From contig CANXME010002429.1 of the NCBI GenBank assembly GCA_948144175.1, positions 124,001 to 188,000 of the forward strand: DNA of 64,000 nucleotides, written 5' to 3'. The position numbers were made by a program, and so were the translations under genes. Below the pieces are notes generated by a model, which saw only the letters and a program-made list of their open reading frames with translations, searched no databases and had not been told where the DNA came from. This document shows, in pieces, positions 1 to 64,000 of the stretch (within the stretch, counting starts at the first letter, position 1; each line of letters begins with the position of its first letter). This DNA is from Closterium sp. NIES-65 (lineage: Eukaryota; Streptophyta; Zygnematophyceae; Desmidiales; Closteriaceae).

Positions 1-9
1 GGCCGCCCA

Positions 10-1210
10 GTGAAGTTCGAAACCTGGCTAGATGACCTACACCTCTTCCTACAGCTCACTGCCAAGGAGGACATCTCACTGTACGATCACGCCCTAGGCC
101 ATGCTCCTGCTCTTACTGCTACTGCTGACAGCACTGCCCGCTCACAGTGGCAGACTCGTGACGCCCACGCTCCCTTCGCTATTCGCAACTCCCTGCCGAT
201 AGATGAGCGCAAGCACTTTTGCCAGCACAAGACTGCACAGGCACTGTACACTGGTCGTTGCTCGCTACTCCTCACCGGCCTCTGCCGCACTAGGCCGTCT
301 CTCTCTTCCCTACCTGTTCCCCGACTTAGCCTCTTTCCACACAGTCGTTGACCTCATTACGCACCTCCGCACTAGTGAGGCTCGCTTCCACGCCGCCATG
401 CCTGATGAGTTCCTTGCCAAGAACCCACCCCCACTCTGGCTCACTCTCTACCACCGAGTCACCCGCCTCCCTGACACTCTATGCTCAGTCAGGGACCACT
501 TCCTAGCTCGCTGCCCCACTGAGCTCACCATTGCCCTCCTCGAGAAGGAACTCCTTGCAGCTGAGGCTAGCATAGTCGCTGTAGGTGCCTCTCGTGGCGA
601 CCCCCGTACCCCGTTCTTTGAGGGGTGTTCTCCTTCCCCCCTTCTTCCCTCTGTCGGCTCTGCTGCTGCTGTCGACCTCCTTGGTGCTGAGAAGGTCGGG
701 ACTGCGTCTGCTTCGAGCGGGCGCCGCAGCGGCAAGGGCAAAGGGGGCAAGGGCAGTGGCGGTGACAGCGGAGGAGGTGGTGGTAGGGGCGGTGGCGCCG
801 GTGGGGGTGGTGGCGCGACTGAAGGGGCTAGTGGCAGCGGTGGGGGTGGTGGCGGCAGCGGCGGGGGAGGTGGCAGGGGCGGAAGCGGTGGTGGGGGTGG
901 CGATGGACGCGGCGGCGGCAGGGGTTGGGGTGGTCAAGGAGGTGGCGCCAGTGGTGGTGGTCGTGGAGGCGCTGGCGGTGGCCAGGGCAAGCAGCACACT
1001 CCGTCGCCCCAGGAGGTCCGTGAGTGGTACTCTCAGCACGGGATGGGGGGGGTGGCTTTAGCTGCACGTACGTCATTCGCACTGGTGACCGCACTGGTCA
1101 GCCGTGTGGGGGACCGCACGCCACACAGCGCTGCTTCGCTCGTCTCAACGACGCTTGGCGTGTTCAGTTCCCTCAGGCCACTGAGCTGCCCCGCTGGGTT
1201 GATCTCCTGA
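10..1210 (+). pseudogene. copia gag polyprotein, frameshifted
   Basis: Residues resembling a copia gag helical domain begin in one frame (10 to about 215) and continue in another (203-1210) with VVARYSSPASAALGR, LPYLFPDL and FFEGCSPSP. This shows a frameshift near 210. From about 720 the protein becomes Gly/Ser-rich (720-1010), a disordered linker that replaces the usual basic stretch. The frame changes again near 1040, where a Cys/His cluster (C-x14-C-x4-H-x4-C) looks like a degenerate zinc knuckle. In copia elements gag packages the RNA. With the shifts it is not expected to be functional. Confidence 0.8.
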
Positions 1211-1674
1211 AGAAGGGGATTGATATCTATGCTCTAGACTTTGATGCTATTCTCACTGCTATGTATGTGATGTCTACTAGTGGAGAGGGTGCTGAGTACC
1301 TGTGTGTGCCGCCCGACCCGGGCATTAGGACTAGTGCGTCTGCCGCTCCAGGTACTCGCGTGTCTGCTACCCCAGGTGCTGGTGAGGCAGCTGCTCTAGG
1401 TGCTTGTGCGTCTGCCCCCCCTGGTACTAAGTCGATGGCAGCACTGCACACCTTCACACTGGACTCAGGTGCTTCTCGTTGCTTCTTTCGTGACCGCACT
1501 GCCCTTGAGCCGCTTGCTCGGCCAGTTGCTGTCTCCTTCGCTGACCCCTCTGGGGGTCCGGTCATTGCGACCTCTTCCACTGTCCTTCCCTGTCCTGCGG
1601 TCCCGTCGGGCACACTGTCAGGTCTCCACCTCCCCTCGTTCTCTACGAACTTGGTGGCAGGTAGTGCACTCTAG
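1024..1674 (+). pseudogene. copia gag C-terminus and aspartic protease fragment
   Basis: After the Cys/His cluster the frame runs through LLKKGIDIYALDFDAILTA to ALHTFTLDSGASRCFF. The DSGA is the catalytic Asp-Ser-Gly signature of retrotransposon aspartic proteases. The family cleaves the polyprotein. The reading frame ends at 1674 before the protease domain is complete, and the downstream integrase lies in another frame, so this piece is broken. The Ala/Pro/Gly-rich stretch 1320-1430 is a spacer. Confidence 0.75.
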
Positions 1675-1713
1675 GACGGGGGTGTTCACCAGTTCAGCCC
1701 TGCCTACGAGCGC

Positions 1714-2616
1714 GTGACACACTGCACGTGTGCTCGTACGGGCCGTCACTTGGCTACCTTTACTCGGCAGCCAGGGTCGGACCTGTACACACTGACCACT
1801 GAGTCCCCTCAGGTCGCTGCGTCTGCGTCTACGTCCGCGTCAGGTCAGCTGTCTGCCCCCTGCTCGTGTCGCTCTCTGGCGCACGAGACTGTCCTCTGGC
1901 ACCACCGACTTGGCCACCCGTCTGTGCAGCGCCTTCGTGCCATGCACTCCCGGTACCTTGTCTCCGGTCTTCCCAGAGTCCTCCCTCCCCTCCCACCCTC
2001 GCCTGCTCCTCCTTGTCTTCCCTGCGTCGAGGGGCGGCAGCGCGCCGCTCCTCACTCCTCCTCGTTTCCCCCGACGACTGCTCCCTTGCAGACGCTCCAC
2101 ATGGACGTGTGGGGCCCAGCCCGCGTCCGTGGTCAGGGTCAGGAGAGGTACTTCCTGATAGTTGTTGACGACTACTCGCGCTACACCACGGTCTTCCCCT
2201 TGCACACCAAGGGTGAGGTCCCTGATGTCTTGATCCCTTGGATCCGCAGAGCCCGTCTCCAGCTCAGCGAGCGTTTCCACTCGGACTTTCCTGTCCTGCG
2301 CTTGCACTCTGACAGAGGTGGTGAGTTCTCCTCCGACCTCTTGGCAGCCTACTGTGCTGAGCACGGCATTGAGCAGTCGTTCACGCTTCCGGCCTCTCCA
2401 CAGCAGAATGTGGTTGCGGAGCGCCGCATTGGCCTGGTCATGGAGGTCGCCCGTACCTCCTTGATCCATGCGGCTGCCCCCCACTTTCTGTGGCCGTTTG
2501 CGGTCCGGTACGCTGCGCATCAGCTCAACCTCTTGCCCCATGTCTCCTTGCCGGAGACCTCGCCCACACTGCTGTGGACGGGGGAGGTTGGCGATGCGTC
2601 GCGTTTCCGGGTCTAG
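1714..2616 (+). pseudogene. copia GAG-pre-integrase and integrase core
   Basis: The frame contains the pre-integrase zinc-binding motif (WHHRLGHPS with a downstream CLPC, HHCC type). The integrase core follows: HMDVWGPARV and VVDDYSRYTTVF hold the first two catalytic aspartates region, and LHSDRGGEFSS is followed by the catalytic Glu region SPQQNVVAERR. In the family this enzyme joins cDNA to the genome. The frame ends at a stop at 2616 (FRV then TAG), and the C-terminal part continues in another frame from 2647. A single base loss would explain this. Confidence 0.85.
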
Positions 2617-2646
2617 GGATCTCGAGCTTTTGTCCGCGATACGTCT

Positions 2647-3810
2647 GTGGACAAGCTCTCCTCCCGTGCTGTTCCCTGCGTCTTCCTCGGCTTTGTCCTG
2701 GACGCGCCTGGTTGGCAGTTTTACCACGCCACCTCGCGCCAAGTCTTGCCCTCTCAGGACGTCACTTTTGACGAGTCCGTCCCCTACTACCGCCTCTTCC
2801 CCTACCGCACTCCCCCGCTCCCACCCCCGCCTCTCTTCCTCGCGCCAGGTGCTGCTGTCGTAGACCCCCTCCCCCCTCAGGGTGCCGCTCCCTCAGGTGT
2901 GTCTCAGGTAGACCCGGTTGAGCCTGTTGAGGTAGCTGTCGACTCTCGTCCTGCTGTGGGTGCGGAGCCTGGGGGTGCTGAGCCTGGGGGTGCGGAGCCT
3001 GGGGGTGCGGAGCCTGGGGGTGCGGAGCCTGGGGGTGCGGAGCCTGGGGGTGCGGAGCGTGGGGGTGCTGAGCCTTGGGGTGCGGAGCCTGGGGGTGCTG
3101 GGCCTGGGAGTACTGAGCCTGGGGGTGCTGAGCCGCAGAGTCCGGAGTCTGGGGGTTCTAAGTCTGGAGGTCCTGAGCCTGAGGGTCCTTCACCTAGCGG
3201 AGCCCTCTCCTTGGAGCAGCTGCGTGAGTGGTACTTCCAGTACTGCAGCCTCAAGAGAGGTACCTCTGGAGCCGGGCGTACTACTGGGACTGGTGCTAGT
3301 GCTTCTCCTCCTAGCCGGGAGCTCCCCTCCCGTGAGCGGATCCGTGAGTGGTACGAGCGGCGCTGCACTCTTCGGAGTGGCCCGCCTGGTGTCGCGGACC
3401 CCGCTGCTGCTGGTGGTGCTACTGGTGCTGGAGACTCTACTGGTTCTGCTGGTGCTGCGGCCCCAGAGGTTGGTGCTGTTTCTGGTGCTGCGGACCCGGG
3501 TGTTGGAGCTACGGCTGATGCTGCGGACCCGGGTGCTGGTGCTGCTGCTAGTGCTGAGGACCCGGGCGCTGGTGCTGCTGCTGGTAGTGAGGACCCGGGC
3601 GTTGGAGCTGCTGCTGGTACTGAGGTCCCGGGCGTTGGAGCTGCTGCTGGTACTGAGCACCCGGGCGTTGGAGATGCTGCTGGTGCTGAGGACCCTGGAG
3701 ATGGTGCTGCTGCTGGTGCGTTAGCGTCCTCCTCCTGTCCCTGGCACGCAGCGGATGTCTCTGCGTCCGTCCACTGCTCCTCTGCGTGCCCCTTTGCCTT
3801 CTCCTCCTGA
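2647..3810 (+). pseudogene. copia integrase C-terminus and long Pro/Gly/Ala-rich linker
   Basis: Begins with the conserved copia segment AVPCVFLGFVLDAPGW..FYHATSRQV and DVTFDESVPYY, the end of the integrase region. A long low-complexity linker follows, ahead of reverse transcriptase. It holds a block of AEPGG repeats (2965-3180), two copies of a REWY..RRC/QYC motif, and GAGAAAG..EDPG repeats (3480-3720). Such repeat linkers are unusual for copia elements generally. The frame ends at 3810 and reverse transcriptase is reached only in another frame. Confidence 0.7.
2965..3180 (+). repeat. 15-bp tandem repeat encoding AEPGG
   Basis: About 14 copies of a 15-base unit (GGGGGTGCGGAGCCT and variants) in frame with the linker, diverging towards the right (PESGG, SKSGG, PEPEG). 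Confidence 0.9.
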
Positions 3811-4090
3811 GTCCTCTCTTCCTGCTCTTCCCGACCCGGAGTCTGACTCTCTTCGTGCTGCCAGTCCTACTGTCACGCGTCTCCTTGCTACTGTCGTCAC
3901 TAACCCTTCTTTTTAGTCCACTGCTGCGTCTGCCCTAGTTGCTGAGCTCGTCGACTTTGCTGCTCGCTGTCGTCTAGACTACGCTGCTAGTCTTGTCGCT
4001 GAGTCTGAGTCTGTCTGTCCTCCGTCCGTCGGGGGTGAGTGTGCCCTTGGCACGGACGTCCTTGAGGACAGGCAGGAGGAGTTCCAATGC

Positions 4091-4969
4091 TTGGGCGCTG
4101 CTTCACCTCATCTCGTGTCCGTACTGCTTACCCCTGAGGGAGACCCGGATGCACTTGACATCCCGACTCCGCGCTCTTACGCGGAGGCGATAGAGGGTCC
4201 CTACTCTTCTCAGTGGCAGGCAGCTATGGATGCAGAGATGGCTTCCTGGAAGTCCACAGGCACCTACGTTGACGCTGTCCCCCCTCCTGGGGCGAACATC
4301 GTCAGTGGCATGTGGATTTTCAGGGTGAAGCGGCCGCCGGGTTCTCCGCTTGTCTTCAAGGCGCGTTACGTGGCTCGTGGCTTCAGTCAGCGGCAGGGAG
4401 TTGACTACTTTCAGACCTCTCCCACCCCGAAGATGACCACTCTTCGGGTACTACTGCACGTAGCTGCTCACCGTGACTACGAGCTACACTCTCTTGACTT
4501 CAGCACTGCTTTCCTGCAGGGCAGCCTGCACGAGGAGATCTGGCTGCGCCGCCCATTTGGCTTCACTGGGACTTTTCCTCCTGGCACCCAGTGGAGCCTC
4601 CGGCGGCCAGGCTACGGTCTCCGCCAGGCACCGCGTAAGTGGCACGACACACTGAGGACTACACTTGCGGCTCTTGGGTTTGCTCCCTCTACTGCCGACC
4701 CGTCGCTTTTTCTGCGCACCGACACTTCTTTGCCGCCGTTCTACATCCTCGTGTACGTCGACGACTTGGTCTTTGCCACAGCTGACACTGCTGGACTCGC
4801 CTACGTGAAGTCCGAGCTGCTGAAGAGACACACGTGCATAGAGCTGGGTGAACTGCGCAGCTACCTTGGCTTGCAGATCACCCGGGACAGAGCACGCCGC
4901 GAACTTGTGGTCGGAATGTGTGGTGACTTTGTGATCCACCCTGAGCTTGCTTTTCTTTGCTTTACTTGA
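4091..4969 (+). pseudogene. copia reverse transcriptase, truncated before RNase H
   Basis: Opens with SQWQAAMDAEMASW and GTYVDAVPPPGANIV, then WIFRVKRPPGSPLVFKAR, ARGFSQRQGVDYFQTSPT and DFSTAFLQG. The catalytic YVDDLVFA motif follows. This is the standard copia reverse transcriptase order. After YLGLQITRDRARREL the sequence departs from the family (VVGMCGDFVIHPELA) and stops at 4969, so the connection and RNase H domains are deleted. In an intact element the enzyme copies the RNA into DNA; this copy cannot be autonomous. Confidence 0.88.
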
Positions 4970-5015
4970 CTAGTCTTGTGACCCCTAGTTCTCCCCCACT
5001 CCGCCTATGGGGGTG

Positions 5016-5147
5016 TGTCAAACATTATATATGTTGTGCTTGTTTAGGCTACAGTGGGTTAGCCTATAGGGGGTACACAATTCTAGGGTTAGGTACTTGT
5101 ACTGATTTCACTGTTAGTTCAATCATTCCTGTTCGTTCATTTCAACA
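5016..5147 (+). mobile_element. putative 3' LTR of the first copia element
   Basis: A G-rich tract (TATGGGGGTG) that could be a polypurine tract is followed by TGTCAAACATT and, 132 bases on, the segment ends in TTTCAACA just before unrelated gag-pol sequence on the other strand. TG..CA ends fit an LTR. The second LTR is outside the window, so identity cannot be confirmed. Confidence 0.45.
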
Positions 5148-5555
5148 GAGCCCACCATATGCTGCCCACAGCAGCTGTCCAGGTACCAGTTGTTGTAGCG
5201 CCTGTTGTCGTTTCGCGCGAGCAGCGCCAGTCGCGGAGTAACGATGTGTGGAGTGTTCACCTTCAGAGACTGGTAGATTCCAGTCCAAGTTGTCGTCGTC
5301 GCTGTAGTCGTGATGCGTGCTGAATGGATTGTTGTTCGAAGATGCCTCGATTGGGTCGGGCGCCGGCTCAGGTGAGAGTGAGCGTGCGCGCGGGCGACGA
5401 GAGCCGCTCGTCATGGTCATATTCCCCATGACGTTGCGGATGGGGGCAGCTTGTGGTGGCTGCTGCTGCTGCTGAGTTGTTGGATTCAGGTTGCGCGGTG
5501 GGGGTTGAGACCCCTTGGCGGGACGCGTGTCATTTCTTGCATCTTGTCGGCCGGA

Positions 5556-6614
5556 TCAGTTGCTCGGATTGGTCTGGCGAGGGCGAGATTGGAACTTACA
5601 TCGATCCGCCAAATGCCCGAAGTTTCTGCAGATTTTGCAGTAGAGGCGCCGCGGTCGTCGCTCTTCGTTGTTGTCGGCGTAGAAGGCGAGCCGTTCGCGT
5701 TCTCGTCGTGGCGCTGGTCGCTGCTGATCCATATCCCGTTGTTCGACGAGGAGGGCGGCGCAAATGGCGGCCTCCGAGATGACCCCCTGCTGTCGGAGGA
5801 GCGCCTTGCAGGGCCGCCACTCTGGGCCAAGCCCTTGAAGCACAATGTTCACGAAGATTTCCTCGGAAATCGAGCTTCCCAACTTCACGATTTGATCGCG
5901 AAGGCTCCGACAGCGGTTGATGTAGCTGTTGACCTTCTCCCCTGAGGTAATCTTAGTTTCCAGCAGTTGCTGGAGTAGTCGGCTCGAGGAGACGGAGTCC
6001 TTGGGCTGATACACGCCGTTCAGGTGGCGCCAAGCGTCGAGGGCTGGGGCAGCCGATGTTTTGTATGAACGAATGTTCAGCTGCTCCGCCGGCGACATGT
6101 TACGCAGAAGAATCCCGTACGCCATCAGGGACTCGTTATAATAGCGAGTCCTTGCGTCGTCGGTGTCCTCAGCAAGTCCCGAGTAGCTCCCGTCGAAATA
6201 ATGATAAATCTGCGCGTTTTGCAGCAGCAGCTCCAGCTCGAAGCTCCACGTGTAAAAGTCTCTGTCGTCAAAGTACACACTTGTCTTTATTTTTGATATG
6301 CTCAAAAACCTTGATTGCGCGGAGAGAATTGCTTCATTGCTGGGACAGGGAGTCTTGGGGGTTGAGCCATTCGTATCTAGGGAGAAGCCTTGCGGGGCGG
6401 AGTTTTGGCCGTTTGGGGCCGGTTGAGTGGGTTGGGAAGAAGTTCCCGCATCGCCATTCCGCAATGTCTGGAGCCCTTGCTCCGGGCTCGTGAGTCGCTG
6501 AAGCAGTTGTGCGAGGACGGTGGAAGGAATCGTCGTCGTTTCCTCGTTTGTCGCAGCCGAGTTGGGCTGCGCTTCAGCCATCAGATTCGTCTGACCTCCA
6601 GATCCTCCGGCCAT
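5556..6614 (-). CDS. copia gag protein with zinc knuckle
   Basis: Open frame of 352 residues on the minus strand, ATG at 6614. The middle has the copia gag helical domain: FDDRDFYTWSFELELLL, DAWRHLNGVYQPKDSV and EEIFVNIVLQGLGPEW. Near the C-terminus CKICRNFGHLADRC is a CCHC zinc knuckle (C-x2-C-x4-H-x4-C) that binds RNA in this family. The first 90 residues are polar and low-complexity. It is uninterrupted, unlike the gag of the neighbouring element, so it is either younger or better preserved. No complete pol follows, so it is part of a truncated element. A domesticated gag is possible but nothing supports it. Confidence 0.85.
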   Translation of the reverse strand: MAGGSGGQTNLMAEAQPNSAATNEETTTIPSTVLAQLLQRLTSPEQGLQTLRNGDAGTSSQPTQPAPNGQNSAPQGFSLDTNGSTPKTPCPSNEAILSAQSRFLSISKIKTSVYFDDRDFYTWSFELELLLQNAQIYHYFDGSYSGLAEDTDDARTRYYNESLMAYGILLRNMSPAEQLNIRSYKTSAAPALDAWRHLNGVYQPKDSVSSSRLLQQLLETKITSGEKVNSYINRCRSLRDQIVKLGSSISEEIFVNIVLQGLGPEWRPCKALLRQQGVISEAAICAALLVEQRDMDQQRPAPRRERERLAFYADNNEERRPRRLYCKICRNFGHLADRCKFQSRPRQTNPSN

Positions 6615-6695
6615 TCTTACACGTTATCGTGTGCCGGACGCCACTTTCCGAACGTCGCAGATTTCGGAGATGGCGGTGCGAAGGATTCCTGAGTC

Positions 6696-6707
6696 GCTCT
6701 CATACCA
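6696..6707 (-). other. tRNA-iMet-type primer binding site of the second copia element
   Basis: Minus strand reads TGGTATGAGAGC, one mismatch from the plant copia site TGGTATCAGAGC, about 80 bases upstream of the gag start and beside the presumed LTR end. Confidence 0.7.
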
Positions 6708-6912
6708 TGCTGCGATCAGAAGCTGATCGTGGCCTAGGATCTACTTAGGAAGGTTCGCACGCAGAGAAGTGATGTTGGTGGGCCCTTGACCTCAATAGCA
6801 GAGTGAATGTAAAATGCTTTGAGATGATAAAGAACGTGCAGTACAAGGAATATAAATATGAGTACAGGGGAATTCGAAACGACCTAACTAGCCATTTACT
6901 CTAAGGGGTACA

Positions 6913-7498
6913 TTCCCTTATTGCAGCGAAATCCAACCGTGCGACTCCGAGTGGTTACGTAACTGTTCGGGCAGAATCCTCGCCACTGCTGCTGCCTGAT
7001 GCTGTCTGCCCGACGGTCCAGATGCTCCTCGTAACTGTCTGTCCCTTCGCCTTTCTTCTGCCTTTTCGTCTTCACTCTCGATAGTGCGTGCTTCGACTTT
7101 GCTACGGTGAGGTGTGCACAGTAATATTCAAGTATTACTATTCGTAACAGAAAGTAGCTGTGATACCAAGTGTTACGGGTGCAATGAATCGAGATAGCGA
7201 GGATTGCACTAAGTGTCAAATGAGTACAAAATGTGAGCGAAGGCATGAGGGAACATTTATACACGAAACATGCAAAACGGTAATGCGGTGGGTGCAAGCC
7301 AGCTAGTGCTACGTTGGTAGTGAGGTTCGGGCTGGTCTCGAAGCGTAGGCCGACACGGCCGGGCCAGCAGTGCGAGATTTTGTGAAACAGTGCACGCGAA
7401 AGTCGGCGAAGCCCCGTTAGCTGTAACGGGCGATCAACGGCTGCTGCTGTACGCGATATTGCCGGATGCGCTAAGGAATATCGAGAAAATTCCTTACA
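6913..7498 (-). mobile_element. Ty3/gypsy remnant: 5' LTR (7171-7498), primer site and leader
   Basis: 7171-7498 starts TGTTACG and ends CTTACA on the plus strand, so the ends are inverted (TGTAA..TTACA). It matches, with divergence, the LTR at 63034-63369; the shared GAGCGAAGGCATGAG block is clear. On the minus strand the LTR is followed after 2 bases by TGGTATCACAGC (7157-7168), one mismatch from the initiator-Met primer site, which marks it as a 5' LTR. The leader runs to about 6913, where the second copia element begins. The gypsy body is absent. Confidence 0.75.
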
Positions 7499-7769
7499 CT
7501 GGGACAAAACGTGAAGATATCAGAACATGGGACAAAACGTTAAGATATCAGGATTCACGCATTCGAAGGGTACACTTTAGATAGCATTCTCTAAACAGAA
7601 AGACCAAACAGAGATTCGAGTTCAGCAACTTCGGGATCTGCCCCCTCCACTTCTTTTTCCCACCTTTCATTCTCCCTCTTCCCCAGTTATCCCCAAGTTG
7701 AGACTTCAATTCAGCCCAGGCATTTTACCTGAGATCCTCGTGAATTGTTACTTCTCAGTATCAGTCGCC

Positions 7770-8234
7770 ATGGCGTCCCTAGACCCGTTCTTCCACCTGA
7801 CCAGCCTTCCCTACGCCATTCTCCGCCCCCCGAAGCTCCGCCTGAAGCTCCCGACTTTCTCTTTCCCCCATCCTATGGTCGTCTACTGCTTCGTAGTTTT
7901 CAGCTATTTCCTCGTCGTTTCCGGAATCGTTTTCGATATGATTGTCGAGCCTCCCGGCATCGGCGGCCATCAGGACGAGGCTACGGGAAAATTCGTTCCC
8001 GAGGTCATAATGGCTGGAAGACTTAACCAGCAGTACATTATCGAAGGCCTTTCGTCCGGATTTATGCTCGTGATGGGAGGCCTTGGGATTGTCCTGATCG
8101 ACTGGGCTTGCGACAAGCTGCAAACGAAGAACATGCGGCTGGTGTATCTGGGTACTGGGCTGTCCATGGTGGTTATTAGCTACACGATGAGCATGGTGTT
8201 CCTGCGGATCAAGATGCCTGGTTATCTCCACTAG
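7770..8234 (+). CDS. OSTC: oligosaccharyltransferase complex subunit OSTC/DC2
   Basis: Intronless frame of 154 residues. ATG at 7770 is in a good context and is followed by MASLDPFFHLTSLPYAI, the family N-terminus; the frame is open further upstream but without family similarity. OSTC (DC2) belongs to the OST3/OST6-like family, is a membrane subunit of the ER oligosaccharyltransferase that N-glycosylates nascent proteins, and in animals links the enzyme to the translocon. Visible are three hydrophobic helices (about 32-52, 85-106 and 125-145), the conserved DMIVEPPGIG loop, and a C-terminus ending in KMPGYLH. Length fits the family (about 150). It sits between a gypsy remnant upstream and a hAT element downstream, with its own short 5' region. 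Confidence 0.95.
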   Translation: MASLDPFFHLTSLPYAILRPPKLRLKLPTFSFPHPMVVYCFVVFSYFLVVSGIVFDMIVEPPGIGGHQDEATGKFVPEVIMAGRLNQQYIIEGLSSGFMLVMGGLGIVLIDWACDKLQTKNMRLVYLGTGLSMVVISYTMSMVFLRIKMPGYLH

Positions 8235-8722
8235 ATCTTGCATCTTATGAAGGATAGATTTGGATTGGTATTTTTGTTTCTGCTGGTGGCTGGAAGCAAC
8301 AGATAGACAAGTGGGTGTGACCACTTGTGCTAGTGACTGACCATTGTGTTGTGCACATTGCAGGAAGACTGCAATTTTCATAGCGGAGCTAGCATATTTC
8401 AACACCATAAACAATCTGGATCCTTTCAGCCAGCATAAAATGGATCAACGTCAGCTGAATTGACTGCAAGACATCATTGATGGAGTCAGTACAACATGAT
8501 GAGATGAGAACCATCAGTATTGGCATTCCTACCAGGCGTCAGAGTGCCGTACATGGCACATCATTCATAGACCTGTCACCAACCTTCACTACACAGCAAG
8601 TCACCTCCTGCTCATCCACCCTGTTGGAAATCCGAGTACAGTATAACGAATACTGTATACCAGTGTGCTGTTCGGTTTTAGTGTAGTCCTCGTTAAGCCT
8701 CCAGGTCCTACAATGCGGTAAT
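8235..8722. other. OSTC 3' region
   Basis: Downstream of OSTC; presumably 3' UTR and spacer. I see no gene or RNA. It ends with the 8-base target duplication (GCGGTAAT) of the hAT element at 8715-8722. Confidence 0.5.
8715..8722. repeat. left target site duplication of hAT element
   Basis: GCGGTAAT directly before CAGGCCC; partner at 10843-10850 differs at the first base. Confidence 0.75.
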
Positions 8723-10842
8723 CAGGCCCTCAGATTCGTTTTTGGCCTGTCTGATTCGTCAGACTCTCTCTAAGTATTAGTCTGAAATCCTCAGAGTTGT
8801 CTAAAAAAAAAGTCTGAAACGTCTGAGTGTGTTTAAAAAAAAGTCTGAAACTTTCAGAGTACACTCAAGTAAAAGTCTGATTGTGCTTGTTGTAGCCCTA
8901 GTAATCATATCATAAAGCAAGCCTACTCCACTTCTCATACAGCTTTGCCTACATTCATACTAGTACTTCTACTACTACTAATGCTGCTGCTTAGCCTTCA
9001 CAAGATCACAGTTAGAATAGAACTAACTAACTAACTACCCTACCTACATCCAGTCAGCAAATCCATCGTCATCATCACCAGGCCCTCAGATTCGTTTTTA
9101 GCCTGTCTGATTCGTCAGACTCTCCCAAAGTTGTAGTCTGAATCTGACAGAGTTGCAAAAAAAAAAAGGGCGACGATAGCACATGTTGCAGCTGGGTTGT
9201 CTGGAGCCATGTAGCTGTAGCTTGCGTCAGCTCACCGAAGCCGTATCTGCACATGGAACCAATAGTCAATAACAATTTAGTTAGAACATTATTAAAACGT
9301 GGGTACTTAAAAAGAGGCGTACGGCAGTTGCACTCACGTGGTGTAGTAGGTGCCGTACCCTCTCTTAGGGAAGCCTTGCACGCCCTTCTCCGACAAGTAC
9401 CGCACCAGTTTCACCCACATCCCCATGGGCGCGTCGGACCTGCTGATGAACAGCAGCGAGTCCAGAAGGGCGACGGTCCGCATCTTCTCAGTGTCCACCG
9501 CGGCGCGATGTTGGTCGATCTGTGGCTGCCGTCCACCGCACTCCTCTTCATATTTCTGTCTCCCAATCCGCCAGCTTGTGCTTCTTCGAGCCAGCGTGTT
9601 TACGGAAAGACTGTGTCTGCAGGTCGGTGGCGCCTCTCCCGCGCCTCCCGCACTTTCCTGCATCCCCAGCAAAGGCTGCACAAACGGTACACTTGAACGC
9701 AGGCAAGCCGGTAGTGGTTTTAGTGATTCTGAGCCACTGAAACCGGGTAGACCAATGATTTTTGAACTTGTCAATCGCTTCGTCGTAAACTCCCTCGATG
9801 AGCTCGGCCAGATTGATATTGAGGCGAGGTCGCGGTCGGTCAGATGTTCCGGGAGCGTTCGTGACGTTGGCAGTTGACGACGCAGGTTTGCCGAAGGTCA
9901 AGGTCGCCTGCTTGAGACGGGTCGTGCGCGCCGTGGTCTGAGTCGGAATCTGCGACTGTGAATCACCGATTGGTTTCGCAGATGTCTCTGCCACATGGTC
10001 GGCAGAAAGTGAGAAAACTGGAGCCGCGGGTGCTTTCTGTATGGGAATCGTATCGGGCATGGCGCGTGCAGCTTTATCGAGATCTAGTGTACTAAGCAAG
10101 AAGTCCAAGCCTGTTAAGGTAGGCCGCTCATCAGGGTCGTCGTCGACTGTGGCGGGATTGTCCAGCACCGCCATGGCGGGGCTGTGAAAGAGCCTGCCGA
10201 GCAGGAACTAACTAGAGAGATGATGGCTGAGGCAAAACTGGGCACTGGCTTGGGCCCGTGAGATGTAGCTGAGGGGTGTGGATGAGACCCTAGCACAAAG
10301 ACGAAGGCCCTTTACCAAGATGGGCCATCATTGAGTTGTGTGGGTGGTTGCCTACCATGCACGGCAACGACGAGGCGCATCCTTGCAGTGTGTGGTGTGG
10401 ATGTTGCACCATCGTGGTACACGATGCTGCCTAAAGGAGCGTCTGCTTGCCATCACGTTTACGTGGGTGGCATGGCAACAGCTGCAGTATCTTACACCGA
10501 GGGAAAGAACGCGCCGCAGGGCGGGTGAAACATCCAGCTGTACGAGGGAAACATCGGGCCGCAGGGCGGCGGTACAGGTACAATGCATGTAACCACAGCT
10601 AATCCTGGGTGTCGGCGCGCATGTAGATTCATTCAGAGTCGGAACTCGTTTGTACTCTTAATTCATCAGAGTACACTCCCGGAAAACTCTGAAACGTCAG
10701 AGTCAGCCTAGAGAAAAATCTGATTTTCACAGAATTGAGACAATAAAAACTCTGAATTTTACAGAGTACACCCTAAAAAAAGTCTGAAATCTCAGACTAA
10801 AACAAGCAAATCAGACAAAAAAGTCTGACTTCTGGGGGCCTG
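8723..10842 (-). mobile_element. hAT-superfamily DNA transposon, internally degraded
   Basis: The left end starts CAGGCCCTCAGA and the right end finishes with the complement of CAGGCCCCCAGA, a typical hAT terminal inverted repeat. Flanks are GCGGTAAT (8715-8722) and ACGGTAAT (10843-10850), an 8-base duplication with one mismatch, as hAT insertion produces. Both subterminal regions (8740-8890, 10640-10840) are full of short TCTGAA/TTCAGA motifs in AT-rich spacers, as expected for transposase binding sites. A second left end (CAGGCCCTCAGATTC) occurs at 9079, so the left flank was partly duplicated. The inner gene is only the N-terminal part of a transposase, so this copy is likely non-autonomous. 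Confidence 0.82.
9338..10174 (-). pseudogene. hAT transposase N-terminal part (zinc finger), frameshifted
   Basis: ATG at 10174. The first 130 residues are Thr/Ala-rich and polar. They are followed by FQWLRITKTTTGLPAFKC, a Cys pair (C-x2-C) and SFRKHAGSKKHKLA, a C2H2-like TTF-type finger of the kind that precedes the catalytic domain in ZNF862-like hAT proteins. The frame stops at 9548 (DWETEI), but the adjacent frame continues the family pattern (QHRAAVDTEKMRTVALLDSLLF, then GMWVKLVRYLSEKGV), so a one-base shift near 9555 breaks it. That piece ends at a good splice donor (CAC then GTGAGT, exon end 9338). No catalytic or dimerisation domain is seen in the remaining element. Confidence 0.65.
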
Positions 10843-10850
10843 ACGGTAAT
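10843..10850. repeat. right target site duplication of hAT element
   Basis: ACGGTAAT directly after the terminal GGGCCTG. Confidence 0.75.
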
Positions 10851-10959
10851 TGTCACAATTATTGTAGGACAACCTAGCAACATTGGAGGGTAGAGGGTAC
10901 AATTATTGGTACACCATTATTGGTGTGAATGAGGTCATTCTGAAAGGGTAGGTGGAATC

Positions 10960-11090
10960 CAGGGCTTTTTTTATTTTATTTTTACTACTCGGATTTCCAG
11001 AGCTGTTTTCTAGGGAACTCTGAAATTCAGGGTTTTTTATGAGCGTTACTCTGATTTGTCAGAGAAAACTTAAAGCCAGCAGCTACAATA
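10960..11090. repeat. hAT-like terminal fragments
   Basis: Two nearby starts of the type CAGGGCTTTTTT (10960) and CAGGGTTTTTTATG (11026), each followed by ACTCTGA/TCAGAGT motifs as in the subterminal regions of the hAT element. I could not pair them with a right end and target duplication. Confidence 0.4.
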
Positions 11091-11289
11091 GCTACAATAG
11101 TGGGACTGAAAGAAGGAGGAGGGGAAGGGAGAGAGTTGACCCAACACTCCAACACCCGCCACCCCCATACCCTCCTCCCCACGGCTGCAGGGAGACAAAG
11201 GAGGAGGGGGGTGGGCGGGAAGAAAGCCGCAGAGCGGCTAAACGGTGTCGGCGCAGATGGATCAGGGGCGGCTTCAGGGAGAGCAGGGG

Positions 11290-11520
11290 CGGAAAGGCCC
11301 GTCGCGTGCCAGTGCCACGGGGCGCACGACGGGTAAGATAAGAGAAAGGGCCCGATCGTGTGCCTCGGGGCGCACGACGAGCAGGGCACCATCGTGTGCC
11401 ACGGGGCGCACGATGGGCAGGTTAAGGGCACCGTCGCGTGCCACGGGGCGCGCGACGGGCAGAAAAGGCGTCACACGCCAACCGGGGGCGGGACAAGGTA
11501 AAAATCGTCACGCGCCCTAG
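11290..11520. repeat. GC-rich minisatellite
   Basis: At least four diverged copies, about 40-48 bases apart, of a unit around GTGCCACGGGGCGCACGACG. It is non-coding as far as I can see; open frames across it are composition artefacts. Confidence 0.65.
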
Positions 11521-11572
11521 GCGCGCAACCGGAAAATCATAGCAGCGGAAACGTGAGGCCAGAACGAACGTC

Positions 11573-11845
11573 GCTCTGATAACATGTCGAAAGTTGAACG
11601 AGAGTGTAGAGTTAAGTTGAAAGGTAGGGCCTAGGCTTAGGAGCCTAGGCCCGAACTTAGGTGTCGAGCGGGTTTCTCCTAGGGTGAGTATCGAGTGAGT
11701 TGAAGAGAAGTTGGGAGAAATGTGTGGCTTCACTATAGTTTCGAAGTACATATAGCAAAGGAAACACATAAGGTGCACCACCAAACAAAGTTTAAATATC
11801 TACACTAACTACAGCTACAGGCAGTTACAAATATATGTTGTGACA
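11573..11845 (-). mobile_element. copia-type 5' LTR and primer site fragment
   Basis: The plus strand shows GCTCTGATAACA (11573-11584), the complement of a one-mismatch initiator-Met primer site. It abuts TGTCGAAAGTTG, and a segment of about 261 bases ends TGTTGTGACA, giving TGTC..GACA ends. This looks like a 5' LTR on the minus strand whose internal region is lost and replaced by the minisatellite to its left. Confidence 0.45.
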
Positions 11846-11999
11846 CAGACATGGACCTGCTGGAGCGGCACAAACAGCATAGGAAAAGCAGAAATGCATA
11901 AAAAACAGAGAAGTTTTATGTCAGGAATAAAAAAACAAAGAACGAGAAGGAAACGACAACGCACGTAGAGAGCTGATTGTGTGAAAATTGTGGAATGGT

Positions 12000-12690
12000 A
12001 GGGTGTGGGGAGATGGGAGGGGAGAAAGGAAGGGTGACTTGCAGACATTTCGGGGCGAGCGCGAAGGTGCCGAGATGGGTGATGGGAGGGGAGAAACGAA
12101 GGGCGACGGGCAGACATTTCGGGGCGAGCGCCAGGGCGCCGAGGTGGGTGACGGGAGGGGAGAGAGGAAGGGCGATGACTGTTTCGAGGGAGAGAGGATA
12201 GGCGACGGGAGAAAGGAAGGGCGACGGGAGAGAGGATCGGCGACGGGAGAGATAAAGGGCGACGAGAGGGAGGGCAACGGGAAAGAGAAAGGGCGACGTG
12301 ACAGAGAAAGGGCGACGGGAGAGAGCAAGGGCGACGGGAAAGAGAAAGGGCGACGTGACAGAGAAAGGGCGACGGGAGAGAGAAAGGGCGGCGGGGGAGA
12401 GAAAGGGCGACGGGGGAGAGAAAGGGCGACGGAGGAGAGGATAGGCGAGGGGAGATAGGAAGGGCGGAGGGAGGGGCGACGGGATGGGCGACGGGAAGGG
12501 CGACGGGATCGACGACGGGATGGGCGACGGGATGGGCGACGAGATGGGCGACGAGATGGGCGACGGGATGGACGATGGGATGGGCGATGAGAAGGCAGCG
12601 GGACGAGCCACGGAAGGGCGGCGACAATCGCGTGGGTAAGGGAGGCGAGAGGAGATCGCGTGGGCGACGGGACGGAAAAACGCGGGCACA
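12000..12690. repeat. GGGCGACGGGA-type minisatellite
   Basis: 12000-12160 holds two copies of a ~66-base unit (around CATTTCGGGGCGAGCGC). From 12160 to 12690 come dozens of copies of GGGCGACGGGAGAGAGAAA and shorter GATGGGCGACGG units. The long open frames on both strands are caused by the periodic composition, not by a gene. Confidence 0.8.
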
Positions 12691-12699
12691 AAGGGACAG

Positions 12700-13648
12700 A
12701 CTGAAAAGCTTACACTCATAGCTTTCGGATACAACACGACGGACATTCTGATTAATACATGTGTAGATAACGAGGGCCTAAGTTGAGACATAGCCTATGC
12801 CTAGCCTAGCTACTTAGAACTTCCGACGCAAAATTGGTAGTAGTTCACCCCATCCCAACCGGAAACATCAGTTGGGCCCAAATCGCTTGGACAGACTGAA
12901 ACGATCGCCTGTGCAATTGTCGTGCGGGCTTAGCAATGAGAAGTGCGACGCCACACATCAGGAAAATGTCTCAATTTTGGCGGGAACCAATCAAAGGTGT
13001 TCGATTTGCACGTCCGCAGCGTTTGAAACGGTACAAACTTCCCAGTCCGTCTAAACTTCGTTTCGCTCGGCAAACTCGTCCCTGCGCCCTTTCAAGTTGG
13101 GTTTGGGTTCACTATTTTGCATCTCGGTTTTAACTTCTCGAAAACATACTTTGAATAGTCAGGGATTTTATTTTTCCAATTCTAAGTGTCCTCTCAAGTA
13201 TTGAACCCAAGCCTTCTGCACTCCTACCAAAACTGGACCTGTTGTGCTGCGCGCTAATTGTTGGTAGTGCTGAAGAAGATACGATAACCGTGTTAAGTTT
13301 GCCCAACCATCTTCCACCGATTTAGGAAGGGGGGGCTCGGTCGAAATGCCTATACCCTGTACAGAGAAAAATACATTCGCCACAAATATACACTGGTCTC
13401 TCAGAGTAGCTAAAATCAGAACCCTGACAAATGAGAGAAAACTTATCTTCCAAAAAAATTACCCAGACACGCAAGAGTGACCCCCTAAAAACCACTCTGA
13501 TTTTCAGAGAAACAGAGTAATTTACTCTAATAAAAAACCCCTGAGCTAGATGCATATATACCCTGCTGCGTCACTTCTTCATTGTCATTGTGTCATCATT
13601 CTACAACTCAATGATCAATGCAAGATTTATATCTTCTATTCTATCGAT
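12700..13648. other. intergenic region 3' of the TPR gene, with a hAT-like subterminal fragment
   Basis: 12700-13390 shows no recognisable gene or RNA. 13390-13545 is AT-rich with CTCAGAGT/ACTCTGATTTTCAGAG motifs, and on the minus strand begins CAGGGGTTTTTTATT. It is therefore a relative of the hAT ends at 10960-11090. 13546-13648 is probably 3' UTR of the TPR gene. Confidence 0.5.
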
Positions 13649-16600
13649 TCAAGATGCTGTCAGCCAATCATTGAGGTCCGGAAGTCGATTCCGATCCGAC
13701 CCTGTGTCCCTGCCTCCTGCACTGCGTGGCGCCACATGGAATCCATTCACTGCACGCTCAGCAGCATGCTCTGATACCATAGCCTCTGGTTGTTGTGACC
13801 TCAGTCCACCCCCCTGGCCAGCTGCTGCATTACCACCACTTCCATAAAAACCGTTCGCACCAGCAAACGCATTCCCCTTGCTAGGACCACTTGCAAGTGC
13901 TTCACCAGGAACGCCCCCGCCATGTCGCATGTTGCCTCCGCCAGGAATGTTACCCCTGCCGCAAAGAGTGCTTGCTCCCAGCGGAGTGTTTCCTCCGCTC
14001 TCTGTTTCTGAGAGCTCACAGGCTGGCATTTCCAAATCCAGCAGTACTCTCCGCTTCGGCGCCATGGTGGCACTTGATGCTGATGCGTTTAGTGCTGCTG
14101 AGCTGGCCATTACTGAGTTGGCCAGAGGTAGAGCAGCGTTGGTGTGTGATAAGTTTGGCCATGTTGGGTTGTTTGAAGACTTCACAGCGTTTTGTGCTGC
14201 TTCCATCAACCCGTTCCTGTGACCGGAAGTTGGATGCCAGGTGCCATTAATGCCATTAGTACCATTCGTAGCAGCAGCACCAGCACCACCACCAGGAGCA
14301 GCAGCAGCAGCAGCAGCAGGGATCTCACCAGCCGCATATTGAGACGCCCTCTCTGCCGCTGGTCCAGCCATCTCATTCCGCCCATTCGCCTCGCAATGCC
14401 TTCTCAACACGCTCAGGACAGTACCATTCAACCTGCCTGGGATATGCAGGCCCTGACCCAAACTGCCGCCAGCATCCTTCCCCTTGGACGGGACCAGTGC
14501 TGATCCTTGGAGCTGCATCTCACTAGCCTCTCGCTTCCTCTTTTCTGCCTCAAGCACCACATGACTTAACTGCTGCATCCCCCCCAAAGCTTGGCTGGAT
14601 GTATGCGCCTCTTGCTGCTGCTGCTGTTGCTGGTGCTGGTGCTGCTGTTGCCGGTGCTGCTGCTGCTGTTGCTGGTGCTGCTGCTGCTGTTGCTGTTGCA
14701 GTTGCTGTTGCTGGAAGTGCTGCCGCCCGCTCCACGGCTGCTGTGGTTGCTGCAGTTGCTGCAGCCAAGGCTGCGGAAGCTGCTGCTGCTGGCTGTTGGG
14801 CCCTGAGTTGAAAGGAGGCATGGCGGCAGCAGCAGCGGGCAGCGTGGCACCATTTGACGGGAGCGTCACAGGTCGTGGGAGCTTGAACACCTCCCACGAG
14901 AATCCAGACGCTGCAACGTTGTGTGCAAAGGACTGGTAGTCCTTGCTCTGAGACGCTGCTTTGGGAGCAGCGATTTGGTGGACCGCCCCAGCTGATTCGC
15001 CCCTGACTGCCGCAGCTGCTCCTTGCTCCTCTGGCGAACGCAAGGTCGCAGCAGCACCGTCATCATTCCTGGGATTCTCAGCACCACGGGCAGCTGATTC
15101 AGCAGCACCCAAGGAGGGAGCGTCTGCTTCATCATCGCACATCTCATTGAGATCCATAAGCGCTGCCTTGGGAACAGCAGCAGCCGAGGCTGCAGCTGCC
15201 GCAGCAGCTGGAGAAGCAGCAGGGGAAGCAGCTGGAGAGGGCACGGCTGCAGGAACGACAGCAGGAGTGGCAGCAGGAGAGTCACGCAAAGAGTCAAGAG
15301 GCTCAGAATGAGCCGCAGGCTGAAGCTTTTGCTGCTCCTGTTTGCTGCGCAGCAGCGCTTCTTGCTCATGCCTCCTCTGCTCTCTCCGCATCTTCCTCGC
15401 CTCACGCTTCTCCGCCCTTTCTCTCCTCTCCTGCTCCTTCTTCGCCTGCCGTTCCACCCTCTCCTGCTTTCGCACCCGCTTCGCTTCCTTCCTTGCTGAT
15501 CTCTCAGCCTTTCGCCTCTCCCTCTCCTTCCTCTCCTGCTTTTTCTTCTCGACCTTCTGCCTTTCCTCCTCTGCCCGTGCTTGCCATTTCAAGGCCACCT
15601 GCAGATTCACCCTCACAGCCTCTCTCACCGCCTCACCCACTCCCACCACCTCACCAACACCAGACCCACACCCCTCTCCCATCTCACCCCGTCCCTCCAT
15701 CACCCCCCCATCCTCCCCCACCACCTCCCCTCTCTCCACGCCTCCCTGTACTCCTCTAAACACCTCACTCGCGCGCTGAAATGCGTCCACAGCGTCTTTC
15801 CAGCGGCCAGCGGTGGCAGAGAGCAGGGCGAAGCTGCAGAGGGAGGGGCCGTGCATGGGGGCGAGGAGGAGGGCGTTGTGTGCAGCTGAGAGGGCAGCAG
15901 AGAGACGGCCTTGGGCTCGCAGAAGCAGAGAGAGGTTGCACCAGGTCACATGGGATGCAGACGCAGGAGGAGGAGGTAGAGGAGGAGGAGAAGAGGAAGG
16001 AGGAGAAGATGGGTCGGTGGAAGGGCAAGGAGGCAGCGACGATGGGCAGTGCAGCGCGCGGGTATACGCTGCCTCGGATTCGTCAAGACGGCCAGAAAGC
16101 TGTAGGCAGAGGCCTGCACACAAAACAGGTGAAGTGGCAATTTAGACACAACGCCACACAGATAGTTCAACATAGAAACTATCGAGAGGTGCATGGTGCT
16201 CGAGTCAATGTGATGGGACTCCGTAACTCCGTAGGATGGATAGGTGCATGGCGCCAGCTAGGATGTTAGATGCAGTGGGTGAAGTTTAGTTTTGAGGCGC
16301 CTCAAAACTAGGATGGATACGTGCATGGTGCCAGCCAAGATGTTAGATGCAGCGGGTGAGCGAGTAAAGCAGAGCTGAGGCGTTTGAACCTCTAGCTTGA
16401 GACATCTCCACTTTGAAACGGAGGGCTATGAATGTGGCACAAAGCTGGGCACAGCTGGTGTTGCAAGTCCGACTCACCTAGGGAACTCCACGTGGCTGCC
16501 GCGGCGGCGGGATGAATATTGGTTTGGTGAAGAATATTTAGGTCTGGTCGACTGAAAGGTCCGGCTCATCTAGGGAATGTGCTCACCTAGGGAAGTGCTC

Positions 16601-19600
16601 ACCTAGGGAAGTGCTCACCTAGGGAAGTGCGTCACCTAGGGAAGTGCTCACCTAGGGAAAGTGCTCACCTAGGGAAGTGCTCACCTAGGGAAGTGCTCAC
16701 CTAGGGAAGTGCTCACCTAGGGAAGTGCTCACCTAGGGAAGTGCTCACCTAGGGAAGTGCTCACCTAGGGAAGTGCTCACCTAGGGAAGTGCTCACCTAG
16801 GGAAGTGCTCACCTAGGGAAGTGCTCACCTAGGGAAGTGCTCACCTAGGGAAGTGCTCACCTAGGGAAGTGCTCACCTAGGGAAGTGCTCACCTAGGGAA
16901 GTGCTCACCTAGGGAAGTGCTCACCTAGGGAAGTGCTCACCTAGGGAAGTGCTCACCTAGGGAAGTGCTCACCTAGGGGAAGTGCTCACCTAGGGAAGTG
17001 CTCACCTAGGGAAGTGCTCACCTAGGGAAGTGCTCACCTAGGGAAGTGCTCACCTAGGGAAGTGCTCACCTAGGGAAGTGCTCACCTAGGGGAAGTGCTC
17101 ACCTAGGGGAAGTGCTCACCTAGGGAAGTGCTCACCTAGGGAAGTGCTCACCTAGGGAAGTGCTCACCTAGGGAAGTGCTCACCTAGGGAAGGTGCTCAC
17201 CTAGGGAAGTGCTCACCTAGGGAAGTGCTCACCTAGGGAAGTGCTCACCTAGGGAAGTGCTCACCTAGGGAAGTGCTCACCTAGGGAAGTGCTCACCTAG
17301 GGAAGTGCTCACCTAGGGAAGTGCTCACCTAGGGAAGTGCTCACCTAGGGAAGTGCTCACCTAGGGAAGTGCTCACCTAGGGAAGTGCTCACCTAGGGAA
17401 GTGCTCACCTAGGGAAGTGCTCACCTAGGGAAGTGCTCACCTAGGGAAGTGCTCACCTAGGGAAGTGCTCACCTAGGGAAGTGCTCACCTAGGGAAGTGC
17501 TCACCTAGGGAAGTGCTCATCTAGGGAAGTGCTCACCTAGGGAAGTGCTCATCTAGGGAAGTGCTCACCTAGGGAAGTGCTCATCTAGGGAATTGCTCAC
17601 CTAGGGAAGTGCTCATCTAGGGAATTGCTCACCTAGGGAAGTGCTCACCCAGGGAAGTGCTCACCTATGGAATTGCTCACCTAGGGAATTGCTCACCTAG
17701 GGAACTCCACGTGGCTGTCGATTGCTGGTGGCGTGAGAGAGCTCTCAGGAAGTGCGAGTGAGCTGCTGCAAAGTAGCCCGTGGAAGACAGCTCAACTGCA
17801 CCATTAGCATCTCTGATGTCCGCAGCAGCACCCCCCATTGTGGTGCCATCTCCCATGTCAGAAGCAAGTGAGTGAATGGCAGAGTGCAGCGCATGCACGC
17901 CCAGCTGATGGGCTCCGGTTCCCGCCCCTGCTGCTGCCATCAGAGACTGAATGCAGCAAGCGGGAGAGAGGAGAGGGAAGAGGGAGAAAGGAAAAGGGTG
18001 TAGGTACGGGGCGAGGTTAGCTTAGCAAGACAGAACCATGGGCAGAGGACGGACGAGAAAATGGGACGAGGAAGTGATGAGAGGAGAATGTGACGTGGAA
18101 ACTAAGGTCCTTCAGCGACAGCAACCCAAGCTCTCATACACCTTCTGGGCATTATGTCACCAGCCAACTCTGTAGCCCCAATCCACAGCCCCTCTCTGCA
18201 CTGCAGCCACTCTCGTTCTCACCTGCTTCTTCCACGCGGCCAGCTTCAGCTCCTCTGCCTGCACCACCGCACATGCCAGCTCCTCATTCACCGCCTCCCC
18301 ACTCCCACCACCATCCCCGCTTCCAAAACCCTCCTCCTCCTCCTCCTCTTCTTTGCACCTCTTCTCCTCGTCCTCCTCTCCATCCCCATCCTCTCCCCGT
18401 GATGCTGCACCAACCAGCAGCGCCATTAACCGATTTCCTCCCCCCCCCCTCTCCATCTCCTCCTCACCCAACCCCTCCTGTGCGCTCCCTCCATCAGAAC
18501 ACCCAGTTACAGTCAACCGCGCCTCCTCTTCCACCACAAACGCCCCCGTTTTAGTCACAATCTCCTGGAGAGCTCTCCGTTCAAGGGCTGCATGCGCATG
18601 CCCCACCACGTCCCACGCCATCCACTCAGGCACATGGCTCAAAACGCTCTTGCGATTTCCGCCATGACAACCACCAAAAGCACCAGCAGCACCAGCACTT
18701 GCAACATTAGTACCAGCACCAGTGGCACCAGGACCAGCACCAGCACCAGTTCCAAAAATGATGGCAGAAGCACCATCACGTGAAAATGTTGGGACGCCGT
18801 TGGAGCCATACGTCAGTTCCGGCAGTCCCATCGCATCTGCCATCTCTGCAACGCCGCAGCGGATGTGCTGGGAGGCGAGGGCCGGGGGCAAAGGGGCAGC
18901 GGCAGCAGTCGCGATGCGGTGGGCTGCTGCTGCGAAGCGCAGAGGCGCACTGGCCGGCTGCAGCTTCAGAGCCTGCATTGCACCGACGAGGGGCAGGCTT
19001 AGCATCATAACAAACAACGAGCCCTCAGAGGATGCCGAGAAAAAAAAGAAAGGGAAGAGAAGAAAGAGACAAGTTATGCCGAGGGTTACCTGGGACATGC
19101 ACTTAGCCGCCTGCTTCCAACGGCCTGAGCGCGTGGCGGCGTGGGCAAGGTTGCACCAGAGGAAGCCGCAACTCGGTAGCAGCTGCACTGCTGCTGTGGC
19201 ACACTGCTGTGCTGACACCCCTGCCAAATCCCCTGCAGCCGCTGAAAAAACCACTCTGCTTTCTCCTCCTTCTATGGTTGCATCTGCTCCTGCTGTGCCC
19301 GTTGCTGCTGGAGCCAACTCTGCACCTTCTGTCTCCGTCACATCCACAACAACACCAGCATTCGGAGCTCTCTCCTTCTCTTCGTCCTGCCGCTGCTGCA
19401 CTTGCTCCTGCTGTTGCAAATCCTGTTGCAGCTCCAGTTTCTGCTCCACCTGCGGCTTCTGCTGCTGCATGTGGTCAAGTTTACTGCCAGCTTTCCTGTC
19501 AAGTCTCCTGCCATGACACCGCTGTGTAGCAAGCAGCAGGGCGGAGTACGAGCAGAGAGCAGCAGGGTGCTGCGGCTCCCTCTGCAGCACTGCCTGCAGG

Positions 19601-22600
19601 CAGGCCGCAGCCTCATCGTACCTTCCCCTGAAACAAGCAAGAACAGGGAAGCAGGCAGGTGGGAATTTTTCAGGGGAGGCGAGCAGGGGAGCATGTGAGA
19701 AGAGGACAGCACAGAAACGGCTCAGATGCTATACATGCACCGCACAAAGACACATACAGTCTGCAGATGCAGCAGGAAAGCACGCCGGCACACGAAGACA
19801 CTTACACATGCAGCAGGGCAGCTCCTAGGTTGGCGAGAGTGTCGGTGTCTATGGGAGCGGTAGGGCTTGCCGTGCTGCCAGTGCTGCCAGCAGCATCACC
19901 GCTTGTGCCAGTCTCAACGCTTGCCAGCTGTTGTGACAGAACGTCCAGGGCTTTCTGAAGTGCAAAAACGAGAGGGTCGTGGAGAGAAGAAAGGGCTTTG
20001 TGACGTCTCCAATGATGCTAGCACCATCAGACGTGTTGTTCCACTCTAAACGCTTGCCAGCTGTTGTGACAGAACGTCCAGGGCTCTCTGAAGTGCATAA
20101 ACGAGAGGGTCGTGGAGAGAAGAAAGGGCTTTCAGATGTCTCAAATGCTACCGGCTTCAAGGGCACTGCGTCACCGTTGATCAGATTGAACGGCGGCGTC
20201 GATACACTGCACTGCACACAGCGCAATGCACACAGCGCACAGCGCACAGCGCGCACACGCACCTCTGTTCGCCCGTACAGCAGGAGCATGACAGCAAGAT
20301 GATTGGTCGTGGCCATCCCCCCTCTTTCCGCTGCTTTCTTCAGAGATCCAACGCCTTCAACGTCACCAGGGCCCAGGGTCAGCTCAGCACCCTCTTCTAC
20401 CGCTGGGGATTCTCCCACTTGCTGCTCCTCCATGTGGTTACCAGCAGTACCAGCACCGGCAGTACCAGCACCAGCAGTACCATCATCACCAGCACCGGAG
20501 AAAGCACCACTTCCGGTGCTCCCATCAGCAGCAGCAGGAGCAGCAGGTGGCATTCCCAGTGACTGCTCTGCAACGTCCTTTGCTTCTGTAGCAGCGGCAC
20601 TCGGAGCATCAACAGTAGCACCTGGATCACCAGCAGCATCAGCATGAGCAGCAGAGGCACCAGTAGCAGCAGCAGCAGAGCGATCGTTTGCAGCCGCCAG
20701 AGTCAAATGACGAATCACATTGCGAATCACCGCATCTTCCTCCTCCTCCCTCTCCTCCTCCTCTTCTCCCGCCTTCCCTTCCTCCTCCTCAACCGCCTCA
20801 CAACCGTCCTCTTCCACCCTTTCTTCCCCCACATTCTCCTCCGCCACAAACGCTCCTCCCCATGCAGCCCCACCTGCATCCTCACAATGACCTTCAAACA
20901 GATCTCCACCGCACTTGACCTCCATCCGCACCTCTCCACCCATCTGCACACCAGCACCTTCCCCATCTCCATACCCTTCCACTTCTTGTTTGAGAAAAAC
21001 GCTCCGCCTCCACTTCCTCTTCCCCTCCCCCTCCCCTTCACCCAGCTCTTCCCCCTCCTGCTCCAGTTTCCGTTCACCCTCATCCTCCCCCTCAACTTTA
21101 ACCCCCCCCTCTTCTTCCGTACTGTCTTGTTGCAACAAGCACGCCTCCTCCCTCTGCCTCTCCTCCCTCAGCCTCTCCTCTCTCCTCAGTTCGAGGTCAG
21201 CAACAGCAGCAAACATGTCGAGAGCACTGCACACCCGCTTCGCCTCCCTCCCCTCCGCTTCTTCCTCCACCAACCCAGCCAGTCCAAGTAACCCATCCAA
21301 CTCATCCAACCCATTCGTAACGCCCTCTATTGCTCCCTCCCCCTCAAACTTCCTCTTCCCACTGAGACCACCCTCCTGGTCCATTTCAGGCAGGCTCCAC
21401 TCCTCTCCATGCTTTTCCGCAGGACGCATCAACCCTGTTTCTGCCTTCTCTCGCTCTCGCTTTCCCCGCTTCTCACCCTTCTTCTGCGCTTGCTGCTGCA
21501 TCTTCGCTCCCCGCCTCGGCCCCTTGAGCTGTGCTTTTGCCTGTACCTTTCCCTCAACTTTCCCCTGCGCGTTCACCTGATCTTTCCCCTGTGCTTTGCC
21601 CTGCACCTTGGAGCTGCTTTGCTTGTGAACTGTAATAGGGGCGCCACCAGCCACGTCAGCATCGTTTGCATGTGCTGCATGCTGTTGTTGCTGCTGTTGA
21701 TGATTCTGCTGATGTTGTTTCTGCTGCTTATGCGGATGCTGCTGCTGCGAAGCATTGAGATGCTGGTTATGGTGATGATGGTGGGGGTCGGTCTCTGCAG
21801 CAGCAGGAGCAGCAAGCATAGCCAGCTCTAGATGACACTGCAGGGGGGCGTAGAGCAGGCATGGGGGGGGGCAGGAGACGGGAGGAGATGAGGGGGTGAT
21901 GAAAAAAGAAGAAACGGTGGAGCAGAGAGGGCGTACTTGAGAATGGCACGTGGCGCAATGGATGCAAACGGAAATAGACCAACGGACCTGTGCCATGTGG
22001 CGGTGCGCAGCGGAGTGCAGGTCCCTCCTGGGTTGAGACATCCGCTCCTCCGGCAGCGCTGCCACTGCTGCCGCTGCGGCCTCAAACGCGCTCAACGCCT
22101 GGTCGAGAAAGTGATGAAGTACAGGGAATTCGGCGTAAAAAAAAAGGGAGGACGAGGGAAAATGCAGACACACGCACACGCACATATGGGATACGACATC
22201 TGTCTCATCCACCAGGGCTCAACGCATGGAAGGAGAGAAAATTCAAAACACAAATGCAGACGTTTTCCCCCAAGATCCACTCCCTTAGTGACGGAAAGCA
22301 AGCACTTGCAACGATCAACGGATCTCACGGATGGATGCTATCCGTGACAGAAGTTCGCCTTTGGAAAAGCGCGCATCTCTTGGGAAAAGTGCTCGCGGAA
22401 CCTTCCGCGCGCATCCTGGCGGACAGCAGGCGGAGCTTGCGCGCATGCATGCATTTGCGTAACGCGGATACGCGCGCGTATGAATTGCGGGAAAAGCTGT
22501 CCGCCAGACTGCCGGGCGTGTAACTGGGCAATATCTTTCCGCGAGAGCCTCGCGAGAACATTTAACCTTCCGCGCATACTCCGCGAAAGCGCGAGCGCGC

Positions 22601-22689
22601 GCGCGTACCTTGGCGGGTTGGTGCTCGCGGAGAAAGTGCAGCGCGAGGAAGAAATGCACCTCGGGGCTCTTGGGCTGCCGCTTCGCCAT
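13649..22689 (-). CDS. large tetratricopeptide-repeat protein, eight exons
   Basis: Exons: 22609-22689, 21988-22098, 20263-21837, 19806-19954, 19090-19627, 18223-18972, 17697-17946, 13649-16113. Phases agree and the total is 5919 bases (1972 aa). TPR helices are formed across splice joins: exons 4/5 give LANLGAALLHVGRYDEAAAC, and exons 7/8 give ATWSSLGLCLQLSGRLDESE. Another pair, CNLSLLLRAQGRLSAAL and SATAGRWKDAV, follows near residue 1200. Exon 3 encodes a 525-residue insert, His/Gln-rich then strongly acidic, lying between TPR segments. After about residue 1290 comes a long Lys/Arg/Glu coiled coil, then a Gln-rich tract and a Ser/Asn/Gly tail ending LPDLNDWLTAS. TPRs mediate protein binding; I do not recognise the specific family. 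The last intron holds the 16-bp satellite. Confidence 0.82.
14600..14725 (-). repeat. CAG-type microsatellite coding polyglutamine
   Basis: In the last TPR-gene exon, imperfect CAG/CAA triplets give about 40 residues that are nearly all Gln with some His. They lie in frame with the model. Confidence 0.9.
16233..16359. repeat. tandem duplication with a palindromic junction, TPR intron 7
   Basis: Two ~50-base copies (16233-16282 and 16310-16359, about five differences) are separated by a perfect 24-base palindrome at 16287-16310 with core TTTTGAG-GCGC-CTCAAAA. A decayed relative of such a palindrome (TTGAGACATCTCCA) follows near 16397. Confidence 0.9.
16474..16499 (-). repeat. copy of the exon 7 end and its splice donor
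   Basis: 26 bases identical to the true exon 7 boundary at 17692-17717 (plus strand CTCACCTAGGGAACTCCACG and onward). It lies at the other side of the satellite, so the array sits between two copies of the same exon-intron border. Confidence 0.85.
16557..17707 (-). repeat. 16-bp satellite (about 70 copies), each copy a 5' splice site
   Basis: Unit GTGCTCACCTAGGGAA on the plus strand; on the sense (minus) strand it reads TTCCCTAG then GTGAGCAC. That is the last exon bases and donor of TPR exon 7, whose real boundary (exon base 17697) is the right edge of the array. Variants (a 17-base unit, CATCTAGG, AATTGC) cluster near the ends. The middle is almost homogeneous, which suggests recent expansion or homogenisation. 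It lies wholly in intron 7. Confidence 0.95.
19951..20145 (-). repeat. tandem partial copy of TPR exon 4 and its acceptor
   Basis: The segment from the exon 4 start through its acceptor and ~55 intron bases (about 19935-20012) recurs at about 20046-20140. The copy carries a stop in the exon-4 frame, so it is a pseudo-exon. Each copy ends at a decayed palindrome (TGTGACGTCTCCAA near 20000, CAGATGTCTCAAA near 20131). Confidence 0.85.
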
Positions 22690-22815
22690 GTTCAGTAGCG
22701 CCTGCGGCGGCGACGGGACGAGTGTGGGAAACGAACGGGCAGTTTAAGAATCAGATCCGCAGTTGAGTATGTGTGGGAACGAGCTGCCGCTTCGCCATCT
22801 CCAGTTGCGTTTGCG
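22672..22815. repeat. duplicated 5' end of the TPR gene
   Basis: The bases around the start codon (GCTGCCGCTTCGCCAT and the following ~35 bases) recur about 110 bases upstream at 22782-22815. The second copy has a start codon context (GCCATC) but no matching coding sequence. Confidence 0.7.
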
Positions 22816-23560
22816 ACGGGACAAAGTGAAAGAAACCAGGAAGTTACGAGGAATGAAGCACGAGGCAGTCACGGAACGACGCCATGGGACTGGGCGGAGT
22901 GGCGGGACTGGGCGGAGTGGCAGTTCCAAAAGGGAATGCCAAGCGGCGGAGTCAGCGGCCAGATCCGTAGTTTTGACTTTATTTAAAACGTTTCTGTCAG
23001 CCGATTTCGCTAGTCGCACTAATTTTCTGGGGTCTGTCGAGATACCGACCGCCTGACATCTGCCTTTTTTTCTGCGCGGATAAGGAAGGCAGTCCTAGTC
23101 GCCGTCGTCACTGTCTACGCAAGACGAGCAGCGAATCTACCAGATATCTAACGACTGAATTAACGAACGATGGCGGATACTAGTTGCGATTCTCGCCTGT
23201 GACGGCGGCGACCGGTAGTACCAGCGCAAACCATGTGGAAACAAGTGGCGTTTGCGACGTCTGGAAACAGACCGGAAGCGCGACAGCGTTGACGACGGCG
23301 ACTGTCGGTGACGGCAGTACTAATGCAATCCGCCACGTCACGGTCTAGAGACGGCGGGAGACCAAGGATGACCATATCGCGTCACACGCTCTACTAGTGT
23401 GCTGTTTTAGCCTGCCGCTGTCTATCTGTCACCAAGCTGGCGAGGATGACGGTACTGAGGCAACGGCAGTGACTTCTGAATCGACTGAAAAGACACGCTT
23501 TACTAGTGCGCCGCTGTAGCCTGCTTCTGTCTATCAGTCGCTAAGCTGGCGAGGAGGACG
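22690..23560. other. intergenic region between the TPR and Lys/Ala-rich genes
   Basis: Probably the promoter of the TPR gene. 23395-23480 and 23505-23590 are tandem copies (about 112 bases apart, around TCTACTAGTG..CTGTCTATC..AAGCTGGCGAGGA), the second running into the 3' end of the next gene. No RNA gene seen. Confidence 0.6.
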
Positions 23561-24526
23561 CTACTGAGGCAACGGCAGTGGCGCCCTCGTCACGCGACGG
23601 GAGAGCATTGAAACCTTTCTCCTATCCGAAATCGGAGAAAATACGGTAAGGCGAGAGCCGACGGAGGGATAAATCAATGGCATCAAAGCTGCGGGTGATG
23701 ATTGGCAGTCGAAGCGACGTACTGCTTTCAAGATCTTGGATCGGTCTTGGGCCGATTGGCAGGGTGGCGACGACGACGACGGTGCCTGCTTCGCGACTTG
23801 CTCCTTCGTCGCCTGCTCCTTTGTCGCAGACTGCTTCGTCGCCGGCTGCTTCATCGCCTGCTGTTTTGTCGCCTGCTGTTTCGTCGCCTGCTGCTTCGTC
23901 GCCTGCTGTTTCGTCGCTTGATGTTTTGTCGCCTGCTGCTTCGTCGCCGGCTGTTTCGTCGCCGGCTGCTTCGTCGCCGGCTGCTTCGTCGCCGGCTGCT
24001 TTGTCGCCGGATCCTTCGTCGCCTTTGAACAGCGCGCGGCTTGGGCCTTCATCGCCTCCTCCGGCGATTCTTCAAGGGGCCGTTTGCCCTGCGCTTTAGT
24101 AAGAGACGCCTTCCCTCTGGCACTCGTGGCTGCCGCCGATGACTCGCCGTTTCCCCTCGAAACCGTCGCCCTCTGTGTCGTCATCGTCGTCGCCGTCGCC
24201 GTCAACGCCATTCTCGTCGCCGGGTCCTTCGCGTGCTTCTTGCCGCTCGCCGATGCGCCATTGGCCGTTGCTGAGGGCCGTTCCCGCTTGCCGGTGCGGA
24301 CGCGCTTCGTCTCTCCACCGCCACCCGCCGGGATTTCTGGTGTCTTCACAACGATCGACGGGTTTTTAGTTGGTGGAATGCCAGGCGTCAACGCGACAGG
24401 CAACGGTGGCCGATTCTTTGATGCGGCGACGCGATTCGCTCGTGGTCGTCCGGGGGATTTTGTCGCAATCGACGCTGGCTTCTCTGATTTGCTCGCTCGA
24501 GAAGATTCGACGCGAATCGACGCCAT
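23561..24526 (-). CDS. Lys/Ala/Thr-rich repeat protein with AT-hook-like motif
   Basis: Single open frame, 321 residues from the ATG at 24526; upstream frame has no ATG. Residues about 20-35 include KSPGRPRANRV, whose GRPR core resembles an AT-hook that binds the minor groove of A/T DNA. Residues about 170-250 are ~16 copies of a pentapeptide of the type KQPAT/KQQAT, a 15-base tandem repeat. Composition (Lys, Ala, Thr, Pro, few hydrophobics) recalls linker-histone tails, but no globular winged-helix domain is visible. The last 50 residues are ordinary. It may be a DNA-associated disordered protein, or an open frame on repetitive DNA; no intron is needed. Unknown function. Confidence 0.5.
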   Translation of the reverse strand: MASIRVESSRASKSEKPASIATKSPGRPRANRVAASKNRPPLPVALTPGIPPTKNPSIVVKTPEIPAGGGGETKRVRTGKRERPSATANGASASGKKHAKDPATRMALTATATTMTTQRATVSRGNGESSAAATSARGKASLTKAQGKRPLEESPEEAMKAQAARCSKATKDPATKQPATKQPATKQPATKQPATKQQATKHQATKQQATKQQATKQQATKQQAMKQPATKQSATKEQATKEQVAKQAPSSSSPPCQSAQDRSKILKAVRRFDCQSSPAALMPLIYPSVGSRLTVFSPISDRRKVSMLSRRVTRAPLPLPQ

Positions 24527-27449
24527 TTTAGCAAGACGATGGTGGTGGGACAAAATAGAAATTGGATGAGCTACTACGTCTAAAGCCAAAGAAAAGGAGA
24601 AGGACGGAAATGTATAAGAAGCTAGGTAATAAACGGATGTGTACGGAGGTTAAGGATCTACTAGTGGTTCACGTCTAGTACAAGAAGAGAGTAGTGGGAA
24701 GAGGGGTTGCTAGTACATGAGGAAGGATTAAAGGCGATGCGGTCAACAAATTACTAAACCGCATATCGCATATCCTTTAAACTCGTACGGTCGCAGTGCT
24801 GATACAGGCGATCTAGCTAACACGGCAGATGCATTTTCTAATTTCACTGCATGACGTGGCAGTTGTGGGATGATTGGACTAAGTGCAAGGCCTGGTGAGT
24901 TCTGGAATTGCTAATTGTTTCTGTGAGATGTGTAATTCTGGTTGTGACTTATGACTGCATGTTGTACTTGTTTATTACCAGCAGCTTCAATCTGAGCTTT
25001 GCCTTTCCCCTCCCTGAAAGCCAGTTATTCCGGAATCAGTCAGGGGTGAGGAAGGCAAGACAAGACAAGCCCAACTTCCTTGGCTCGGCTATGCTCGCCT
25101 TGATTCTCCTCCTTCGCGTTGCTGTCTGGCTCTCTCCACTCCTTTCCCCGCCTCGCCTCGCTTCGCTTTTCATCTATCTGCTTCGCTCAATCCGCCTCCT
25201 TCAACCCCTCGACCAGTTTTCGTCTTCCCTTTGGACCATCAAATCCGCCACATACATCCCTGCGCCCACTTCCCCACTCTTTCCCCCACCCCGTATCTTT
25301 GGCTGGGGAGGGGACTGGTGGTGCTTGCCCATTCGCTCCGCTCGTTTGTTCAACTGGCTGCCCGTTCCACTCATCGATGTTGGATTTGTGTTTGCCATCC
25401 AGCACTGTACCGTACTGTTACGTACAACACCCGCCTTCCAGTTCGGTTGGGGGAAGAAGTTCCGCGCTACACATTGCCTGCTGCTGCTGCTGCGCGCTCT
25501 GCCTGTTTCGACACTCGACTGTTCTGTCGCTAGCGCACCTCGAAGTTCTCGAGCTTCCCTTTGCCCCGATGGGGTGTTTGTGTTCTTTCCCCGCCACGCC
25601 ATCCCCCCTACGCCCTGGTAGGCCGTGGCGCCACGGCCGTCCCCCGCTGAGCTCAGCTCTCCACGACCACCCAACCTCGCGACGCGGTTTAGTTTCCGCA
25701 CTTGCGATGACCACGGGACGGGAGCGGAAATGGAAGAATGGAGGAGGGCTCGCTCCCTCGCTTGATGAGCTTTGCATGGTCAGGGGAGTTGTGTCACTGT
25801 GGACGCCAGGAAACCCTTTCGGAGCATCCGCCCTCCACCGCCTCGTGCAGTTTGCCCCACATCAGCAGACTTTGGACGGTAGTGCATTGCTGCTGGATGC
25901 GAAAAAAGACAAACGTCTCATCCTTCGCGCCTCGGTTCCGTATGATCTGGATCCTGGCTGCTGGTGAAAAGGGTCGAGGGAGGGAACGGAGCTGCGGCGG
26001 AGTGTTCCAAATTTCGATCGGGGGAAGCGGTAATGTAATGGAAAGGGGGAAACAAAAAGCACGGGGTCGTGTGCTGTGCAACGTCCATCCTGTTTGGAGA
26101 GCGGAGCATTGCGGAGGAATTGCACAGAGTCGCCGCAAAGCCAGATTGAGGGCATTCCTATCCCTTCTGGGTGTTCATCGTTGTGGGTTGTCATCGTCAC
26201 CACACCACCATGTCAAAAGCCGCCTGAGGATCCCCCCTTCCGCTGTTCGTTACGCGATGACTTTGCGGCCGTTCGATCACACATGGGTCGGATGTGCTGG
26301 ATGGAGAGAGTTGAAGATTTGGGCTGGTCCTTGCCCAATGGGGAGTAAGCAACCCCAACCAGACAGCAAGTGACAGTGACGACGAGACGATGCAATTGAT
26401 GTGACTTGTTGCATCATGAAATTGGTCCGGACATGTACCGTGATTTGAAGTTTCCAGCACAGAATATGAACTTGAGACTCGTACCCCAAATTTCAGTCAG
26501 TGCGTGTTTTTGGAACACTACTCTGGCATGTTCATGTCAGTACTGTACTGTATTTTCGGGCACGGGCGGATTACTGTAGCAGAAGAAATGGGCGGGTGGA
26601 ATTCTGCTTCGGACGCGCTCCGTGTGCAACATACACAGCGTGCGTGCTCCAGCAGAGAATCACTGTAGCCTTGAAGGTCCAGTCATCAGTCGAGAGAAAT
26701 TCAAGGCTTCAGCAGCCAGCTTTACGGGAGGCAAAGCCAGGTGCCAGCGACCACCAATGTACCTCTGCCACGCGTAACTTCACACACCAGAGATTCACAA
26801 GAACTACAGTTCCTCACCGAACTCGTTACAAGATCACTCGTTACCCTTAAGCGTTTCTTGAAGATACGGGACCTGGTAACTGCAAAGATTCTTATCACTC
26901 TGGCCAGAGTTCTCCGCTGCGCGACCCCAGTCTCGCACACTTCGTCCTGCCTGTGGGTTTTCCCGCCCATTCGTTCCCTGTTTGTTGCACGCGGTTCAGT
27001 TGGGTGGGCGTTCTTGCAGAATCCCTAACCAACCATTCTGAATCTTGAAAAGACCGCTCTAGATCGTATCGATTCAAATTTGAGCCGCACTGAGACCAAT
27101 TGCTGGTCCGACCCTTCGGCTAGGTGGTTGGCTGCTGTTTTGTCGATAAAATAGATTCGCCAATACAGTATTCGTGAGATGCTCTGCAGGTAGCGATGCA
27201 TGGAGAAAACGTTCGCTGATGCGTTACTTCGGCCACAAATGGGCCAGTCGCACACGCTTCCCCTGTCACCTCTTTCATCCTGCCAGCCGCCGCATAGGAG
27301 GCCATGAGCTTGAAAGTATTTCCTTATTTTCCTCATCACTGGCGGAACCTCCTATCTGGGTTCATTTGATCTGAAATTGGTTGTTGAGTTTAACAAATAT
27401 TACCCGCTAAACATTCCCTCTAGCTTGGAGGAATTGTCGTTAGAGTCAC
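24527..27449. other. 2.9 kb without a supported gene
   Basis: Open frames up to 282 codons (25119-25967, plus) occur but have no family motif, biased composition or splice structure. Around 27000-27115 there is a segment that shares ACCAACC and GACCGCTCTAGAT with the MITE at 58598-58724, possibly a diverged relative. The right part is probably the promoter of the GT92 gene. Confidence 0.4.
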
Positions 27450-30400
27450 ATGTTCGCTCATGTGACCCGAAATTCCGGCCTCCGTGGAAATGTCAGCAGA
27501 TGGCGCTCCAATGCGCCGGCGAAGACGTTACCGTTTGGAAGCCGCGGCTCGACGACGCGATCCGAGCATAAGCGGGACTGCAGCCGGCACCTGGTTCTCA
27601 TCTTGGCCGTTACCAACCTCGCATTGCTCTTCCTCCACCCTCTATTGACATTTAGGTCACCAATTTCCGGTATTAGCGACGAGGACGATCAGGATCCATT
27701 CTCGAGAGCCGCTGCTGACGTGGCATCGCGATCGAGGCGGAAACGAGGGGGACTGTGGAGTGCAGCTAAGCAACGATGGCGCGGAGCGGACGGCATTCAG
27801 GCAGAGGTACAACCGGGATCAGGTATGACTTGGATGAGGTACGACCTGGATGCGGTACGACCTAGGTAGCAGTTGGCTGCGGAATGGTGCACTTTTTTTA
27901 TTGTGTTGATGCTTCACCCCCACCCACCAACCCACCCAGCCACCCACCCCCCCTTCCTTCCCCTCTCCCCCCTTTCCCTTCCCCTCACCTCCTGACATGC
28001 TTGCTTATTCAGAAGTTTCAAACTCCAATCCCTTCCCCCCCTCCCCTGTTCCTCTTGTCCGTTTGACACTATCCCACACTTTTCACAGGGTTTTTATCAT
28101 TCAACCCGTCTTCATGCTCTTCTGATGATTTCCCCTCGCCCTCCCTCTCCCATCTCCTGTACCCCCCACCCTCCACCTCTAGTCTCTTTTCCCACCGCTC
28201 ATATCCCATTTCCCCTCTCCCCACTTCCCCTATTCCTAACCCCCTATTTCCACTCCCCTATCTCCACTCTACCCACCCCAATCCCTCCCTCCACACTCCC
28301 ACCCACTGCCCGTTTGATTCCATTCACCGCAACCCTAACCAGACCATTGGAAAGCTGTTAAACGAGGACGCGGAGCGGTTCTCCCTGCCAATCAAGCGGC
28401 GCCACGTCAGCACGGGACACGGGCTGCAGGGATTCGTTCTGTACAGCAGCTACCGGCTGAACATGTCATCCTTTGTGGTGCTCGGACTCTCCCCCATGGC
28501 GCTGCACTCGCTGCCACGTGTCAACTCGTGCAGGTGACGTGGCGTGATGGGGAGATGACGTGGCAGCAGCATTGCTGACGGTGCTTGTTTGTGGAAGCAA
28601 GGGTTATAAGGAAAGGGGGAGTGAGACGCAGGGGGGGAGGGGGGGAGGATACCACTATTCGTTTTCCCCCAAAGCCTCCTCCATCCGCTTTCTCCTGTGA
28701 TCTTTTTCCCTTGCCCCCCATCCACCTCTCCACCCACCTCTCCATTTCGCCTCTCCACTCCACCTCTCACCACCCCACCTCTCTCCACTCCATTCCACCT
28801 CTCTCCACCCCACCTCTCCCCACTCCACTCCACCTCTCTCCACTCCACCGCTCTCCACTCCACCACTCTCCACTCCACCTCTCTCTACTCCACCTCCCTC
28901 TACTCACCTCTCCTTCTCCGCTCCTCTCCCTGCACTCCCCCGAATCGCATGCACCCGTTCCCCGCGTTTAGGCAGATGGGAGCCGACGACTCCAGCATCA
29001 CATGCTGATGAGCCACGTGGCAGTGATGGTACACGTGGCACAGCCATGTCAGCACGCGCAGGATTCTCACGACACTTGTTAGAAGTCAAGGGAGGTGGGA
29101 AAGTGGGGCCACGGGAGAAAAGGGATGAGGGAGGTAAAGGGGCAGTGCGAGGCAAAGGGGATGGGGGAAATGAAGGGGTGATACAGGGTAGGGGGGCAGG
29201 AAGGGGTAAGGGGAATGGACGGGGCAACGGAGCAGGGGATGGGGGAAGTAAAGGGGTGGTACAGGGTAGGGGGGCAGGAAGGGGTAAGGGGAATGGACGG
29301 GGCAATGGAGCAGGGGATGGGGGAAGTAAAGGGGTGGTACAGGGTAGGGGGGCAGGAAGGGGTAAAGGAGGGGATGGACGGGGAAACGGGGCGGGTGATG
29401 GGGGGAGGGTAAGGCATGGGGGTGGGGGAAAGATCGGGGTAAAGTGGGCGCATGTGGTTCACAAGGGGAAGAGTGGGGCTGAGAGTGTGAGTAAGGGGAG
29501 AAGAGAGAATGAGAAGAGGGTCGAGGTGGGGAAGACGGAGGGAAACAATGAGGTGAAAAAGGGTGCAGTGGGGTTGAATGAGCAGCAGGGGGTGCAGCAG
29601 ACAGGCAAGGAGGTAGAGAAGGGAGGTGGGCGAGGAAGGGAAGGGGGGAAGGGAGGAGAGAAGGGTAGGGAAAAGGGAGGAGAAAAAGGAGGAGACAAGG
29701 AAAGAGAGAAAGGAGGAGGGAAAGGAGGAGAAGTGGGTGAAGAGAAGGGGAAAGGGAAGCGGGGAGACAAAGGAGGAGGGGAGGGAGGAGGGAAGGGAGG
29801 AGGGGAGAGGAAGGAGGAGCAGAAGGTAGGTGGCGTTTCTGCCAAGGACGGTACAGGTGCGAAGAAAGCAGCAGTCACAGGCGGTGGCGGAGTGGTAGGT
29901 CGGGCGGAGGGAGTGATTTCGGTCATGCAAGGGGATAGCAGTAAGCAGTCTCAGGGGCCAACAAAGCCAACATCAGCCACAGCAACAGCAGCAGCAGTGA
30001 CAGCAACAGCCAAAGCAACCACTGCAGCAACAGCAGCAGAAACAGGGGCAGGAAAGACAGCAGGAAAAGGAGGAGGAGGAGCAACAGCTGCAACAGCAAA
30101 CGGGACTGCAGCAGCGGCACAAGGGAAATCAGCAGGCGCATCAGCAGCAGCAGGAGCAGCAGCAGGAGCAACAGGGAAAGGAACAGCAGGAGCAGTAACA
30201 AAAGGCAGCAAAGAAGGAGGAGGAGGGGGCGAGTCAAAGCCCAACTACCCTCCAGGGTCAATCCTGGGCACAGTGACAGCGCACTACCCAGGGGAGGGCT
30301 TTAAGATGCGGTACGAGGCGGTGATCCTGCAGTGCTCCCTGCAGGCGCCCACGGGGCCGATCTCGGGCGGCCGGCTGGTGATGGCGGTGGATGGGTGCGA

Positions 30401-33284
30401 GGCGGTGGTGGTGCAGGAGGAGCAAGGGCACGACCTGCCGCACGCCATGCGCACTCATGACTTCCCGTGAGTGGGAATTGATGATGGGTTTGTTTGAATT
30501 TGTATGTTACCCTGCAATGCTCCCTGCCGGCTGGTGATGGCGGTGGATGGGCGCAAGGCAGTGGTGGTGCAGGAGGAGCAAGGGCACGACCTGCCACACG
30601 CCATGCGAACACATGACTTCCCGTGAGTATGGAAGGGGCGTTGCTTTGTTAAATTCGCCTGTCATCCTGCAGTGTTCCCTGCAGTGAGCCCTGCAGAGCT
30701 CGCTACAAGGGCAAACGGGGCCGATAGTGGGTTTTGAGACCCTCAAAACCCTGCAGGCGCCCACGGGGCCGATATCGGGGAGGCAGCTGGTGATGGCGGT
30801 GGATGGGTGAGGCAGTGGTGGTGGAGGAGGAGCAAGGGCATGATCTGCCGCATGCCATGCGCACCCACAACTTCCCGTGGGTGTGGATAGGGGTTTTTGT
30901 TTGGTGCTTGTGTTGAATCGCCTGAATAGTGGTGGTGGAGGAGGAGGAGGAGGAGGGGGAGGAGCAAGGGCATTACATTAACTGCCACATGCTGTGCACA
31001 TCTATGAATTCCTTCCAGCGAGTGTTTTTTGAGAATTCTCAAAAAACACTCACTAAGGGCATTACCTGCCCACATGCTGTGCACATTTATGAATTCCCTC
31101 CCAAGACACACATCCCCCCCTCTCCACCCTTCTCCTCTCCACTTCCTTATCCTCCCTTCTCCAGCCATGCTCTCACCCACTGCTCGTCGCCCCTATACAA
31201 GCCGACACACGCCGGCCGGCTGCGCGAGTGGATGGATTTCCACAGCACTGTTCACCGCGTGGACCTCTTCCTGCTGTACGATGCGGGCGGCGTGGACGGC
31301 GCCGTGCGACATGCGCTGCACCCGCTGCTGGCGGGCGGCTCAGTGCAGATCGCGGATCTCAGAGACGCCGCCCGGTTCGAGAGCTACCACCACGCTCAGG
31401 TGGGTATGTTTTGTCTGTATGTGTGTGCGTGCGTGCTTATGTGCGGGTGCGTGCGTGTTGCGTTGTGTGTCCTTGGAGCGACTTTTGAGAATTCTCAAAA
31501 GTCGCTCCAATATGTATGTCCGTGTGTTTGTGTTCGTCTGAACAGATGAACAGCAAGTTTGTCTGTTATGAACGCCAGCTTCACTTCCCCTCTGAAACTT
31601 ATGAACATCTTCTTCCATTCTGCTTTGCCTCCTTTTCCTTCCCTTCCCTTACCTCCCACCCTTCCCCTCCCTCCCTTTCCCTCCTCACCTCCATTCCTCC
31701 AGGTCCTAGCAATGAACGATGGCATTTTCCGCACGAGGCACCTCAGACTCCCCCTCTCTCCCTCCCCTCCCTCCCCTCTCCTCCCCACGCTCCTCCCATC
31801 CCCCTCACCTACATTCTTCCAGCTCCTAGCGATGAACGACTGCATATTCCGCACGCGCCACCTCTCCCGCTGGACGCTCTTCCTCGACTTTGACCACTAC
31901 ATCACCATCCCCCACGCCCTCATCTCCAACCGCTATCCCCCCACCACCACTTCTGCCACCGCCGCCACCACCACCACCACCACTCCCACCATCACCATTG
32001 CCACCACCACTGCCACTGGTACCGCCACCTTTCCCAGAACGCTCCTGGCTGACCCGAGTAACAGCAGGGCGCTCTCTCTGCTGGCGTTCCTCGATGGGAA
32101 GGGCCAGACTGTTGACGGGAGGTGGCAGGGGGAGGGCGAGGAGGGGTGGACGTGGGTGAGCTTCGGGTGCTTCGTCTTCTCTGTCGACCGCTGCGCTCCT
32201 CTGCCCGACATCAGGTGAGACGCTTGACGGGAGGGGGCAAGGGCAGGGGCTGGGCGGGGGACAGGGGCAGGGGCAGGGGCAGGGGGGGGCCGAGGAGGGG
32301 TGGACGTGGGTGAGCTTTGGGTGCTTCGTCTTCTCTGTCGATCGCTGCGCTCCTTTGCCTGACATCAGGTGAGACGCTTGCGCCTTCACTCTTGCCCCTT
32401 CCCTTTAATCTTTGCGTATGCTTCCTTTTTTTCTTCGTCTTCTTTTTTCTTCTTCTTTCTTCCTTTCTTTCTTTCTTTCTTTCTTTGTTATGTGGTTCTA
32501 AAAAGAACGAGCGTAGGGCAGCACCGATCCTGCATTCCTATTTCAGTGACTGGTAGCATGTTTCTGTCTCTGTCACCTCTCACAACCTGTGCAGTGAGGG
32601 GGACGAGTGGGCAGTGGAGCGCATGGTGTATCGGGACCCTGAGCCATACTGCAGAGAGAAAAGCAGCTACAGCGACAAGACCGTGTGCCATGCCTCTAAC
32701 CATCCCCCCTGTCTTCCACCTCCCACCACCACCCACAACCCGTGCAGTGAGGGGGACGAGTGGGCGGTAGAGCGCATGGTGTATCGGGACCCTGAGCCAT
32801 ACTGCAAGGAGAACAGCAGCTATAGCGACAAGACCGTATGCCAAAAGGCAGATGGCCTTCGCCAACTCGCCATCAACCCGCGCAAAACCCTCGTGGTTCA
32901 GAGCAACCGGTGAGTAGAACAATCCATGGGTTGCTAAACTCCCCAAGGTTGTTCAATGCTTCATCAGACCCCCATACCAAAAGCGCATGCAAGTCAATGC
33001 AATGGAACACAGTTCAGCCTCCTATTGGTTTTTTCTATAACTTTTATGAGGTGCTTTGGTGCAGGATTTTGAATGCGGAGCCGGGAGGCTACATAGCGCC
33101 CACGGGGAGTGTGCGCATAAACTACTTCAAGGGGCTTTCTGAACGCGACCGCAGCACCTGTGAAATTATCATGCCCAATTCTGATGGTACCATCGATGCC
33201 AACTTGACTCAAGATTACTCCGTTTCGAATTTAGCCGTTGCCGCTCGATATAGATTAGCTGCTAACAGCAATGGGCTAACATAA
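27450..33284 (+). CDS. GT92-family (DUF23) glycosyltransferase, probable Golgi galactosyltransferase
   Basis: Exons: 27450-27806, 28343-28533, 28976-30466, 31165-31399, 31823-32214, 32748-32909, 33065-33284; 3048 bases, 1015 aa, phases agree. Residues 47-68 (HLVLILAVTNLALLFLHPLL) are a signal anchor, so a type II Golgi protein is likely. Exon 2 has SSFVVLGLSPMALHSLPRV; exon 2/3 rebuilds the CRW motif; exon 3 ends with GTVTAHYPGEGF. Exon 4 has LREWMDFH and LLYDAGGVDG; exon 5 has NDCIFRTRHL and the DXD-type metal motif in FLDFDHYI. Plant GT92 members include beta-1,4-galactan synthases (GALS); the exact donor and acceptor are inferred only. Exon 3 carries a ~380-residue Gly/Lys/Ala-rich insert not expected in the family. 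Introns hold extra partial exon copies. Confidence 0.85.
28733..28905 (+). repeat. pyrimidine minisatellite in GT92 intron 2
   Basis: Repeats of CTCTCCACTCCACC-like units, all C/T on the sense strand, close to the 3' splice site at 28975/28976. Confidence 0.85.
29160..29410 (+). repeat. in-frame 78-bp minisatellite in GT92 exon 3
   Basis: Units start at about 29182, 29260 and 29338, 78 bases apart, encoding repeats of the type VVQGRGAGRGKGNGRGN. Being 26 codons long it preserves the frame. Confidence 0.9.
30512..31085 (+). repeat. four partial copies of the GT92 exon 3 end in intron 3
   Basis: The exon 3 end (around GTGATGGCGGTGGATGGG to the donor CCC/GTGAGT) recurs at 30512-30627, 30752-30885, 30930-31020 and 31052-31085, decaying to the right. 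Copies 1 and 2 keep a donor-like end. Junctions carry palindromes: a 23-base one at 30729-30751 (GGGTTTTGAG-ACC-CTCAAAACCC) and a perfect 32-base one at 31020-31051 (core TTTTGAG-AATT-CTCAAAA). Confidence 0.88.
31473..31510. repeat. perfect 38-base palindrome in GT92 intron 4
   Basis: Inverted arms of 19 bases with no spacer, centre AATT, inner arms TTTTGAG/CTCAAAA, outer arms TTGGAGCGAC and its complement. It could extrude as a cruciform or form a hairpin in pre-mRNA. Flanks are TG-rich and only weakly similar to each other. Confidence 0.97.
31703..31770 (+). repeat. copy of the GT92 exon 5 start
   Basis: TCCTCCAG then GTCCTAGCAATGAACGATG matches the true exon 5 start at 31823 (acceptor plus the first ~45 bases). 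It is used in the model as intron because the rest of the exon is missing. Confidence 0.85.
32224..32373 (+). repeat. copy of the GT92 exon 5 end and donor
   Basis: The bases encoding GWTWVSFGCFVFSVDRCAP and the donor GTGAGACGC of exon 5 (to 32214) recur, ending at about 32373. One base change in the copy leaves the protein reading intact, so exon repetition is conceivable. Confidence 0.88.
32595..32690 (+). repeat. copy of the GT92 exon 6 start
   Basis: Acceptor TGTGCAG plus about 95 bases of exon 6 (EGDEWAVERMVYRDPEPYC) precede the full exon at 32748; about 8 differences. Confidence 0.88.
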
Positions 33285-34189
33285 TAGCATTGTGTTAAAT
33301 ACATCAAAGTGTTCAAGAAGAACGAAGCACAAATCTCAAAAGACGTACTTGAGGTGCTTGTTCACATCCCGTGCCAACATCTTATCGAGTCTCGTAGCCC
33401 TACGCACCTCCTCAAACGCGTATGACACTGAAATTCGCCCCTTCAATTTCTGAAACCACCTGTCTTATTTGCATGGCTTAACCTTGATGTTCCCGCTGGC
33501 AGCAGGCTACACGCGCAATACCTCTGTCGTCCGCGTGTAATGGCACCATTGAATTTCATGCGATCCACGTGTCGCGCGCTCTGCCAAGACGTGGCGTGTT
33601 GTCGCTCGTCTACTCCGCGCCTCCGCCCCTCACCGTGGTTTGCGCGAAGTATGGAAATTCCGGCCGAAAACGCATCCTTGCGGAAAGCATGAGCGGAACG
33701 AAAGGCATAAGCGGAACGAGTCCGCGCGGAAAGCATGGAGGCGGAGCGAAAAGCACAAGCGGAACGCATCCGCGCGGAAAGCATAGAGGCGGAAGCTTAT
33801 GTTTGCGGAGGAGATGGGGCGCAGATCCAGGCGAAGGAAGGCGCACGCGCCCCGCCGGACTGAAATTTTCAGCGTGGTTGCTGCGGCTTTCCAAGGTGAC
33901 CCAGGCGTCCAATGCGGTGACGAGGCGAGGATGCAGGGTGGGATGCGGTGGTATAAGATAGGGTGGGAACGAATGTGATGCGATGGGATGGTTTGATATG
34001 CGATGGCGCGAAATGATCCGAGGGCTCTTGCTTCTTTAGACGGATTCAATCATTCAACCAGATTCGGCCGTCTTAGTTCTGCTCCCTCGGCAGCGGCTCA
34101 TCAAACCACTGTGCGACGCCATTTTTTTTTTTCCTTCTACTCATATTTTTTCACACAGCACTTGTGTTCGAACCGTGGCAGCAACAACC
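33285..34189. other. intergenic, GT92 3' end to first paralogue promoter
   Basis: Contains a short minisatellite at 33670-33805 (AGCGGAACG and CGCGCGGAAAGCAT units, ~50-base period). No gene seen. Confidence 0.55.
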
Positions 34190-37100
34190 ATGGCTGCGAC
34201 TGTTGCCACCACCATCCAACTCTCGTTAGCCGTACACGGCATACGCCCTGCTCTGGCGCCCTCCCACGGGGATCATTCAATAAAGGGTACAAAGGGAAAG
34301 TGCCGCGTGACAATCCCATGGCGGAGCAGCCGCAGCGGCAGCAGCAGGAGCCGAATCAGTACCAGCAGCAGCAGCAGCAGCTGCAGCGGCAGCAGCAGCA
34401 GCAGCAGGACCAGGATCAGCGTCAGCAGTAGCTTCAACAGCAGCGGAGGTAGTGGTGGTGGCAGGAGCGACGGGTTTATTGAGTCGACTCAAAAATCGAC
34501 TTACCACAGCGGAGGCAGCGGTGGCAGGAGCGACGGGTTTTCGTGGACTGCGAGGCGCGTGGAGAGGAGGCGACAGGGTGGGCGAGGGGGGAGAGGAGTA
34601 GGAGGTGGAAAACCGTGGGGGGCGCCAGACAGGGAAAAATCTGGAGAGAAAATAGAAGATGACAATAATTCGCGAGATGGTGACTGTATCAAGCGAGAAA
34701 GTGACTATATCAAGCAGGGTGGTGAGAATTTGAAGCAGAGAGCTGACCCTGTGAAGACGGATCGTGACTATATGCAGCGGATCAGGGATGACGGCGGGAT
34801 TGGACGGGTGGTTACTACCCAAGTCGCAGCCCTCCCTGCTCGCCTGCACCAGATGATACCTCCCCTCTCCTCCCCGCACTTGCGAAACCTAGCCCCTTTC
34901 CTCGCCGCCTCCCTGCTGCTTCTCTTCCTCCTCCTGCTGCGCCGCACCGTCGCTCGCACGTTCCTTGCAGCTTCCTCTGCTGTGCGTCGTTTTTTCACCC
35001 AGCTTTCCCGTGCTGGAGGTCTCTTATTGAAGCCTGAAGGGCGTAAAACACCTTTGCACCATGCCGGGATGCGAGAAGACAGCTTGCAGCTGCAGCGGAG
35101 GGCCCCGCTTGTCATTGGTCAGGAGCAGGAGCAGCAGCAGGATGAGGAGGGGCAGAAGAAGGAGGAGGAGGAGGAGTCACCAGCTGCAGCAGCACCGCCA
35201 CCACCACCAGCAGCAGCAGCAGCAACAGCACCGCCACCAGCAGCAGCAGCAGCAGCAGAAAAGAAAAGAAACAAAGCAGCAGCAGCAACAGCAGCAATAG
35301 TAGCAATAATAGCACCAGAGGAGCTTGTGTCAAGTCTTGAAGAGATTTCGTACTTGCGGGATAGGGTTCGGCTTATGATTGAGGAAGAGGAGGAGGAGGA
35401 GGAGGAGGGGGAGGAGGATGACGAGGAGGAGGAGTGGGGGGGAGGGGGAGGAGGAGTGTGGTGAGGAGGAGTGGGGGGAGGAGGATGAGGAGGAGGAATT
35501 GGGGGAGGAGGAGATGGAGTGGGGGGAGGAGGGGGAGGAATGGGGGGAGGAGGAGGAGGAGGAATGGGGGGAGGAGGAGGAGGAATGGGGGGGAGGAGGA
35601 GGAGGAGGAGGAGGAGGAGGAGGAGGAGGAGGAGGAGGAGGAGGAGGAGGAGGAGGAGGAGGAGGAGGAGGAGGAGGAGGATGAGGAGGAGGGGGGTGAG
35701 GAGGAGGGGGGTGAGGAGGTGGGTGAGGAAGGGGAGGGTGAGGAGGAGGAGGGGTTGAGCACTGAGGGGATAACGGAGCAAGAGCAACAGCAGGTTCAGC
35801 AGTCTCTGAAGCAACTGATTGGTGACGGTGGGGCTGACGAAGGGACTATTGTTGCTGCTGTTCGTAATGCTGCTGCTGGTGATGGTGGTTCCAGTGGTGG
35901 CAGCAGTGGTGGTGGTGGTGGTGATGTAGATGAAGTGTTTGAGTCACTGAATGCGGCAGATGACATTTTTTCATTGATGCTGGCACTTGATGTGCGCTGG
36001 GTGGATGCAACAGAAGGTTCAGGTGAAAATTCAGGTGATCTTGGTGGTTGTTTACTTTTTGAAGCAGCAGGGGAACTAGCGGCAGCGGGGGAAGCAGTGG
36101 AGGAAGAAGCTGAAGAGGCAACAGACGGAGAAACAGAGAGAGCAGCAGAGGGAGCAGTAGACGAAGCAGCAGATGCAACAGCAGAGGCAATAGCAGAGGG
36201 AGCAACAGAAAAAGAAGCAGAGGGAGCAACGAAGGCAACAGCATTGGGAGCAGCAGAGGAAGCAGCAGAGGGAGCAACGGAGGCAACAACATTGGGAGCA
36301 GCAGAGGCAACAGCAGAGGAGGCAGCAGAGGAAGCAGCAGGAAAAGCAGCAGAGGTAGCAGCAGCAGAGAAAGCAGCAGAGGGAGCAGCAGAGGCAGCAC
36401 GAGAGGCATCAGAGGAAACGGCAGGAGATGCAACAGGAAAAGCAGCAGCAGGGGAAGCAGCAGCAGGGGAAGCAGCAGCAGGGGAAGCAGCAGCAGGGGA
36501 AGCAGCAGCAGGGGAAGCAGCAGCAGGGGAAGCAGCAGAGGGGCTAGTAGAGGAAGCAGCAGAAGAAGAATCACAGGGAACAGCAGAGGGGGCAGCAGAG
36601 GAGGAAGTGGACGAAGAATCCGAGGGAGAAGCAGGGGAAGCAGCAGAGAAAGCAGCTGAGGAAGAAGCAGAGGAAGCAGCAGGAGAAGCTGCAGGAAAAG
36701 CGGGCAAAGCAGAGGCTGTGACGGGCGTAGAGGAAGCAAGGGAAAACAAATCCGAAGGGAGCGTCTACAGGAAGAGAAGGGTTGAAGTTGAGGAGGAGAG
36801 GATAAAATCGGAGCTTGTTCCTGATTGGTGGCAGAAGGCCTGGGATGAGGTGGTCTTGCAGCGGGCACAGGGATTGGATGGAGGTTCGGGCCGAGCCAGA
36901 CCAACAGGTTTGGGAGGCGCTCCTGAGAAAGGCACACGACTGGCTGTGATGCGTATGTGGGGATGGGTGGGGAGGGGTGGAGGGTGGGGAGGGTTTGATA
37001 CCATGGGTTGTACGGCTGTGTTAGGTTGCACATGATAACATCATGTGCAATGGAAGCTTCTGCAAGTGTGTGGAAGGGGTTGGGTTGGGGGGGTTGGGGA

Positions 37101-39378
37101 AAGCAGATGTGGGTTGGGTGAAATAATGGTACGAGTCAGATGTGCGTGCATAGGCATCATGAGGCTTCCAAATGCTACGAGCCAAATCCATCCCGTGTTG
37201 TAATCGCATCGTGTAACTTCAGGTGCATTCTTTTTTGTTTCCGTACACTGCCAGTCAGGTGCATTCCCATCAATAATCATTGTCATAGACACTGGTTTTG
37301 TCATTTTCACATTGTCATTATGATGTTCGTTGTCAGGGGCATTGGAGCATTTTAACTCGCACGGCCACATCCCACCAGAGGATCTCAAGCAGGTGCCCAC
37401 ACCACATATCAACCTATTACACCACGCGAAACCACATCACGCCACATCAGACCGCAATATACGATTGTTTAACCTTCTCGGACTTCCGGGTTTCAACCGT
37501 TTCTCTTGGGAACTCCAAAACGTGCTCAAACTGACAGTCCCTTTTCTTTGCTGTTCTATCCGCAACCTCCTGTGAGCCGTCAGATCTGGGCGGCGTGGCG
37601 GGCATCTGGTGACACGTGGCACACTCACAGGGACTCTGTGCGGCTGATAGTGTTCAACTCCGCCGTCCAGCTGGCACTGGATGAGTGCATGAGGTGAGTG
37701 ATAGGGCCAGGCCAGGATCTGAGAAATGGAGTGCACCAGATGAGTGACTTATGATCTGAAGCCCCTAAAAAAATCCGCGGGGATGGGGTGATTGTGGGAG
37801 TGGTAGCCGGTTTTCGAAAATTCTCATACAATGTTGACATACATTGTGAGTCACCCTTACATGCCCCTAGGCTACCCCACCTAGTTCCTGCCTATATATT
37901 CTACCTCGCGTGCAGGTCGCCCTGTCTCCCCACCTCCTACGGCCCATCATTCCTCGCTGCTATGGCAGCAGCCATCGGCCTCTCGCCATCCTTCACCCCA
38001 TGCTCCCCCCCTCCCTCCCACGACACCGAGCCTCACGTGCAGGTCGCCCTGTCACCCCACCTCCTCCGGCCCATCATTCCTCGCTGGCATGGCAGCAGCC
38101 GTCGGCCTCTCACAATCCGTGGCCCTCGCAGCAACACTCAAAGGCGTGGTTGCCAGGCTGGAAACAGAGCTCATCGCTTGCAACGTGAGTCTACAGGGTG
38201 TTTGTGAGGATACGGAAAGGCACACTAGACCAGCAGCCAATGTCGGCCTCTCACCACCCGTGGCCCTCGCAGCAACACTCAAGGGCGTGGCTGCCAGGCT
38301 GGAAGCAGAGCTTGTCGCTTGCAATGTGAGTCTGCAGGGTGTTTGTGAGGATACTCAAAGGCACACTAGACTGGCACTTCCAGTCCACCTTGCGCCATCT
38401 GTAGCCCTCGCAGCAACACTCAAAGGCGTGGTTGCCAGGCTGGAAGCAGAGCTCATCGCTTGCAATGTGAGTACTCTGTGTGGGTGGTTATAACGAGGTG
38501 TGCGCGCGTTGTTGTGTGACAATAACAGGGCGGTAGGAGTGCTGCCATGGTATCCGGTGTTCCCCCTGTATTGATCTGGTTGTTTTGTGTGAGTGTGTTC
38601 AAAATAGGGATTTGTATGATTCTTCGTGTGCCTCCATGCAACTCTTGAGGTGCTTCAATATGCTACTCCATCACATACCTTTTTGGTTTGTGCACGTGTG
38701 GTGTGTGGTTGTATGGGATGGGAAGCAGGGCATGATAGAAGCGTTCATGTGGCGCCATGCAAGCGTCAAGTTGCGCCAGATAGCAAACCTGCTCTCTGAC
38801 TTCACTCCTCCTGCGATCTCTGTACGTGGCTTATGTGCCTGAATGATCAACACACACGTGCACATGCTCTTGGGCTGCACTCCTGCACACATCCACACGT
38901 TTGCTTTCTGAGGCGCCTCAAAAATCGCCCCGTTCGGCTTTTGAGGCGCCTCAAAAAGGATGATCAACACACACGTGCACATGCTCTGCTGCTGCACTCC
39001 TGCACACATCCACACGTTTGCTTTCCCCCTCGTCTTCCCACTCCCTCCCCCTCCCTCCCCCCATTCCTCTCTTTGCATCCACACCACCTTGTGCTACCTG
39101 TATCACAACAGTATGACTCCAGCACCCCATTCCTCCCGCTTTCACCCATCTTCTCCCCTTGCCCCCGTCTTCTCCCCTTGCCCTCATCTTCTCCCTTTGC
39201 CCCATCGTCTCCCCTTGCCCTCATCTTCATCCATCCCCACCAGCCTGAGCTAGCGTCTTCAGCCAACTGTCTGGGTGTCATGCTGACTCGCCGGCAGCGG
39301 GAGGAGCTGGCATGGATGTATGAAAGGGCTGCTGGTCCCATGCATGTGGTGCTCGTGAGGACTGCTCTTGGGGTATAA
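34190..39378 (+). CDS. paralogue 1 of an unrecognised streptophyte protein (single TM helix, acidic repeats, helical C-terminus)
   Basis: ATG at 34190. Exons: 34190-36952 (with an unresolved frame change in the GGA tract at 35390-35700), 37337-37392, 37584-37693, 38043-38184, 38729-38821, 39244-39378. The last five match paralogue 2 exon for exon (56, 110, 142/148, 93, 135 bases). The N-terminus is Ser/Arg-rich and could be a transit peptide; a hydrophobic segment follows VAALPARLHQ (LAPFLAASLLLLFLLLL). Then come poly-Glu and EAAAG-type repeats, IKSELVPDWWQKAWDE, and a C-terminal helical region (IWAAWRASGDTWHTHRDSVR; ELAWMYERAAGPMHVVLV). The C-terminus recalls, from memory, an uncharacterised plant plastid family with a PxWW motif; function unknown. 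Confidence 0.65.
35385..35750 (+). repeat. GGA microsatellite encoding polyglutamate
   Basis: Nearly pure GGA/GGG repeat, including ~100 bases of uninterrupted GGA. The upstream reading frame ends at 35464 and the downstream frame is offset. Either a short intron (donor-like G/GTGAGG at 35461) or a repeat-length change accounts for it. Confidence 0.95.
37916..38467 (+). repeat. four copies of paralogue 1 exon 4 (GPSFLA..ELIACN segment)
   Basis: Starts at about 37916 and 38043 (both with acceptor GTGCAG), then 38240 and 38378 lacking the first part. Three copies end TTGCAAC/T followed by GTGAGT donors (38184, 38324, 38467). Only 38043-38184 is complete. Alternative use of the others would keep phase 0 at the 3' side. 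Confidence 0.85.
38845..39025. repeat. 64-base tandem duplication with two junction palindromes
   Basis: Copies at 38845-38908 and 38962-39025 (about four differences) flank TGAGGCGCCTCA (38909-38920) and a perfect 18-base TTTTGAG-GCGC-CTCAAAA (38939-38956). Lies in the last intron of paralogue 1. Confidence 0.93.
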
Positions 39379-40560
39379 TGTAGGGTTTGCCAAGCTAGCT
39401 ATCGACCACCACGTGACGGAATGTGTTTTCCTTTGTTGATTGAATTTAGCTGATTGCTACTTCACGAAAATTTATGTAGTGTGAAATCTCGAATGCACTG
39501 TTCTATCCTGTCGCATCTCATTTAAGGGGTGTGGCACCAGCGGCAGTTTTCGTACCGAGTCAGTCTGTAGTGATGTTTCTTTCTTCACGCCTTCTCCACG
39601 CCCTCCAACTTCGCAGCATCATGCATCACACCACCCCTCCCTCCCATCATTCCGTCACACCTATCACACTTCAGAAATAGAGGTATCATTTCTAACTAAT
39701 ATGAACATTTGAGTTCGCCAGCTTGTCGAGTGGGTCGATGGCGCACGCGTCACTTCAACAGATTTCACACTGCTTGGCGGATGCGGAGCTACACGTGGCA
39801 CGTAACCCGTGCTTCCGTACGATGGCTGATGGTTCGTTCATAGTGGCGAGTTGTAACTGTGTTCAGCACACCGGACACGGCAGACGGTTCGCTGTCGCGG
39901 GTGACATGACACTGAAGCTGACTGAACAATGGGTATCGAGGGTGTCGGGCGGCCTCACTACCCGACGTAGGATCCTGATGATGGCTCCTGCTCCCTCAGG
40001 TGTGGGACCCAAACGGAACGAGGTTTGGCAACTCTGAAGAGCAATGGCGAAACCTGAAGAGCAAAATGAACTTCCCTCTCTCCTGGGTGGCATGGCGAGG
40101 GTTTCAGTCCAAACCAGAACTCGGATCCACAACGCGGAAATGTTTTTTTTTTCATGCCCCGGGTACCGTCAAGTTCGCCCACATTCACGGTAACACCCGC
40201 CTGTACTCGGCGACCCACTCGCTCAGCGGCTAAGCGCCTGCACCTGCCAGGCACCGGTGGGAATTTTTCACCCCGCAAGCTCAGTGGCGACTTCTAGTAC
40301 GAGTGGCAATTTTTCCATGGCAATCCAGCCACCGCAGCTGGCGTTTCATCCGCTCTTGGTCCGCCACCCCTGCGGAATTCTGTCGAGGCAGGAGTTTCCT
40401 TTCAGTTCCAGAATTACTCCCGGGAAATTCTAACTAGCCAGCTGCCCTGAAGTGTCATACAGGAGTCCCATACCAATTCACTCTCTGGCCCGTTGATTTG
40501 AACCATGAAAAGGCCTTGGCAGCTCACACCACATACGTTCCCTTTCCATAGGCGACTCCC
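39379..40560. other. 1.2 kb between the two paralogues
   Basis: A 104-codon frame at 39723-40037 and overlapping frames on the other strand show no family motif. Probably 3' UTR of paralogue 1 and promoter of paralogue 2. Confidence 0.45.
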
Positions 40561-42350
40561 ATGGCTGTGCAGCTTCAAGCATGCCGAGGCGTGAAGCTTC
40601 AAACCTACCATGAACCGTCACCCAGCGTTAGTTCTTGTGGTGACCCTAATGGTGGTAACCCTAATGTTGGTAACCTCAATTCCACTCGCATTATTATTAG
40701 TGGTAACTGGACCGCATCTTATAATCGTCTGAGCCCAGTAGTAGTAGCTTCGAGACGACTACAAAATCATCATGTTTTTAGTCTGAGACGAGCAGTACCC
40801 AGGAGCCGGGCAGGACCAGAAACGTTAGCCATTTTACCAAGGCGGAGGGGTGTTCTGGCTAATTGTAGGCCCTTGCAGGTGAATGTCACGAGGCGCTTTG
40901 AAACACCATGGCATGGAGTGCAGGGTCGTGGTGTGCGAGTTACTGCTCTGCAGAACAATGATGTGCGGTTAAATCCGTTGCAGAGTAGCACTGATACCAG
41001 CAGGGAGGATTGCTCCTGGCAAGAGAAAATTCTGAGGCGTTTTATTGCACTTACCACATTGTACAGTGGCAGCAGCAGCAGTATCAACGTCAGCAGTAGC
41101 AGCAGCAGCAACATCAGCAGTAGCAAGGAGTTTGATTCCCGGACAGCTGTTGAGTCCATTCAGGAGCCTTCTGGTTACAATGTTACGGCACAGAACTGGA
41201 TCCCCAGCAACAGGGACGATGAATTCTCGAGGTTGTGGGAAGAAAGACGAACGCGGAGGCGGCGAGGGGGAGGTAGAGCGGGAAGAGGAGACGGTATTTG
41301 GAGGGAAGGGGATAACCAGAGGGTATGGTTTCCGAGGGATGGTGATTATGTTGAGAGGATTGGTGACTATATGGAGAGGATTGCTGACGATGTGGAGAAA
41401 ATTGGTGACGAGTGTGTTAAGGAGATTGGGGAGGGTGTACGGCAGCAGATACGCCATCGAAGGAGACTTTTTGAGAGGAGGAGGAGAAGGGGTTCGTCAG
41501 CCTTGGGATTGTCGGACTTGTATAAATCTCCACTAGAGAAGGCCGTGGATTCGGTGTCTGACTGGTTTGCTGACGTGTCAGCGTCAGTGGCTGAGTCAGT
41601 TCCACCCACCATGGATAAGGCCAGGTGTGTGTGTGTACGTCACGCCTGGTGTGTGTGCATCACACCTGGTCACCCACCCACTCCAAACTTCCTGCTCACA
41701 GTTTTCCCTTCTCACCCACCCCTCAGTTCTCTCATAATTCTCTCATAGTTATGACTTCTATAATACGCTTTCGCCCACCCACCCATCTTCCCACTGCCCG
41801 CAACCCGTTCCCAACCACTAACAGGCTTGTTCTTTCCACTCACTCGCCCACTATCCAATCCACCCATCATCCCAACCCACCCACCCACTTACCCACCCCT
41901 CCACTGACAGGCGTGTTCTCACCACCCAGTCGCCCACCCCCCATTTGCTTACAATCCACCCGTCATCCCACCCTCCCATCCCCCCACCCACCCGTCCACT
42001 GACAGGCGTGTTCTCACCACCCAGATCGCAGCCCTCCCTGCTCGCCTGCACCAGATGCTACCTCCCCGCTCCGCCCCTCTCCCCCTCCGCCTCGCCCTCC
42101 TCCTCTCCTCCTCCCTCCTCCTCCTCTGCCTTCTCCTCCGCACCTCCCTCGTCGCACGTAGCTTCCAAGCAGCTTCCGCTGCTGTGCGCTCATTCTTTGC
42201 GCCTGTGCTGTGGGCTGTGAGTCCCGAGGAGGTTTTGCAGCAGCAGGAGGAGGAGGCTGAACGGAATGCACAGCAGCAGCAGCAGGAGCAGGAGAAGGCT
42301 GCGCGGAAGGCATTGCAGCAGCAGGAGCAGAAGGCTGAGCGGAAGGCCCT

Positions 42351-42381
<31 letters not shown>

Positions 42382-42791
42382 GAGGAGGAGGAGGAGGAGA
42401 CGGAGAAGGAGGAGAAGAAGGCTGATCGGAAGGTATGTGTTGAGAATTCTAAAGAAATGCCAGCTTTCGCTGCTATGGGCTCATTCTTTGCGCCTGTGCT
42501 GTGGGCTGTGAGTCCTGAGGAGGTTTTGCAGCAGCAGCAGGAGGAGAAGGCGGAACAGAAGGCATCGTTACAGCAGGAAGGGATAGCTAATCGGAAGGTA
42601 TCTGCTGAGAATCCCAAATTAACGGCAGCTGCCGCTGCTGTGCACTCATTCTTTGCGCCTGTGCTGTGGGCTGTGGGTCCTGAAGAGGTTTTGCTACAGC
42701 AGGAGGAGAAGGCAGAGCAGAAGTCACTGCAGCAGCGACAGCAGCAGCAGCAGCAGCAGGAGAAGGCAGAGCAAAATTCGCTGCAGCAGCG

Positions 42792-42824
<33 letters not shown>

Positions 42825-44967
42825 AGAGGGCCAGCAGAAGCATAGCCGGCAGCAGCAGAAGCAGCAGCAGCAGCAACAACAGGAGCAGACAGGCAGTAGC
42901 GGGATTGGTGAAACTGGTAGTTCTGCCTTTGTGATGAAAACTGTGTTTGGGTTCAGTGGCGGTTATGCTGGTCTTAATGGTGGAGTGGAACCAGCAGGGA
43001 AAGAGGCAGAAGACATTCACCGCACCATGCTGGCTCTTGAAATGAGTCAGGTTGATACAACAGAACGCTCAGGTGAAAGTTCAGGTGAACGTGCAGGGAG
43101 ACCAGCGAAAGCACCGAAGGGCATGGGTGGAGTAAGTAGTCAATCTGGGAAGAAATTTAGTCACCACCTCAATCAATGCAACACAGGCAGCAGAGTGGAT
43201 CGTAAAGCAGTGAAGGGTCAAAAGAACGGCAATGGGATCAAATCGGATCTTATCCCGGATTGGTGGCGAGATGCCTGGAGCGAGTTGGCCTTGCAGCTGA
43301 CACAGCGGTTGGTTACAGGCTCGACTGCAGGCTCGGGTGCAGGCGCGGGCAGTGGCCAAGCTGGAGTGGCTGGTTCGGGAGGCGCTTCGGTGAAGGACAC
43401 ACGGGTCGCTGTGATGGGTAAGTGGGCTGGGATGATGTGGGTTGCAGTGGGATGCAGTTGGAAGGGGCTGGGGCTACTTGGATTGGGTAGGATGGCATGG
43501 CTATGAGACTAGTTGGTCTTTGAAAATCTTCATAGATCGGGTTTTGAGTCAACCCAAAACAAAACAAATTGGATTCGAACCACAGCAAGCGGAAAACACG
43601 ACCCATGGATCGGTTTATTAGAGGTGTTGACGTAATCTATACTCATCTGATTGTGTTTCTTTGCAATGGCGTGCAATTTCAATCTCAGGTGCTTTGGAGC
43701 AGTTCAACTCGCAGGGGCACATCCCGGCAGATGCTCTCATTCAGGTGTGGTGCACCGCACCTGACCACATTGCTCCGCACCACATTGCACTGCACCACAC
43801 CGCACCACACTAGGCCTGTTTGACACGTTCTGCATCTCTCATGCAGAAGAGACGCACAATCACACTTCAGCAGCATGGATACATCTCCGTCAACTCACAT
43901 CCACCCTTCAAACCCATCCCTATCCACCCATCAACTTTTCAAACCCATCCTCATCCACCTTTGTTGTCAATCCGTCAGATCTGGGCAGCGTGGCGAGCAT
44001 CTGGTGACACGTGGCACACTCAGAGGGACTCTGTGCGGCTGATAGTGTTCAACGCCGCCGTCCAGCTGGCACTGGACGAATGCATTGGGTAGGGGAAACA
44101 AATAAGGAGGGATGGGGTGATGGGATGGCGTGAAAGGGATGGGTTGATTGAGATTGTTGGGATGGGGTGATGGGATGGGGTGAGAGGGATGGGGGGAGAT
44201 GGGTTTGGCTGAGAGTGATGGGGAAAAGAGATCACCGCGTTTCCCATTCCCATTCCCCAACCCCCTTACCCCATCCCACTTACTGTCAACAATACTTCCA
44301 ACCCTCCATGCAGCTCGCAACACCCATCCAGCCTCCCCACCTCGGGCCCATCATTCTTAGTGGCTATGGCTGAAACGGTGAGCCTGGCCCCGCCTGCAGC
44401 TCTGGCAGCAGCTGCGGGTCTCACAGGCTCCCTATCCCGAGGTGACTTTTGAGTCGACTCGCCTGGCCCCGCCTGCAGCTCTGGCAGCAGCTGCGGGTCT
44501 CACAGTCTCCCTATCCCCCTCTGCGCCCCGCCCCTATACACACAGCTCCCACCAGCCGCCCAAACTCCCCACCTCGGGCCCATCATTCATAGTGGCCATG
44601 GCAGAAGCTGTGAGCCTGGCCCCTCCTGCGGCCCTGGCAGCAGCGCTGCGAGGGGTGGCCAGCAGAGTGGCAGCAGAGCTTGTGGCATGCAATGTGAGTG
44701 CCTTGTGTTGTCTGCTGTGTGCTCCCTTGTGAGTCTACTCAAACGCCATGGCAGCAGCGGTGTGCCTCACATCCCCATCAGCTTTGGCAGCAGCGCTGCG
44801 AGCAGAGTGGCAGCAGAGCTCGTGGCATGCAATGTGAGTGCAGGTGTGCACGTTTATGATCATGTGTGATTGGTAATCAGAGCAGTGGCTGGTAAAACAG
44901 GCTGCTTTTTGTTAGGCGCCTCAAGAATAGGCTGCCTAGCCATCATTGGCAATTTCGACCCTTCCAC

Positions 44968-45002
<35 letters not shown>

Positions 45003-45462
45003 CCAATGCATTTCGCTCTCTTTGTTTTTTTAAGCAGGAGCTGTTAGAAGAGAGTATGAGAGGCAAAGCGGAGGTGAAACTGCAGCAGATTTCGAAGCTT
45101 CTCTCTGAGTTCACTCCTGCTTTAGTCGCGGTGCGTGCCCTTTGCTTCTTATCCTTTGCTTCTACCACATGTTATGCACTTGTACGCAAAGAATGGGTTT
45201 CTGGATGTGCATGCGCATGCATGCACATCTTTCCACATCCATCCATTCATGATATGCATGAATATGCGTCTGCTTAACTCCTCTGTGCCCTGGTTCCATA
45301 TGATCCCTTTTCTGCCATCACTGTCAGCCGGAACTGGCATCCTCAGCCAACCTTTTACGTGAGATGCTGTCACAGCGAGAGCGGGAGGAGCTGGCTTGGA
45401 TGTACGAGAGGGCTGCCGGTCCCAAGCATGCCGCACTCGTGAAAAGAGTACTTGGGCTTTGA
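40561..45462 (+). CDS. paralogue 2 of the unrecognised protein family
   Basis: ATG at 40561. Exons: 40561-41624, 42006-43417, 43689-43744, 43979-44088, 44546-44693, 45038-45130, 45328-45462; 3018 bases, 1005 aa, all phases agree. The N-terminus is unlike paralogue 1, apart from the basic DYVERIGDYMERI segment and RVLTTQIAALPARLHQ. A hydrophobic helix (LRLALLLSSSLLLLCLLL) follows. Exon 2 has three copies of SFFAPVLWAVSPEEVLQQQ separated by Gln-rich tracts. The C-terminal half has IKSDLIPDWWRDAWSELALQ, ALEQFNSQGHIPADALIQ, IWAAWRASGDTWHTQRDSVR, GPSFIVAMAEAV and ELAWMYERAAGPKHAALV. A plastid or membrane location is inferred from the N-terminus and helix. Function unknown. Confidence 0.75.
42160..42720 (+). 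repeat. threefold in-frame duplication inside paralogue 2 exon 2
   Basis: ~80-base segment (TCATTCTTTGCGCCTGTGCT and flanks) at about 42171, 42455 and 42628. The joins before copies 2 and 3 hold decayed palindromes (TGAGAATTCTAAA at 42441, TGAGAATCCCAAA at 42606), related to TTTTGAG-AATT-CTCAAAA, and are translated in frame. Confidence 0.85.
44314..44843 (+). repeat. extra copies of paralogue 2 exon 5
   Basis: Partial copies at 44314-44430 and 44461-44512 precede, and one at 44749-44843 follows, the complete exon 44546-44693. Joins contain GAGTCGACTC (44451-44460) and TGAGTCTACTCA (44730-44741). Confidence 0.85.
44969..45002 (+). repeat. 34-base poly-T
   Basis: Uninterrupted T run 35 bases before the exon 6 acceptor (45037/45038) of paralogue 2; could act as polypyrimidine tract. 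Confidence 0.95.
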
Positions 45463-45546
45463 TATTTTGGTACAGGGCTTCTAGACGATACGGTAATATT
45501 TCTGGAGGGATTTCTTGGATATAAGGTAAAGGTTAGGGTACCCTTG

Positions 45547-45629
45547 GGATTGAGTGGGCCTGCCTGGACGTATGAGAGGGCCGCTGGTCCCACGCATGCA
45601 GCAGTCCTGAAGAAAGTGCTTGGGCTTTA
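45547..45629 (+). repeat. second copy of the paralogue 2 terminal exon
   Basis: After the stop at 45462 the bases encoding AWMYERAAGP and HAA..VLGL plus a stop recur (TTTAA-type end at ~45629). It is a partial tandem copy of the last exon. Confidence 0.8.
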
Positions 45630-46211
45630 ATTAAGTTTATGCCACTAATATGACTCAAGTGATGATGCCTCTGGCCATGTGCGTGTGAAGGGACTTCTTG
45701 TGTGTTCATTGGAGCCTCCAGTCCAATAAATTATTCCACACATTTTTGGAATACACTGGCTGAGTCTGAGGTTGCACTTTGATATTCGGGGATTCGATTG
45801 GCTGTTCTTACTAGTTACAGGTCAGAAAAGAATTGTGAGACAGTGAGAAGCTCCAGTACGGTAGGTGAATCCTGCCTTGGCCGTGAGAATATTCATGGAA
45901 TCCCTGTATCATTTCATCACACAATAAAATTACAGACTGCATGCCTGACTAGCAACATCACACCAGCAAGACTTCCTACAGCTGTCTCTGCAATCCTAAC
46001 TCCTGATACTGCCTCGTATCATTACTACTTGCGATTTTCCATGCTTCACTTGCTGAAGAAATCTTTAATGCCCGAAAAAACAGTCCTGCAGGAGGGAGTT
46101 GAAAAGATCAACAGACAATCAAGGGAGGGCCCGGAGTGGGTGGGAGAAGAGAAAAAACAAACGCAAAAAAACAGCGATGAGCTGTAGCGCAAAAGACAAC
46201 CAGAGAAAGGC

Positions 46212-46415
46212 AAATGACACGCTTACTAGGAACTAAGGGGTTAACCGAAAGCGTCCCTTCAACCATGCCCAAGCTGTTCTTGCCCCTGCTGCTGGAGATA
46301 AAAGTGTTGTTTTGAGACGTCTCAAATGACACGCTTACTAGGAGCTAAGGGGTTAACCGAAAGCGACCCTTCAACCATGCCCAAGCTGCTCGTGCCGCTG
46401 CTGCTGCAACAGCCA
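46212..46415. repeat. tandem duplication of the DnaJ gene 3' end with a palindromic junction
   Basis: ~100-base copies begin at 46212 and 46324 (AAATGACACGCTTACTAGGA). Between them is a perfect 16-base palindrome TTTGAG-ACGT-CTCAAA at 46311-46326. The right copy includes the last codons and stop of the DnaJ model (exon 11). Confidence 0.92.
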
Positions 46416-49400
46416 TGGCCAGAGCTAAGACTGCAGCCAGCACTGCTGCATTCGCCACATGGCGCCATGTGATTGGCGTTGCAGGGGAAATGAACGGCTG
46501 GATGGTCTCCTCTGTGAATCTCCTGGCTTCAGATTGGATGGTTTGGATCACCCGTTTGGGCCCACTGCAGGATCAACCAGAGCAACCAATGAGCACGAGC
46601 CAGGCGTGTGCAGGCAAGGGGCCTAAAACCCTGGCTCACTAATCCCCTGCCTGTCTTAACAGCAAGCGGTTGTGTGATCATCAGGTGCTGATGACAGAAC
46701 TGGCAGGCAGGCAGGTAGGAGTAGGACTTGGTCAGGTTCAAGTCTGCCTGCCTGCCTGTGGCTTGCATGCGAGTGTCGCTCCTACAGGCTCTCGAAAAGA
46801 GCCTGGTAGAATCGCGCTGAGCCTGGTCATGGGGCTGAAAGGCATCACCAAGGGTAGATGTCTAAACTCGAGGGCAACCCGTCTAACCCTTGCAAGGGCA
46901 GTGCAATGGGGAGAGGGGTAGAGGGGCGGAGGGGCTTACTTGACGGTGTCGACGATGCCCTCTCCATCCACTCCTGAGCTGGAGGATGAACCCCGTGGCC
47001 CTGAGGAGGGGCGGAGAGGGGGAAAGAGAGAGTGAGGAGAGAGTGGGAAGGGGAGCCTAACTTGACAGTGTCGACAATGCCCACCCCATCCACGCCCGAG
47101 CTGGAGGATGAAAACCGCGGCCCTGGAGAGGTTGGGAGAGGGGGGAGGGAGGGAGAGAGAGAGAAGGGGAAGAGAGGGGAGAGAGAGGGGAGAGAGGAGA
47201 GCAACTGAGGGAGCATTAGCAACCCCGATGCGAGGAATTCTCGACATACACGCACACACAGACATAGACACTATGCACAGCCACACGCATGCATGCATGC
47301 ACGCACACACACAAGCAAGCGGGCCAACCAGGCAAGCAGTGGGAACTCACTTGCTCCCTCCACAGTGATGCCCGTGCGCGTCTTGCCCGTCTTGTGAATG
47401 GACGCCAGCTCCTCCACCAGATCCCGCTCCGTGGGGCTGCTCAAACAACAATGCCACAAGGCACCAGGCAGACAGGGTGGGTGGCAGGGTGAGGGGCAGG
47501 GTGAGGGGCAGAGTGAGGGGCAGGGTGAGGGTCAGGGTGCGATGCAGGTTTTGATGCTGCGGAAAAAAAGGTTGGAAGCGGCAGGCTATCGAAGGGCGTC
47601 AAAATGGAAGGCAGATGTGAAAAACGTCCATAGCGCCCTTCAAACCCTCTACCTCACAAAACAAGGGGACCTTCTACCCCTATAATGAGTGGCCGACCCG
47701 TTATAAGCACCTGACTCGTTTGGGGATGGAGACGTTGACTTGAAAGAAGTGGTCCCCGCGAATGTTGCTCTTGCCCACCTTGGGCACGCCCTTGCGCTCC
47801 AATACCAGCGTGTCCCCTGGCTGGGTTCCTGCCGGCACTCTCAGCTCTGCTGCACCGTCAACCGTAGCCACCTGAAGGGGTGAAGTGGGATGTGGTAGTA
47901 GTGCAAAGATCAAGAAGGTGAGAGAGAGATCGTGGCAGCAGTGGCAGCAGCAGCACCTTAGGCACGACCTTACACTCCAATACCAGCGTGTCCCCTGGCT
48001 GGGTTCCTCCTTTCACTCTCAGCTCCGCTGCCCCGTCCACTGTGGCCACCTGCAGTGACACAGGAGAAGATTGGGTAATAGTATGAGTTGAGAGAGGGAG
48101 CAGCAGCTGTGAAAGCACCACCGTGGGCACACCCTTGCAGTCCAATACCAGCGTGTCCCCTGGCTGGGTTCCTCCTGGCACACTCAGCTCCGCTGCCCCG
48201 TCCACTGTCGCGACCAGTGGAGAAAGAGATACGTGGGATGGTGGGAGTGGGGGAATTAGTGGGGGAATTATGGCAGCAGTGGCAGCAGCAGCAGCAGCAC
48301 CCACCTTGGTCAAAGCATCCAACTGTTCAGGACACCTACCCTGGCGACAGTCCCAAGGATGGCGCCACTGTAGTCGATGCTGACGTTGAAGTAGAGGTTG
48401 ATGCCGTCCCTGCGAATGCCACCTGCTGCTGCATCCCTCAATGCCGAGACACCACCCGTACAAGCCTCATTCCCAGCCCACCCTGCCGACAGCATCCACC
48501 TTGGCCAGAGTGCCCAGAATAGCGTCAGTGTAGTCGATGCTGACGTTGGAGTAGAGGTTGATGCCGTCCCTGCGAATGCCACCTGCTGCTGCTGCAAGAC
48601 TCAATGACCAGACACCACTTGTACAAGCCCCAACCTTTGAAACTACACCCACCTTGGCCACCGTGCCCAGAATGGCGTCAGTGTAGTCGATAGAGACGTT
48701 GGAGTAGAGGTTGATGCCGTCCCTGCGAATACCCATCGTCTCCTTCACCTTCACAAACACGTACAGGTCGCCCCGCTTGCCCCTGGGGAGTGGTGGTGAG
48801 ACGCGGGGGAGAAGAGAAGAAGGATGAGACCAGGAAAGGAAAGGGAACTTGCTCTCCCCTCTTTCACAAGCATGTGGAGAAAAGCCACCCCACCCGCCCC
48901 AGATACATCGATCACTCACCCCTGCCTTGCATGGTGTTGGTGTCGTTATGCTGCTGGTGCTGCTGCTGGTAGTGCTGGCAGTTCTGGTGGCGCAGGTGGT
49001 GCTAATCTTGATTGTGCCGAATCCTGATTGTGGCAGCAGTGCAAACACTGAACACTCTATCCACTCACTCACCCGCACATGCCAGCGTCGCCCTCCCCTT
49101 TGACGTGCAGCACCGTCCCCGAGTCCACCCCTGCCAGCACGTTGATCACAACTGGCTTGCAAGGTGCTAGTGCTGCTGGTAGCAAAGGTGGCGCGAGTGC
49201 GCTGGTAGTATGGTGCAGGTGCTGGTGTGGTGATGGTGCTGTTGCACACAAACACTGAATGGTCTATCCACTCACTCACCCGCGCATGCCAGTGTCGCCC
49301 TCTCCTTTGACGCGCAGCACTGTGCCCGAGTCCACTCCAGCAGGCACGTTGATCACCACTGGCTTGCAAGGTGCTGGTACTGGTGGTGACGGTGGTGCTG

Positions 49401-52400
49401 CTAGTTCGATGGTGGTACGGTGGTGGTGCTGCTGGTGGTGCTGGTGCAGGTAGTGGAAGTGGTGCTGGTTGCCTAAAGTGCTCGTGTGAACACTCACCCG
49501 CGCATGCCAGCATCGCCCTCCCCTTTGACGCGCAGCACTGTGCCCGAGTCCACCCCAGCAGGGACGTTGATCACCACTGGCTTGCAAGGTGCTGGTACTG
49601 GTGGTGACGGTGGTGCTGCTAGTTCGATGGTGGTATGGTGGTGGTGCTGCTGGTGGTGCTGGTTGCCTATAGTGCTCGTGTGAACACTCACCCGCGCATG
49701 CCAGCATCGCCCTCCCCTTTGACGCGCAGCACTGTGCCCGAGTCCACCCCAGCAGGGACGTTGATCACCACTGGCTTGCAAGGTGCTGGTACTGGTGGTG
49801 ACGGTGGTGCTGCTAGTTCGATGGTGGTATGGTGGTGGTGCTGCTGGTGGTGCTGGTTGCCTATAGTGCTCGTGTGAACACTCACCCGCGCATGCCAGCG
49901 TCGCCCTCCCCTTTGACGCGCAGCACTGTGCCCGAGTCCACCCCTGCAGGCACGTTGATCACCACTGGCTTGCAAGGTGCTGGTACTGGTGGTGACAGTG
50001 GTGCTGCTAGTTCGATGGTGGTATGGTGGTGGTGCTGCTGGTGGTGCTGGTTGCCTATAGTGCTCGTGTGAACACTCACCCGCGCATGCCAGCGTCGCCC
50101 TCCCCTTTGACGCGCAGCACTGTGCCCGAGTCCACCCCTGCAGGCACGTTGATCACCACTGGCTTGCGCGTCCGCACGCGCCCCTCGCCCCCACACTTGC
50201 GACAGAACTCAGATATCACCTCCCCCACTCCGGCACACGTCGAGCACGTGGACACCTGCAACCAAGGAAACAGGGGCGGGAATTCGGGGCACACAAAGTA
50301 AAGAAAAAGAATCAGGAATCAGCTTCCCAAAGTTGGGATACCTGCGTTGAACCTTTATCTTCCAACACCATCTAAACGCATTTCCACGCTCACACACCCC
50401 GTGACAACACAACCAAAACTTTCTCACCGTCTACCTGACCTGCCCATTGTTCAACATTGAACTCGGGATATTCCACACTAACTCTAAAACGCACCGAGGA
50501 GAACATCCCAAAAGCTGTCTGCGCCGTCTGCATGACCTGCCCCACGCCCCGGCACGTGGGGCACGTGCGAGGGGACGTGCCCGCCTAGGCGCCCGACCCC
50601 CCACACTCACTGCACCCGTCTAGGCGCGCCACGTTGATGGTCTCCCACTCCGCTCAACCGCATCCCACACACTCACACACCGATGACACTCACACACCCA
50701 TGACAACACGCCCCATGGGGTTTCGCCGTCTTCCTTAACCTGCCCTGTGCCCCAGAGACACCTGATCACTCCACACCATTGACACGCACCGAGGAGAACA
50801 TCCCAAAGGCCGTCTGCCTTGTCTGCATGACCTGCCCCATGCCCCGACACGTGGGGCACGTGCGGGGGGACGTGCCCGCCTTGGCGCCCGACCCCCCACA
50901 CTCGTTGCAGCCGTCCAGGTGCGCCACGTTGATGGTCTTCTCCGCGCCGAATATCACCTCGCGGAACTCCAGCGGCATCTCCATTCTGATGGGTGCGAAT
51001 GGGTAGGAGTGGGCGGGGATGGGCGGAAATGGGCGGGGATGGGCGGGGATGGTAAGGTTGGGCGAGGATGGTCAGGGATGGGCGGGAGCGGGGAGGAATG
51101 GGTGGGATGAACTCCCTTGTCCTTCGTCAGTCTCTCACTGCCTTCTCTCTCTCCGTACTTCCCTATCTAGCCACCCCACCCTGCGCCACTCACTTGACAT
51201 CGTCGCCGGGAACAGGTTGTCGCGTCCGCGGGCCAGCGCCGCCCATGCCGCCCATGCCGCCCATTCCGCCCATGCCTCCCCGCGCGGCAGCGCCCATACC
51301 CGGCCCGAATATGGACTCGAACAGGTCGAACGGGTTCGACTGCACGGCCACAGGCAGAGGTAGAGTCAGAGCAGACAGAAGAAAGCTCATGAGTAAAGAT
51401 TTCTTAAAAGGCCGTCGCGTTCCGCCCACGTCGCCTGCCTTCCCTCGCAGCAGCGCCCATATCCGACTCAGATATGAATATGAACAGGTCGACAGGGTTC
51501 GACTACACGGCCACACGTGTCGACAACGGTGCGCCAGATGGGTGCGTCTGGATGTTAGACGAGTTTCACTGATTGGCTTAGTGCTTGTCCTGCACGCTAA
51601 TGGGCGCTATACTGTGTGTACAGTAAATTTCGAGGAAAAAAACTTAAATCATGCGTTCGTTCCGTTCCGTGAGCGCATACTGACTAAGCGTTGGTTTACA
51701 GCGAATTTCTCTCAACTCAAACGCCAATGCATCCCATACTCACCGTGTAAGCTCCCGCTCCTCCCATGCCACCAGACCCAGACACGCCCGCCTCCCCAAA
51801 GCGGTCGTATAGTGGCCGCTTCTCATCGTCCGAAAGAACCTGGCAAAGGGAGAGAATGATCACACCAAGGGGAAATGGCAGGAAGTGTGGTTGACGATAT
51901 ATCGATGCATGCGTGAAGAAATGCTTCTGCGGTTCACAGAAGCGGTCATACAACGGCCGCTTCTCATCATCCGAAAAGAACGTGGGCCGAGGGAGAATGA
52001 TCACACGAGGCTGAACGATCACTAGAGACATGGTTGAGGGCATTACGGTGCATGTGGTTACCTCGTACGCGGTACTGATCTCCTTGAACTTGTCCTCCGC
52101 TCCGGGGTCCTTGTTCACGTCCGGGTGGAACTGCATGTATTTCAAGAGAAAAGAACACGAAGGGAAAGGACTGGTGTAGTGAAGCCAAAATTGACAGACT
52201 CCTTAGAATTTGGAAAAAAAAAGTGTGGCAACGACTTTGACAGACGCAAGGTCCTGCCAAGAAAATGCACTTCACAGCAACAGAAGAAATGAGGATCGTC
52301 ACCTGCCGAGCGAGTCGTCGGTACGCGCTCTTGATGTCTTGCTTCGACGCGTTCTTGGCAACTCCCAGCGTGGTGTAATAATCTGCTGCTGCCCTGACCG

Positions 52401-52638
52401 TTAGTCTAGCACCTCGTGATCCCGAGCCGCGCGAACTCGGTACTCTACATCTGAGCAGCGCCGTTTGTCCTGGTCTGAAAAACTCATCTCTAGACGAAAA
52501 TGCGAAGCTGGATGGCGTGAAGGACGAGTTTCTGGTTCCGGTGGACGACTGGAGCTGGCCGGTAGCTGCTAGCCTGACTGACGCTGACGGAATCTGACAA
52601 GCAGCCATGGTTGCTCCTTGGCACAACCCCAACGACAT
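46345..52638 (-). CDS. plastid-type DnaJ (class A, HSP40) co-chaperone, eleven exons
   Basis: Exons: 52303-52638, 52062-52130, 51744-51839, 51194-51339, 50790-50985, 50080-50255, 48653-48782, 47711-47871, 47351-47436, 46940-47000, 46345-46564; 1677 bases, 558 aa, phases agree. Residues 1-80, Ser/Arg-rich, look like a plastid transit peptide. The J domain ([20 protein letters not shown]) has HPD at 114-116 across the first splice. A Gly/Met-rich linker, four CxxCxGxG zinc motifs (exons 5 and 6) and the C-terminal substrate-binding domains ([24 protein letters not shown]) follow. Class A DnaJs bind unfolded protein and stimulate Hsp70. Exon 11 adds a hydrophobic helix ([18 protein letters not shown]). 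If intron 10 is retained, a TAA inside its donor ends the protein at 486 aa. Confidence 0.88.
47058..47122 (-). repeat. extra copy of DnaJ exon 10
   Basis: Encodes [17 protein letters not shown] like exon 10 (46940-47000), but its donor is weakened (GTTAGG instead of GTAAGC). Confidence 0.85.
47955..48600 (-). repeat. extra copies of DnaJ exons 7 and 8
   Basis: Exon 8 start ([20 protein letters not shown]) recurs at about 47955-48052 and 48125-48212. Exon 7 end ([18 protein letters not shown]) recurs at about 48335-48430 and 48505-48600. Several copies keep AG or GT borders. The four copies lie in intron 7. Confidence 0.9.
49070..50255 (-). repeat. sixfold array of DnaJ exon 6 end
   Basis: True exon 6 is 50080-50255. 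Its last ~83 bases ([20 protein letters not shown]..) and the donor GTGAGT recur with borders near 49882, 49688, 49494, 49276 and 49073. The first three steps are exactly 194 bases and nearly identical; the outer two are longer and more diverged. Copies are joined by TGGTGGTGCTGG-rich spacers. Confidence 0.95.
50497..50645 (-). repeat. decayed copy of DnaJ exon 5
   Basis: Resembles 50775-50930 (ACATCCCAAA..GTCTGC, GCACGTGGGGCACGTGCG), without an open frame. Confidence 0.8.
51448..51985 (-). repeat. decayed copies of DnaJ exon 4 start (51448-51520) and exon 3 start (51925-51985)
   Basis: The first repeats CAGCGCCCATA..GAACAGGTCGA; the second encodes [12 protein letters not shown] with an altered continuation. 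Each lies in the intron upstream of the genuine exon. Confidence 0.8.
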
Positions 52639-53330
52639 CGCCTTCTACTGGTGCTTGCACGAATCCAACTGATCAGAAATACCGACAATGGACAACGAGA
52701 TTTGCAACAGACTAATACGAAATCACGAAGCCACTAGCTAGAGATGCTGAGTTGTTCAAGCAAGATGCCTTCAAGGATGAATGTGGGAAATATAGATAAT
52801 GCGCGATCCTGTGTGAGAAACCAGAGGATTCAGGAGTTTCCCGTGGAGTGCGAAGGAGGCAATCTCGAGGCTGGCTGATCCTGCGAATTTCGCGAAAGCT
52901 TTTTAGTTGGTCGATATTCGAACTCTCGCGAGGAATCGGGACTGGCTGACGCAGCAGGCATATTGGCGGGAATATGGACACTGACGCAATTGCGTTCGCC
53001 AAAAGCAAGGCCTTGCTGGCTCACACGTGGCAAGCCAGAGACCTTGCACGTGGAACCTGAAACATCATAAGGGACAGTAGTGTAAGCGGTATAATCATTA
53101 TTTGACTAACCTCAACACGGTCACAACCATAAATAGAATCAAACTTGACGATTGTGCGACCTTACAGCAACTATAGCAAACCATTTCCTAAAATTACAAA
53201 ATTACAATGTTTAATATGGGCTTGAAATTTACTGACGGGGCATGGGCTTGAAATTTACTGACGGGGCATGGGCTACCAGCATTACATTGCACAAGTACCT
53301 ACACAGACTAAAGTCAGCCCACATACGATC
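52639..53330. other. intergenic between DnaJ and cupin genes
   Basis: DnaJ promoter side. 53218-53272 is a 26-base direct repeat (GGGCTTGAAATTTACTGACG and six more bases, twice). No gene seen. Confidence 0.6.
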
Positions 53331-55929
53331 CTAGACAGCAGCTACCCCGGGAAAGGGCCCTTTCCAAGGAACTATACCAGGGCTATCCTGTGCGCCAAAG
53401 AAATTCGAAAAATCCTCTTCGGTGATATTGAAAGCTTCAGCACCAAGCGCCGGCCTCATTGCCTTGTACACACTCTTGCTTCCTGCTCAAAAGAACAGAT
53501 GCAAAAGATTAACTACCAATCCAGAGATACCCGAACCAGAGGAGTCACAGCTCGAAATGAAAAAAGAAATGCCGTTGAACACAATATTCTGCTTATTACC
53601 TGCAAGGAACTTGATTGATGGATGGTAAGAACCGATTCTCACGCCGAGAATCTGCACGCCCTGCTCTCCCGCCTGCAGAGCATGGGCATAACCCATGGGG
53701 ACCACCCCCACGTGGCCTGTCTGCACGGCATCACTGGCAGCCGTGGTGCCGTTGGGGTGAACCGATTCAAAGTGCCCTGAACCCTTGAGCACCGTGAACA
53801 CCACTGCTGCATTGCCGTGGATGTGTGGTGCCACCACCGCATGCTATTCAGGAGAGAGGGAATAGGGATGAGGGAGGGGGACAGCGAAGGGGGAGGGGGT
53901 GGGAGAGGGGAGGGTGTGGAGGCAAGAAGAGGGAGGTAGAGGGGGGTTGGCATACCCCATGCTGACCACCCCCACGTGGCCTGCTTACACGGCATCGCTG
54001 GCGGCCGTGGTGCCGTTGGGGTGCACCGACTCAAAGTGGCCTGAACCCTGCAGCACCGTGAAGACCACCGCTGCGTTGCCGTGAATGTGTGGCGCCACCA
54101 CCGCATGCTAGAGGGGGGTGATAAAAAAGAGACAGGGAATAGGGGACGAATCACCAGCTGAGTTCACACGCAGAACAGAACCCTTGCGCACCGTGAAGAC
54201 CACTGCTGCGTTGCCATGGATGTGTGGCGCCACCACCGCATGCTGAAAAGGGGCATGATCCAGCAGAGAGCAAGGTGAAGGGCGCGGATGGGGATGAGGA
54301 TGGGGGTCAGCCTGGACGTGGAAAATTAAGTGGAGGGCGTTTGAGACTAGAAAAACGCATCCCAAACCTTGCAACAAGTATCAGAACTTCAACCATCTCA
54401 AACTAAACGTACCGGGTAAAGCGTGAGCAGCACAATTTCTCCCTCAATGCCTGCGACCCGGAGTGCCTTGAAGTCTCGGTACGACACGCGCACCATGCTG
54501 CCACCCTCCGTGGTGATTGCAGGCCGCCGTGCTGCCACGTGATCCACCAGAACAGTCTTCTTCTTCTTCTTCTTCTTCTCTTTCCTTCCATTCTCTTTCT
54601 TCTCTTTTTTCCCCTTCCTGCCCTTTTTCTTTTCCTTTTTCTTCTCTTTTTTCTCCTTCTCCTTCCCCTTATCCTTCTTGCCTTCTAACACAAACTGCAT
54701 TCCACCCTCAGCAAAACCCATCCTCCTCATCATAGCAACACACCTCCCCAGTCCTACTTCCTCCAACTCCCCTGACATATCCCCCTCTGACACACCACCC
54801 TCTGAACCATCCCCCACTGACCCATCCTCCTCAGACTTATCCCCATCCTCCTCTGCAACATCCTCCTGTGCAGCAGGCTCAGGAGGCGAGGGTGGTACAC
54901 AGCGGGACACGATGATCCCTCCTCCAGATGCCTGGTGCAGCAGCGCCCTGACCACGTCGTGCTGCTGGTTGAATGCCGTCTCCAGGATGTGCAAACTGAA
55001 GCCAGACAGCACGGAGTGGGGGTTGCTGCCAGCGAGGTATGATTTCTGCACAGGGAGGGAAGGCAGGACTGATGAAAATTCAAGAACAGGGGGGGGTTGT
55101 GGAGGAGGTAGGAGTAAATACAGTAATATGTGCGGAAAGGCAAAGACACAGTGAAAACAATCACCTGCTTGTGATGGCTGAATCGGACGGCTGTGATGAT
55201 GAGTTCTGGTGATTGGTTGAGGTAGTTCCCGACACTGTACGTCCATCCCTTGGGAACCACCACGGCATCCCCTCTGTTCACCGTGATTGGTGACACGTCA
55301 GCAGGTGCCTGGCCGTTGTCATCTATCAGCTCCACCACACCCGACCCTGAAATTGTTCAGCAGGAAAAAAAGAGAATGATGATGACAATAATAATAATAA
55401 AAGGAATAATCGATAACAGGCTACAAGAAAATAGATTAACAAGGGACTAAAGAAGAAAGCCATGAACATGCATGTAAACGATATGAGCAAGTGCACGAGA
55501 ACCCAAGCTAAACCGGCATACCTTGCTGAATGAATAGCAGGGACGGAGAGCCAATAGACACCCGAGGCAGCAGCAATCCGCACTGGCGAATCACAAGCCT
55601 CTCCACCGCCACGTCAGCTGCTTCCTTGAGAACGTCGAACGAGTAGGACGCGATTTCGCCTCCTCCGAGGCGCTCTGATGTCGCATGCTCCAGGCTCAAC
55701 GTCCATGGCGGTTCAAGCCTGGCCTCCACACCTGAAGATTAAAATAGATATCAAGGGACAGAAGTGGTAGTACCATTATAGATGATAGGATTGTGCAACA
55801 GGCTAGACAATGCTTGAAAGCACTGATAAAAAGGAATTGAAGGATGGAATTATAAAACGTTACGTGTAGCTCACTCTGAAGAATCAGAAAAACTGCTGAC
55901 AGTACAACAGCGGCACGCGGGATTCTCAT
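53331..55929 (-). CDS. secreted cupin, 11S/vicilin-like, six exons
   Basis: Exons: 55875-55929, 55522-55731, 55165-55346, 54413-55045, 53600-53843, 53331-53482; 1476 bases, 491 aa, phases agree. Exon 1 is a signal peptide (MRIPRAAVVLSAVFLIL) with ATG at 55929. The first cupin barrel spans exons 2-3 (LLLPRVSIGSPSLLFIQQG; ITVNRGDAVVVPKGWTYSVG). The second has VVAPHIHGNAAVVFTV and VPMGYAHAL, with His residues placed as in metal-binding cupins. The C-terminus (VYKAMRPALGAEAFNI) resembles plant storage-type cupins. Between barrels is a ~120-residue acidic then extremely Lys-rich (KEKKEKKKEKKK) insert, odd for a secreted protein. Role (storage, wall enzyme) is not decided by sequence. Confidence 0.85.
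53958..54243 (-). repeat. two partial copies of cupin exon 5 in intron 4
   Basis: 54106 leftwards to 53958 and 54243 leftwards to about 54180 repeat the bases coding HAVVAPHIHGNAAVVFTV. Both have acceptor-like AG (CTAG, TTTTCAG) in front; only 53600-53843 continues to a full exon. The 54243 copy has the better acceptor, so mis-splicing is possible. Confidence 0.88.
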
Positions 55930-57086
55930 CTCTCTGGCTCGACGGCAGGCAAGCAACAAGCGGGCAGGAACACTGACGAGAGAAACAGATAAAAGTGCAG
56001 CTCAAGAACGACAGGGCCAGGAAGTGCATCCAAGCGCAGTGTCCTGAGTTTAGAGCAGATGCAAGCGATGCAAGCTTGGGGTGCGTCATGGCTCGCCTGT
56101 GCTTCGAAGTTCTCACCTCAGGCTTCGGCATAAGAATTCAGCCTTCAGGCCATGGAAAGAATTTCCTTGAAAATCTCGAATCAAGGGGCGCACATGGTTA
56201 TGATGCTATCGCCACTACCTCCCAGACTGCAGCTGACGATGAGACAGCGACGCACTTGACTGGTTAGCGCCACGTGCCCTGTGCGCGTCGTAAATCACTA
56301 ACATGCAAGCTGGACGAACTTGGTCAAGCATGCCAGGTTCGCTATTGACTGCCAGGTTCCGCATTTGTAATTTGGGAGAGTATATCCCAGCTCCATAGTT
56401 TGAAAAATATCTCAAATTTAGTCCTAAGTTTACTAAAAAAGTACAGCTTTCTAGAAGTTTGCTCACGCGAGGCCCAGGTTATGTTCAAAACTGGTCCCGC
56501 GAGGCAAACTTTTCGACACGTGTCCTATTTCGTATTAGCAATTTCTGACGGGGGCAAAAAGCATAAAACCCCTAGGGGAACCAGGACACACGTTCGGGAG
56601 GGACCAACCCTAAACACGGGGACCCGCTTGGTGTTTAGGGTTGATCCCTCCCGCAAATGGCCCTAGTTCCCGAGGGGTTTTAATATTTTTTGCCCCGTCG
56701 ACAAGCGAAATTGGACACGTGTCGAAAACTACGCCCCGCAGGACCAGTTTTGAACGTACTTTGGGCGTCGTGTAAGCGAAATTCTAGAAAGTGGTGCTTT
56801 TTGAGTAAACCTGGGGCTAAATTCGAGAGAAATATGAAAGTATGGACCTGGAATATAATTTCCCTTGTAATTGCCCTTTAGCCTGTGACGTGCTTATTTA
56901 CGACAATCCCATTGAACTGCTTTCCCGCCTCAGATGGTGCCTGATCCTCGATTATGAGTTCACCTGCTTGTCTAGATGCTATCTACAGACAGAGGTTCGA
57001 TTCATTTTACACTTGCTTTTGAAAATGGGCAATATATTAAAAAGAACTAGATAAACAATATGAATTGAGAGTTACAGATGGACAGG
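55930..57086. other. intergenic between cupin and TypA genes
   Basis: Cupin promoter side (55930-56360), a large hairpin (56361-56877), and the TypA 3' side. No gene seen; frames over the hairpin are artefacts of its arms. Confidence 0.6.
56361..56877. repeat. long imperfect inverted repeat (fold-back element)
   Basis: Arms of about 240 bases pair around a centre near 56620. Matching pairs include GGTCCCGCGAGGC with GCCCCGCAGGACC, CGACACGTGTCC with GGACACGTGTCG, and CCCTAAACAC with GTGTTTAGGG. Pairing extends outward to TATATCCCAGCTCCATAG and its partner. Identity is perhaps 75-80 percent. It resembles a fold-back MITE or a small-RNA hairpin source; target duplication is unclear. Confidence 0.85.
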
Positions 57087-60000
57087 TCACTTCTTTCCCT
57101 TCTTGCCCATCCTGGGGTTCTTGAGCATGCGGACGGAAAGGGGTGTAACCTCCACGAGCTCATCCTCTTGAATGTACTCCACACAGTCATCCAAGCTGAA
57201 CTCAAGGGGCGCCGCCAACACCACTGCAAGGAAAAACAGACCCAACAAACAAGATAGTTCAAAACAAGCACCCAAGCCAAGATACACGCAACCAACCAAA
57301 AGCAAGCTCCAATACACCACATTGGCCAAGGAAGCACACACAGCCACACCACACACATGGTGGTCGCGCGCATCTGTGGCATCCTTGTTAGATCGCACAT
57401 TGGTAGCAGCTTTCCTCTTGCACCCATTCAGGTCAAGGTTGCCAGGCCTATGTTGAACCCCGATGATCATCCCCTTCTTCACCTCCACTCCCTTGGAGTC
57501 AAGGCAAAAACCATACCCTCACTTACACTCACACAAGCACACACACACACACACGCACCTGTGGCATCCTTGTTGGATCGCACGTTGGTGGCAGCTTTCC
57601 TCTTGCACGCGTTCAGGTCCAGGTCCCCGGGCCTCTGGTGAAGGCCGATGATCTGCCCCTTGTACACCTCCACTCCCGGCCCCAGCAGCAGCTGCCCCCT
57701 CTCCTGGCAACTGAAGAGCGCATACGATGTGGTTGGGCCTGTGTCAAACGACACCTGCGAGGAAGGGAAGTAGGATGGGAGGGAGTGGTTTGAGTCATGG
57801 ATAGTAGCAGCAGCAGCCAGCAGCACGAGGGTGGCCCCAGCAGCAGCTGCCCCCTCTCCTGACAGCTGAAGAGCGCATATGACGTGGTTGGACCCGTGTC
57901 CAACGACACCTGCGAGGAAAGGAAAAACACAGCGCAGGAAAGGAAGTGCACGAGGACTGGGTTAGTGCTGTGCTGAAGAGCGTATACGATGTGGTTGGGC
58001 CGTGTCAAACGACACCTGTGCGGAAAGGATGTGGGTATGGAGGAGGGGTGGGTTGGGTTGGTGGATTCAAGAGAACAAAACACAGCACAAGAAGGCATGA
58101 GAAATCCAGACCTGATTCCTTGTATGTAGACCACAACATATGGGTGCATTCTTCTCCCAGTACTCACCAGGGAGCCCTGCTCGCGAGTGTTCATGTCCCC
58201 CGCCCACGGTCCATAGCTGTCAAAGATTGTGTTGATGACGGCCGTGCCTCGCGTGGCGGTCAGCATGGCGTTGCGCAGCCCCAGCAGGCCGCGGGTTGGC
58301 ACACGGTACTTCACGGTTGTGGTGCCGGAACTGGAGGTGGTGGAGAAAGGTGGAGAGGGGTGGAGGGGGTTGGAGGGCAATAATGTTTTATGCCCCTTAA
58401 AAATACCCCATGCAGGCCGCGGGTCGGCACACGGTACTTCACGAATGTGGTGCCGGAACTGGAGGGGGTGGTGGAGAGGGGTGGAGTGCCAAGGGATAGA
58501 GAGCGCCCGACTGGGGTAGGGAAACGCTGAGAATGAACATCTTTGGCTTTGAACTTCACAACTGTGCGGCAATGGTGATTCCAAACCAATGCATTTAGGG
58601 CGGGTCCAACAAAATACGTATTCGCGGAAAACCCTACCCAACCATCTGGAGTTCTGATTAGACCGCTCTAGATAGAGTCCTAACCTTTTTCAACCCCATT
58701 CGAACGTACTCTTTGGACCCGCCCTTAGTTTGCTCAGCCAGGAACCAAACCACCATGACCGACCTGAAAACGGCCTCCCTGCCTTGGCGTCTCACCTGGA
58801 GGCCTGCAGGTCGAGCATTTGCCCCTTGCGTGTACCCAGCATGTCCACCACAGCCCCCACATATTCCTCTGGCACCTCCACCACCGCTTCCTGCACACAT
58901 TCAGAAACGAGCACAGGAAGGCAGGCGGGCACTTAGGATGGAATGCGCGCAGCACAGAGCAACAGGGATGGCGTGTGTGTACCCAGCATGTCCACCACGG
59001 ACCCCACGCCACATACTCGTCTCCTCTGGCACCTCCACCACCGCTTCCTGCAAAGATCCAACACCGAGTGCAGCAGAGCAAGGGAGGTGGGGCATTGGTG
59101 GAGGACAGGGAGGATGTGGTAAGTGCCAACCTAAATTATGTGGCATATTCTACTGCGTCGTGCAAGCACACTGTAGCAAATGATCTGAAACCATGCTTCC
59201 TGCCTGTCGACCTTCCATGTCCAGAGTTGTTTTTTCCAGAGCCTCACCCTTCCATCCTCTGAGGAGCTTTAACATCCCACTACTCTCGCCTGGCTTGACA
59301 CCTCCCAGACAGACCCTCGCCTCATAAAGCTAAGCAAGCCCCCTCATGTGTTTCTTCTACCCCTCTCCGTTGTTGAGACGCTTCACAAACTGAACTATCG
59401 CCTCCTAAGACCCCCACCCACCCCATACGACTCCTCACCTCATACGGCTCTAGCGTCTTGCCGTCCTCGATCTTGTTAATGACCCGTGGTGGCCCCACCA
59501 TGAACTCGTATCCCTCCCTCCGCCTGCTCGGGCAAAGCAACAGCAAGTGATGGAAGAGGGGCACAGGTGGATGCGCAATACTTGAGAGTCAGCTCAAGAG
59601 CCAAAGCAGTGGCTAAGGAAGGGAGAAGCAGGGGTGCGGAGGGTTGAGAAGATGGGATTAATGAGGGAGCAGAGCCAGCAAGTAACAATCTGAACCCACT
59701 GGAGCCACAGGGGACCTTCGACTTCGAGAGCACTCACACACCCGCTCGTGGACACACGCACAGACGCACACACACTCACATGTTTTCAATGAGGATGGTG
59801 ATGTGCAGGGTACCACGTCCGCTGACCAGGAACGTATCCGCGCTCTCCCCGTCCTCCACCTTCATCGCCAGATTCCTCTCCAGCTCCCTCATCAGCCTAT
59901 CCCTCAGATTCCTTGACGTCACGAACTTCCCCTCGCGCCCCGAGAACGGCGACACGTTCACGGAGAAGCTCATCTTGACCGTCGGTTCCTCCACCGAGAT

Positions 60001-61961
60001 CGTCGGCAGCGCGTCGCCGTCGCGATCCGCGATCGTCTCGCCGATCTGCACGTCCGGCAGACCGGACAAGGCGCAGATGTCTCCCGCCTCCACGTCATCA
60101 ACCGGGACGCGGGCGAAATTGTCGTACACGAACAGCTCCACGACCTTCGCCACGCGGCAGGCGCCATCGGGCGTGCAAATCTTCGCCACCTGCCCGCGCG
60201 CGATCTTCCCCGCGTGCACGCGCCCAATCGCAATCCTCCCCTTGTGCTCGTCGTAATCCAAATTCGTCACCAGCATCTGCAGCGCCGCCTTCGGCTGCAC
60301 TTTCGGCCCCGGAACGCACTTAATAATCGACTCGAACAGCGGCTCGAGATCGTCGGCAAGCGCATCCGGCTCCATACCAGCCTTCCCCTGAATCCCGCTC
60401 GCGTACACGGTGGTGAAGTCGCACTGCTCGTCGGTGGCTTCGAGCTCGCAGAAGAGCTCGAAGGTGGCGTTGATGACGTGCTGCACGCGCGCCGCTGGGC
60501 GGTCCACCTTGTTCACCACCACCACCACGCGGTGCCCCAGCTCCAGGGCCTTCTTCAGCACGAACCGCGTCTGCGGCATGGGGCCTTCCACTGAATCAAC
60601 CTGGGAGGATAGTAGGGAGCCGGGGAGGTAAACATGGAGGTTGATTGGTTCATGAGCTGCCGAACTATACCTGCTAACGAATACCCACACCAGTGTAAGA
60701 CTCACCAGCAGCAGCACGCCGTCGACCATGTTGAGCACGCGCTCCACCTCGCCGCCGAAGTCGGAGTGGCCGGGCGTGTCGATAATGTTGATCTTGGTGC
60801 CGCGGAACCGGATCGCCGTGTTCTTGCTCAGAATCGTGATGCCTCGCTCGCGCTCCAGGTCGTTGCTGTCCATGATGCGCTCCTGCATCTGCTGGTTGTC
60901 GCGGAACACCTGATAACGCGTACGAGGGAGCGAGGGAGGAACGGGTTGAAATGAGGGGTGTCAGCAACAGTTCTAGTGAATTCCAACCACTTGTGGTCTC
61001 CATGTGCTTAGCCAGACGGTTACATTTGTTGAGTAAGAGGTCCCATGAGGCTTCGCCGGACGCACCTTGGCTTGTCTGAGCATGGCGTCGACGAGCGTCG
61101 TCTTGCCGTGGTCGACGTGTGCGATGATGGCGATGTTGCGAATGTCTGAGCGGGTTACCAGAGCTGAGTCGTCTGCCACAGGAGCAACTAAACCAGAGGG
61201 AATGATGAAGTGTCAGTGCTTGGGGCTTTGACTATCGAAAGCTAAACAGAGTCACGACACTGTGTAAAGGTTGGCGAAAGCGGATGCCATAAAAATGAAG
61301 CGTGTTATGTGTTTCACATACCAGGAGCCTCAACGGCGACGGCGGCGCGCACTGCGGAGTGGCCATGGATCCTCTGCTTGGATTGAAGCCGATCAATAGG
61401 TGCGCTTTGAGTAGTAGCGGCGAAGCTTTGACCCAGCTGTTCGAAACAGAGACAGAAAGAATACCAAAGAAGAGTAGCAAGTCCAGAATTATGATGTCGC
61501 CCGGAAATTGCTGTACCTTGACCTTCCTTTCGAGTCCGGCTAGTTCGGACCGATGTAATAATGGGTGAGAAAGAAAAGAGAGCGAGAGAAGGCATGAACA
61601 AGGAATAATAATTCAATTTGACGTAACGTGATCATGCAGTGTTAGGCGTGGCCCAAACCCTTGTGGCCTAGGGCTATATAATCGTGTTCGAATTCAACTT
61701 GAGGGTTCTTGAGAAACAGGCAGATAGGCTTGTTGCATTACACTGACAAATAGCCCATGAGGTGAGCCTTCTTGAGGTACGGACTTCTAATTGCAACCAT
61801 CTGCAAGTGTTCGTTCATCACATTCTTACATGTCCTCCACGGAAGGCCTTGAGTCCATTTAACCGCACACGCCGCTGGGAAGAGGCGGCAGGACGAGCCA
61901 CGGCGGACTCGAGCAGAGCAGCCTCAACGGGCGCGGTGCGGATAGTGACTGCGTTCGACAT
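57087..61961 (-). CDS. typA: plastid TypA/BipA translational GTPase, ten exons
   Basis: Exons: 61830-61961, 61322-61436, 61066-61187, 60706-60909, 59780-60600, 59439-59523, 58796-58890, 58168-58330, 57559-57754, 57087-57223; 2070 bases, 689 aa, phases agree. The first ~80 residues are a transit-peptide-like leader. GTPase motifs: [10 protein letters not shown] (G1), ERERGITI (G2), DTPGH (G3), NKVD (G4), YASG region (G5). The C-terminal domains are typical: [59 protein letters not shown]. TypA/BipA binds 70S ribosomes; the plant plastid form (SVR3) is needed for plastid translation and stress or cold tolerance. Length, after removal of the leader, fits the family (~610). Several introns contain copies of neighbouring exon ends. 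Confidence 0.92.
57370..59051 (-). repeat. extra exon copies in the TypA gene
   Basis: Exon 9 end at 57370-57495 ([17 protein letters not shown]). Exon 9 start at 57838-57911 and 57968-58017. Exon 8 start at 58411-58461. Exon 7 start at 58976-59051, shifted out of frame by a small change after EAVVEVPEE. Genuine exons are those in the TypA entry. Confidence 0.88.
58598..58724. mobile_element. 127-bp MITE in TypA intron 7 (TTA target duplication)
   Basis: Terminal inverted repeats GGGCGGGTCCAA.. and ..TTGGACCCGCCC extend imperfectly to about 25 bases. TTA at 58595-58597 and 58725-58727 fits the 3-base target preference of PIF/Harbinger (Tourist) elements. Confidence 0.8.
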
Positions 61962-63033
61962 GGTTGCACAGGAGGAGACCGGCAATCAACAGATATCAAG
62001 GTAAAGCCCCTGAAAGTAACTGAACGTCTCTTGTCACAGCTCACAAGGAGCTGAGTAACGAGAGTGAGTGCTAAGGAGAAAAGCAGAAGGGGAGCTTCAA
62101 ATGATGCTGTCGGCAGGTTTTGATGAGATCAAGGAATTACTGATCGCTCCACACCAGACTCCCCCCACCCCACCCCCAATCCCAACACTCTTGACTCGAC
62201 TCCAGTCCCAGTCCCGGCCAAGTTGCCTATTGGTGACGCGAGTTTTGACGGATCAACACTTGGTTATCGAGAGTTACCGCTTTGGAACGCAGCGAAATGT
62301 ACGAAACCTTGTGAACTTCCCCGCAGCCTAATCTTCGTGAGGTGTCAACCAATCGGTAACCAAGCACGCCGCTTAGTAAAGCACCAGGAAGTGTGGAATT
62401 CGCAAGGCAATAGTTTTGCAGTCGAGGCGCTATAGGAATAAATTGATGCGTTTGTGGCTGTGATAACGAGCCACGTGTGTCTAGCCGCAGAGGAAATCCA
62501 TTCGGCCCACCAGGCGCTGACAGGCCCGCGGAATTCCCGATGACGGAATGTTACGACGCGGCAAGCTTACTCAGCTCGCATGAAGCCACGCTGCCTCCTC
62601 CCTGTGTGGTTCAACGGGCTCCCTGGGCGCCAGGATGTGTGGGCTTGGAGGCGACGTGGAAAGTAGCTAATGGTCAAGGCCTCGCCGCAAAAGTGTCTAC
62701 CAACCTATCCTCCTTTAACAAAAGTCAGCACATAATGTAGTGAGGTAACATGCTAGGTGGTATGTGTAACATACATTGAAACTGTAATGAATGTGAATTC
62801 ATTACTGTTGAGGCTACTCCTAGCAAGGACAGCCCGAACTGTTCGCGTCAGTTTGGGTTCGGCCTACACTTCGGCCCGAACCACTTCCGAGTCGCCCCGC
62901 ACCAATCGCGACACTCCCAAACCATCCACGTCCCGAGGTCCTCGCCTACCACGGTTTCGACCCTATAAATGCTTGCTTCTTTATCTTTCTCGTCATTCTG
63001 TAGTTCTCATCCTTTTTTTGAAGTCTTCCGCGC
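61962..63033. other. TypA upstream region and spacer
   Basis: TypA promoter side. A TATA-like CCTATAAATGC at about 62964-62974 on the plus strand is followed by T/C-rich sequence up to the gypsy LTR; it may be a remnant of another LTR. No gene seen. Confidence 0.45.
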
Positions 63034-63369
63034 TGTTACGAGTGCAATTGGGTGAATGAACGAGAATTGCACTATCGAAGCAAAAGTACAATGAGCGAAG
63101 GCATGAGCGAAGGATTATATAGCGAAACAATAGTGGTAACGGTAATGGACTGTGGTTGTCGCGCGTTGAGCCTGGGACTGAGGTTGGGAAAGTGTCGAAG
63201 CGTAGGCCCGGAGCGCGGGTTACCAGCCGAGCCGTGAGGTCGGGATGCGATGTGCGAAAAAGGCGGGATGATGAATGATGCGATGGTCGCGAGTGGTAAT
63301 GACTGAGGTGCTACAGTGACGTACGCGCTGGGCAGGGACGCGAAGTAAGGAAAAGGGAATTTCCTTACA
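63034..63369 (-). mobile_element. 3' LTR of Ty3/gypsy element
   Basis: 336 bases, plus-strand TGTTACGAGTGC .. TTCCTTACA, related to the LTR at 7171-7498. On the minus strand it follows the polypurine tract GGGGAGGGGGG (around 63371-63385). Confidence 0.8.
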
Positions 63370-64000
63370 CTACCCCCCTCCCCAAGGAGGCCCCTCTTAC
63401 GAGAGCGCATGGACGTCGCGGAAATTTCGGCTTCGCAGATACTCGGTGAAGACAGGGTGGTTCTCAATTGTATCCAGGGGGACCCAGTTGACTTCTGTGG
63501 GCGTTCGGTCCTTCCAGCGAATTAGGAACTCGATCCTTCGGGCTCCCCGAGGGTCGCGGACGCGGTGGCTGAGGATTTTTTCAGGGGTGATGAGTGATTC
63601 GGTTGGGGGACGTGTCATGCTGGCTGGGCGATTTCGTGGCAGTTGGCTCGTGGATGGGATGTAAGGGCGAAGTAGGCTGACGTGGAATGACGGGCTGACG
63701 TACCAGTCAGCGGGTAGGAGGAGGTGGGCGGTGACGGGTGTGATCATGTGGCTGATGCGAAATGGCCCACAATATCGGGGGCGAAGTTTTGGAGTGATGG
63801 GCAGGCGAAGGTTCTGAGTGTCGAGTAAAACGAGGTCGTCGGGCTGATAAGTAACGGGTCTGCGATGTCGATCGGCGTTGCGTTTAGCGATGATGTTTGA
63901 TTTTTTTATTGCTTCTGCTGCCCTGGTCCGTGCTGCTTGCAGAATCTCGGCGAACTGTTGTGCTCGTGGGACGGGGTTGTCAGGATTCGGTGTCATGGGT
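63370..64000 (-). mobile_element. Ty3/gypsy chromovirus, 3' end of internal region
   Basis: Between the LTR and the window edge lie the polypurine tract and the end of pol. The element continues beyond 64000. Confidence 0.85.
63397..64000 (-). CDS. gypsy integrase C-terminus with chromodomain, partial
   Basis: Open across the window edge on the minus strand, stop at 63397. It begins with the integrase tail (NADRHRRPVTYQPDDLVLLD, LRPRYCGPFRISHMI, FHVSLLRPYIP), the GPY/F module of Ty3/gypsy integrases. It ends with a chromodomain: PEKILSHRVRDPRG, IEFLIRWKDR and NWVPLDTIENHPVFTEYL. In chromoviruses this domain directs insertion to marked chromatin. No interruption is seen, so this copy may be relatively young; the LTR pair cannot be compared here. 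Confidence 0.9.
   Translation of the reverse strand, partial: PMTPNPDNPVPRAQQFAEILQAARTRAAEAIKKSNIIAKRNADRHRRPVTYQPDDLVLLDTQNLRLPITPKLRPRYCGPFRISHMITPVTAHLLLPADWYVSPSFHVSLLRPYIPSTSQLPRNRPASMTRPPTESLITPEKILSHRVRDPRGARRIEFLIRWKDRTPTEVNWVPLDTIENHPVFTEYLRSRNFRDVHALS

Follow-up and report, generated by a model that had tools for sequence, protein, structure and literature searches.

Independent tandem duplications in the genome of Closterium sp. NIES-65 are joined at short palindromes of one design, TTTTGAG-N4-CTCAAAA, and the occurrence of these palindromes was confirmed to be genome-wide. The arrangement copy–palindrome–copy, the family structure of the palindromes, the comparable age of inserts and duplications, the scarcity of split centers, and one paralog with a single, unoccupied target copy were observed directly. 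We interpret the palindromes as dispersed ultra-short inserts, probably a miniature mobile element, which enter at staggered breaks and duplicate a target of 16 to approximately 150 bp; we regard this interpretation as evenly balanced between right and wrong. A tiny mobile site had been among the possible readings of the original prediction, and this one is retained here; taken as a whole, the earlier interpretation was partly supported.

The scan covered the 874-Mb assembly of 2,400 contigs, of which the window (the whole stretch of 64 kb analyzed here) represents C2131:124001–188000. The assembly-wide search for TTTTGAG-N4-CTCAAAA, which had been proposed as a check, yielded 30,327 exact places compared to four for the reversed control; approximately two are predicted from an assumed GC content of 55% alone. 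Further counts were obtained from a 264-kb sample comprising the window and 20 stretches of 10 kb, and since the 200 kb outside the window were picked for holding pattern hits, shares in the sample are not genome averages. Among the 87 perfect 14-bp palindromes of the sample, 65 belonged to four species with the centers TCGA (30), ACGT (17), GCGC (13), and AATT (5). The remaining 22 occurred once each, and a Markov model expects 17 to 20. The center had been described as always self-complementary, which is right and too weak, because only four of the sixteen possible centers are present among the perfect palindromes of the sample. One of these four followed TTTTGAG in 143 of 202 places of the sample, either strand being counted. 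Within the window, the pattern was found 22 times with up to three mismatches (2.44 expected from shuffles); in comparison with the four real cores, at most three mismatches were found at 12 places and at most four at 20 (0.07 and 0.93 places expected, respectively, according to the Markov model). The computed hairpin folding of four tested palindromes as single-stranded DNA gave z-scores of −7.5 to −9.9. A search of the window against Rfam gave no match. Matches to the 14-base pattern also occurred in viral contigs, among the matches listed.

The palindromes and target copies of the window are compiled in Table 1. The sites named originally were found again except for a place near 16397, which lies beyond the limit of four mismatches, and the TCTA center given for the site at 44727 is not self-complementary, being one base away from TCGA. 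A perfect AATT palindrome (core 31483–31500) and a decayed core between 88-bp copies (23474–23491) had been overlooked.

Table 1. Palindromes and adjoining target copies in the 64-kb window
Feature	Position	Named in the original prediction	Observation
Target copy 1, 51 bp	16232–16282		90% identical to copy 2 at 16309–16359
GCGC-type core, perfect	16290–16307	yes	within insert 16283–16308; also in homeolog L159
Target copy 2	16309–16359		pairs with 16232–16282
Decayed core	19996	yes	at most 4 mismatches to a real core
Decayed core	20129	yes	at most 4 mismatches to a real core
Decayed TCGA core, 3 mismatches	23474–23491	no	between 88-bp copies 23384–23471 and 23493–23580
Imperfect palindrome, 3-base center ACC	30732–30748	yes	precedes 30749–30883, a copy of 30337–30473; inside a stretch shared with homeolog L158
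Copy 1	30976–31016		90% identical to 31060–31101
AATT-type palindrome, mirror arms	31018–31053; core 31027–31044	yes	identical in homeolog L158
Copy 2	31060–31101		pairs with 30976–31016
AATT-type palindrome, perfect over 34 bp	31475–31508; core 31483–31500	no	no clear adjoining duplication
TCGA-type core, 1 mismatch	34477–34494	yes	within open reading frame, between copies of ~36 bp
Copy 1, 66 bp	38843–38908		95% identical to 38960–39025
Two GCGC-type cores	38906–38956; cores 38906–38923 and 38939–38956	yes	
Copy 2	38960–39025		pairs with 38843–38908
Decayed AATT core	42438–42455	yes	in frame within VCVENSKE, between repeated coding segments
Copy 1, 57 bp	44382–44438		98% identical to 44461–44517
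TCGA-type insert GAGGTGACTTTTGAGTCGACTC	44439–44460; core 44447–44464	yes	right arm shortened to CTC
Copy 2	44461–44517		pairs with 44382–44438
Decayed TCGA core	44727–44744	yes	between 44595–44701 and 44745–44841
Decayed GCGC core, 3 mismatches	44909–44926	yes	
Copy 1, 84 bp	46211–46294		94% identical to 46323–46406
ACGT-type insert	46295–46322; core 46310–46327	yes	core overlaps start of copy 2 by 5 bp
Copy 2	46323–46406		pairs with 46211–46294

For the analysis of the layout, direct repeats with a score of at least 24 were sought, both copies having to lie no more than 22 bp away from an isolated core with at most two mismatches; 52 of the 97 sites with at most two mismatches were left out, having another site within 130 bp or lying near a locus end. 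Direct repeats flanked 32 of the 45 isolated cores of the sample compared to 124 of 1,000 random places, and the proportion among perfect isolated cores of the sample was 22 of 26. Of the perfect exceptions, L020:7040 and L031:4018 are flanked by repeats slightly beyond the 22-bp limit; no flanking duplication was found at the other two (L023:2012 and window position 31483), which were counted against the insert reading. An earlier, cruder test with a score of 30 had given 25 of 47 versus 128 of 1,500 and was changed because nested repeats masked adjacent ones. Seen from the duplications, the sample held 143 near-adjacent tandem duplications, and a core with at most four mismatches was located at the join in 34 of them (approximately 4 expected from random places). 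The claim of one palindrome design at independent joins thus holds. No core was recognizable in the remaining 109, which were also counted against the insert reading and indicate that duplication and filler arise without the element as well. The palindromic share drops with the divergence of the copies, from 10 of 21 at an identity of at least 95% through 9 of 26, 6 of 31, and 5 of 28 to 4 of 37. The length of the duplicated target varied between sites from 16 to about 150 bp. When spacers of up to 120 bp were admitted, 154 duplications without and 41 with a recognizable palindrome were counted (median length 95.5 and 68 bp, respectively). Palindrome-free tandem duplications with short spacers, e.g., at L022:3267–3547 and L034:6559–7191, thus outnumber the palindromic ones, and some of their copies are 99% to 100% identical. 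At L022:4156 and L022:4215, different core types (GCGC, ACGT) occupy successive joins of one repeated target with near-identical borders. An array of 24-bp units at L025:6164–6469 contains a GCGC-type core in each unit (TTTTGAGGCGCCTAAAAAATCACC).

The outer arms are specific to the type of the palindrome. The TCGA type reads AGGTGAC-TTTTGAG-TCGA-CTCAAAA-GTCACCT, its end points differ between left and right, and many sites carry shorter or other arms; CACGAGG was identified as an outer arm of this type. Halves of the ACGT type, CACGTG-N12-TTTTGAGACGT, were found at 1,169 places and at none in the reversed control, and among the first 100 of these places listed, three pairs represented both halves of one 54-bp palindrome. 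The total length of the palindrome is up to 54 bp for the ACGT type and about 36 to 40 bp for the TCGA type (few sample sites). The outer arms had been described as often extended by local sequence, which does not agree with the long arms of the sample, most of which follow a family pattern such as the one given for the ACGT type. The arrangement AG-N5-core-N5-CT of the ACGT type was detected at 789 sites and not in the control. In the first 50 of these, the N5 arms vary from site to site, but the left and right arms of a given site are largely mirror images: pairing was found at 214 of 250 positions (107 ± 10 after shuffling), and 28 sites have exact mirrors compared to 6 after the arms were shuffled among sites. 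With each distinct arm pair counted once, 113 of 145 positions pair (50 ± 7 after shuffling). This mirroring suggests that both arms of one insert are derived from one half sequence. For the TCGA type, the arm with its mirror, GAG-TCGACTCAAAAGTCACC, occurs at 4,490 places, and an arm with all three GAG bases different at 65, many of which sit in short tandem arrays; neither count includes arms in which one or two of the three bases differ. A mirror half with at most four mismatches was present for 149 of the 165 perfect 9-base halves in the sample. The outer ends are ragged and the center is whole and constant, which suggests that two ends are joined through the self-complementary center. Head-to-tail 17-bp repeats of the TCGA half element, probably caused by slippage at TCG, were seen at L031:4018–4060 and in other contigs. 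A telomerase-like stepwise addition of half units, considered on account of these runs, was rejected in favor of the simpler slippage between the TCG of the center and the TCG of the outer arm.

Cores have accumulated more changes where the two copies are further apart in substitutions (Spearman 0.61, n = 45, including cores of up to six mismatches, some of them arising by chance). For cores with at most four mismatches, the coefficient was 0.53 (p = 0.0009, n = 36). The palindrome is therefore about as old as its duplication and was not maintained afterwards. The two copies differ by 1% to 24%. An unoccupied state of the insert at L023:8971 was found in the paralog L019:3811–4024, which contains one 20-bp target copy and no palindrome (72% identity over 217 columns). 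It was the one clear empty paralog obtained with 81 joined queries from the sample, and this yield was counted against the insert reading. A weak match of 35 bp in the same direction, i.e., to an unoccupied single copy, was obtained for L030:4164. The comparison of the paralogous intron of the window genes A and B showed no empty site, the divergence being too high.

The homeologous contig C2069 shares six joins of the window (16290, 23474, 30732, 31027, 34477, and 38906/38939) and the solo palindrome at 31483 with 99% to 100% identity; hence, these are not young. Near-identical duplicate segments (97% to 100%) in the assembly were noted for the contigs C6, C1658, and C347 and for C2131 and C2069. 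At 46310, the 84-bp sequence is present once in C2069, and the insert is missing. The two copies at this site differ by 6%, the homeologs by approximately 2% or less. Of five informative bases in C2069, one is like copy 1 on the left and four are like copy 2 on the right, as in a recombinant of both copies, so that the insert-free state is ambiguous and no proof of an ancestral state; the insert may have been lost secondarily by recombination between the copies. The 79-bp unit made up of a copy and its palindrome (44382–44460) also differs in number: judging from the match coordinates, C2069:1175048–1175341 contains four copies and three palindromes, the window two and one.

The window regions 34200–39400 and 40900–45500 contain two tandem paralogous genes, both resembling the NIES-68 protein P0122. 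This protein is 40% identical to the window frame 42055–43503 (55% of the query covered) and has one copy of the segment FFAP..AVSP compared to three in the frame, where one join reads through the decayed AATT core. The NIES-64 protein P0121 shows the same repeats as the window frame, the third one shortened, and the peptide encoded across the decayed core also occurs in a NIES-64 protein. The repeats were compared partly by eye. In the gene at 44311–44841, partial exon copies surround the palindromes, and the proteins of NIES-64 and NIES-68 hold this exon once. The TCGA core at 34477–34494 is read in frame as IESTQK, with VESIQE in gene B (41146–41172) and IESTQE in the NIES-68 protein at the aligned place. 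An old insert may thus have turned into coding sequence here. The frames at positions 1–4969 of the window are of a copia-type retrotransposon, and the frame 4091–4966 has many relatives in Closterium strains, 69% to 95% identical among the best 120 matches listed.

According to the insert reading, the element would consist of the common 18-bp core TTTTGAG-NN/NN-CTCAAAA, with one of the four centers, within mirror-image outer arms. Insertion would start at a staggered break, the cuts in the two strands being some 16 to 150 bp apart. Filling in of both ends would duplicate the intervening target, and a palindrome copied from an existing genomic palindrome would be placed between the ends. Each end would carry one arm up to the center, and joining would proceed via the four self-complementary center bases. 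Neither an enzyme encoded by the element nor a longer relative of it turned up in the sequences covered, which was also counted against this reading. As for the origin of the cuts, an accident is favored by the large number of similar duplications that contain other fillers (109 of 143), a dedicated process by the strong bias toward one filler and by the intact center. A dedicated, sequence-specific system of Closterium would set nicks tens to approximately 150 bp apart and join the filled ends via a palindrome copied from a hairpin template, such that each end gains a TTTTGAG arm whose self-complementary four-base tip pairs with that of the other end; we consider this version unlikely. If true, DNA would be inserted here in a manner that differs from known transposition. 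Palindromes would have been spread in their tens of thousands, and their insertion would have created a large part of the genome's young local duplications.

An explanation that may well apply, even though we lean away from it, is that staggered breaks arise by accident and ordinary repair closes them after filling in the ends, leaving tandem duplications, during which the joining polymerase often copies one of the abundant palindromes and thereby spreads them passively. That breaks with 3′ overhangs yield duplications is established, according to the relevant passages of PMC8355091 and PMC5730883; the palindrome-free duplications are more numerous than the palindromic ones (154 versus 41) and of similar size, and of 132 non-palindromic fillers, 41 have a stretch of at least 14 nt in common with DNA no more than 3 kb away (control 1; low-complexity and nested repeats included). 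However, copying of random pieces should often give half-palindromes, and mirror-less arms are rare (65 versus 4,490). The non-palindromic fillers of the sample contain no strong common motif (the best 8-mer was enriched 7-fold, with 4 cases), which indicates that one filler is strongly preferred, and among the youngest duplications the palindrome is present at 10 of 21 joins, in a sample enriched for palindromes. That the palindromes came first and provoked the duplication of adjoining sequence by fork stalling or fold-back priming appears improbable. Units of copy and palindrome do multiply, as the differing number of the 79-bp unit in the homeologs illustrates, and palindromes are also arrayed at periods of, e.g., 37, 42, 53, and 61 bp. 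Nevertheless, in the listed copy pairs of the window the palindrome is situated between the copies and not at their outer ends (Table 1), the empty paralog lacks both duplication and palindrome, and joins and palindromes are of similar age. Fold-back priming, suggested originally, is not supported as the main cause, since the 30,327 dispersed cores with their type-specific arms imply that the palindrome was not made from local sequence.

There is very little to recommend a derivation from larger transposons, in which two terminal inverted repeats would have been joined tip to tip and the four-base center would be the former flanking target. The type-specific arms, whose inner tip is conserved, do look like inverted repeats, but a full transposon would hold the arms apart, which conflicts with the rarity of mirror-less TCGA arms (65 versus 4,490), and the center is restricted to four sequences. 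We give hardly any credence to an assembly or library artifact, which the original prediction had also suggested. The long-read assembly does contain near-identical duplicate contigs; however, the copies have diverged by 1% to 24% with matching decay of the palindromes, the inserts (six joins in the second contig) are common to slightly diverged homeologous stretches, and the peptide read through a decayed core is present in a NIES-64 protein. Moreover, the sequenced material was in the haploid phase, as stated in a passage of the Closterium genome paper (PMC10407611).

If the palindromes are indeed inserts, a relative of the land plants would harbor a high-copy insert smaller than any known to us from a nuclear genome, each insertion leaving a local duplication. 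Intron length, gene variation, and in-frame coding repeats could stem from the inserts, which is open to direct testing, and the palindrome would tag the joins of staggered-break repair in a readable way.

A description of the motif was not found among the matches listed from the largely open-access literature covered, and the main text of the Closterium genome paper (PMC10407611) contains no word beginning with "palindrom". In bacteria, REP elements are small palindromes of 20 to 40 bp with a high copy number, as outlined in part of PMC3733652. The Closterium palindromes are likewise small and, with 30,327 exact places, very numerous; in contrast to REP elements, they reside in the nuclear genome of a streptophyte alga, are associated with a long target duplication, and have four types of center. 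REP elements carry a tetranucleotide tag and are mobilized by RAYT, their associated tyrosine transposase. Spacer integration into CRISPR arrays by Cas1-Cas2 duplicates a target of tens of bp and leaves the insert between the two copies, and the Closterium insert has the same position; however, any local DNA is duplicated here, with variable length, and the insert is one palindrome family. Patch-mediated repair in rice, which belongs with the tandem duplications from staggered breaks considered below, was reportedly described by Vaughn and Bennetzen in 2014. Miniature inverted-repeat and foldback transposons are short, dispersed, palindromic, and flanked by target duplications, all of which also applies to the Closterium insert; a miniature element has an autonomous relative with a transposase. 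In contrast to the few fixed bp of the miniature elements, its target duplication comprises 16 to about 150 bp, and we know of no DNA transposon with a target duplication nearly so variable, which was counted against the insert reading. The arrangement of ragged outer ends and a constant center, within 18 to 54 bp, is the reverse of transposons with their constant terminal repeats. Small tandem duplications arise from staggered breaks by fill-in with CST and Pol alpha-primase followed by end joining, as presented in sections of PMC8355091 and PMC5730883, and the direct duplication of a target of tens of bp is found in Closterium, too. Those sections describe no constant insert, whereas the Closterium joins hold one palindrome family (34 of 143, approximately 4 expected). 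With its variable long target duplication and constant center, the Closterium element does not match miniature transposons, and with its constant insert, it does not match plain repair duplications.
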